This document shows positions 1-35,596 of a stretch of 35,596 nucleotides of DNA, in pieces. A program made the position numbers and the translations under genes. The stretch lies in contig CAINFC010000194.1 of NCBI GenBank assembly GCA_903847975.1, positions 1 through 35,596 on the forward strand. The letters run 5' to 3'. The notes under the pieces are model-generated. The model did not search any database, was not told the DNA's origin, and saw nothing but the letters and a program-made list of their open reading frames with translations. Every line of letters starts with the position of its first letter. Positions within the stretch are counted from its first letter, which is position 1. The DNA is from an uncultured Acidobacteriota bacterium (lineage in GTDB: Bacteria > Acidobacteriota > UBA6911 > CAINFC01).

Positions 1-26
1 GCACTGTATCTCTTTCGCTGTTTCAT
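1..26 (-). CDS. IS3-family transposase OrfA, N-terminal fragment (runs off window)
   Basis: Only eight whole codons and part of a ninth are visible: M-K-Q-R-K-R-Y-S and GC-, which must be alanine. OrfA proteins of IS3 elements carry an N-terminal helix-turn-helix that binds the element's ends, and they typically start with a basic stretch followed by RYSxEFK. A purine-rich AGGTAGGCGGA directly precedes the ATG. The call rests on a very short stretch plus the IS-like end 70 bases upstream. Confidence 0.4.
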
Positions 27-94
27 TCCGCCTACCTTTCTTGCTGGCGGCAGCGATTTTATACCTTATTCACCTGTCTCATTTTTGGGGTACA
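1..94 (-). mobile_element. Partial insertion sequence, IS3-family-like end
   Basis: Read on the minus strand, the stretch begins at 94 with TGTACCCCAAAAATGAGACA. This has the form of IS3-family terminal repeats: TG at the tip, a run of C, then an A-rich stretch and GACA. About 50 bases further in is a ribosome-binding-like AGGTAGGCGGA and an ATG at 26-24, opening a frame that reads MKQRKRYSA before the window ends. That is the usual opening of IS3-family OrfA proteins (basic, then RYS-x-EFK). Both the end and the start are in the expected order and spacing. The other end, the DDE frame and any target duplication lie outside the window, so the identification is probable only. Confidence 0.5.
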
Positions 95-230
95 GTATAA
101 AGAAACCATTACGAACGAGATCCTTCACTACGCTGTGCTTTGTACAGGATGACAGTTTAAAGGATTTCTGTGTGTGACTTTTTGCGAGACTATCAAAGAA
201 GATGGCTTCGCAAAAAATCGTTTTCGTCCG
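95..230. other. Intergenic, no gene seen; left flank shared with second repeat copy
   Basis: No credible coding region. A short imperfect inverted repeat (GATCCTTCAC ... CAGGATGACA, about 118-154) resembles small palindromic intergenic repeats. From about 201 the sequence GCTTCGCAAAAA-TCG is shared with the left flank of the second REPIN-like copy near 16474, so the repeat homology starts a little before the terminal palindrome. Overlapping frames on both strands here have no recognisable protein character. Confidence 0.35.
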
Positions 231-515
231 GTTCTGCCGTCCCGATAGGGACTTGCCCCGTGCTGCAGCCAACCCGGCAATGAATTGCCGGGCTATAATC
301 GTGCCATCCCTGACGGGACTATTCCTCGGAATCACAGTCCTGTGCCGGATTACGCGGGGTCTCCCAAAGCCATGGCGTAGCACAACGTTACGATCTCCGC
401 TATTTCGCCCCGTATGGCACCGATGCAAGTCCCGTAAGGGACGGCAGATTATGGCCCGGCACGTGAGTGCCGGGTTGGGGCAGGAGTAGCCCAAGTCCCA
501 TCGGGACGGCAGAAC
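231..515. repeat. REPIN-like palindrome-ended repeat, copy A (longest)
   Basis: The element opens with GTTCTGCCGTCCCGATAGGG and closes at 492-515 with the inverted counterpart (CAAGTCCCATCGGGACGGCAGAAC). Each end is itself a small hairpin (GTCCC/GGGAC), the arrangement of REPINs: two inverted REP units around a spacer. A third unit lies inside at 426-447 (CAAGTCCCGTAAGGGACGGC, then AG). The spacer carries two perfect 8-bp hairpins, CCCGGCAA-TGAA-TTGCCGGG near 274-293 and CCCGGCAC-GTGA-GTGCCGGG near 455-474. It has no coding content. Positions 231-449 align along their length with copy B. Such elements are mobilised in trans by RAYT (Y1) transposases in other bacteria; none is in this window. 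Confidence 0.75.
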
Positions 516-722
516 AAAATGAAATTTCGCCTTTTGACGCGATTATCTTTTTTTCGGGGCGTCCGGGGTGACAGAACGGTAAATTACTTACCACTAAGGA
601 ACAGGAATCATTTGAATTTATCTCCTTATCGGTCCATAAGATCTTACGAATAAAAGAGTTTAAAAAAAGTCTGCTTCCGTCGGGCCGTCGGAGAAAGTTT
701 TAAATTTTATGGATAATTGCTG
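516..722. other. Intergenic leader region, no gene seen
   Basis: AT-rich compared with its surroundings, with no credible reading frame. GTAAATTACTTAC at about 582-594 is a short inverted repeat (GTAA ... TTAC) that could be a protein-binding site. The stretch leads directly into the promoter at 723. Confidence 0.3.
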
Positions 723-751
723 TTGACAAGTAACCTCGGGATCTGTTATCT
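723..751 (+). promoter_or_regulatory. Sigma70-type promoter for the TonB-dependent receptor
   Basis: TTGACA at 723-728 and TTATCT at 746-751 are separated by exactly 17 bases. This is a consensus -35 box and a good -10 box in an AT-richer region, about 85-90 bases before the receptor start codon. The -35 overlaps CAAGTAAC (727-734), an 8-base word that recurs in inverted orientation in the ROK operator at 22160. Confidence 0.6.
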
Positions 752-843
752 TATCTTGAATCTTTATACCTGGCTCAGTTTGCTCGTATTTCGACTGGCA
801 AGTGAGAGTTCTTTTTTTATCGAGTTTCCTTCATGGAGGAGCT

Positions 844-3800
844 ATGAATCGAAGCAAGCCCCTGAAAATCGAAACGGTCCTTTTTATTTTCCTTCTTTTT
901 TGCGGGATGTTTACCGCCGTGCAGGCCCAGACCGGCATCGGCTCCGTAGCCGGCACGGTCCGCGACTCCGGGCAGGCCGTAGTTCCCGGCGTGGAGGTTA
1001 CGGTTACCAACAACCAGACCAACGTGGTCCGCAAGACGGTCACCAGCGACGTGGGGACCTATAAGATTCCTGCGCTCCCTCTGGGACCCTATACGATGAC
1101 CGTCGAGCTCAAGGGGTTTAAAAAATGGGTGGGTACCTTCACCCTGGTGGCCGGCCAGGATGCCAATATCGACCCGGTGATGGAAGTGGGCGATATCAGC
1201 GCCACGATCGAGGTTTCGGGCGCCGCTGCGGCCATTAATACCGTGGGTACGGAAATATCGAACGTCAAGGATTTCGAGCGCATCCGCGATCTGCCGCTCA
1301 ACGGACGTTCCATCAGCAACCTGTTCGACCTGACGCCCGGGGTGGAGGGGGGCGGCAATGCGCGGGTAAACGGCATGAAGGTCGGATCCCTGGAAATCAC
1401 CCTGGACGGCATCTCGCTGGTGGATCGCTTCGGCGGCGGGATCGCCCGCATCCAGCCGGGCCTGGATATCGTACAGGAGTTCCGGATCGAAACCTCCGGC
1501 TCCGACGCCCGCTACTCCCGGCCGGCCACAGTGACCATGGTCACCCGCAGCGGAACCAACGCCTTTCATGGCAGCGTCTTCGAAACCCACCGCAACAATA
1601 CCGCCGGGCTGGTGGCCCGCCGGCGCGACACCGCCATGAATGCCGACGGAACCGTCAACTGGCCCAAGCTGATCCGTAACGAATTCGGCGCTTCCGCCGG
1701 CGGTCCGGTCTGGCTGGGAAAGCTCTACAACGGCAAGAACAAGACCTTCTGGTTCTTCGCCTACGAAGGGGCCAGGATGCGTCAGTCCTATTTTCCATAT
1801 TATACCTATACGCCTACGGCCGCCATGTGGGGCGGCGACCTGAGCAATATCATCGATTCGGATGGCGTGAAAACCACCTTGTACGATCCGCTGACCACCG
1901 ACTCGAAAGGCAAGCGGCTGCCCTTCGCCGGGAATATCATTCCGGCTAACCGGATCAGCGCTATTGCCAAAAAGCTGCAGACCATGACCGATCTGCCCAC
2001 CGATAATACCAATCCCTTCGTCACCTTGAACAATTACCGGAAGTGGCAGCCGCGAAATACCACTGCCGACAATTACACCACCAAGTTCGACCATACTCTT
2101 TCTTCCAAAGACAACCTGTCCGTCCGCTGGACCAACAGCCGGAGCCATAACACGGTCATGGGCGGGTACTTTGCCAATCCAGCTTCTCCCGAAAACGGTT
2201 ACGGCACTTCGCGCAACGATGCCATCGTGACCAATGTGGCCACCGACTGGACTCGTACCATTTCTCCAAAAGTATTGAATCAGATGGTCGTCGGCGTACA
2301 TCGCTCCAACAAGAGTTCCGGAACCCTGGCCGATTTTACCAACTGGCCCGCCAATCTCGGTTTGCCGAACCCCTTCGGTTCCCTTGGCTGGCCCACCATG
2401 TATGCCGGCAATTTTGCCTTCGATGGCGACAACGTTAAGACAGAGGCTCTGACCGGCATCGTTGCGGAAGATAACGTCTCCTGGAGCAAAGGCAAGCACG
2501 AGATTCAGTTCGGCGGCCGCTACCGTCGGGAATACAACAACATCAGGGAACTGCAGCAAGCCGCGGGAGAACATTACTGGGGAGGCGGGTGGACCGGGCT
2601 CTACAGCGCGGCCGACGATTCCCAGACCCCCTACACCGGAGAAGGCTTTGCCGACCTGCTGCTGGGTTTGCCTGAATACCTGAACGTCAAGTACAACCGC
2701 GGCTTTTTTTATTTCCAGCAAAAAGAGATCGGCCTTTATTTCACCGACCGCTGGAGGATTACCCCCAAGCTGACGGTCAACCTGGGTTTGCGTTGGGATA
2801 AGTGGACCTCCTACAAAGAGAAATACGACCGTCTGGACACCATCGATACCACCACCATCGGGTCCAAATTCGAGGTGGTGACTCCCGGCAGCACCAAGAT
2901 GCAGGACATCCAGGGACTTCCCCCTTCCATTCTGGCTTCCTATGCCAAAAGGGGAATGACCTATACGACCGCGGACGCCATCGGATATCCGGGCAGCCTT
3001 TTCAAAGGCGACAACAACAACTTCGGCCCGCGCCTTGGGGTGGCCTATCAGATCAATTCCAAGATGGTCTTGCGGGGAAGCTACGGGGAATACTTCTGGA
3101 CCATGCCGCTCTCGCAGCTGTTGCAGTCCTCCCGAACCAATCCGCCGATGAATCTGGTCTATTCCAACCTGCTCAATTACAAGAATGCCACTCAGAACTA
3201 TACGCTGGTGTCTGCCCCCGCGGATGTGGACTACATCGGCAAGGCGACCATCGATACGGTCGGGGTGGTCACCATCGCTTCCAGCCCTCAGCCGGGTGTT
3301 GCCTGGGACGGACGCAACTGGCGAGACAGCCGCATGCAGACCTGGAACCTTACCCTGGAGCGGGAGATCATGAAGGATACTTCCTTACGCCTCAGTTACC
3401 TCGGTCAGCACGGCACCGCCATGGAACAGCGGTTCTCGATCAATCAGAAGGAGTCGGAATATAACTATGTGGCCCGGACCAAGCTGGCCCCTCCCAGCAA
3501 CCGCGATCTGCTGCGCCAGAATAAGGATTGGAATGTGTCCGGCATCAACAAAACCGGTTTCTCCAATTCGAATGCGGCGCAGGTGGAGCTGGAGCGCCGA
3601 TTCCGCAATGGCCTTGCCTTCCAATGGTTTTATGCCTATACCCGCGCGCTGACCACCACGGATACCGGTGGTTTTTCGTCGGGCGACTCCAACATCAACT
3701 CCCTGGGAGGCGGCGGCCAGGTGCCGGAGGTGGGCCAGATCATGGGTGCGCCCAACCTGACCTATGACCAGCGCCTGCGGATGGTCTATTTCAATTCCAC

Positions 3801-4467
3801 CAATATTCCTCCCCACCACATTCGCTTCAACGGCAACATGGAACTGCCCTTCGGCCGGGGGAAGAAGTACCTGCGCGATGTCCATCCGGTGGTCAACGGC
3901 ATCCTGGGCGGCTGGCAGGTCACCGTGAATGGAGAATGGCGCAGCGGACTCTGGATGAGCCCGGCGGCCAGCCTCTATTCCTTCGGCGATCCGCACATTG
4001 CCGCGGATCAGCGGCCCGATTTTCTCTGGTCCGGCAAGGTCTCCAAGCTCTGGTTCAAGGGATATTTCGATCCCACCCAGGCCAAGAACGTGACTGGCGG
4101 GGACATTTATGCCTTGGTTCCCGTCGATCGTTCCAAGAGAGTCCTGACCCAGGTCGGTTCCTCCTTCAATAACCAGCTGGCGCAGACCCTTTCGAACGGA
4201 TCCATCCGTCAGACCTCCATTACCGAAATGTATAACTGGAGCCCGCGGGCCAATATCATGGGCCCGGGATTCTGGAATGCGGATATCGGCGTATACAAGA
4301 ATTTCCCGCTGCGGGAATCTCTCACCATGAGGTTCAAGGCCGATTTCTTCAATGCTTTCAATCACCCCAACAACACGGCTCCCAACGCCACCACCGGGAT
4401 ACAGAACCTGAGCAATCAGGCCAACGACGGCCGGACGATTCAGTTCTCCCTGCGGTTGGACTGGTAG
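844..4467 (+). CDS. TonB-dependent receptor, Oar-like, with carboxypeptidase-regulatory domain
   Basis: Outer-membrane beta-barrel transporter of about 1207 residues. A signal peptide (about 1-28, cleavage after VQA) is followed by a carboxypeptidase-regulatory-like Ig fold (about 33-115, GSVAGTVRDSGQAVVPGVEV), a plug region (DLPLNGRSISNLFDLTPGV, LDGISL, TMVTRSGTNAFHGSVFE) and a long beta-barrel ending FSLRLDW with a terminal aromatic residue, as needed for Bam-dependent insertion. This is the typical acidobacterial receptor architecture; the ligand is unknown, most often a glycan or peptide. I chose ATG 844 because GGAGG lies just upstream and the signal peptide starts there; an in-frame GTG at 802 would add residues before it. 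A strong promoter sits at 723. The sulfatase-like gene follows on the same strand. Confidence 0.93.
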   Translation: MNRSKPLKIETVLFIFLLFCGMFTAVQAQTGIGSVAGTVRDSGQAVVPGVEVTVTNNQTNVVRKTVTSDVGTYKIPALPLGPYTMTVELKGFKKWVGTFTLVAGQDANIDPVMEVGDISATIEVSGAAAAINTVGTEISNVKDFERIRDLPLNGRSISNLFDLTPGVEGGGNARVNGMKVGSLEITLDGISLVDRFGGGIARIQPGLDIVQEFRIETSGSDARYSRPATVTMVTRSGTNAFHGSVFETHRNNTAGLVARRRDTAMNADGTVNWPKLIRNEFGASAGGPVWLGKLYNGKNKTFWFFAYEGARMRQSYFPYYTYTPTAAMWGGDLSNIIDSDGVKTTLYDPLTTDSKGKRLPFAGNIIPANRISAIAKKLQTMTDLPTDNTNPFVTLNNYRKWQPRNTTADNYTTKFDHTLSSKDNLSVRWTNSRSHNTVMGGYFANPASPENGYGTSRNDAIVTNVATDWTRTISPKVLNQMVVGVHRSNKSSGTLADFTNWPANLGLPNPFGSLGWPTMYAGNFAFDGDNVKTEALTGIVAEDNVSWSKGKHEIQFGGRYRREYNNIRELQQAAGEHYWGGGWTGLYSAADDSQTPYTGEGFADLLLGLPEYLNVKYNRGFFYFQQKEIGLYFTDRWRITPKLTVNLGLRWDKWTSYKEKYDRLDTIDTTTIGSKFEVVTPGSTKMQDIQGLPPSILASYAKRGMTYTTADAIGYPGSLFKGDNNNFGPRLGVAYQINSKMVLRGSYGEYFWTMPLSQLLQSSRTNPPMNLVYSNLLNYKNATQNYTLVSAPADVDYIGKATIDTVGVVTIASSPQPGVAWDGRNWRDSRMQTWNLTLEREIMKDTSLRLSYLGQHGTAMEQRFSINQKESEYNYVARTKLAPPSNRDLLRQNKDWNVSGINKTGFSNSNAAQVELERRFRNGLAFQWFYAYTRALTTTDTGGFSSGDSNINSLGGGGQVPEVGQIMGAPNLTYDQRLRMVYFNSTNIPPHHIRFNGNMELPFGRGKKYLRDVHPVVNGILGGWQVTVNGEWRSGLWMSPAASLYSFGDPHIAADQRPDFLWSGKVSKLWFKGYFDPTQAKNVTGGDIYALVPVDRSKRVLTQVGSSFNNQLAQTLSNGSIRQTSITEMYNWSPRANIMGPGFWNADIGVYKNFPLRESLTMRFKADFFNAFNHPNNTAPNATTGIQNLSNQANDGRTIQFSLRLDW

Positions 4468-4470
4468 CCC

Positions 4471-4503
4471 TCCGGCTGTTCTCCTTCCGGGCCTGTCGTC
4501 GGA
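4471..4503 (+). repeat. 33-base hairpin repeat, copy 1 (after the receptor gene)
   Basis: It starts 3 bases after the receptor stop codon and matches 6710-6742 at 32 of 33 positions. In RNA the ends pair as CUCCGGC with GUCGGAG around a 20-odd-base loop. The single difference between the copies (T for C) changes a G-C pair to G-U, so pairing is kept. No T-run follows, so it is not a clear intrinsic terminator. Confidence 0.6.
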
Positions 4504-4703
4504 GCGATCCGGCGGCGGGCCTGTTTCATTTTCCGGGTTCGGAGTATTATGGCAATGGGCTCTTGCTGTCATTCCCTTCTCCAGGTGTGGGCTTTTTTCA
4601 CCGGAAGACGGGAAGGTCGGGAAGAAAGAAAAAGGTGGATCGGGATGGGGATCGGGACCGGGGACAGAAAGCGATTGGGATTACGAGATTGATCGTGCCA
4701 AGG

Positions 4704-6698
4704 ATGCCATTTGCGGTTCGGTCGGCGGGCCTCGCCAGGCGGCTGGCCTGGCTGCTGCCGATGGCCATGACCGTCCTACTGGCGGCGGCCGCGGCACCGA
4801 CGCCCCGGCCGCCCAGTCTGCTGTTCATCACCGTCGACACGCTGCGTGCCGATCGCCTGGAATGCTACGGCTACCGGCAGGTCAAAACCCCCCGCATCAA
4901 CGCGCTGGCTGCGGACGGCATCCTGGTGGAAAACGCCTTTACGCCCGTTCCGGTGACCCTGCCTTCTCATGCTTCCCTCTTCACCGGCACTTATCCCTGG
5001 TTTCACGGCGTCCGGGATTTTACCGGCTCGGCCCTGGGCCCGGAGCGTACCACCCTGGCGGAGCTGCTCCTGGCGGCGGGCTACCGGACCGGGGCGGTCA
5101 TCGGGGCCGCGGTGCTGGAGGCGCGCTGGGGGCTGGATCAGGGCTTTTCCTTCTATTCCGATTATTTTCCTCCACAGCCGGACCGCAACTGGCAGCAGAT
5201 CGCCGAGCGGCGCGGAGACCAGGTGGTCCGGGAATCCCTGGAGTGGATCGAAAAAAACAGGCAGGTTCCCTTTTTCCTCTGGGTGCACCTGTACGACCCG
5301 CACGACCCGTATACCCCGCCGGCCCCGTACGACGGGCTCTACGGCAGCCGGCCCTATGACGGCGAGGTCGCCTGGACCGACGAGTGTGTTGGCCGGCTCC
5401 TTGACGGCCTGAAAAAGAGCGGGCTTTACGAAAGCAGCCTGATCGTCCTGGTGAGCGATCACGGGGAGGGGCTGGGCGAGCACGGCGAGGAAACCCACGG
5501 CTATTTCCTTTACGATTCCACACTGCGCATCCCGCTGATTTTCAAGCTGCCCGGAACGGATGCCCCGCGGGCCCGACGCGTTTCCGGGCCCCTGGAAACC
5601 GTCGATGTTCTGCCCACGGTGATCGATATCCTGGGGATAAACGGGAAAACGGCAGCCCCGGAGATCCAGGGCCGGAGCGCTCTGGCCCTGCTGCTCGGCC
5701 AGGCCCCGCCATCGGAGAAGCCTTCGCTGGCGGAAATCATGCTTCCTTTTTATCAGTTCGACTACAGCCCTCTTTCCAGCCTGCGAACCGGCCGCTTCAA
5801 GTACATCGAGGCGCCGAAGCCGGAACTCTACGATACGGCCGCGGATCCCGGAGAAAAGAACAACCTGACCGGTTCCGTGCCGGACCAGGCGGCAGGGATG
5901 AAAGAGGCTCTGCGCCGGCAGATGGAGCGCACGGCGGCAAAAAAGGGGCAGGTCGCGGCCCCCCGCATCACCGATTCGGCCATGGCCGAAAAGCTGGCCT
6001 CGCTCGGCTACCTGGCGCATCACCGAAAAGCGGCGGAACCTGCGCCCGGCTCCCGATTGCCGGATCCCAAAGACCGGGTCGGGGTATACGACCTGATTTT
6101 CCGGGGAACCTATGCGGCGCGGATGGGCCGGCTCGGCAAAGCGGCGCCGCTGCTGCGGGAAGCGGTGGCCCGCGAGCCGGATTCCTTTGTGGGTCACTTC
6201 CAGCTCGGGGTGATTTACCTTGCCTCGCGGAATGTCCGGGAAGCGGAGGAGGAGTTTCAGAAAACCCTGGAGCTCAGGCCCGGCAACGAGCTTTCCCTGC
6301 TGCGCCTGGCCGAGGTGTACACCGCTGCCGGGCGCTTCGCGGAGGCGGAAACGGCCTACAGAAAGGCCATCCTGCTATCGCCGAAGGACTACATGATCCA
6401 TTTCAACCTGGGCGGGCTGTACGTGACCCAGGACAAGTGGGACGAAGCCCTGGCGGCCTTCCGGAAGGCGCAGGCCCTGTCGTCCCGGGACGTGCTGGTC
6501 CCGGTGGTCATCGCCCGGGTTCTGCTGCAGAAGGGGGACCTGCCCGGGGCCCTGGCGGCGGCCGGCCAGGCCCTGCGCCTGGATCCCAGCCTGGCGGCGG
6601 CTCACGAAACCGCCCTGGAGATCTATCAGAAAATGGGGAAGGTTGCGGAGGCCAAAAAGGAGGAGCAGATCCTGCGCCGGCTGCAGGCCGGCCCGTGA
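4704..6698 (+). CDS. Sulfatase-like (alkaline phosphatase superfamily) protein with C-terminal TPR repeats
   Basis: About 664 residues from ATG 4704; the frame is open from 4563, but only this start begins with a signal/anchor segment (RRLAWLLPMAMTVLLAAAA). The hydrolase domain spans about 37-440: SLLFITVDTLRAD gives the first metal ligands (D45, D50), and VSDHGEGLGEHGE supplies D252-H253. The nucleophile segment reads VTLPSHASLFTG, so Thr85 stands where classical sulfatases have the Cys or Ser converted to formylglycine. Residues from about 456 to the end form five or six TPRs. This fusion occurs in Acidobacteriota and Myxococcota. The threonine points to a phosphotransferase- or phosphodiesterase-like mechanism, as in other superfamily members, rather than ordinary sulfate-ester hydrolysis. 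It is probably periplasmic or membrane-anchored. A decayed copy of its 3' end lies at 8141. Confidence 0.85.
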   Translation: MPFAVRSAGLARRLAWLLPMAMTVLLAAAAAPTPRPPSLLFITVDTLRADRLECYGYRQVKTPRINALAADGILVENAFTPVPVTLPSHASLFTGTYPWFHGVRDFTGSALGPERTTLAELLLAAGYRTGAVIGAAVLEARWGLDQGFSFYSDYFPPQPDRNWQQIAERRGDQVVRESLEWIEKNRQVPFFLWVHLYDPHDPYTPPAPYDGLYGSRPYDGEVAWTDECVGRLLDGLKKSGLYESSLIVLVSDHGEGLGEHGEETHGYFLYDSTLRIPLIFKLPGTDAPRARRVSGPLETVDVLPTVIDILGINGKTAAPEIQGRSALALLLGQAPPSEKPSLAEIMLPFYQFDYSPLSSLRTGRFKYIEAPKPELYDTAADPGEKNNLTGSVPDQAAGMKEALRRQMERTAAKKGQVAAPRITDSAMAEKLASLGYLAHHRKAAEPAPGSRLPDPKDRVGVYDLIFRGTYAARMGRLGKAAPLLREAVAREPDSFVGHFQLGVIYLASRNVREAEEEFQKTLELRPGNELSLLRLAEVYTAAGRFAEAETAYRKAILLSPKDYMIHFNLGGLYVTQDKWDEALAAFRKAQALSSRDVLVPVVIARVLLQKGDLPGALAAAGQALRLDPSLAAAHETALEIYQKMGKVAEAKKEEQILRRLQAGP

Positions 6699-6709
6699 GG
6701 AAAATACCT

Positions 6710-6742
6710 TCCGGCTGTTCTCCTTCCGGGCCTGTCGCCGGA
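6710..6742 (+). repeat. 33-base hairpin repeat, copy 2 (after the sulfatase-like gene)
   Basis: Begins 11 bases after the sulfatase-like stop codon and matches 4471-4503 with a single change. TCCGGC and GCCGGA form the stem, extendable by a G-U and a C-G pair. CGCCTCTTTTTC follows downstream, so this copy might assist termination. Its position just behind two neighbouring genes suggests either a processed 3' end or a small repeat. Confidence 0.6.
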
Positions 6743-6969
6743 GGACGCCTCTTTTTCAGGGTATGGGGACTGGATGCGGAGGGTGAGCGGGAGTGCTTTG
6801 CCCGCGCCGGAACCACGGGTCCGTTTCCGGTGGAGGAACCGGCGTACAACGATTCCACGATCAATTCCTGTGCCGGCGGGGGGTGCTTCGAGGTTTTCGG
6901 GGCCGGGCAGGAGCCGGAAGGTGAGATTCGGAAGGAAGGGGCTACAACCGACGCCTTGCGGCAAAGAAC
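6743..6969. other. Intergenic, no gene seen
   Basis: Short frames exist on both strands, but none has a ribosome-binding site, a signal sequence or recognisable protein character. I see no clear promoter. The stretch separates the sulfatase-like gene from the small outer-membrane protein gene. Confidence 0.35.
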
Positions 6970-7010
6970 GCTTCTGGTTTTGCCTCGTGGTCCGAATCCA
7001 GAAGCTTTTA
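6970..7010 (+). terminator. Hairpin with T-run upstream of the small outer-membrane protein gene
   Basis: GCTTCTGG (6970-6977) pairs perfectly with CCAGAAGC (6998-7005) around a 20-base loop and is followed by TTTTA. It may terminate transcription from the sulfatase-like gene, or act as a leader attenuator for the gene that starts 30 bases later. The long loop and short T-run make it weak. Confidence 0.35.
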
Positions 7011-7039
7011 CGGGGCCACCTTTATGGAGGTAAAAGGAA

Positions 7040-7798
7040 ATGTTGAGCAAAACCAGCTTCAAGGTATGGTGTGTGGCGATAGGCGCACTGTGTGCATCGG
7101 CGGCGCAAGGAGCCGACCCAAAGAAATTCAATATCGAAATGGAAGGCGGGCCGGTGTGGCAAAGCCGCAACGACGTCCGGATTCCCAACGACACGGGAAC
7201 AAAATTTTCCATGCGCGACATTCAGGGGAGCGGCCCCTTCGCCGTCGCCCGGGTCTATTTCGATTACTTGTTCAAGCCCAAACATGAGTTGCGAGTCCTG
7301 GCGGCGCCCCTTTCGGTGACGGCAACCGGGCAGCTTGCCGCCACCACTTCCTTTGCCGGCAGGACTTTTGCCCCGGGACAGCCCGTCGAGGGTGTTTATC
7401 AATTCAACTCTTTTCGGCTGACCTATCGCTACCGTATCTTTGCAGGCGATCGCTGGACATGGAAGATCGGTGCCACCGGGAAAATCCGCGACGCCAAGGT
7501 CGAGTTGCGCCAGGGGGGAGTTTCCGCGGTGGACGACAACGTGGGTTTCGTGCCGCTGCTGCACCTGGACGGCGAATACCGCTGGAATCAGAAGTGGCGC
7601 TTCAACCTCAACATGGACGGCTTGGCCGCCAAACCGGGGCGCGCCTTCGACATTGCGCTCAAATTGAAATACGATTTTGCCAAAAACTGGACCCTTGCGG
7701 CAGGCTACCGCATGCTGGAAGGCGGTGCGAACGTGAAGGATGTCTACACGTTCGCCTGGTTGCACTATGCCATCGCATCCCTCGCCTTCCGTTTCTGA
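7040..7798 (+). CDS. Small outer-membrane beta-barrel protein
   Basis: 252 residues with a signal peptide (about 1-24, ending AAQGA) and then alternating polar/hydrophobic strands rich in aromatic residues: FRLTYRYRIF, WTWKIGATGKIRDAKVEL, KWRFNLNMDGL, FDIALKLKYDF, NWTLAAGYRML, ending SLAFRF. The terminal phenylalanine is the Bam recognition signature, and about 8-10 strands fit the length, so this is an OmpW/OmpA-barrel-sized protein. I do not recognise a specific family or ligand. The start is well supported by GGAGGTAAAAGGAA directly before the ATG. It stands alone between a terminator-like hairpin and a decayed region. Confidence 0.75.
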   Translation: MLSKTSFKVWCVAIGALCASAAQGADPKKFNIEMEGGPVWQSRNDVRIPNDTGTKFSMRDIQGSGPFAVARVYFDYLFKPKHELRVLAAPLSVTATGQLAATTSFAGRTFAPGQPVEGVYQFNSFRLTYRYRIFAGDRWTWKIGATGKIRDAKVELRQGGVSAVDDNVGFVPLLHLDGEYRWNQKWRFNLNMDGLAAKPGRAFDIALKLKYDFAKNWTLAAGYRMLEGGANVKDVYTFAWLHYAIASLAFRF

Positions 7799-8140
7799 CC
7801 GGGTGCCTTGCATGGCTGGGGGGATGCTGGTATTTCGTATTCCATCCGCATCGGTCGACAAATCGAATCACATGCATCCTTTTCCGGGAATCGGTGACTC
7901 CAACTTCTGATCCTGACAAGTCGAGGGGAGGCAAAGGTTGGAAGGAACCGTCGGGCTGGAAAACGCCGTCGGTAGCGATGCAGTGGCAATGGGGGTGCCA
8001 ATGGGCCGTCGAATCTCCAGAGGTTGGTAGACGGCGGGGAGCGAGCGAGGGTCATCGGCTGCGGAAAGCATCACTTCCCGAACGGCCGCATACGCGCAGG
8101 AACTCAATAATCCCAGGAGTTGGCGGTCGAAGCGAAACTG
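7799..8140. other. Intergenic, probably decayed sequence
   Basis: No gene can be supported. Because a pseudogene fragment follows directly, this may be eroded coding or mobile-element sequence, but nothing in either strand is recognisable. A long forward frame through it is only an out-of-frame reading of the outer-membrane gene continued by chance. Confidence 0.35.
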
Positions 8141-8374
8141 CTGCCGGGCGCTTCGCGGAGGCGGAAACCGTCTGCAAAAAGGCTATCCCGCAGTCGCCGA
8201 AGGACCTCATGATCCTTTTCAACCTGGGGGGGGCTGTATGTGACGCAGGACAAGTGGGACCAGCCCCTGGAGTCAGCCCACGAAACCGCCCTGGAGATCT
8301 GTCGGAAAATGGGGAGGGATGCGGACGTCAAAAAGGAGGAGCATATCCTGCGCCGGCTGCAGGCCGGCCTGTGA
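8141..8374 (+). pseudogene. Decayed partial duplicate of the sulfatase-like protein's TPR tail
   Basis: This matches 6325-6698 of the sulfatase-like gene, including its stop codon. By hand count the first 88 bases agree at 77 positions. The reading begins AGRFAEAETVCKKAI (intact gene: AGRFAEAETAYRKAI). A run of eight G at about 8226-8233, against GGGCGGG in the source, shifts the frame after NLGG. The next frame then continues LYVTQDKWDQPLE, jumps over about 47 codons and ends HETALEICRKMG and ILRRLQAGL. It has no start, no hydrolase domain, one frameshift and one internal deletion, so it is a remnant of a second sulfatase/TPR gene or of a tandem duplication. Confidence 0.85.
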
Positions 8375-8420
8375 GAGCGGAAACGATGGAACATAATGCA
8401 AGCGGAGGGAAGGAGTGAAA

Positions 8421-9716
8421 ATGGAAATGCGTATGATCGGTATGTTTTTCGTGGCCTGTCTGCTGGGAGTGCTGTGGGCGGAGGGTTCTCCGGCAGCGGC
8501 CGAGGAGAGAAAAGTGACGCTGGTGCAGCCCCGGCAGGCACCGCAGGTGATCACCGTCGGCGGCCCGCAGGCCGCCATTGCCGGCTTTACCTCGGAGGCC
8601 ATTCAGCTGGCCGTCGATGCCCTGAAGAGCCGGGGCGGAGGCACGGTGAAGCTCAGTGCCGGCACTTTCCAGATAACCGGGCCGATACGGCTGGCCAGCC
8701 GCATCCATCTGCAGGGGGCCGGGCGGGAAACGGTGCTCCGCAAGGGGGACGGCTTCCGGACGCGATTCGTGGTCGATGCCGACTGGGGGATGCTCAAGGT
8801 CACCGCCCAGGATGTTTCCGGCTTTCGGGTGGGGATGGGCATCGAGCTTTTCGACGATTCCCACAAGCAGGGCTGGGATGTCACCACCGCGGTCATTACC
8901 GCCATGGAAGGCAACGTCCTGTTCATCGATAACCCCACGGTGAACGATTACATCGCCTCGGAAAACGGTACCATCAGCAACGCCTTCTCCCTGGTGGAGG
9001 GCGTGGGCGTCGAGGATGTCCGCATCGCCGATCTGACCATCGACGGCAACAGCGCTTCCAACGACTACCTGAACGGCTGCCGGGGCGGAGGGGTCTACCT
9101 GCACAAGTCGCGGCGCTGCACGGTCGAGAATGTTCATGTCACCCGGTTCAACGGCGACTCCTTCAGCTGGCAGGTCACCGAGGAGATCACCGTCCGCAAT
9201 TCGGAGGCCTCCTATGGGAGCGGGCTGGGCTTTCACCCGGGCACCGGCTCGGACAGCTCCGTGGTGGAGAAGAACTACAGCCACCACAACCGGCAGGACG
9301 GCTTCTTCCTTTGCTGGCGCGTGCAGCACGGCGTTTTCCGCGACAACATCGCCTGCTTCAACGAGCGGCACGGCATCTCCATCGGGCATCAGGATACGGA
9401 CAACCGCTTCGAGGGGAACCATGTTTATGAAAACCGGGAGCATGGAATTAACTTCCGGGATGAGACGCACCAGAACAGCGGGCACCGCAACACGTTCCGG
9501 CGCAACACGATCGAAAATAACGGAACCGCCGGCGGAGAGTTCTACGGTTTCTTCATCGACGGGCATACCGAGGACATCGTCATCGAGCAGAACATCATCC
9601 GCTCGACCGGCAAGGGGAGCCAGAAGGCGGCGATGAAGGCGGGTCCCGACGCCAGGAACATTACCTTTCGGGACAACCAGGTCTCCGGCCACCCGGAGCA
9701 GCCTGCCGCCCGGTAG
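8421..9716 (+). CDS. Secreted right-handed beta-helix protein (pectate-lyase-like fold)
   Basis: About 431 residues. A signal peptide (about 1-27) precedes a segment typical of pectate-lyase-3/beta-helix proteins (AIQLAVDALKSRGGGTVKLS, then GTFQITGPIRL and IHLQGAGRETVL). From about 190 there are repeated short-strand turns rich in N, G and H (DVRIADLTIDGNSASNDY, CTVENVHVTRFNGDSF, SVVEKNYSHHNRQDG, GVFRDNIACFNERHGISI, NRFEGNHVYENREHGINF, NTFRRNTIENNG), about 22 residues per coil. Such proteins are polysaccharide lyases, glycoside hydrolases or NosD-like binding proteins; I see no diagnostic lyase residues, so the activity is open. ATG 8421 has AGGAG 5 bases upstream; GTG 8415, two codons earlier, is an alternative. 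It ends facing a minus-strand unit. Confidence 0.82.
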   Translation: MEMRMIGMFFVACLLGVLWAEGSPAAAEERKVTLVQPRQAPQVITVGGPQAAIAGFTSEAIQLAVDALKSRGGGTVKLSAGTFQITGPIRLASRIHLQGAGRETVLRKGDGFRTRFVVDADWGMLKVTAQDVSGFRVGMGIELFDDSHKQGWDVTTAVITAMEGNVLFIDNPTVNDYIASENGTISNAFSLVEGVGVEDVRIADLTIDGNSASNDYLNGCRGGGVYLHKSRRCTVENVHVTRFNGDSFSWQVTEEITVRNSEASYGSGLGFHPGTGSDSSVVEKNYSHHNRQDGFFLCWRVQHGVFRDNIACFNERHGISIGHQDTDNRFEGNHVYENREHGINFRDETHQNSGHRNTFRRNTIENNGTAGGEFYGFFIDGHTEDIVIEQNIIRSTGKGSQKAAMKAGPDARNITFRDNQVSGHPEQPAAR

Positions 9717-9815
9717 CAGTAGCGAAACAGTATTAGGTTCTGCTGTCCCGTGTTCCGAGCACAGGTTTCCGCTCTGAAAAGCTTTCGTTTGTAAGTTTGT
9801 TTTCGGGTGGTTCTC

Positions 9816-9840
9816 ACGAAAGCCTTTTCAGGGCTTTCGT
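9816..9840. terminator. Bidirectional hairpin between convergent genes
   Basis: ACGAAAGCC and GGCTTTCGT form a perfect 9-bp stem around the loop TTTTCAG. It lies in the 181-base gap between the plus-strand beta-helix gene and the minus-strand URO-D-family gene, where a shared terminator is expected. T-rich stretches occur nearby, but no uninterrupted T-run is directly attached. Confidence 0.5.
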
Positions 9841-9897
9841 CCGACTTTTGACCGGTTTGTCCGGGAGGGTGGATTCGCATTTCGGGCGAATAAGAGC

Positions 9898-10914
9898 TTA
9901 CATGGAACCCGGGGCGCTTCGGGCGAACCCGGCCAGCACGCGCATGTTTTCGGGCGGGGTGTCGGGCGGAACCTCGCACCCCGCGCCGAGGATATGCCTT
10001 GGGCCCGCCTGGCGCCGGCATTCCTCCAGGGCGGCACGGATCCGCTCGGGGGTACCGTTCTGCAGCAGCCGGACCGGATCGATCCCTCCCAGCAGGAGCT
10101 GGTCCGCGCCCAGCGCGCGGCGGGCCTCGTCGAGCGGCACCCGGGAGTCGATGTCGACGATATCGCAGCCCAGCTCCCGGATGCCGGCCAGGATCCTGCG
10201 GGTGTCTCCGCAGATGTGCAGCCGGACAAAAAGCCCCAGGTCGTGCAATCCGTCCACCAGCTTTTTCTGCCAGGGCTGCACAAAATCGCGGTAGAAGCGG
10301 GGACCGATGAGCGAGGCGGCCGGATCGCCGACTCCCATGATTTCCGCGCCGGCGTCCCTTTGCGCCGCGGCAAAGCGCAGGGCCAGGGCCAGCACGAAAT
10401 CGAAAAGCTCGCGGACAAATCCGGGATGGTCAAAAAAATCGAGCATCAGGGTGTTGATCCCGCGCAGATCGGCGGCCGCGCCGCAGGGGCCCTCCACCCA
10501 CCCTTCCACGATTTTGTCGCCTGCGGTCCGCTCTTTCAAAAGGGCGATCCCCTGCAGCCGGTCCGACATGTGGCGCGACTGGAGCGGATCCGGGAGAATC
10601 ATTCCCTTCAGCACGTCCTTGTCGGACAGCACCGCCCGCTGCTCGTCCAGGGCATAGGGCTGGTCTTCGAAGCAGCGGATGGCCGCACCGCAGTCCGGGG
10701 CTTCGCGGGTTTCGGTGATGGCCGAAACGTGGTCGAAGGAGTAGTCCGCAGCGGTCCGCAGCTGCGCCTCGGTCAGGATCCGGTAATCCAGGGCATACTG
10801 CCCGTAGCGGGCGCCGATGTGCCGGGCGGCAAACATCATGGTGATGGGCATCAGGGCCGGCCGGTCGTGCGGCTCCCCGCGGAGAACGGCCAGGACCCGT
10901 TCGCGGCTGTTCAT
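9898..10914 (-). CDS. URO-D family protein, MtaA/CmuA-like methyltransferase
   Basis: 338 residues, cytosolic, with no signal peptide. It opens like the family (MNSRERVLAVLRGEPHDRPA) and has the TIM-barrel pattern of uroporphyrinogen decarboxylase relatives. It carries the zinc-binding set of corrinoid methyltransferases: H233-x-C235 in LHICGDT and C313 in GAGCEVPPDTPPENM. MtaA and CmuA relatives move methyl groups between a corrinoid protein and a thiol such as coenzyme M, or take part in O-demethylation. True HemE lacks this His/Cys set, so I prefer methyltransferase-like over heme synthesis. No corrinoid protein or activase is in the window. The ATG overlaps the stop of the upstream DUF5107/TPR gene (ATGA), indicating translational coupling. 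Confidence 0.82.
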   Translation of the reverse strand: MNSRERVLAVLRGEPHDRPALMPITMMFAARHIGARYGQYALDYRILTEAQLRTAADYSFDHVSAITETREAPDCGAAIRCFEDQPYALDEQRAVLSDKDVLKGMILPDPLQSRHMSDRLQGIALLKERTAGDKIVEGWVEGPCGAAADLRGINTLMLDFFDHPGFVRELFDFVLALALRFAAAQRDAGAEIMGVGDPAASLIGPRFYRDFVQPWQKKLVDGLHDLGLFVRLHICGDTRRILAGIRELGCDIVDIDSRVPLDEARRALGADQLLLGGIDPVRLLQNGTPERIRAALEECRRQAGPRHILGAGCEVPPDTPPENMRVLAGFARSAPGSM

Positions 10915-13900
10915 TGAGGGTTCCTTCCCGCGGCCGGGGGATCCGGGCGCAAACCCCGGAGCATGCCGGCCTGCAGCCAGGCCAGCCCCTGCCGGGCGTA
11001 CAGATAGGACTGATCGATTTCCAGGGCGCGGCGAAAGTACTCCGCCGCTTCCTGCTCCTTTCCTTCCCAGGCGGCATAAAAGCCGGCCAGGCAGAAGGCA
11101 TGCAGGCGGACATCTATGGAGTTGTCTTTTTTACGCTGCTCGTTGACGGTGCGAAAGGACTGCATCCACTCCCGGGCGGCCCGCTCCTGCCCGATTTTCA
11201 TCATGGCCATGGCGCGGAAGAGCCCTTCTCCTTCGATATCGTCGTCCCGCGTGGCGGCGGCGGCCTGCCAGACCTTCCGGGCCTCCGCCGGATTCCCGGC
11301 CGACTGCTGCACCAGGGCCTCGAAAAGCAGCAGCCGTGCGCTGGCCACGGCGGCGAAATCGTCGATCCCGAGGCTCGACGGGGGCCGGGCGGCGGCGCGG
11401 ACCTGGTTCAGCGCCTCGGGGTAGCTTTTTTGCCGGCAGGCTTCCAGTGCGCGCAGCAGCCGCACTCCGCGGTAAAGGTGCAGCAGGTGGTAGGTCTGAT
11501 GCGTGGCGTCGAAGGTGTGTCCGAGCAGCAGTTCGAGAGCCCGGGCGTCGTTGCCGAGCTGCGCTTCCACGGAGGCCATCTTTTCCACCAGCTTATCCTT
11601 ACCCGGCTCTTTGTCCAGGGCGCGCTGGATGGCCTGGCGGGCCTCGGCGGCGTTGCCCAGCCGGGCGTTCAGGTTGCTGACCAGCAGGGTGGTGGCCAGG
11701 TGTTCCGGGCGCAGCACCGAAGCCCGGGTCACCAGAGCGAGTCCTTCGCGGTTCTCGCCGGCCACCAGCAGGGCCATGCCCAGATCGCGGTGCGCGAAGA
11801 AATGCCGCGGGTCGGCTTCGACCGCCTTCCGCCACAGCCCGATGGCTTCCGCCCGCCGTCCGCGGCTGTAGAGCAGATCGCCCAGCAGCACGGCGGCATT
11901 GGCGTCGGCGGGATTCTTCTGCAGGGCAGAGCGCAGCACCAGACGGTCCTCCGAGCGGAAGGGGAAGAGGGTGATGCTCAGTCCCTGTTTCCGCGCGGCT
12001 TCCAGCAGGGGAGCGGCGGACGGCCCCTTGCCCTCCCGCTCCGCGGCATAGGCCCGATAATAGGGAAGCAGCGGATAGGGCGCCCCGCCGGCTTTCCGGG
12101 CCGCCTCCAGGCCGAGATCCAGAACCCGTCCCGCCTCCGCCCAGGCGGAAAGACGCATGTATTCCGTGGCCAGCTCGAGGTATCCCTGGGCATGGTGGGC
12201 GCAGGCCTCGTCCAGCGCGGCCGCGGCCGCCATCTCTCCGGATTGTTCCTGCTCGCTGCGGACGAAGGCGCTGTTGGGATCCAGCCGCAGGATGGCTTCC
12301 CATTCCCGGCGTGCCTCCTCCCGCAGGCCGGCCTTCCGCAGCCGGTAGGCGTGGGCCTGGCGCACGGCGACATCCAGCGGCGCGGCTGCCGCGGCCTGTC
12401 CGATCCGGTGGTCGGCTTCCGCCTCCTCTCCTTCCTGCAGGGCCAGGAGCCCCAGCAGGTAATCCCGGCGTTCGAATTTGGAAGTGGAGGGAAGGATCCG
12501 GAAGTAGTGTCGGCGGGCTTCGAGAGCGTTACCCCTTTGGGCCTGCAGCCACCCCAGAAAATAGTGGGCTTCTCCCTGGGTCGGGTCCCGTTCCAGCACT
12601 TTTTCGAAATGGGCGATGGCTCCCTCCTCGTCGAACCGCTCGAGGGCCATCAGCCCCAGCCGCAGGTGGGCCGGCGAAAACAGGGCATCTTTGGTCAGCG
12701 CCGCCTGGTAGGCTCTTTCCGCCTCCGCCAGTTGTCCGAACTTCTCGTGCCCCAGCCCTTTCTGGTAGATTTCTTCGACCGGCAGCGTCTCCACCGGACC
12801 GTACTTGCGCGGAATGGAATCGCGAGCGTACTCGGCTTCCGGGTGGCTTCCGTCCGGGCGGCTTCGATACCGGAGCAGCTCCTTCCCATCGCGGGATCGG
12901 ATGGACAGGTCCAGGATTTCCCCGGCAGAAGCCGGGGGGAGGGAAACGGATGCCTGGAAAGCGCTGCCGACGCCAAGGTCGGCGACGGCGCTCCAGAGCT
13001 TTTCCTTCCCGGCCCGCAGCTCCAGCACCGACTGCGGAAAGGGGCCGGTGGCCACGGCCTTCAGCACGGCGCTGCCGGAGCGCGCCCTGGGGATGTCGAA
13101 AAACAGGGCGACATCGGCGGTGGCGGTGGTCAGTCCGCCCAGCCGGCCGGCCCCGTACCAGTATTCGGTCCATCCGTCGGTTTTGCCGGGATCGATAAAT
13201 TCGTAGTTGCCGTCCCAGATGAACCGTCCGCTCTGGGTTTCCATGTAAAGGCCGTCGGTGTCGGTGTAGAGGGCCATGTGGCGCAGGGCGGTCAGTCCGG
13301 AGCCGAAGGTCCAGGTCTTCATGCCGCGGGCCAGGAGCCGGTTGGTGGCGCAGATGGTCCCGTAATCGGCTTTATAGTCGTAAATCGACATGAAGTTGTC
13401 GAAAATGTCCAGCCCGAAAACGCCCAGCATGTTCCGGTTGTTCCGGTTCCAGCTCAGGTCCACCCCGTTGATGACCGGCCAGGTGCTCAGTGCCGAGCTG
13501 TCGTGCCCGATGGTGCGGGTCATGGGATAGACGAAGCGGCTGCCTTCGCTCACCCCCACACCGGCGTTGGTCCAAAGCAGATAGCGGTTGGGCAGGAGGT
13601 TGCGGTTCTGCAGCCGGATCTCCGTCTCCAGGTAGGAGCGGCCGGGGCGCAGGGTCACCGCCAGGGAAACCTTGTCGCGGAAGAAGTGGTCGATATGCGA
13701 CAGAGTGATAGTCGCGCCGCCGGCCGCTTGTTTCGTCAGGGCCCAGGCCCAGGGCTCGCCGGGCCAGGTGAGCATGTGGGCGTCGAAGGGGCCGTAGAGC
13801 TCCAGGTTGCCCACCGGCCAAGCCTCCCGCTGGTTGTAGCGCCCCGGCTTGACCACCGTGGGGTGGTAGAAAATGTGCCTCTGCGCCGCCTTGTCGAAGG

Positions 13901-14189
13901 CCGACCAGATGCGCCCCCCGAATTCCGGGAGAAATTCGACGCGCAGGTATTCGTTTTCCAGGACCAGCGCCTCGTAGTCCGTCGGTACCGGCTTTGAGGA
14001 GCGGGAATCCCAGTCCAGGACGGTGTAGGGGTAGTGGCCCATGTTTTCCAGGGATCGGAAAAGCGGAGCCACATCCTCCTCCCTTCCGTAGGTGTAGGTC
14101 GGAATGGTGGTTTTCCCCTGGGTGAAGCGGACCGGCTCCGCCAGGGCGGACGGTGCCAGGGCCAGAAGCAGCAGCACAAAAAGGTTCAT
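10911..14189 (-). CDS. Secreted DUF5107 protein with TPR repeats
   Basis: 1092 residues with a signal peptide (MNLFVLLLLALAPSALA). Residues about 20-370 form a DUF5107 domain, a galactose-mutarotase-like sandwich: LVLENEYLRVEFLPEFGG, RIWSAFDKA, NLELYGPFDAHMLTWPGE, then NGVDLSWNRNNRNMLGVFGL. A short beta-rich linker follows, and from about 471 a long series of TPR-type helical pairs (GQLAEAERAYQAALTKDALF, EEGAIAHFEKVLERDP, GNALEARRHYF and more) runs almost to the end. The family is common in Acidobacteriota and Bacteroidota near sugar-utilisation genes and probably binds carbohydrate; no catalytic activity is established. GGGAGG lies before the ATG. It is the first gene of a two-gene unit with the MtaA-like gene. 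Confidence 0.85.
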   Translation of the reverse strand: MNLFVLLLLALAPSALAEPVRFTQGKTTIPTYTYGREEDVAPLFRSLENMGHYPYTVLDWDSRSSKPVPTDYEALVLENEYLRVEFLPEFGGRIWSAFDKAAQRHIFYHPTVVKPGRYNQREAWPVGNLELYGPFDAHMLTWPGEPWAWALTKQAAGGATITLSHIDHFFRDKVSLAVTLRPGRSYLETEIRLQNRNLLPNRYLLWTNAGVGVSEGSRFVYPMTRTIGHDSSALSTWPVINGVDLSWNRNNRNMLGVFGLDIFDNFMSIYDYKADYGTICATNRLLARGMKTWTFGSGLTALRHMALYTDTDGLYMETQSGRFIWDGNYEFIDPGKTDGWTEYWYGAGRLGGLTTATADVALFFDIPRARSGSAVLKAVATGPFPQSVLELRAGKEKLWSAVADLGVGSAFQASVSLPPASAGEILDLSIRSRDGKELLRYRSRPDGSHPEAEYARDSIPRKYGPVETLPVEEIYQKGLGHEKFGQLAEAERAYQAALTKDALFSPAHLRLGLMALERFDEEGAIAHFEKVLERDPTQGEAHYFLGWLQAQRGNALEARRHYFRILPSTSKFERRDYLLGLLALQEGEEAEADHRIGQAAAAAPLDVAVRQAHAYRLRKAGLREEARREWEAILRLDPNSAFVRSEQEQSGEMAAAAALDEACAHHAQGYLELATEYMRLSAWAEAGRVLDLGLEAARKAGGAPYPLLPYYRAYAAEREGKGPSAAPLLEAARKQGLSITLFPFRSEDRLVLRSALQKNPADANAAVLLGDLLYSRGRRAEAIGLWRKAVEADPRHFFAHRDLGMALLVAGENREGLALVTRASVLRPEHLATTLLVSNLNARLGNAAEARQAIQRALDKEPGKDKLVEKMASVEAQLGNDARALELLLGHTFDATHQTYHLLHLYRGVRLLRALEACRQKSYPEALNQVRAAARPPSSLGIDDFAAVASARLLLFEALVQQSAGNPAEARKVWQAAAATRDDDIEGEGLFRAMAMMKIGQERAAREWMQSFRTVNEQRKKDNSIDVRLHAFCLAGFYAAWEGKEQEAAEYFRRALEIDQSYLYARQGLAWLQAGMLRGLRPDPPAAGRNPQ

Positions 14190-14220
14190 TCGGGCCTCCC
14201 GATTTTAATCTGTCGGTTAT

Positions 14221-14249
14221 AGTATAAAGGAAACTTAATTTCTTGTCAT
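14221..14249 (-). promoter_or_regulatory. Probable promoter for the DUF5107/MtaA-like unit
   Basis: On the minus strand, ATGACA (14249-14244) and TATACT (14226-14221) are 17 bases apart, about 30 bases before the DUF5107 start codon. The gap is only 92 bases and is shared with the divergent transglutaminase-like gene. The central TATAGTATA could provide a -10 box in both directions, although no good plus-strand -35 is visible. Confidence 0.45.
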
Positions 14250-14281
14250 CCACAAGTTACTGGCCAAAGAGGGGGGAACCG

Positions 14282-16321
14282 GTGAGAAGCGGCGTTAAAA
14301 AAGTTCTGGCGGTGTTGCTGATCCTGGGCGGGATCGGTGCGGCGATTCCGGGGCAGGTGTTTTCTCCGCGGGTTTTCCGCGAGGGGCAGCCGGACGCCAC
14401 CGACCTGGCAGGACTGGCGGCGGGCATTTTCCGCCAGGCCGGAGCCGTAACCCCCCGGCAGAAGGCCGAGGCCATCTGGTGCTTTTTCCTGACCGACGGG
14501 CGCTTCGTGCCGCCCGGCATGTGGTATCACATTGCCGGCTGGGCCTACGAGGAGCCGCAGGGGGAGGTTCTCGATCCCCTGAAGCTTCTGCACAGCTATG
14601 GCTTCGGGCTGTGCTACCAGCTGGCGCCCCTGCTGGAGGCGGTTTTTCGGGCAGGCGGATTCGAGGATGCCCGCACCTGGTTTCTGACCGGCCACACCGT
14701 GGCTGAAGTTTTCTACGAGGGAGCCTACCACCATTTCGATGCCGACATGATGGGCTATACCACGACGGGCCGCGGCGATCCGCGGACCGCTCCGGTGGCT
14801 TCGGTTGCGGAGCTGGCCGCCGATGGAAGCCTCTTCCTGTCGCGGCTGCTTTCGCCCCGCGAGGCGGACGCTTCCCGGGTGGCCTTTCCCTGGTACCCCG
14901 CGGACGTTGCCGCGGCGGCCATTCCCGATCTGGCGGCGCTGTTCACTACCCGCGCGGACAACTGGCTCTTTGCCGAGGCGCGCAGCCCCCAGGGCCATTC
15001 CATGGATTTCGTTCTGCGTCCCGGGGAGCGGCTGATCCGCTATTTCCAGCCGGAAAGCAGCGACTGCTTCTACCTCCCCTTTCGCTACGACGGCAGGCAA
15101 TGGCAGGAGTTTCCGCGGGAGGTGGCGGCCTACGGCATCCGCACGGAAGACGGTCCGCGCAGCCAGAAGGATGCGCGGCTTTGGGCCACCGGGAAAATCG
15201 AATACCGGCCGGTGCTCTCCGACCGGCGAGGTCTCAACTTTGCGGTGTTTGAAATGCGCAGCCCCTACGTGCTGATCGATGCGCGGCTGTCCTTCCAGGC
15301 CAGCCTGCCGCAGAAGGGGCAGGCGCTGGAAGCCTCGCTTTCCGTGGACGGCGGCCGCAGCTGGGAGCGGATGGGTGAGCGGCAGGGGCCTTTCCGCGGG
15401 GAATGGCAGGTCCGGCCGGCGGTTTTGTCTGCCGGGCCGCATGGCGGCCGTTCGGCGGTGAGCGGCCGATACCAGTACCTGGTCCGCATTGCCATGAGCG
15501 GCTCGCGGCCCGGGGCGGAAATCGGTCTGCGCGACCTACGCATCGAAAGCCGGCTGCAGCTCAATCCCCGCACTCTGCCGGCCCTTGGACCAGGACCAAA
15601 CCGGCTGCAGTTCGAGCCGGGGGCGGCGGTGGAGCGAAAAACGATTCCGGTGGAAACGGCCACCCTGTGCCATTTTGCGAAAAAAGCGCTCCACATCCAG
15701 TCGCGGGAGGAAGGGGGCCAGATCGTTCTCTATCCGGAGGAGGGAAAAACCGCGGAGATCCTCCTGGAGCTGACCGCGCCGGACTCCCTGCCCCTGGCGG
15801 GTTTTGATGCCGGAGCCCGGTTCCTGGACCTCCGGGAGGGGTGGGCGCCGGATAAATGTACGGCGGAAATCCGCAAGACCAGGATCGGCCAGGGAAACGC
15901 CTCCCGGGAGGCGCCCCGGGCTTCCATCGCCTGGTCCGCCTCCGCGGACGGCGAATACACCCCTTTGTGGGAGTTTCCTCCCCAACCGGCCTGGAAAGAC
16001 GGGCAGCCGGTCCGCCAGCAGCTGCGCTGGCCGGAAGTCGACCGGCAGGTGCGGTCTTTGCCTTCCGGGACCCGAACCGTCTACCTGCGCTACCGGCTGA
16101 AGGGCATGGGGCTGGACAGCCCGCGGCTGGCGGTTCTCTGCGCTCCGCCGCGGAAGCCCTCCCGGCTGGAAATTACCCACCGGTGGGACGCGGAAGGGAA
16201 GAGCTTCTCCCGCACGGAGACGGTCCTCCGGCCCGACCAACCCTATTCCTACCAGGTGGACACCGGGGCTGCCCGACCGGTCGTGAATCGGGCCATCGTG
16301 CTGTATTGCCCGCCGGAATAA
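14282..16321 (+). CDS. Secreted transglutaminase-like protein with C-terminal beta-sandwich region (paralog 1)
   Basis: About 679 residues from GTG 14282, which has a purine-rich GAGGGGGGAA just upstream and starts a signal peptide (VKKVLAVLLILGGIGAAIPG). An earlier TTG at 14243 is less likely. Residues about 35-165 carry a transglutaminase-like (papain-type) core: Cys111 in SYGFGLCYQLAPLL, His138 in GHTVAEVFYEGAYHHFD and Asp153. The rest is beta-rich, with SPYVLIDARL and LGPGPNRLQFE matching the second such protein at 29774. Bacterial members of this superfamily include proteases and amidases as well as true cross-linkers, so the reaction is unknown. It is probably periplasmic or surface-located and diverges from the DUF5107 unit. 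Confidence 0.72.
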   Translation: MRSGVKKVLAVLLILGGIGAAIPGQVFSPRVFREGQPDATDLAGLAAGIFRQAGAVTPRQKAEAIWCFFLTDGRFVPPGMWYHIAGWAYEEPQGEVLDPLKLLHSYGFGLCYQLAPLLEAVFRAGGFEDARTWFLTGHTVAEVFYEGAYHHFDADMMGYTTTGRGDPRTAPVASVAELAADGSLFLSRLLSPREADASRVAFPWYPADVAAAAIPDLAALFTTRADNWLFAEARSPQGHSMDFVLRPGERLIRYFQPESSDCFYLPFRYDGRQWQEFPREVAAYGIRTEDGPRSQKDARLWATGKIEYRPVLSDRRGLNFAVFEMRSPYVLIDARLSFQASLPQKGQALEASLSVDGGRSWERMGERQGPFRGEWQVRPAVLSAGPHGGRSAVSGRYQYLVRIAMSGSRPGAEIGLRDLRIESRLQLNPRTLPALGPGPNRLQFEPGAAVERKTIPVETATLCHFAKKALHIQSREEGGQIVLYPEEGKTAEILLELTAPDSLPLAGFDAGARFLDLREGWAPDKCTAEIRKTRIGQGNASREAPRASIAWSASADGEYTPLWEFPPQPAWKDGQPVRQQLRWPEVDRQVRSLPSGTRTVYLRYRLKGMGLDSPRLAVLCAPPRKPSRLEITHRWDAEGKSFSRTETVLRPDQPYSYQVDTGAARPVVNRAIVLYCPPE

Positions 16322-16360
16322 CAGCGGATACGACTCGAAACCACCTCCCGAACGAAAGCC

Positions 16361-16440
16361 GTTTTGAGTACAGCCTTAAGGCTGCGTGCTGCGAGCGGGA
16401 TTCTGCTTGTGCCCTGCAAGCTAAAGCTTGTACTCTGAAC
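16361..16440. repeat. Palindrome-rich intergenic element, second family
   Basis: The 25-base ends (16361-16385 and 16416-16440) are imperfect inverted repeats sharing GTT..GAGTACA. Inside the left arm is the perfect palindrome AGCCTTAAGGCT (16372-16383), and inside the right arm is CAAGCT-AA-AGCTTG (16417-16430). The whole can fold as a two-armed cruciform closed by GAGTACA/TGTACTC. It lies 39 bases after the transglutaminase-like gene and 62 bases before REPIN-like copy B. It may also work as a terminator between convergent genes. Confidence 0.6.
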
Positions 16441-16502
16441 GAAGAAGACCTATTGCTTCTCCATCATGGGAGATAGCTTCGCAAAAATCGTTTTTCCATC
16501 CG

Positions 16503-16719
16503 GTTCTGCCGTCCCGATGAGACTTGCCCCGTGCTGGAGCCCACCCGGCAATAAATTGCCGGGCCAAAATCTTGTCGGCCCTGACGGGACTATGTCTCGG
16601 AATCACAGTCCTGTGTCGGATTACGCGGGGCCTGATAAGGCAATGGCGGAGTTCAACGGTACGATCTCCGCTATTTCGTCCCGTGTGGCACACACGCAAG
16701 TCCCTTCGGGACGGCAGAG
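16503..16719. repeat. REPIN-like palindrome-ended repeat, copy B
   Basis: Begins GTTCTGCCGTCCCGATGAGA and ends CAAGTCCCTTCGGGACGGCA followed by GAG. It aligns with positions 231-449 of copy A, including the core stretch CGGAATCACAGTCCTGTG and the CCCGGCAA/TTGCCGGG hairpin. Homology also extends about 30 bases left of the first palindrome. It lacks the extra right-hand unit of copy A and sits between convergent genes. Together with the preceding element it accounts for most of the 446-base gap 16322-16767; the remainder holds no gene. Confidence 0.75.
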
Positions 16720-16767
16720 CATTCCAGGGGGGACAATTTACCGTGCCGGACAGTCCGCAGAAGCGCG

Positions 16768-19476
16768 TTATTCGACGACCAGCGGAGCCGCGGCTTCGAT
16801 TCCCGTCAGCACGTCCCGGACCTGCAGCCGGTAGCTTCCCTTGACGGCGTCAGCGGCCAGCGGGATTTCCCAGACCGTTTTCCCCTCCGGGGCGGAAAGG
16901 TTCCGGCGGAGCATGCGCAGCTCTTTGTCGTCCGGCCCGGTGACCCGCACGCAGAACGTGGAGGCCCCGGTCCAGCGCGCTCCGGTCAGGGCCAGGTTCA
17001 CTTTCAGCAGCTCCCCCGCCCTGGCCCGCCCCGGGCCGTGCAAGGAAAGCTCTTTGGCGGCGGCCGGCAGCACGGCCAGCAGGGTCGGCTGGATCTGGTC
17101 CAAAGAGAAGCGGTACTGGCGGGTATTCCCCAGAAATTTTCCGGCCCGGGCATCATAGAGGGCAACCGGGCGGTCGAAAAGAAGCGTCAGGTTCAGCGGG
17201 GCCTCCAGGGCTTCCTGCTTCTGATACTCCGGCGGTCCCAGTTCGTTGATGCGCAGACCGTAGTTGCGATGAATGCCGAGCAGGCTTATATTACCGCTTT
17301 TCCAGGGGTGGACTTCCACCCCGGACACCGGCTTCCCGTCTTCGCCGGCGATGCGGAACTGCCGCCGTACGCCGGCCTGGCGCAGGATTTCAGATACCAG
17401 CTGCCGGAGGCTGTCTCCCTCCGGCGGGCGCTGCCGCCAGCGGTGGTAGTCGGTAATCACCGCGTTCAGGTAAAGGGTCCGGCCACCGCGGCCGTGCTCC
17501 CGCAGGATCACTGCGGGAACGCCGCCGGCGTCCTGGTAAAGGGCCGTGGCGCCGGGCCGCACCCGGATTCCCGGCTCGGCGGCGGCGACCTTCTCCAGCA
17601 GAGCGGGCCAGGAGGAAGCGGCTTTCCCGGGGACCGGTTGCAGGCCGGTCGGCCCCGGGTGGAAGCGGGCATCCAGCCGCTCGATGCCGAACAGATCGTC
17701 GAGCTGCCCCTGGGGGAGCATCCGGGCGTGCTGGTCCATGAGCGCGGTGCGGCAGTCGGCCACCAGCGTCCCGCCCCGCTCTACGAAGCGTCGCAGCGTG
17801 TCGGCTTCCGCCCGGGACAGGGCGATCGACTGGGGCAGGAAGAAAACCCGGGCATCCCGGGTGCCCCCCGCGGGTTCTTCCAGCTGCCGGTAGGAAACGA
17901 AATAGTACTGCTGCAGGTTGTCCTCCAGCAAGTGAAGGACGGACTGCCGCAGGCGCAGAAAATCCGAGTTGGTCCGCTCATAGGAGGAGCGCTTGTCGAT
18001 CCAGCTTTCGCCCAGAGGCCGGTGTTCGAACATCCAGTGGGCGTTGATGGACGGCTGGGAATAGTGCACGGCAATGGGATCGTCGATCCTCTCCATCTGA
18101 ATGAGCTGGCGGCCGATGCCGCCGGTCAATTCCCGGTAGGTCGGCGCCACCAGATTCCCCAGGGGAGTGAGCTGCCCGTCCGGCTGCAGATAGCGGTTTT
18201 GTTCGTCGTAGATAATGACGCCGCGGTCCCCGTGCAGCGCCTGGTACCAGAGCCTCCATATTTCGGTCGGATCGGCGCCAAAGCCGGTGGTCAGGGCGGG
18301 CTTGCGCGGGGCGAAAGAACGCCAGATTTCCCGGTTGTTGCCAATGTTGTAGGGCTCGGCCACGTCGATTGCCTGGGAAAGAAGCCAGTAATCGTAGCCG
18401 CCGAAGGCCGCCGGCATCTGGCAGCCCACCAGGCCGGCAATCGCTTTGGGATCCACGGCGCGGGCGGCATCGCCGGCTTTGCCGGCAGCCGAAGCGAAGG
18501 TGAGATTCATGAACGTGCGATGGTCCGCCCAGGGGGAAAGATTGTCGTCGCCGCGCTTCATCATCTCATCCGTGGAGAGCGGAGTGACTTCCTCCAGCGT
18601 GCGGAACCGGGTGCCCCACTCCCGGTTGATGCCTTCCAGCGAGCCGTATTCCCCGAGCAGCCACTGGCGCATGGCCGTCAGAGTCAGCGGGCAGAAGCAG
18701 AAGTCCCAGGCTTCCACCAGGTTGGCCACTCCGGTCTCATCGGTGGAGTAAAAGAAGGGGCGGAAGCGCATCTGGGCCGAAACCACTTCGCGGATGCGGG
18801 CCATGGCTGTGGATTCCGCCTCCGTGTCGTGGAAGCAGGGCTGGCGGAAAAAAGCCTGCTTGCTGCTGCGGTCCTGGCGGTAGAGGGCCTTGGCTTCCCG
18901 CATGCGCTGCTCTTTGTCCTTCAATGCCGGGGTGTGGTAGGGGGCGTAGAAGTCGTAAGCCATCTGGTCGCAGTAGAAGCGGAAGTCGTTTTTCCACCAG
19001 GCGGAGGCGCCGTCGGGCCGCCGGCTGGACACATTCTGGATCTGCCCGGCGGTCACCCCGAGATCGCGCAATGCCGGCTGCTGCTGCGGCCGATAGGGGT
19101 AGTACAGGATCACCTGGTAGTCGTTCCAGCCTTCGTCCGGGGTCACCACGAACTCGGTGCGGTCGAAGCGCAGGACGGAGGCGCCCGCGGTCAACTCCAC
19201 GTCCAGGAAATTCTGCAGCGCCACCGCCCGGCCGAGCGGGAGAGTGAAGGGGAGCGAATCCCCGCGCAGTTCCACGGGCCGGATTTCCTCGGCGACCAGG
19301 CGCCCGTAGCTGTCGGTCCAGCGGATTTTAAGGGATCCCGGACCGGCCAGGGGGGAGTCCGTTCGAATCGTGCCTTTCAGAGTATCCGTGCGGGTCATCA
19401 GGCCGGGTTCAATCCGGACGCTGCCGGCAAAAAGCGCACCCGTGCACCAGAAAAGCAAAAGCAGTCGCTTGATCAT
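16768..19476 (-). CDS. Secreted GH42-like protein, divergent, possibly inactive
   Basis: 902 residues from ATG 19476, chosen because AGAGGTGG precedes it and a signal peptide starts there (MIKRLLLLFWCTGALFAGS); the open frame extends to 19623, but that part lies in a repeat. The middle resembles GH42 beta-galactosidases: FYSTDETG (candidate acid/base Glu247), then FCFCPLTLTAMRQWLLGEYG and INREWGTRF. Next comes the strand-helix WRLWYQALHGDRGVI, and then a trimerisation-like Rossmann segment (LRRFVERGGTLVADCRTALM). The strand that normally carries the nucleophile Glu reads ALTTGFGADP, without a glutamate. It may therefore act differently or only bind sugar. Beta domains precede and follow the core. 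It is likely the last gene of the minus-strand unit. Confidence 0.68.
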   Translation of the reverse strand: MIKRLLLLFWCTGALFAGSVRIEPGLMTRTDTLKGTIRTDSPLAGPGSLKIRWTDSYGRLVAEEIRPVELRGDSLPFTLPLGRAVALQNFLDVELTAGASVLRFDRTEFVVTPDEGWNDYQVILYYPYRPQQQPALRDLGVTAGQIQNVSSRRPDGASAWWKNDFRFYCDQMAYDFYAPYHTPALKDKEQRMREAKALYRQDRSSKQAFFRQPCFHDTEAESTAMARIREVVSAQMRFRPFFYSTDETGVANLVEAWDFCFCPLTLTAMRQWLLGEYGSLEGINREWGTRFRTLEEVTPLSTDEMMKRGDDNLSPWADHRTFMNLTFASAAGKAGDAARAVDPKAIAGLVGCQMPAAFGGYDYWLLSQAIDVAEPYNIGNNREIWRSFAPRKPALTTGFGADPTEIWRLWYQALHGDRGVIIYDEQNRYLQPDGQLTPLGNLVAPTYRELTGGIGRQLIQMERIDDPIAVHYSQPSINAHWMFEHRPLGESWIDKRSSYERTNSDFLRLRQSVLHLLEDNLQQYYFVSYRQLEEPAGGTRDARVFFLPQSIALSRAEADTLRRFVERGGTLVADCRTALMDQHARMLPQGQLDDLFGIERLDARFHPGPTGLQPVPGKAASSWPALLEKVAAAEPGIRVRPGATALYQDAGGVPAVILREHGRGGRTLYLNAVITDYHRWRQRPPEGDSLRQLVSEILRQAGVRRQFRIAGEDGKPVSGVEVHPWKSGNISLLGIHRNYGLRINELGPPEYQKQEALEAPLNLTLLFDRPVALYDARAGKFLGNTRQYRFSLDQIQPTLLAVLPAAAKELSLHGPGRARAGELLKVNLALTGARWTGASTFCVRVTGPDDKELRMLRRNLSAPEGKTVWEIPLAADAVKGSYRLQVRDVLTGIEAAAPLVVE

Positions 19477-19543
19477 AATCCACCTCTGTATTTGTGTTCC
19501 CTGTTTATCGACCTTATTTCCATAATGGAGATTCCCAACCTTT

Positions 19544-19644
19544 TTCTGCCATCCCGATAGGGACTTGCCGTGTGCTGGAGTCAACCCGGTAATGAAATGC
19601 CGGATTGGGTCAGCGCAATACAAATTCCCATCGGGACGGCAGAG
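19544..19644. repeat. REPIN-like palindrome-ended repeat, copy C (short)
   Basis: About 101 bases: left end TTCTGCCATCCCGATAGGGA, right end CAAATTCCCATCGGGACGGC. It corresponds to the two outer parts of copy A joined directly, with the central region missing, and keeps a weakened CCCGG hairpin. It lies between the Cache-like and GH42-like genes, so if those form an operon the hairpins are transcribed with it and could affect expression of the downstream gene. Confidence 0.7.
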
Positions 19645-19677
19645 CCAGACGAATCATCGAACGTTTACGCCTTCCCC

Positions 19678-20244
19678 TTATTTGACGTTTTCCTGGGCGT
19701 TGAAGCGGGCGCGGCTCACCACTTCCACCAGACCGACAATGTCCCCCAGGCTGTTGTAAACCGGGGTCAGCACCGAAAGGATGTCCCCTTTTTTCTGCAC
19801 CGCAATCCGCTTTCCGGTATCCAGCACCTCCTTCATCTCCGGGAACATGTCGGCATGCAGCTGGCCGAACGTCCAGTACTGGCTCATTTCGTAGCGGTTG
19901 CGTATCAGCACCTGGATTTTCCGGGGATTCTCCCGGAAAGGCATCCAGAGGTTGCAGTCCACCGGGTAGGCCACGAGGCGCGAAAGCCGGATCAGCGTTT
20001 TTTTCGTCTGGATGTACGGTTCGATGTTGACGTCAAAGTTGTCCGACCCGGCCCAGGGATCCTTGGGATCCACGGTGAACATCTTTTTCAGGGCCCGCTC
20101 GGTCATGATGCGCTCGCAGACATCGCCGTCGACCATGACGGTGGCCACCCGGGCGATCTCCTGCAGGTCCTTTTCCAGCTCCGGAGGGCCGGCCTGGGCG
20201 GCGGCGCTCCCCAGGCACAGCAACAGCGCCAGGAATATTTTCAT
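19678..20244 (-). CDS. Small secreted Cache-like sensor-domain protein
   Basis: 188 residues with a signal peptide (MKIFLALLLCLGSAAAQA) and no membrane anchor or signalling domain afterwards. Residues about 20-188 read like a single Cache domain: an N-terminal helix (LEKDLQEIARVATVMVDGD), then WMPFRENPRKIQVLIRNRYE and the closing strands GDILSVLTPVYNSLGDIVGL. Cache domains normally sit outside the membrane on chemoreceptors and kinases and bind small ligands, so a free secreted one may be a binding protein or partner subunit. ATG 20244 overlaps the stop of the DUF4091 gene (ATGA) with GGGAGGAAAA upstream, showing coupling. A distinct, unrecognised periplasmic family is the alternative. Confidence 0.6.
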   Translation of the reverse strand: MKIFLALLLCLGSAAAQAGPPELEKDLQEIARVATVMVDGDVCERIMTERALKKMFTVDPKDPWAGSDNFDVNIEPYIQTKKTLIRLSRLVAYPVDCNLWMPFRENPRKIQVLIRNRYEMSQYWTFGQLHADMFPEMKEVLDTGKRIAVQKKGDILSVLTPVYNSLGDIVGLVEVVSRARFNAQENVK

Positions 20245-22088
20245 CCTTGTTTTCCTCCCTCGATCTGCCCATATAGAAAACGGCGTATTTCCAGCCAGTA
20301 GCCCGGGGGCCAGTTCCGGTACTTCTGCATGCTGGGGTCGACCCCTTCGCCAATGCTGTGGTTGGTCCACTCGAAAGGCGGCATGTCGGCGAATGGAGGC
20401 CGCGGCGTCCACCATTCCGAAGCGGGCTTGCCGTTGATCCGGCGGGTCACTTCGGTGCGTATCCAATCGGGTGGACGGCCCCGGCCCAGCTGCTCCAGCA
20501 GATCCAGGTCCTGAATGAAGTTGCGCTGGATTTTCAGCCGGATGCTGGGGATGGGCTCCGACAGCCCGAAGCGCTCCCCGGGATATACCAGGCAGATGGC
20601 CTCGCCGTCGGACTGAAACCAGGGGTCGCGGTCGGGGGTGACGGTCTGCCAGTGAACGTAGCCGTCGAGTCCCCAGATCCAGGCCAGCAGCGGGTTTTCC
20701 AGGATGGCCGCGGAGGTCTCCTTCATGGAGGGAGGGCCGGAGTAGGACCAGATGATATCGCCGCGCTGCCGGCCCGCCCGCACCGATTCCGGCAGGAAGC
20801 TGAGGATCGACTTGCCGCAGATCCAGAAATTGACCACCCCGGCCAGCGTCCGGAACTGCTCTTCCATGCGCCAGCTGGCGTCATTGCGAAAGACGAACTG
20901 CACCGGGGTTTCCGCGGGCAGGGCCTTTTTCAGGAGGCGGCCCATCTCCAGAAAAAAGGCGTCCTCCTTGGGAAAGCGGGCTTCATCCCCGTCCCAGGGG
21001 AACCCCTTGTACCTTTTCTTGAAATTGAAGAACATTTCGAAGCGGGTGCGGGTCCAGCCCTTTTCCCGGAAGTGCTTTTCCATCTCCCCGACCACCCGCG
21101 TGAATTCCGCCTCGTAGCCGGGCTCGCCCCACCCGAGAAAGGAAGCGGGCCACTCCGGGTTGATGGTCAGGTACACAAAGGGAATGGGAGCCGGTCCGCG
21201 GCGCGATCCGGCAAAAGCGCTGCCGTCGAGCAGCGGGGCGTAATGCCGGTCGAAGCGGTCCCAGAGGGCGACGCGCCTGGTTTTTCCGGTTCCGGCGAGC
21301 TCCGGTGCAAACTCCGGCCCCACCTTGCCGCCGTGCCCGTATCCCAGCTGGTGGTAGGTTCCGCGATGCTCGTAGAAGATGCGGTGATAGGCGTGGATCA
21401 GGCGGTACAGGGCATCGCTGCCGAAGAAGTCGGTCCCGGCTCCCTCCCGGATTTTGGGGTACAGGTCGGCGATCCAGCTCGTGCCGTAGGAATTGTGGTC
21501 TACCAGCAGGACGTCCGTGCCCGGCACGGAAGCCGGCAGGACCGTGACCTGGATGACCGCTTCCGACCGATGGCCGCCCGACTCCAGCGTCGCCGTGCCG
21601 CGATACTCTCCGGGCCGGGCGCTCAGCGGCAGGTACAGGTCCACCCAGAAGGCCTGGGCGGTCTGCCCGGGAACGCGGTTGTCCGGATCGGGAACGGCGC
21701 CTGCGTACGGGTTGGAAACGGGCTGCAGGGCATCCGGAATGAGTTCGCCGCTCTTTTCCAGGCGGTGAAACCAGGCCTTGAAGAGATCCGCCTGAAGGTT
21801 GTTGCCGGCGCCGGCAAAATCGAGCCGCAGGGAGTAGGGCCCGGGACCCGACGGGGAAGCCGACAATTGAAAGGAGACGTATCCTCCGCGGGCTGCCTGG
21901 AGGCGCAGGGCCGGGCCGGTTGCCGGGGCCGCCTCCGGCCCTGCGCCGGAGCGGTCCGGGGCCACCACCCCTCCAAACGGGTCGGGCCGCTGGTATTCCG
22001 AAAAGCAGCGCAGCTCCTGGCCCCGGGGGGCCAGGCCCAGGACCAGCAGAAAAAAAAGGATCTTCCGGGGGTCGGACATGGGTTTCAT
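20241..22088 (-). CDS. DUF4091 glycoside-hydrolase-like secreted protein
   Basis: 615 residues with a hydrophobic N-terminus (ILFFLLVLGLAPRG). A beta domain (about 25-185, with VDLYLPLSARPGEYRGTATL) is followed by a TIM-barrel-like region (FVYLTINPEWP, FEMFFNFKKRY, VQFVFRNDASW). The C-terminal DUF4091 part has its usual marks: IIWSYSGP, LAWIWGLDGYVHWQT, AICLVYPGERFG, then SIRLKIQRNFIQDLDLLEQL. DUF4091 proteins are thought to be glycoside hydrolases, often near sugar-degradation genes, but substrates are mostly unknown. GGAAGGAAAG precedes the start. It is the first gene of a minus-strand unit with the Cache-like and GH42-like genes and diverges from the ROK regulator, which probably controls it. 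Confidence 0.83.
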   Translation of the reverse strand: MKPMSDPRKILFFLLVLGLAPRGQELRCFSEYQRPDPFGGVVAPDRSGAGPEAAPATGPALRLQAARGGYVSFQLSASPSGPGPYSLRLDFAGAGNNLQADLFKAWFHRLEKSGELIPDALQPVSNPYAGAVPDPDNRVPGQTAQAFWVDLYLPLSARPGEYRGTATLESGGHRSEAVIQVTVLPASVPGTDVLLVDHNSYGTSWIADLYPKIREGAGTDFFGSDALYRLIHAYHRIFYEHRGTYHQLGYGHGGKVGPEFAPELAGTGKTRRVALWDRFDRHYAPLLDGSAFAGSRRGPAPIPFVYLTINPEWPASFLGWGEPGYEAEFTRVVGEMEKHFREKGWTRTRFEMFFNFKKRYKGFPWDGDEARFPKEDAFFLEMGRLLKKALPAETPVQFVFRNDASWRMEEQFRTLAGVVNFWICGKSILSFLPESVRAGRQRGDIIWSYSGPPSMKETSAAILENPLLAWIWGLDGYVHWQTVTPDRDPWFQSDGEAICLVYPGERFGLSEPIPSIRLKIQRNFIQDLDLLEQLGRGRPPDWIRTEVTRRINGKPASEWWTPRPPFADMPPFEWTNHSIGEGVDPSMQKYRNWPPGYWLEIRRFLYGQIEGGKQG

Positions 22089-22159
22089 GACTTTCCTTCC
22101 TGACGAAATGACATCGGTGCCGCGGCGGTGCGATCCAGCTCAATGTTTAGCTCGAATTA

Positions 22160-22175
22160 GTTACTTGCAAATAAC
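22160..22175. promoter_or_regulatory. Candidate operator palindrome in the divergent ROK/DUF4091 region
   Basis: GTTACTTGCAAATAAC is a 16-base palindrome with one mismatched pair (7 of 8 pairs match). It lies between the divergent DUF4091 and ROK genes and its centre is the -35 box TTGCAA of the ROK promoter. NagC/Mlc-type ROK regulators bind A/T-rich palindromes of this general form. Binding here would block the ROK promoter and could also act on the opposite gene. The binding protein is inferred, not shown. Confidence 0.55.
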
Positions 22176-22193
22176 AATAAACCAATTTATACT
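22165..22193 (+). promoter_or_regulatory. Sigma70-type promoter for the ROK operon
   Basis: TTGCAA (22165-22170) and TATACT (22188-22193) are 17 bases apart in a markedly AT-rich stretch, about 62 bases before the ROK start codon. The -35 box is the centre of the candidate operator, which suggests autoregulation. Confidence 0.6.
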
Positions 22194-22254
22194 ATATATG
22201 TTTACGCAGGGGCAAGAATTCTTTTAATGTTAGGAGTCGGCACAGCCGAAATTC

Positions 22255-23487
22255 ATGAAGAAAATTGACCTGAAGAAATTCCGTGCGGCCGATCACAGCG
22301 TTCTGCGGGACATTAACGAAGCGATCGTGATCAACCTGATCCGGGAGCGGCAGCCCGTTTCCCGGGTGGACATCGCCGGGGCATCCGGGCTGGAGGAGGG
22401 CACCATTTCCCGGATCGTCCAGCGCTTCCTGAAGCAGGGCCTGGTCTTTGAATCCGGGGTGGGGCCCTCCACGCCGGCGGGAGGCCGCAAGCCCCGTTTT
22501 CTGCACATCAACCCCACCAAGCGCTGCGCGGTCGGCGTGGAGATCGGCCCGCAGGAAACCCTGCTGGCCCTGAGCGACCTGAACGGCCACCTGCACCAGC
22601 TGCGACGCATCCCGCACTCCAGGCAGCACATGCCTTTTCTGGCGGAGGTCGCCGCCGCGATTCAGGACCTGATCCGCTTCGCCAAGCACTACCAGGAGAT
22701 CGGGGGGGTGGGCGTCAGCCTCCCGGGCCTCCTGGACGTCAAAGAGGGAGTCGTCCTGGAAGGAGAGAATCTGGGCTGGGGCGGAAACATTCCGGTAGGG
22801 GCCATCCTGCGCTCCGGAATCAAGAAGGAAATCCCTCTTTACTATGAGAACGGAGCCCGCCTCTGCGCCCTGGGTGAGATCTGGTTTGGTACCGCCCACT
22901 TCCCCGGCTTCCGGGACATGGTCTTTGTGGATGTCAGCGAGGGCGTGGGAACCGGCATCATCATTAACGGCCAGCTGTATCACGGACACCAGCACGGGGC
23001 CGGAGAGTTCGGGCATGTCTGTATCGATCCCGCCGGGCCGCGGTGCTCCTGCGGTTCCGCCGGTTGCCTGGAGGCCCTGGCTTCCGACTATGCCACCCTG
23101 GAGCGCTACCGGCAAAAGCGGCAGAGCGCACCGGATTCGAATGGTTTGCGCACCGACGTCACGGATGTCGCCACGATCGTCGACCTGGCCCGGAACGGCG
23201 ACCGGACCGCCCTGGCAACCATCCAGGAAACCGGACACTACCTCGGCCTCGGCATCGCGCCCATTCTTTACGGATTGAACCCGGAGGCGGTCATCATCGG
23301 CGGGAAGATTGCCGAAGCCTGGCCGCTGATCTCCGGAAAAGTATTGGATTCCCTGGCCACCAGGGTTTCACCCGCTTACCGGCAGGCAACCAAGATCCTG
23401 CCGTCCACGCTTCATATCCGGCCATCGCTGCTGGGCTCCATCGCCCTGGTGCTGGCCCAGGATTTTTCCACCCCCGACATTCTATAA
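22255..23487 (+). CDS. ROK-family transcriptional regulator (NagC/XylR type)
   Basis: 410 residues. The N-terminal winged helix-turn-helix (about 15-70: VLRDINEAIVINLIRERQPV, then SRVDIAGASGLEEGTISRIV) is followed by a ROK sugar-kinase-like fold (VGVEIGPQETLLAL, GVGVSLPGLLDV, FVDVSEGVGTGIIINGQLY). The ROK zinc site is present: His254 in GEFGHVCID and Cys264, 266 and 271 in CSCGSAGCLE. The kinase catalytic aspartate (E-N-D-A-N in kinases) is replaced by Gly200 in YYENGARL, so this should be a sugar-sensing repressor, not a kinase. The ribosome-binding site is weak. It stands first in a run with the M20 peptidase 9 bases on, and its promoter overlaps a palindrome. Confidence 0.92.
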   Translation: MKKIDLKKFRAADHSVLRDINEAIVINLIRERQPVSRVDIAGASGLEEGTISRIVQRFLKQGLVFESGVGPSTPAGGRKPRFLHINPTKRCAVGVEIGPQETLLALSDLNGHLHQLRRIPHSRQHMPFLAEVAAAIQDLIRFAKHYQEIGGVGVSLPGLLDVKEGVVLEGENLGWGGNIPVGAILRSGIKKEIPLYYENGARLCALGEIWFGTAHFPGFRDMVFVDVSEGVGTGIIINGQLYHGHQHGAGEFGHVCIDPAGPRCSCGSAGCLEALASDYATLERYRQKRQSAPDSNGLRTDVTDVATIVDLARNGDRTALATIQETGHYLGLGIAPILYGLNPEAVIIGGKIAEAWPLISGKVLDSLATRVSPAYRQATKILPSTLHIRPSLLGSIALVLAQDFSTPDIL

Positions 23488-23496
23488 CAACAGATC

Positions 23497-24792
23497 ATGA
23501 GCGCCTCGGCCAATCGGATCCCGCAGCTTCTGGAATATGTGGACCGCAACTCCTCCCGGCTGCTGGAGCTGATCCAGGATTTGGTCCAAACCCCTTCGGA
23601 AAACAGCCCTCCGCTGGGCCGGGAGCTGGCCTGCCAGGAGAAGCTGGCCCGGTACCTTACGGAAATGGGCTGGTCGCCGGAACTGTACCGCCTTGACGAA
23701 GTGCCGGGCCTCCGGGAACATCCCTGCTTCTGGCCGGGGCGCGACTACCGCAACCGCCCCAACCTCGGCTGCAGGGTAAAAGGAAGCGGCGGCGGGCGCT
23801 CGCTGGTTCTGAGCGGGCATATCGATACCGTACCCCGCGGATCGCAAGCCTGGTCCGACGATCCTTTCAGCGGGCGCCGGGAAGGAAACCGGCTCTACGG
23901 CCGGGGATCGAACGACATGAAAGGCGGAATCGGTACGAATTTGTTTGTCCTGCAGGCCCTGCAGGATCTGGGAATCCGACTGCGGGGGGACCTGATCTTC
24001 GAATCGGTGGTGGACGAGGAGTTCGGAGGGGTGAACGGCACGCTGGCCGGGCGCCTCCGGGGATATAACGCCGACGCCGCCCTGCTCTCCGAGCCGACCT
24101 TTCTGCGGATCTGCGGGGCGCAGCGCGGCGGGCGCACCGCCCATATCACCCTGCAGTCCCCGGGGGGCATTCTTTCGGAGGAGAAGTCGCCGGTGGGCAT
24201 CACCGATCAGCTGCGCTGGCTGCTCAACCGGCTGCCGGAATTTTCCGAGCTGCGGAGGCGGACCTGTCCCCGGGAGACCGACTTTGCCGGCTCGCCGGAC
24301 CCGGTGCCGGCGCTGGTTACCAAGATTTACACCGGTCCCTGGGGGATGCAGGAGCCGATCACCGTGCCGGAAACCTGCCAGATCGAGTTTTACTGGCAAA
24401 CCGTTCCCGGGGAAACTCAGGAGGAGATCGAGCGGCAGTTTCTGGGCTGGCTGGCGGGAATCGCCGGCCAGGCGCCGGAGCTTTTTCCTCGGACGCCGCA
24501 GGTCCATTTCCCGCTGCGCTGGATGCCCGGTTCGGCCATTTCCCGGGACGAGCCCCTGATCCGGGAGCTCCAGGCCAGCGTGCAGCTGGCCGAGAACCGT
24601 TCGCCGGAAATCACCGGCCTGGAGGGGCCCTGCGATATGTTTGTCTTTCATCAGTTCGGCATCCCGGCGGTGTGTTGGGGAGCCCGCGGGGGCAATACCC
24701 ACGCCGCGGACGAATACCTGGAGGTCGACTCCGTAATCGCCGCCGCCCGATCCCTGCTGGTTTTTGTCTGCCGCTGGTGCGGCGCGGAGTAG
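23497..24792 (+). CDS. M20-family metallopeptidase/deacylase (ArgE/DapE type)
   Basis: 431 residues, cytosolic. All di-zinc marks are visible: SGHIDTVP (His108, Asp110), GRGSNDMKGG (Asp140, bridging), VVDEEFGG (general base Glu174, then Glu175) and NTHAADEYL (His402). The family hydrolyses N-acyl or peptide bonds of amino acids (acetylornithine, succinyl-diaminopimelate, dipeptides, N-acyl amino acids). No arginine or lysine biosynthesis genes are nearby, so a catabolic substrate is likelier. It follows the ROK gene by 9 bases with no clear ribosome-binding site of its own, which implies coupled translation, and precedes an amino-acid permease gene. Confidence 0.9.
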   Translation: MSASANRIPQLLEYVDRNSSRLLELIQDLVQTPSENSPPLGRELACQEKLARYLTEMGWSPELYRLDEVPGLREHPCFWPGRDYRNRPNLGCRVKGSGGGRSLVLSGHIDTVPRGSQAWSDDPFSGRREGNRLYGRGSNDMKGGIGTNLFVLQALQDLGIRLRGDLIFESVVDEEFGGVNGTLAGRLRGYNADAALLSEPTFLRICGAQRGGRTAHITLQSPGGILSEEKSPVGITDQLRWLLNRLPEFSELRRRTCPRETDFAGSPDPVPALVTKIYTGPWGMQEPITVPETCQIEFYWQTVPGETQEEIERQFLGWLAGIAGQAPELFPRTPQVHFPLRWMPGSAISRDEPLIRELQASVQLAENRSPEITGLEGPCDMFVFHQFGIPAVCWGARGGNTHAADEYLEVDSVIAAARSLLVFVCRWCGAE

Positions 24793-24805
24793 AGAGGAAG
24801 AATCG

Positions 24806-24865
24806 ATGGCAGGAATCAAACGGCGGCCGGCAAACAGGCTCTCAGAGCTGCTTTCCGAGGATTGA
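24806..24865 (+). CDS. Possible 19-residue leader peptide upstream of the permease
   Basis: The frame reads MAGIKRRPANRLSELLSED and stops 10 bases before the permease ATG. GAGGAAG lies 5 bases before its ATG, a better ribosome-binding site than the permease has. It may be a small translated leader that couples peptidase and permease translation, or chance. I see no attenuator hairpin or codon run to support amino-acid sensing. Confidence 0.3.
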   Translation: MAGIKRRPANRLSELLSED

Positions 24866-24875
24866 GTTCCGCGCC

Positions 24876-26240
24876 ATGGGAACGACAGCCAACAGGCAGG
24901 CCGCCGGAAGCGATCCCGGATTCAAGCGGGTTCTTTCGTTGTGGGACCTGGTTCTCTTCGGCCTGGCCTTCGTGGGGCCCACGGCTCCCTACTCGATGTT
25001 CGGCATCGCCACGGTCAAATCCCAGGGGCACCTGCCGCTGGTCTACGCGCTGGCCATGGCGGTGATGAGCCTTACGGCGGTCAGCTACGGCCGGATGGCC
25101 GTGGCTTTCCCCGAGGCGGGAAGCACCTACACCTATGCCTCCCGGGGCCTGAATCCCTGGATCGGATTTCTCACCGGGTGGGCCATGATCCTGGACTACG
25201 TGCTCATCCCGCTGCTCAGCGTGATCTTCGTGGGGCTGACGGCGGCCAAGCTGGTGCCCCAGGTTCCCTACGGGATCTGGGCGGTGCTGACCGGGCTGGG
25301 GGTGACCGCCATCAACCTGCGCGGGATTCGTGTCACCGCGCGCGCCAACCTGCTGCTCAACGCCGTCATGATCGGGTCGCTGTGCTGGTTCGTGCTTGTG
25401 GCCGTCCGTGCCCTGCTGGCCGGCCTGGGAAGCGGCACGCTCCTTTCCCTTCGCCCTTTCTATGATCCGCCGCATTTTGCCTGGAGCGCGATCGTGGCTT
25501 CCACCTCCCTGGCGGCCCTTTCCTATCTGGGCTTCGACGGCATCAGCACCCTGGCCGAGGAGGCCCGGAATCCCCGGCGGGACATCCCCCGCGCCACGCT
25601 GCTGGTCTGCTTTTCGGCCGGGGGGCTTTTTGTGCTGCAGAGTTACCTGGCCCAGCTGGTCTGGCCTGACTTTACCCGGTTCGAGCCGGTGGAGACCGCA
25701 TTCCTGGACATTGGCCGGCGGATCGGCGGTGAGGCGCTCTTCTATTGCATCTCGTTCGTACTGCTGGTCGGCGGACTGGCCAGTGCCATCACCGGGCAGG
25801 CTGCCGCCTCGAGGCTCCTGGTGGGTATGGGCCGGGACGATCTTCTGCCCCGACGATTGTTCGCCTACATCCACCCGCGCCTGGGAACCCCGGTTTACAG
25901 CGTGCTGCTGATGGGCGCCATCCACCTGTTGGGATCCCTCTGGCTGCGCTACACCGAGGCCGCCGAGCTGGTCAACTTCGGAGCCCTGCTGGGTTTTATG
26001 GCGGTCAATGCCGCCGTTATCCGGCATTTCCACGGGCGGCTGCGGCAGGGCCGGCCGGTGCTCAACCTGGCGCTTCCCGGCCTGGCCCTGGCGTTCTGTT
26101 TCTCCCTGTGGGTCAACCTCTCCGGCTTCGCACTCGCGGTGGGAGCCATCTGGCTCGGGGCGGGCATCTTCTATCTTGCCCTGCTCACCCGCGGGTTCCG
26201 GCGCTCACCGGTGGCGATGAACCTCGACCAGACCGGATAA
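24876..26240 (+). CDS. APC-superfamily amino-acid permease
   Basis: 454 residues, about 12 membrane helices, inner membrane. The first helix has the superfamily signature (LSLWDLVLFGLAFVGPTAPY), followed by GRMAVAFPEAGSTYTYASRG and the conserved helix-6/7 loop SYLGFDGISTLAEEARNP. It imports or exchanges amino acids or polyamines, driven by protons or exchange; specificity cannot be read. ATG 24876 gives a normal N-terminus; the frame is open upstream from 24672, but that part overlaps the peptidase and has no transporter character. It has no good ribosome-binding site and may depend on the small frame just upstream. The esterase gene follows after 6 bases. Confidence 0.9.
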   Translation: MGTTANRQAAGSDPGFKRVLSLWDLVLFGLAFVGPTAPYSMFGIATVKSQGHLPLVYALAMAVMSLTAVSYGRMAVAFPEAGSTYTYASRGLNPWIGFLTGWAMILDYVLIPLLSVIFVGLTAAKLVPQVPYGIWAVLTGLGVTAINLRGIRVTARANLLLNAVMIGSLCWFVLVAVRALLAGLGSGTLLSLRPFYDPPHFAWSAIVASTSLAALSYLGFDGISTLAEEARNPRRDIPRATLLVCFSAGGLFVLQSYLAQLVWPDFTRFEPVETAFLDIGRRIGGEALFYCISFVLLVGGLASAITGQAAASRLLVGMGRDDLLPRRLFAYIHPRLGTPVYSVLLMGAIHLLGSLWLRYTEAAELVNFGALLGFMAVNAAVIRHFHGRLRQGRPVLNLALPGLALAFCFSLWVNLSGFALAVGAIWLGAGIFYLALLTRGFRRSPVAMNLDQTG

Positions 26241-26246
26241 ACGATC

Positions 26247-28250
26247 ATGCGGTGGTTTCTCGCTATTTCCTTTCTGTTGAGCGGCCTGTGCTGCGCAAAG
26301 GCTGCGGAGCAGCGCCCCTTTTACGACCGGACCCATGAATCCGCGGTGCTCGGCGGGCCGCGCACCTACCGCCTGTTTCTGCCGGCCAGCTACGACGCCG
26401 GCCTGAAGCGCTACCCGGTGGTATACTACTTTCACGGGCACAGCGACCGCTACACGCTGGAGCACTACGATCAGGGGAAAGACACCGTGCCGCGGATCGC
26501 GGCCTTCGTTGCGGCCCACGACCTGATTGTAGTCAGTGTCGACGGCTATGTGGCCGCCGATTACGGGGGCTTCTACGGCGGCTCGCCGTGGGACATACAG
26601 AAATCACCCGGCACGTACGACTTCGGGGCCTATTTCCTGGAACTGGTGGAGCACATCGACGGCGCCTGCCGTACCCTGACCGACCGGCGCCACCGGGCCA
26701 CCTCCGGCCTGAGCATGGGCGGCTTCCTGAGCCTGTATCTCAGCGCCCGGTTTGCAGACCGCATCGGCAGCGCCTCGGCCTTCAATCCCGGCCCGGAATT
26801 CCTGACGGGGGATGTCGGCCGGCGCCTTCTCTGGCGCCTGAAGGACATGGCAGTCAACCATGAAAACAGCATGATCCGGCTGGTGCGAGCCAGCGGCGAC
26901 TACATCAGCCAGTACCATGAAGAAGCCCGGGATGCCTATGCCCGGAATCGGCGTGTGGCATTCGAATTCCGCCAGGATGAATACCACCGCCATGCGGCCA
27001 CCTCGATCGAGGAAACCCTCGGTTTCCACCTCCGCGCTTTTTCGCAGCCGGCGCTGGACAATACGCCGGAAAGCTGGAGCTGCGCGTTGCCTTTCCGCTC
27101 CTTTTCCATCTGGGACTGGCGGGCCGATGTGGCCGGTGACGGAGCCGGATATGTCTCGCTGGAGGAGGTGTCGCAGGGCGGACTGCGGGTGCGTACCCGG
27201 CAGTGGGCCCCGGACGGCCCGCCTCAGGCGGCCTGGCAGATCGCGCTCGGCACGGCGCCCCGCTACCAGCCGGGGGCCGCCTACCGTATTTTGGACTACA
27301 GCCTGGCTACCGGAAGGCTGTCGGTGACGGAGAAAGTCGCCGACCGTCAGGGCCGGCTGTCGATCGGCGTGGACGGCAGCGGGCATCAGATCGGGATCGC
27401 CGGGCCGGGGACCGGGGCCGCGCCTCCGGTCCTCCTGCCGCTGACCGGCCGGGACCGCCTGCGGTGCGAGCCGGGCAAAACTTTGCTTCTGCCGGTCCGC
27501 ATCTTCAACCCGCGCGGCGCTCCCATGGAAGAAGTGCGCGTGGAACTGGCCAGCGAATATCCGACGGTGGAAATCCAGAAGCGATCCACGGTGGTGAAGG
27601 GACTGGCCCCGGGCACAACCGCTGATCTGTCCGCGGAGTTCCCGGTACGCTTTACCGCGGGCAGCGGGAGTGCGTCTCCGGCCCGGCTGCTGCTGAAAAT
27701 GACCTATGACGGCTGGTACAGCGCTTCCCGGGAAATCGACCTGCTGGTTCTGCCGGAGGATACGCCCAAACCTTTGGCCGTCGAGATTCTGGACGGGCGC
27801 CGGGTCACCCTGCCCGTTTTCCGGCAGAAAGGCAACCAGGGAGGCGGTTCCCTGATCGAGCGGACCGTGACCGAAGGGCAGGGCAACGGCAACGGGATCC
27901 TGGAGCCGGGGGAAGAAGCCACCGTCTGGGTGAAAATGGCGCAGGGCCTGGATCCCTTCGACAAGCAGAGCTGGCACCGGGCGCGGGTCTTTTCCGATTC
28001 GCCCTGGCTGGAGGAAGTCCGCCTGCTGGAAGAGGAAAAACAGCGGGAGTGGACCGGGGCGCGCAGCCGGGCGAGTGTGGTGCGCATGTCTGTCCGGGCT
28101 CCTTCGGGGGGCGTCGTGCCGGCGGTTCTGGAGAGCGAAAGCTGGAGCTTCGCGTTCACCCCGGAGGTGCGCTACGGCCGGGAGCCGCTCTACCAGGCGT
28201 TTCAGAGGCATGCCGATCACCTGCATGCCTTTTCGTTCCGCCTCCCCTGA
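26247..28250 (+). CDS. Secreted esterase (feruloyl-esterase/EsteraseD type) with C-terminal beta domains
   Basis: 667 residues with a signal peptide (MRWFLAISFLLSGLCCAKAA). Residues about 30-280 form an alpha/beta-hydrolase of the PF00756 type: VVYYFHGHSDRYT (oxyanion region), SGLSMGGFLSLYLS with nucleophile Ser156, and a late histidine in EYHRHAAT. This group contains feruloyl and acetyl xylan esterases and mycolyl transferases. The rest is beta-rich: a region around LPVRIFNPRGAPMEEVRVEL resembling NPCBM/CARDB-type domains, and GNGNGILEPGEEATVWVKM, a motif found in several bacterial extracellular beta-sandwich repeats. It follows the permease by 6 bases and ends the ROK-led operon. The substrate is unknown. 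Confidence 0.82.
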   Translation: MRWFLAISFLLSGLCCAKAAEQRPFYDRTHESAVLGGPRTYRLFLPASYDAGLKRYPVVYYFHGHSDRYTLEHYDQGKDTVPRIAAFVAAHDLIVVSVDGYVAADYGGFYGGSPWDIQKSPGTYDFGAYFLELVEHIDGACRTLTDRRHRATSGLSMGGFLSLYLSARFADRIGSASAFNPGPEFLTGDVGRRLLWRLKDMAVNHENSMIRLVRASGDYISQYHEEARDAYARNRRVAFEFRQDEYHRHAATSIEETLGFHLRAFSQPALDNTPESWSCALPFRSFSIWDWRADVAGDGAGYVSLEEVSQGGLRVRTRQWAPDGPPQAAWQIALGTAPRYQPGAAYRILDYSLATGRLSVTEKVADRQGRLSIGVDGSGHQIGIAGPGTGAAPPVLLPLTGRDRLRCEPGKTLLLPVRIFNPRGAPMEEVRVELASEYPTVEIQKRSTVVKGLAPGTTADLSAEFPVRFTAGSGSASPARLLLKMTYDGWYSASREIDLLVLPEDTPKPLAVEILDGRRVTLPVFRQKGNQGGGSLIERTVTEGQGNGNGILEPGEEATVWVKMAQGLDPFDKQSWHRARVFSDSPWLEEVRLLEEEKQREWTGARSRASVVRMSVRAPSGGVVPAVLESESWSFAFTPEVRYGREPLYQAFQRHADHLHAFSFRLP

Positions 28251-28308
28251 TCGCCGGTCGCCGCTCCGGGATACAATGAGCATGTGGGAGTTAAACCGAA
28301 CTGTTTCC

Positions 28309-28326
28309 GGGCCTCGGGCCCTTTTT
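28309..28326 (+). terminator. Probable intrinsic terminator after the esterase gene
   Basis: GGGCC-TCG-GGCCC is a five-pair, all G-C stem with a three-base loop, followed directly by TTTTT and CTTC. It lies between the esterase stop and the oxidoreductase start, so it could end the ROK-led operon or reduce read-through. The stem is short. Confidence 0.45.
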
Positions 28327-28342
28327 CTTCGAGAGGAATTTT

Positions 28343-29770
28343 ATGATGCAACGTCGTAATTTTCTGCAAAAGTCCTTCCAGGGCGCCGGCGCGGCGCTGG
28401 CCCTTTCGGGGTCCCGGCTGCTGGGGGCCAACGACGCCATTCGGGTGGCGGTCGTCGGGCTGAACGGCAAGGGTGCCCAGCATATCGAACTTTTCCGCAA
28501 GACCCCCGGGGTGCAGGTGGCCGCGCTGTGCGACCCGGACGCTGCACTGCTGCGGCGCGAATCGCAGAAATTCAAGGACCGCAAGGAAACGGTGGCCGTG
28601 TACGGCGATCTGCGCCGCCTCTTCGAAAGCAGGGAGGTCGACGCGGTGATCATTGCCACCCCGAACCACTGGCACTGCCTGGCGGCGATCTGGGCCTGCC
28701 AGGCGGGAAAGGATGTCTATGTCGAAAAGCCCGTCTCCTATTGCGTCCGCGAGGGGCGCCGGCTGGTGGAGGCGGCCCGCAAGTACCGGCGCATCGTGCA
28801 GGCCGGCACCCAGCGGCGGTCCGACCCCGGCGTCATGGCCATCGACGAGTACCTGCAGAAGGGGAGCCTGGGCAAGGTCCTGTACATGTACGGCGTCTGC
28901 TTCAACGAGCGGAGGAGCATCGGCAAGGTGGACGGGCCCCAGCCCGTGCCTCCCGAGGTGGACTACGATCTGTGGTGCGGCCCGGCTCCCAAAGGGCCGC
29001 TGATGCGCAGGAGCCTGCACTACGACTGGCACTGGGTCTGGCCCACCGGCAACGGAGAAATCGGCAACAACGGCATTCATTCCATCGACCTGTGCCGCTG
29101 GCTGATGCATCAGAAAGGGCTGCCCCCGCGGGTCATCAGCCTGGGCGGGCGGTTCGGGTACCAGGACGACGGAGAAACGCCCAACTCCCAGATCGCCCTG
29201 CTGGATTACAAGCCGGTGCCCCTGCTCTACGAGGTGCGCGCGCTGTACCGCCGGGCCGGTGAGAAAGTCATGGATCACTATAAGGGAGTGCGGGTCGGGG
29301 AAGCGATCCTCTGCGAGGGGGGCACCATCGCCGGGGATTTCGCCTACGACCGGGAAGGGAAGAAGATCCGGCAATTCGGACGCGACGAGGGGGCCGGACA
29401 CCACTTGAACTTCCTCAAGGCGCTGCGCAGCCGCAATCCGGCCGATCTGAACGCCGAAATCGAGCAGGGGCACCTTTCCGCCGCCCTATGCCACATGGCC
29501 AATATTTCCTTCCGCCTGGGCAAAACCGGCGACCTCGAAGAGGGGAAAGCGGCGATGTCTTCGCTGCCGGCGGCCGCCGAGGCGGTGCAGTCCTTCCGGG
29601 AGCACCTGCGGCTGAACGACATCCGGCTGGAGGCCACCCCGGCCACGCTGGGCCCCTGGCTGACCATGGACTCGGAGCGCGAGCAGTTCACCGGTCCGCG
29701 CGCCGAGGAGGCCAACCGGCTGCTGACCCGCGAATACCGGGCGCCCTACATCGTCCCGGACCGGGTTTGA
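28343..29770 (+). CDS. Tat-exported Gfo/Idh/MocA-family oxidoreductase
   Basis: 475 residues. The N-terminus is a twin-arginine signal (MMQRRNFLQKSFQGAGAALA), so the protein is folded with cofactor and exported. A Rossmann domain follows (IRVAVVGLNGKG, dinucleotide loop 39-44), with VDAVIIATPNHWH and the catalytic-lysine motif EKPV (Lys129). The C-terminal substrate domain has NGEIGNNGIHSIDLCRWLM, including the active-site histidine. These enzymes reduce or oxidise sugars and cyclitols using bound NAD(P). The Tat-exported subgroup is common in Acidobacteriota and Planctomycetota, and some such proteins cleave glycosides by a redox mechanism. GAGAGGAA precedes the ATG. The second transglutaminase-like gene follows after 3 bases. 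Confidence 0.92.
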   Translation: MMQRRNFLQKSFQGAGAALALSGSRLLGANDAIRVAVVGLNGKGAQHIELFRKTPGVQVAALCDPDAALLRRESQKFKDRKETVAVYGDLRRLFESREVDAVIIATPNHWHCLAAIWACQAGKDVYVEKPVSYCVREGRRLVEAARKYRRIVQAGTQRRSDPGVMAIDEYLQKGSLGKVLYMYGVCFNERRSIGKVDGPQPVPPEVDYDLWCGPAPKGPLMRRSLHYDWHWVWPTGNGEIGNNGIHSIDLCRWLMHQKGLPPRVISLGGRFGYQDDGETPNSQIALLDYKPVPLLYEVRALYRRAGEKVMDHYKGVRVGEAILCEGGTIAGDFAYDREGKKIRQFGRDEGAGHHLNFLKALRSRNPADLNAEIEQGHLSAALCHMANISFRLGKTGDLEEGKAAMSSLPAAAEAVQSFREHLRLNDIRLEATPATLGPWLTMDSEREQFTGPRAEEANRLLTREYRAPYIVPDRV

Positions 29771-29773
29771 CCC

Positions 29774-31504
29774 ATGAATCCGACCGCCGCCCTGCTTTTC
29801 CTGAGCCTGTGGATCGGGGGGATTTCGGCCGGGAACGCCGCGGAACCGCGCGTGGTGACCGGCCCGCTGGTGGTCAGCGACCGCTGGCCGGAGTGCACCA
29901 CGCTTGCGACCTGGACCCGGGATGTCCTGCGCCTCGAGAAAGTCGAGCAGTCGTCGGAGACCGCCCAGGCCAGGGCATTTTTCGAGTGGCTCCGCCTGTT
30001 TTCCCGGATGGCCGTCGGGGGCATGATCCAGGCCTTCGAAGGGGATTGCGGCCGGGAGCAGTATGTGCTGGACGCGCACAAGAATCTTTTCGTCTACGGC
30101 TGGGGCTATTGCGACACGCACAGCCGGATCGCCGAGGCGGCCTGGAGCGAGTACCGGCAGGACCGCCAGGCGGCCCAGCGGGTGATCGTGCAGCATGAGG
30201 ACGGGGGCTACCACACCATGTACCGGCTCCGCCTGGACGGGCGCTACGCGGCATTCGACGCCCGCTATGGCTACTTCCTGATCGAGGAGGATTCTCCCGG
30301 GGCGCGGATCCTGGACTGGGTGGAGGTCGGGGCGGATGAGAACATCCTGAAAAATAAAGGCTACCGGAACCGCTCCCGCCCCTTTTTCGAATTTTTCGGG
30401 AGGGAATGGGACCGGGCGCTGCTGGTCCAGCCGCGCTTTTTCGACTCGGAAGAGGCCTGGGTCCGGGCCGGGAAGCCGGTGGAATGCCCGTTTGCCGATC
30501 CCAAATACGAGATGGGCACCGTGTTCCACGATATGTCCTTCCGCCTGCCGAGAGGGTCCCGGCTGGAGCGGCACTGGGACAACCGGATGAAAAAGTTTTA
30601 TGTCCCCGCCGGCCGGCAGGCCCAAAGGGAGGAGAAGTTTCTTCCTTCCGGCCGTTTCTACCGGGTGACGGAAAGCATGTTCGACGGGAACTGGCCGAAA
30701 AACGATCCCAACTACGCCCGATGCGCGCCTTACCTTTCCGCGGTTCCGGAGGAGGAAGGGTACAGTCCGGAGGTCCGCGGAGGCCGCACCCTGGGGCAGG
30801 CCTGGGGCCGGTGGGATTATGTTCCCGACCTTGGCCACCCTCAGTTCCTGGCCGATGCCCCGGTGGAAACCGACTGGGTAACGGCCTCCTCTGCGCCCTT
30901 TCTGCGCCCGCGCCCGGCGGACGGGGGCGGCCAGGCGACCTTCGACTTTTACTGCCCCTATGTCCTGGTCGATGCCGTGCTGGAGGGGGAGTGGGCGGGG
31001 GGGGCCGGGGATCGGCCCCTGGTGGAGATCCGCACCCTGCAGCCCAAGACCGGTCACGAAAAGGAGCCGGATCGCTGGACGCCGTGGGAAGCGCTCTGCC
31101 GGGAGCCCGGAGCGTTCCGGGAGGAACTGGGCCGGCCGCGCTTCAACGGGCGGCAGGTGAGCCTCCACGGGGTGTACCGGTTCCAGCTGCGGTTTTCGCT
31201 GCAACCCAACGCCAAACGCTCCGCCCCGGCGGGATTGAAGCGGCTGCAACTGAGCGCCTGGTTCGAAAACGGGATCATGGCCATCCCCCGGATTTTCCCC
31301 GGAGAAAACCGGGTATCCTTCAAAGTGGCGGATGCCGGCGCGGTACGGGGGCCGATCCGGGTGACCTACCGTTACCAGACCGCTGCGGGAGAGAAGGAAC
31401 ATCTCCAGGTGATCCGTCCCTCGGATTTCCAAGGCGCGCAGGCCGGCTACCGGCTGGCGGCGCCCGGCCTGCAGCGCTGCAACAGCCTGATCGTGGAATA
31501 CTGA
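29774..31504 (+). CDS. Secreted transglutaminase-like protein with C-terminal beta-sandwich region (paralog 2)
   Basis: 576 residues with a signal peptide (about 1-23). The transglutaminase-like core has Cys113 in VYGWGYCDTHSRIAEAAW, His147 in GGYHTMYRLRLDGRYAAFD and Asp162, the same order and spacing class as the protein at 14282 (C111, H138, D153). The C-terminal part also matches it: CPYVLVDAVLEGEW against SPYVLIDARLSFQA, and GLKRLQLSAWF ... FPGENRVSFK against GLRDLRIESRL ... LGPGPNRLQFE. The two are therefore full-length distant paralogs. Function is unknown; protease, amidase or cross-linking activity are all possible. It starts 3 bases after the Tat oxidoreductase with no clear ribosome-binding site, so the two are probably co-translated. 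Confidence 0.7.
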   Translation: MNPTAALLFLSLWIGGISAGNAAEPRVVTGPLVVSDRWPECTTLATWTRDVLRLEKVEQSSETAQARAFFEWLRLFSRMAVGGMIQAFEGDCGREQYVLDAHKNLFVYGWGYCDTHSRIAEAAWSEYRQDRQAAQRVIVQHEDGGYHTMYRLRLDGRYAAFDARYGYFLIEEDSPGARILDWVEVGADENILKNKGYRNRSRPFFEFFGREWDRALLVQPRFFDSEEAWVRAGKPVECPFADPKYEMGTVFHDMSFRLPRGSRLERHWDNRMKKFYVPAGRQAQREEKFLPSGRFYRVTESMFDGNWPKNDPNYARCAPYLSAVPEEEGYSPEVRGGRTLGQAWGRWDYVPDLGHPQFLADAPVETDWVTASSAPFLRPRPADGGGQATFDFYCPYVLVDAVLEGEWAGGAGDRPLVEIRTLQPKTGHEKEPDRWTPWEALCREPGAFREELGRPRFNGRQVSLHGVYRFQLRFSLQPNAKRSAPAGLKRLQLSAWFENGIMAIPRIFPGENRVSFKVADAGAVRGPIRVTYRYQTAAGEKEHLQVIRPSDFQGAQAGYRLAAPGLQRCNSLIVEY

Positions 31505-31562
31505 AGGCCCGCGAGGAACAGGCAAAGCCGGCCGGAGAAAAACGGACAGCGGAGAAAGCGAT

Positions 31563-32543
31563 ATGTACCAACATGTGGCCCGCGCCTTCCTGTTTCTGGC
31601 CGCCTTTGCCTGCGGAGGTTTCCTTGGGGCCCCGGCGGAAGCGGCGAACATCATTCCCGAACATCCCCGGCTGTTTTTCCGCAGCGGCCACTGGGGAAGC
31701 CGCGGATTGACCCTGGTAGCATTGCGGCAGAGAGCCGGCAGGCCGGAGGCCGCCGCCATCCTGGCTCAGCTGCAGGATTCGCCGCCCAATCTCTCCCTGC
31801 GGGCCATTCTCCTGGGCGATGAACGGGCTGCCCGGCAAGCCCTGGAAATGCTGTCCACGCCGTTCCGCTGGAAGGAGCTGACGACGGATGAAGGCATCGA
31901 ATTGGCCTGGCGGGCTATGGCGTACGACTGGCTGTACCACCACCCCGCCTTCTCCCCGGAGAAAAAGAAGCAGTCGGCGGAAAGCCTGGTGGCCGCAGCC
32001 GAGCGGCTGCTGCGGGAGCTGGATCAGGGAGAGCCGCATATTTTTCACACCCGGATGTACGGCTGGGCCATGGGAATCGGTCTCGCCGGGTTGGCTTTGG
32101 CCGGAGAGCATCCCCGCGCGGAGTTCCTGGCCGATTACGCCTGCCGGTATTTCCGGCAGCGGCTCCTTCCGGCCCGCCGGCTCCAGGACGGGACGGTGCA
32201 CAACGGCTTCGGCTACGGGCGCAAATACACCCTGTGGCTGACGGCGCACTTCCTCTCCTGCTGGTTTTCGGCAACCGGGGAAAACCTTTGGGAAAGGATC
32301 CGGTCCGACGAAGGGGACTGGGCAAGGCGCGAGATCCTGTTCCTGTGGCTCGGGCGCTACCCGGACCGCAGCTATCTGCGCTTCGGGGACAGCTACAGCC
32401 TCTTCTCGGATCATTACACGTTCCGGGCCGTTGCCGAAAGGGCCTGGGCCTACGACGATCCGGCCGGCTGGGGCATTCTCAACCGGCTGATCCGGGAAAA
32501 CGCCGGGAATGTGGTGGAAAAATCGTCGGCCTATGTCTATTAA
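31563..32543 (+). CDS. Secreted heparinase-like alpha/alpha-toroid protein, apparently truncated
   Basis: 326 residues with a signal peptide (FLFLAAFACGGFLGAPAEA). The mature start EHPRLFFRSGHW and the later AWRAMAYDWLYHHPAFSPEK, IFHTRMYGWAMGIGLAGLAL and NGFGYGRKYTLWL resemble the toroid domain of heparinase II/III-type polysaccharide lyases. Those enzymes are usually about twice this length, with a C-terminal beta domain. Here the frame ends soon after the toroid (VEKSSAYVY), 16 bases before a large palindromic element. The gene may be cut short, or may be a toroid-only protein. GGAGA precedes the ATG by 7 bases. It is the last gene of the oxidoreductase cluster. Confidence 0.6.
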   Translation: MYQHVARAFLFLAAFACGGFLGAPAEAANIIPEHPRLFFRSGHWGSRGLTLVALRQRAGRPEAAAILAQLQDSPPNLSLRAILLGDERAARQALEMLSTPFRWKELTTDEGIELAWRAMAYDWLYHHPAFSPEKKKQSAESLVAAAERLLRELDQGEPHIFHTRMYGWAMGIGLAGLALAGEHPRAEFLADYACRYFRQRLLPARRLQDGTVHNGFGYGRKYTLWLTAHFLSCWFSATGENLWERIRSDEGDWARREILFLWLGRYPDRSYLRFGDSYSLFSDHYTFRAVAERAWAYDDPAGWGILNRLIRENAGNVVEKSSAYVY

Positions 32544-32559
32544 GGATACCTGTTTTCCG

Positions 32560-32640
32560 GTTACACGGAAACGGCGGATGGAACGGATCACAGCGGATCG
32601 GATCAGACTTGATCCTTCCCATCCGCTGTTTCCGTGTTAC
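32560..32640. repeat. Long palindromic intergenic element, third family
   Basis: The arms are 22 bases each: GTTACACGGAAACGGCGGAT plus GG, and CCATCCGCTGTTTCCGTGTT plus AC. They pair at 20 of 22 positions. The inner 37 bases contain a second hairpin, GGATCA-GACT-TGATCC. It can fold as one long stem-loop and lies between the heparinase-like and amidohydrolase genes. It is probably a mobile palindromic repeat and may act as a transcription barrier or mRNA-stabilising hairpin. It is not related in sequence to the REPIN-like copies. Confidence 0.7.
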
Positions 32641-32672
32641 AATTTTCACCTATCTTTTCTTTTCAGGAGCGC

Positions 32673-33548
32673 ATGATGAAACGATTCATATTTCTTGTGG
32701 CGTCCGTTTTCCTGTCGATCTGCACCGCTTCGGCCCAGGCCCCGTTCAAAACGCCGGGATTTATCATCGATACCCACATCCACTACGAGGCCAAGGATTC
32801 GTGGGAGAAGTCCTTTCTCGAGATTTACACCCGGCACAACGCCATGGCCTGCGTGCTGATCGGCATGAAGGACCTCACGCGCGGCATCGGCTTTGCGAAG
32901 GCTCACCCGGACCGGGTTATCCCCTATGCCGCCATTCTTATCGACAGCCCCACGCTTCTGGACGATGTCCGCAAGGCCCGCGAAATGGGGTTCAAGGGGC
33001 TGGGCGAGCTGTTTGCCGTCAACCAGTGGAACTACGACGACCCCAAGTATGATGCCCTGTGGAAGCTCGCCGAGGAGCTGGGCATGCCCATCGCCCCGCA
33101 CACCGGCATTCTGTCCAACGGCATGATGGCCCGCATGCGGCCCTCCTTTCTGGCCACCATCGCTTCGCGCTACCGCAAGCTGGTCATCCACGCCGCCCAC
33201 TTCGGCAATCCCTGGTACGACGAAGCGGGAGAAGCCACCCGCCGCAACAACAATCTCTTTTTCGACCTGTCCGGCTCTTCCCTGATCAAGAAGGAGGAGG
33301 ATCCCGGCTACTGGAAGCAGTTCCTCTGGTGGACTCCCTATCTCGGCAAAGCCCACATGCCCGCCGATGCCGTACCGGCCTTCGAAAAGATACTTTTCGC
33401 CACCGACGAGCCGCCCGAGGCGCTCGACGAGAACATCCGGCGCTTCAATAAAATGCTCGACGCCTGCCAGGTTTCCGCGGAAACCCGCGCCAAAAGCTAC
33501 GGCTTGACGATGGCCGGAATCCACGGGATCACCCCGCCGAAAAAGTAA
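32673..33548 (+). CDS. Secreted amidohydrolase-superfamily protein (amidohydrolase_2 type)
   Basis: 291 residues with a signal peptide (MMKRFIFLVASVFLSICTASAQA). The metal-binding TIM barrel shows DTHIHY (His35, His37), MPIAPHTGI, a histidine in KLVIHAAHFGNPW and ILFATDEPPE, the late aspartate expected to complete the site. Relatives include decarboxylases of aromatic or keto acids and lactone hydrolases; export is unusual for these and suggests hydrolysis of an external small molecule. ATG 32673 (or 32676) is supported by CAGGAGCGC just before it; the open frame from 32634 starts inside the palindromic element. It stands alone between that element and the tyrosine phenol-lyase gene. Confidence 0.82.
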   Translation: MMKRFIFLVASVFLSICTASAQAPFKTPGFIIDTHIHYEAKDSWEKSFLEIYTRHNAMACVLIGMKDLTRGIGFAKAHPDRVIPYAAILIDSPTLLDDVRKAREMGFKGLGELFAVNQWNYDDPKYDALWKLAEELGMPIAPHTGILSNGMMARMRPSFLATIASRYRKLVIHAAHFGNPWYDEAGEATRRNNNLFFDLSGSSLIKKEEDPGYWKQFLWWTPYLGKAHMPADAVPAFEKILFATDEPPEALDENIRRFNKMLDACQVSAETRAKSYGLTMAGIHGITPPKK

Positions 33549-33598
33549 AACAGCCCGGTCATCCCCGGTCAAAAAGCGTGAGGCGGTCAAACGTCTAT

Positions 33599-33615
33599 TG
33601 CCGGTCCGGCATTTT
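33599..33615 (+). terminator. Weak intrinsic terminator after the amidohydrolase gene
   Basis: TGCCG-GTC-CGGCA forms a 5-bp stem followed by TTTT. It lies 50 bases after the amidohydrolase stop and before the promoter-like boxes for the tyrosine phenol-lyase. Stem and T-run are both short. Confidence 0.3.
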
Positions 33616-33634
33616 CCGAAGCCCGGCTGCCGTC

Positions 33635-33663
33635 TTGATTTCGCCGGCAATGTTCAGTAAACT
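33635..33663 (+). promoter_or_regulatory. Possible promoter for tyrosine phenol-lyase
   Basis: TTGATT (33635-33640) and TAAACT (33658-33663) are 17 bases apart, each matching four of six consensus positions, about 80 bases before the start codon. A 193-base gap and a terminator-like hairpin upstream favour independent transcription. No TyrR-type site is recognisable. Confidence 0.35.
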
Positions 33664-33741
33664 TGCCGTCGAACCGAGGCAACAGCATAGCAATACCTGC
33701 AATCCGATGTCTTCAAATTAGCGTGTGGGAAAGGAACCGGC

Positions 33742-35157
33742 ATGACAACCCATAAATACCGAACCATGGGCCAGCAATTTGGCCGCCGATCCTGGGCCGA
33801 GCCCTGGAAAATCAAGATGGTGGAGCCGATCCGGATGATGTCCGCCGAAGAGCGGCAGCGCGCCCTGGACGAGGCGGGCTACAACACCTTCCTGATCCGG
33901 TCCGAGGATGTCTATATCGACCTGCTGACCGACAGCGGCACCAGCGCCATGAGCGACCGGCAGTGGGCCGGTCTGATGCTGGGGGATGAGGCCTATGCCG
34001 GCAGCCGCAACTACTATCACCTGGAGGAGGCCATCCGGAAGTACTACGGCTACCGGCACATCGTCCCCGCCCACCAGGGGCGCGGGGCCGAGCACCTCAT
34101 CAGCCGGGCGCTGATCCAGCCCGGGGATGTGATTCCCGGCAACATGTACTTCACCACTACCCGTCTGCACCAGGAGCTGGCCGGCGGCACGTTCGCGGAC
34201 GTGATCGTCGACGAAGCGCACGATCCGTCCAGCCGTTCGCCGTTCAAGGGAAACGTCGACCTGGACAAGCTGAAGGCGCTGATCGAAAAGGTCGGCGCGA
34301 AAAAAATTCCCTATGTCAGCCTGGCGGGCACGGTCAACATGGCCGGCGGCCAGCCGGTCAGCATGGCCAACGTCAAGGCGCTGCGCGCGCTCTGCGACGG
34401 CTACGGCATCCCGGTCTACCTGGACGCCACGCGCATGGCGGAAAATGCCTTTTTCATCCAGGAGCAGGAGGAAGGCTACCGGGACAAGTCCATCGCCGAG
34501 ATCCTGCGGGAATTCTGCAGCTACACCGCCGGGGCCTGGATGAGCGCCAAGAAGGATAACCTGGTCAATATCGGCGGGTGGCTGGCGGTCAACGACGAGC
34601 GCGTGGCGGAGAAAGCCCGCAACCTGGTGGTGGTCTACGAAGGGCTGCAGACTTACGGCGGAATGGCCGGCCGCGACATGGAAGCGGTGGCCATCGGCAT
34701 CGGGGAGATGGTGGAAGACGACCACATCCGCTCCCGGGTGCAGCAGGTCCGCTACCTGGGGCAGCTGCTGCTCGACTGGGAGATCCCGATTGTCGAACCC
34801 ATCGGCGGGCATGCCATTTTCCTGAATGCCCGGGAGTTTTATGACCATATTCCCCAGGATCAGTTCCCGGCCCAGACGCTGGCCGCCCAGCTCTACCTGG
34901 ACTCCGGAGTGCGGTCCATGGAACGGGGCGTGGTCAGCGCCGGGCGCGATCCCCGGACCGGGGACCATCGCTATCCGCGGCTGGAGTTGACGCGGCTGAC
35001 CATTCCCCGGCGCGTCTATACCCAGGCGCACATGGATGTGGTCGCCGAGAGCGTGAAAATCGTCTACGACGCCCGCCGCGAAACCAAAGGCATGAACATG
35101 GTATACGAGCCGGAATACCTGCGCTTCTTCCAGGCCCGGTTCCGGCCGATCGACTGA
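33742..35157 (+). CDS. tpl: Tyrosine phenol-lyase (beta-tyrosinase), PLP-dependent
   Basis: 471 residues, cytosolic; splits L-tyrosine into phenol, pyruvate and ammonia, reversibly (EC 4.1.99.2). It aligns with Citrobacter freundii TPL, recalled from memory, at a constant offset of +14. PLP lysine is Lys271 in MSAKKDNLVNIGG (TPL K257), with Tyr85 (Y71), Asp228 (D214), Arg231 (R217) and Arg418 (R404). The residues that separate TPL from tryptophanase are all TPL-type: Thr138 in MYFTTTR (tryptophanase has Asp), Met393 and Arg395 in RSMERG (tryptophanase has V-E-I), and Phe462 in LRFFQARF (tryptophanase has His). The extra 14 residues are at the N-terminus. GGAAAGGA precedes the ATG. No tyrosine permease is adjacent; the APC permease lies about 7.5 kb upstream. 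Confidence 0.94.
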   Translation: MTTHKYRTMGQQFGRRSWAEPWKIKMVEPIRMMSAEERQRALDEAGYNTFLIRSEDVYIDLLTDSGTSAMSDRQWAGLMLGDEAYAGSRNYYHLEEAIRKYYGYRHIVPAHQGRGAEHLISRALIQPGDVIPGNMYFTTTRLHQELAGGTFADVIVDEAHDPSSRSPFKGNVDLDKLKALIEKVGAKKIPYVSLAGTVNMAGGQPVSMANVKALRALCDGYGIPVYLDATRMAENAFFIQEQEEGYRDKSIAEILREFCSYTAGAWMSAKKDNLVNIGGWLAVNDERVAEKARNLVVVYEGLQTYGGMAGRDMEAVAIGIGEMVEDDHIRSRVQQVRYLGQLLLDWEIPIVEPIGGHAIFLNAREFYDHIPQDQFPAQTLAAQLYLDSGVRSMERGVVSAGRDPRTGDHRYPRLELTRLTIPRRVYTQAHMDVVAESVKIVYDARRETKGMNMVYEPEYLRFFQARFRPID

Positions 35158-35303
35158 TCGGCCAGCCGGAGGAATCGCCCCGACCCCAAGCCATATCCGG
35201 ATCCTGGCACGTGCTATTTCGCTTTTCTTCCTTTCCCTTTCCGTCTTCCTGTAAAACTTTCTCTCCGGCAGGGAGACGGGAAGGTCAGGCTCAGAAGGAT
35301 ATT

Positions 35304-35596
35304 ATGCTCCCGAAAAAGATCTTTCTCCCTTCCGTTCTGATCATCTGCTTTTTCTGCCTGTCCGCCCGGCCGGCGGAATTCCCCGCGCCGACCGGCGGCG
35401 AGCGGCCCTGGTCTCAATGGCGCGGGCCCGACGGCAGCGGCGTTTCCCAGGAGACCGGTCTGCCCGCCGAGTGGAGCGCCACGCGGAACATTCTCTGGAA
35501 GACGCCGATTCCCGGCCAGGGGCACTCCTCCCCGGTCCTCTGGGGGAATCGCGTTTTTCTGACGACGGACATAGCCGGCGAGGTGGTTCCCGGCGC
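35304..35596 (+). CDS. PQQ-type/BamB-like beta-propeller protein, N-terminal part (cut by window end)
   Basis: The first 97 residues are visible. A signal peptide (IFLPSVLIICFFCLSARPA) is followed by WSQWRGPDGSGVSQETGLPA, EWSATRNILWKTPIPGQGHS and SPVLWGNRVFLTT. The W-x-Q-W-R-G-P opening and the NILWKTPIPG/GHSSPV segment are the first blade of the PQQ-like propeller proteins widespread in Acidobacteriota, Planctomycetota and Verrucomicrobiota. Members bind PQQ in dehydrogenases or act as structural scaffolds; which applies cannot be judged here. AGAAGGA lies before the ATG. The gene continues beyond the window. Confidence 0.82.
   Translation, partial: MLPKKIFLPSVLIICFFCLSARPAEFPAPTGGERPWSQWRGPDGSGVSQETGLPAEWSATRNILWKTPIPGQGHSSPVLWGNRVFLTTDIAGEVVPG

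Follow-up and report, generated by a model that had tools for sequence, protein, structure and literature searches.

Two distantly related proteins in one locus

The window (the whole stretch of DNA analysed, 35,596 nucleotides from an uncultured Acidobacteriota bacterium) encodes two proteins, P0001 and P0002, which a sequence-only reading had described as distant paralogs with signal peptides and a common Cys-His-Asp core. This raises the question of what kind of enzymes they are, and which bond they may cut. Both open reading frames are present at the coordinates given in that reading, and their coding periodicity is real (GC3 0.80 for P0001 and 0.83 for P0002). The hydrophobic N-termini indeed resemble signal peptides, and the proteins are putatively secreted. 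The two genes and their predicted catalytic codons are:

14282-16321, plus strand: P0001, type 1 transglutaminase-like protein, putatively secreted; core at residues ~26-230, then a beta-sandwich region and an extra C-terminal beta domain (~500-679)
14612-14614, plus strand: Cys111 of P0001, predicted catalytic, invariant in 25/25; start of helix 111-124 (DSSP of the model)
14693-14695, plus strand: His138 of P0001, predicted catalytic, invariant in 25/25; start of strand 138-145 (DSSP)
14738-14740, plus strand: Asp153 of P0001, predicted catalytic, invariant in 25/25; end of strand 148-153 (DSSP)
29774-31504, plus strand: P0002, type 2 transglutaminase-like protein, putatively secreted
30110-30112, plus strand: Cys113 of P0002, predicted catalytic, invariant in 13/13 with complete core
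30212-30214, plus strand: His147 of P0002, predicted catalytic, invariant in 13/13 with complete core
30257-30259, plus strand: Asp162 of P0002, predicted catalytic, invariant in 13/13 with complete core

P0001 and P0002 are full-length homologues with 25% identical residues. Their profile-profile alignment (probability 98.7%, E 1.6e-16) covers residues 4-497 of P0001 and 3-568 of P0002, in agreement with the earlier claim of similarity along the whole length, and includes the SPYVLIDA/CPYVLVDA and PGxNR segments that had been noticed in both proteins. Direct BLASTP comparison gives weak matches that are better than chance (E 2e-6 and 9e-6). A C-terminal domain of ~175 residues is present in P0001 and absent from P0002; an origin of the P0001 beta domain by internal duplication was ruled out (probability 0.7%). 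The description as distant paralogs can be taken further, as the two types separate in a tree with supports of 99 and 100 and, judged from their sequences, are two ancient clades. The same tree rules out that the pair arose by local tandem duplication. Type 1 members are about 45-57% identical to P0001, whereas identity across the two types is about 25%.

An invariant triad in a transglutaminase-like core

The residues C111/H138/D153 and C113/H147/D162, proposed as the active sites of P0001 and P0002, respectively, are correct at those numbers, and align with each other both pairwise and in multiple alignments. All 25 P0001-type proteins keep the triad unchanged, as do the 13 P0002-type proteins whose core is complete, to which the type 2 count is confined; this makes 38 of 38. 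The sequence-only reading had staked its proposal on conservation of the triad and on the fold; no complete-core homologue has lost any of the three residues. Outside the triad, H239, W361, Y397 and N440 are almost invariant.

Neither P0001 nor P0002 nor the family profile could be assigned through searches of Pfam, NCBIfam and PDB sequences. One P0001-type homologue matches PF01841 (Transglut_core) with E 9e-4 and 20.0 bits, the best score obtained, which is under the curated value of 23, a library cut-off and not a biological requirement; P0001 and P0002 themselves do not match this family. The family profile retrieves proteins that score as genuine Transglut_core members. Comparison by hhalign with four proteins, of which three were scanned with Pfam and all three pass PF01841, gave probabilities of 97.3% and 98.2% with the triads aligned. 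When P0002-type sequences are used by themselves, their match to the transglutaminase profile is weak (probability 4%, E 0.01), and the link to the superfamily needs the joint profile. In the AlphaFold models of both proteins, DSSP assigns the order helix (Cys), strand (His), strand (Asp), with the Cys at the start of the helix. Foldseek searches with the whole models returned mostly beta-sandwich matches, and transglutaminases appear at ranks 42 (3ly6) and 50 (1f13) with TM <0.2. Since such whole-model searches are uninformative for the core, we assign the fold from profiles and from the order of secondary-structure elements rather than from superposed structures; profiles and element order agree with each other and with the transglutaminase-like core proposed earlier. 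On the basis of profile comparison and the predicted helix-strand-strand order, we place P0001 and P0002 in the transglutaminase-like superfamily, in which they are new subfamilies of a known fold. Papain family C1 does not fit, in that the third residue is an invariant Asp where C1 has Asn, and Pfam gave no papain-family match.

The similarity to PF01841 thus comprises the Cys-His-Asp order, a His-Asp spacing of 15 residues, the helix-strand-strand context and the triad-aligned profile match. P0001 and P0002 differ from that family by staying under the Pfam and NCBIfam cut-offs, and by being large, putatively secreted proteins with a family-specific beta region, to which type 1 adds the extra C-terminal domain.

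A gene cluster probably directed at sugars and amino acids

The other annotated genes of the window are:

9898-10914, minus strand: URO-D family protein (PF01208, E 1e-50)
10911-14189, minus strand: DUF5107 and TPR protein (PF17128, E 1e-35)
16768-19464, minus strand: distant GH42-like glycosidase with trimerisation domain (PF08532, E 2e-9; PF02449, E 2e-4)
20241-22088, minus strand: GH123/NgaDssm-like, beta-N-acetylgalactosaminidase-type protein (PDB 8k2f, E 8e-7; 8k2j, E 2e-5)
22255-23487, plus strand: ROK-family regulator (PF00480, E 7e-52)
23497-24792, plus strand: M20 peptidase (PF01546, E 1e-25)
24876-26240, plus strand: APC amino-acid permease (PF00324, E 8e-35); ATG at 24876 the probable start
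26247-28250, plus strand: putative esterase, secreted (PF00756, E 1e-12)
28343-29770, plus strand: Gfo/Idh/MocA oxidoreductase with Tat-like leader (PF01408, E 5e-21), 3 bp upstream of P0002
31563-32543, plus strand: heparinase-II/III-like protein, N-terminal half only; 37% identical to residues 31-321 of L122:7089-9023, which matches PF07940 and PF16332

Long plus-strand open reading frames at 10914-13997, 17038-19560 and 20358-22103 are shadows of the minus-strand DUF5107-TPR, GH42-like and GH123-like genes, and the surroundings are therefore more glycan-related than the plus strand suggests. The cluster looks made for degrading a polymer of sugars and amino acids. Of the deep-sea beta-N-acetylgalactosaminidases (PMC11087588), the GH123-like protein has both the D-E pair, which is conserved in 7/7 members, and the LVYPGE...SIRLK segment, but it is remote from that group (best E 8e-7), and its activity is predicted. 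GH109 was considered for the Gfo/Idh neighbour; its best PDB matches are dehydrogenases, with GH109 (2ixa) ranking below, and the protein stays assigned to Gfo/Idh.

The glycan-type surroundings recognized in the sequence-only reading are conserved in other genomes, which were scanned with a P0001-type alignment as query. In acidobacteria, the P0001-type cluster recurs with GH42-like, GH123-like and GH20 enzymes, M20/M28 peptidases, an amino-acid permease, an esterase and a ROK regulator. Of the 27 P0001-type loci, 13 contain one or more of the three glycosidase clusters and 9 contain M20 or M28, with many contigs being short; 11 show none of these partners, some of them on short contigs but others on long ones (L086, L091). 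With the window included, GH42-like genes recur in 12 loci, GH123-like in seven and M20 in five. The ROK regulator recurs in L073 and L080, and DUF5107-TPR in L075, L079, L082, L084 and L085. P0001-type genes and partners overlap or nearly touch in L070, L076, L078, L080 and L084 and are separated by short gaps in L079; the order APC-M20-P0001-type is found in L079 and L080, and an esterase relative lies immediately downstream in L070. URO-D relatives occur near the P0001-type gene in L071 and the P0002-type gene in L122. A HEAT-repeat relative (L034) has asparagine-synthase-like and glycosyltransferase-like neighbours, as read by eye.

Next to P0002-type genes lie Gfo/Idh, GH42-like or heparinase-II/III-like genes: Gfo/Idh relatives are found downstream in L123 and L124, and the heparinase-II/III-like neighbours occur in L122, L127 and L128 as well as in the window. 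Their surroundings are variable, and neighbours in several genomes (L121, L125) look unrelated.

P0002 is found in 17 of the 26 genomes with P0001, versus 0 of the 390 sampled genomes without it (raw counts that ignore kinship), and the two genes are usually unlinked within a genome. Because they occur so often in the same genomes, P0001 and P0002 probably serve a single degradation pathway that has yet to be described.

Proposed function and alternatives

We favour, with moderate confidence, that P0001 and P0002 are secreted Cys-His-Asp amide hydrolases acting on an amino-sugar glycoconjugate, with partner enzymes sharing in its degradation. Outside the cytoplasm, the Cys would attack the carbonyl of an amide or peptide bond in the glycoconjugate, with His as acid/base and Asp orienting it; water would resolve the acyl-enzyme, giving net hydrolysis rather than cross-linking, and the C-terminal beta-sandwiches would probably hold the glycan. 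GH123-like, GH20 and GH42-like enzymes may trim the sugars (what the GH42-like and GH123-like neighbours act on is itself a remote assignment), M20/M28 peptidases may complete the breakdown of the peptides, and the amino acids may enter through the APC permease. The suggestion of the sequence-only reading that a peptide or amide portion of a glycoconjugate could be cleaved gains strength because M20/M28 peptidases and the amino-acid permease are repeatedly coupled with hexosaminidase-type enzymes. More speculative, and in our view doubtful, is an undescribed acidobacterial glycopeptide-degrading pathway that a few members of other phyla share. In it, partnered hydrolases of different specificity would each open a different amide bond, and both unlinked loci would have been gained and kept jointly.

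Eukaryotic peptide:N-glycanases have a transglutaminase fold and contain CxxC zinc motifs. P0001 and P0002 could accordingly be deglycosylases that hydrolyse the beta-aspartyl-glucosaminyl amide linking N-glycan to Asn. Like Png1/NGLY1, they share the superfamily and triad order and have a beta-sandwich domain after the core; the P0002 model matches the C-terminal domain of mouse PNGase weakly (2g9g, Foldseek probability 1.00, target TM 0.46, rmsd 5.2, rank 29), and glycosidase, peptidase and amino-acid transporter neighbours suit glycoprotein use. However, beta-sandwich matches are frequent and unspecific, both proteins lack CxxC motifs, neither they nor the family profile match any PDB PNGase in sequence, and they are putatively secreted and encoded in a bacterial catabolic cluster, and we consider this role unlikely. 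Acidobacteria do make PNGases, but of the PNGase-A type: PNGase H+ of Terriglobus roseus and other acidobacteria is an amide hydrolase on glycopeptides (PMC4231336, PMC7348039), found as a PNGase A homologue (PMC4231336). P0001 and P0002 as PNGase H+ were ruled out, as no such Pfam match was obtained here.

Fold and triad do not distinguish hydrolysis from transfer, and true transglutaminases or ligases could cross-link surface polymers or attach amines to them, with the glycosidases remodelling the envelope or exopolysaccharide of the cell itself; the neighbours of the L034 relative would speak for this. Yet the peptidases, amino-acid permease, ROK regulator and esterase in the window and in most P0001-type loci with annotated partners are catabolic, and the animal GQCW motif is replaced by FGLCYQ in P0001 and WGYCDT in P0002; this explanation we likewise judge improbable. 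The heparinase-like genes adjoining P0002-type genes, together with the permease, would also suit an amidase that frees amino acids from an amide linkage to the uronic acids or amino sugars in an acidic polysaccharide of bacterial or algal origin, upstream of a heparinase-like lyase. This seems quite unlikely, in that an amidated uronic acid has left no direct sign, the heparinase-like gene of the window is an N-terminal half, and the heparinase-like partner in L127 gave no match in its own Pfam search. Finally, the large beta-sandwich regions and the four nearly invariant residues outside the triad are compatible with non-catalytic glycan-binding proteins that merely inherited the fold, but a triad that is absolute in 38 proteins at the identities given above is unexpected for a dead enzyme and makes this very improbable.

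The use of glycoproteins and other nitrogen-bearing polymers by soil-type Acidobacteriota is little charted. To this the analysis adds two enzyme families that lacked annotation and whose active sites are intact, along with partner genes that are conserved as a set, and the gene-to-gene co-occurrence makes a single pathway testable; a secreted thiol amidase for glycoconjugates could serve as an analytical enzyme. The recurrent P0001-type cluster, the P0002-type neighbours and the co-occurrence of the paralogs in genomes are new here, and the part of the literature that was searched holds no description of the family. Among cultured strains, Terriglobus albidus and Acidobacteriaceae KBS 96 carry a P0001-type gene.

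Two types of predicted secreted protein with a common Cys-His-Asp core

The two predicted secreted, transglutaminase-like proteins of the window are:

14282-16321 (+), P0001, type 1 (triad C111/H138/D153)
29774-31504 (+), P0002, type 2 (triad C113/H147/D162)

Both reading frames translate as the sequence-only reading had claimed, with a codon-position composition typical of real genes. Compared directly by BLASTP, the two proteins align weakly over two local stretches (E 2e-6 and 9e-6). Profile-profile alignment matched residues 4-497 of P0001 with residues 3-568 of P0002 (E 1.6e-16), which bears out the proposed whole-length similarity; the claimed Cys-His-Asp triads are in register, and the PYVL(I/V)DA and PGxNR segments are both aligned, as had been noticed. 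Cys, His and Asp are invariant among the proteins with a complete core (25 P0001-type and 13 P0002-type). In the same proteins an additional His (P0001 H239, P0002 H252) is invariant or almost so, as are Pro, Trp, Tyr and Asn positions in the beta region across both types.

Sequence searches of Pfam, NCBIfam and PDB yielded no assignment for either protein, nor did the family profile against PDB. The profile retrieved acidobacterial proteins with the same triad, and the three that were scanned all passed the Transglut_core cut-off. Profile-profile comparison with such proteins gave probabilities of 97.3% and 98.2%, again with the triad in register. Because P0002-type sequences alone reached just 4%, the tie of P0002 to transglutaminases runs via the joint profile. 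One P0001-type homologue has a Transglut_core match (E 9e-4), under the cut-off. In both AlphaFold models (pTM 0.82 and 0.79) the Cys opens a helix; of the two strands that come after it, the first carries the His and the second ends with the Asp. Because Foldseek searches with the whole models returned mostly beta-sandwiches (TM <0.2), with transglutaminases at ranks 42 and 50 only, we accept P0001 and P0002 as predicted members of the transglutaminase superfamily on the basis of sequence profiles and secondary-structure order, not superposition.

Distribution and co-occurrence

Scanning genome contigs with the P0001-type alignment located 27 loci in Acidobacteriota, Glassbacteria and one Gemmatimonadales MAG. 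The acidobacterial carriers belong to Bryobacterales, Acidobacteriaceae and Solibacteraceae. Among them are Terriglobus albidus and strain KBS 96, both of them cultured. P0001 is rare and patchy, since just 6 of 396 sampled genomes of the window's phylum have an orthologue. Types 1 and 2 form distinct clades (support 99/99 and 100/100), and in both the sequences from Glassbacteria, Gemmatimonadales and genomes G020 and G021 group together, which, on our reading of the tree, suggests joint transfer or joint inheritance of the two genes. A third, looser group of relatives carries HEAT repeats or fibronectin-like domains. One HEAT-repeat member (L034:9798-12248) has asparagine-synthase-like, glycosyltransferase-like and exosortase-like neighbours, which, read by eye, resemble an exopolysaccharide/exosortase cluster.

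A P0002 orthologue is found in 13 of 21 named P0001-bearing genomes; the copy counted for KBS 96 is broken by stops, and those counted for G396 and G412 are partial matches. The window's own genome also has both genes, as do G020, G021 and G022. G025 carries P0001 without a P0002 orthologue; G288 likewise lacks P0002; its N-terminal sequence is identical to that of the named T. albidus protein, and the two were counted as one genome. In total, P0002 is present in 17 of 26 genomes with P0001 versus 0 of 390 sampled genomes without it (Fisher p ~5e-24, phylogeny ignored); in the phylum sample only, the counts are 4/6 versus 0/390 (p ~1.5e-8, phylogeny ignored). Because the 21 named genomes were picked for having P0001, the occurrence of P0002 without P0001 is judged from the 396-genome sample only.

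Linkage does not explain the co-occurrence, since the two genes of KBS 96 lie >3 Mb apart on the same scaffold. The sole close pair seen is that of the window, with 13 kb between P0001 and P0002; most fetched loci span ~20 kb or less. The KBS 96 P0002 orthologue is split over two reading frames with in-frame stops, and its P0001 orthologue is intact. A short match in G011 (L037:955-1137, minus strand; 49% identity to the final 61 residues of P0002), which lies near an amidohydrolase-like gene as P0002 does in the window, is possibly a remnant.

Gene neighbourhoods

Proteins recurrently encoded near P0001-type genes (clustered neighbour proteins; families assigned through Pfam and PDB searches; window included where the gene is present there)
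GH42-like: 12 loci, including the window
~200-residue protein: 8 loci
GH123/NgaDssm-like: 7 loci
DUF5107-TPR: 6 loci
M20 peptidase: 5 loci
APC permease: 5 loci
M28 peptidase: 4 loci
Gfo/Idh: 4 loci
ROK: 3 loci
Esterase: 3 loci
GH20: 3 loci

In KBS 96 the order is GH123-like, ~200-residue, GH42-like, P0001-type and esterase, with overlaps or gaps of ~20 bp or less, and APC, M20 and P0001-type genes are consecutive in L079 and L080. The ~200-residue protein (L070:5610-6221, L079:1318-1941), of unassigned family and with no such gene called in the window, lies beside the GH123-like gene or, in L077, immediately before the P0001-type gene.

The GH123-like partner in the window is:

20241-22088 (-), beta-N-acetylgalactosaminidase-like gene, a remote relative of the GH123/NgaDssm type, with no Pfam match at the usual threshold

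A W-D-G-D-E segment is present in every member of this family (seven acidobacterial loci), and the GH123-like partner retains the D-E pair and an LVYPGE...SIRLK segment. For beta-N-acetylgalactosaminidases the DE motif is described as catalytic and conserved (PMC11087588). The relationship is remote, and points to GalNAc-type sugars.

Heparinase-II/III-like genes adjoin P0002-type genes in L122, L127 and L128, and in L123 (KBS 96) and L124 a GH42-like gene lies upstream and a Gfo/Idh gene downstream; in other P0002-type loci the neighbours appear unrelated. The two modules are joined in the window, because the P0001-type partners (ROK, M20, APC, esterase and Gfo/Idh) run on into P0002.

Proposed function

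Given the conserved triad and gene context, the simplest account is that P0001 and P0002 are secreted thiol hydrolases, in their working resembling the hydrolases of the superfamily. The Cys would act as nucleophile and the His as acid/base, with the Asp completing the triad, and the bonds attacked may be amide or peptide bonds in a glycoconjugate with N-acetylhexosamines among its sugars. Partner glycosidases would trim the sugars, partner peptidases would finish the peptides, and the amino acids would be taken up through the permease. The chemistry, the substrate and any division of labour between the two types we infer.

Neither protein falls into a named family within the superfamily in the libraries searched. 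We rate as new the two unannotated subfamilies of a known superfamily, placed in a conserved, undescribed catabolic locus. Foldseek turned up a beta-sandwich resemblance to the C-terminal domain of PNGase; the proteins are not classed as PNGases, as the CxxC zinc motifs and any sequence match are absent, and identity with PNGase H+, a PNGase-A homologue, was rejected.

Other genes of the window

802-4467, OMP_b-brl_4 outer-membrane receptor-like protein
4563-6698, sulfatase domain fused with TPR repeats, downstream of the receptor-like gene
31563-32543, heparinase-II/III-like gene
33742-35157, beta-eliminating lyase of the tryptophanase or tyrosine phenol-lyase type (PF01212)

The heparinase-II/III-like gene matches residues 31-321 only of a 644-residue relative, the C-terminal half being absent, and the next gene starts 90 bp after it. 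The lyase is a further amino-acid-catabolic gene at the cluster's end.
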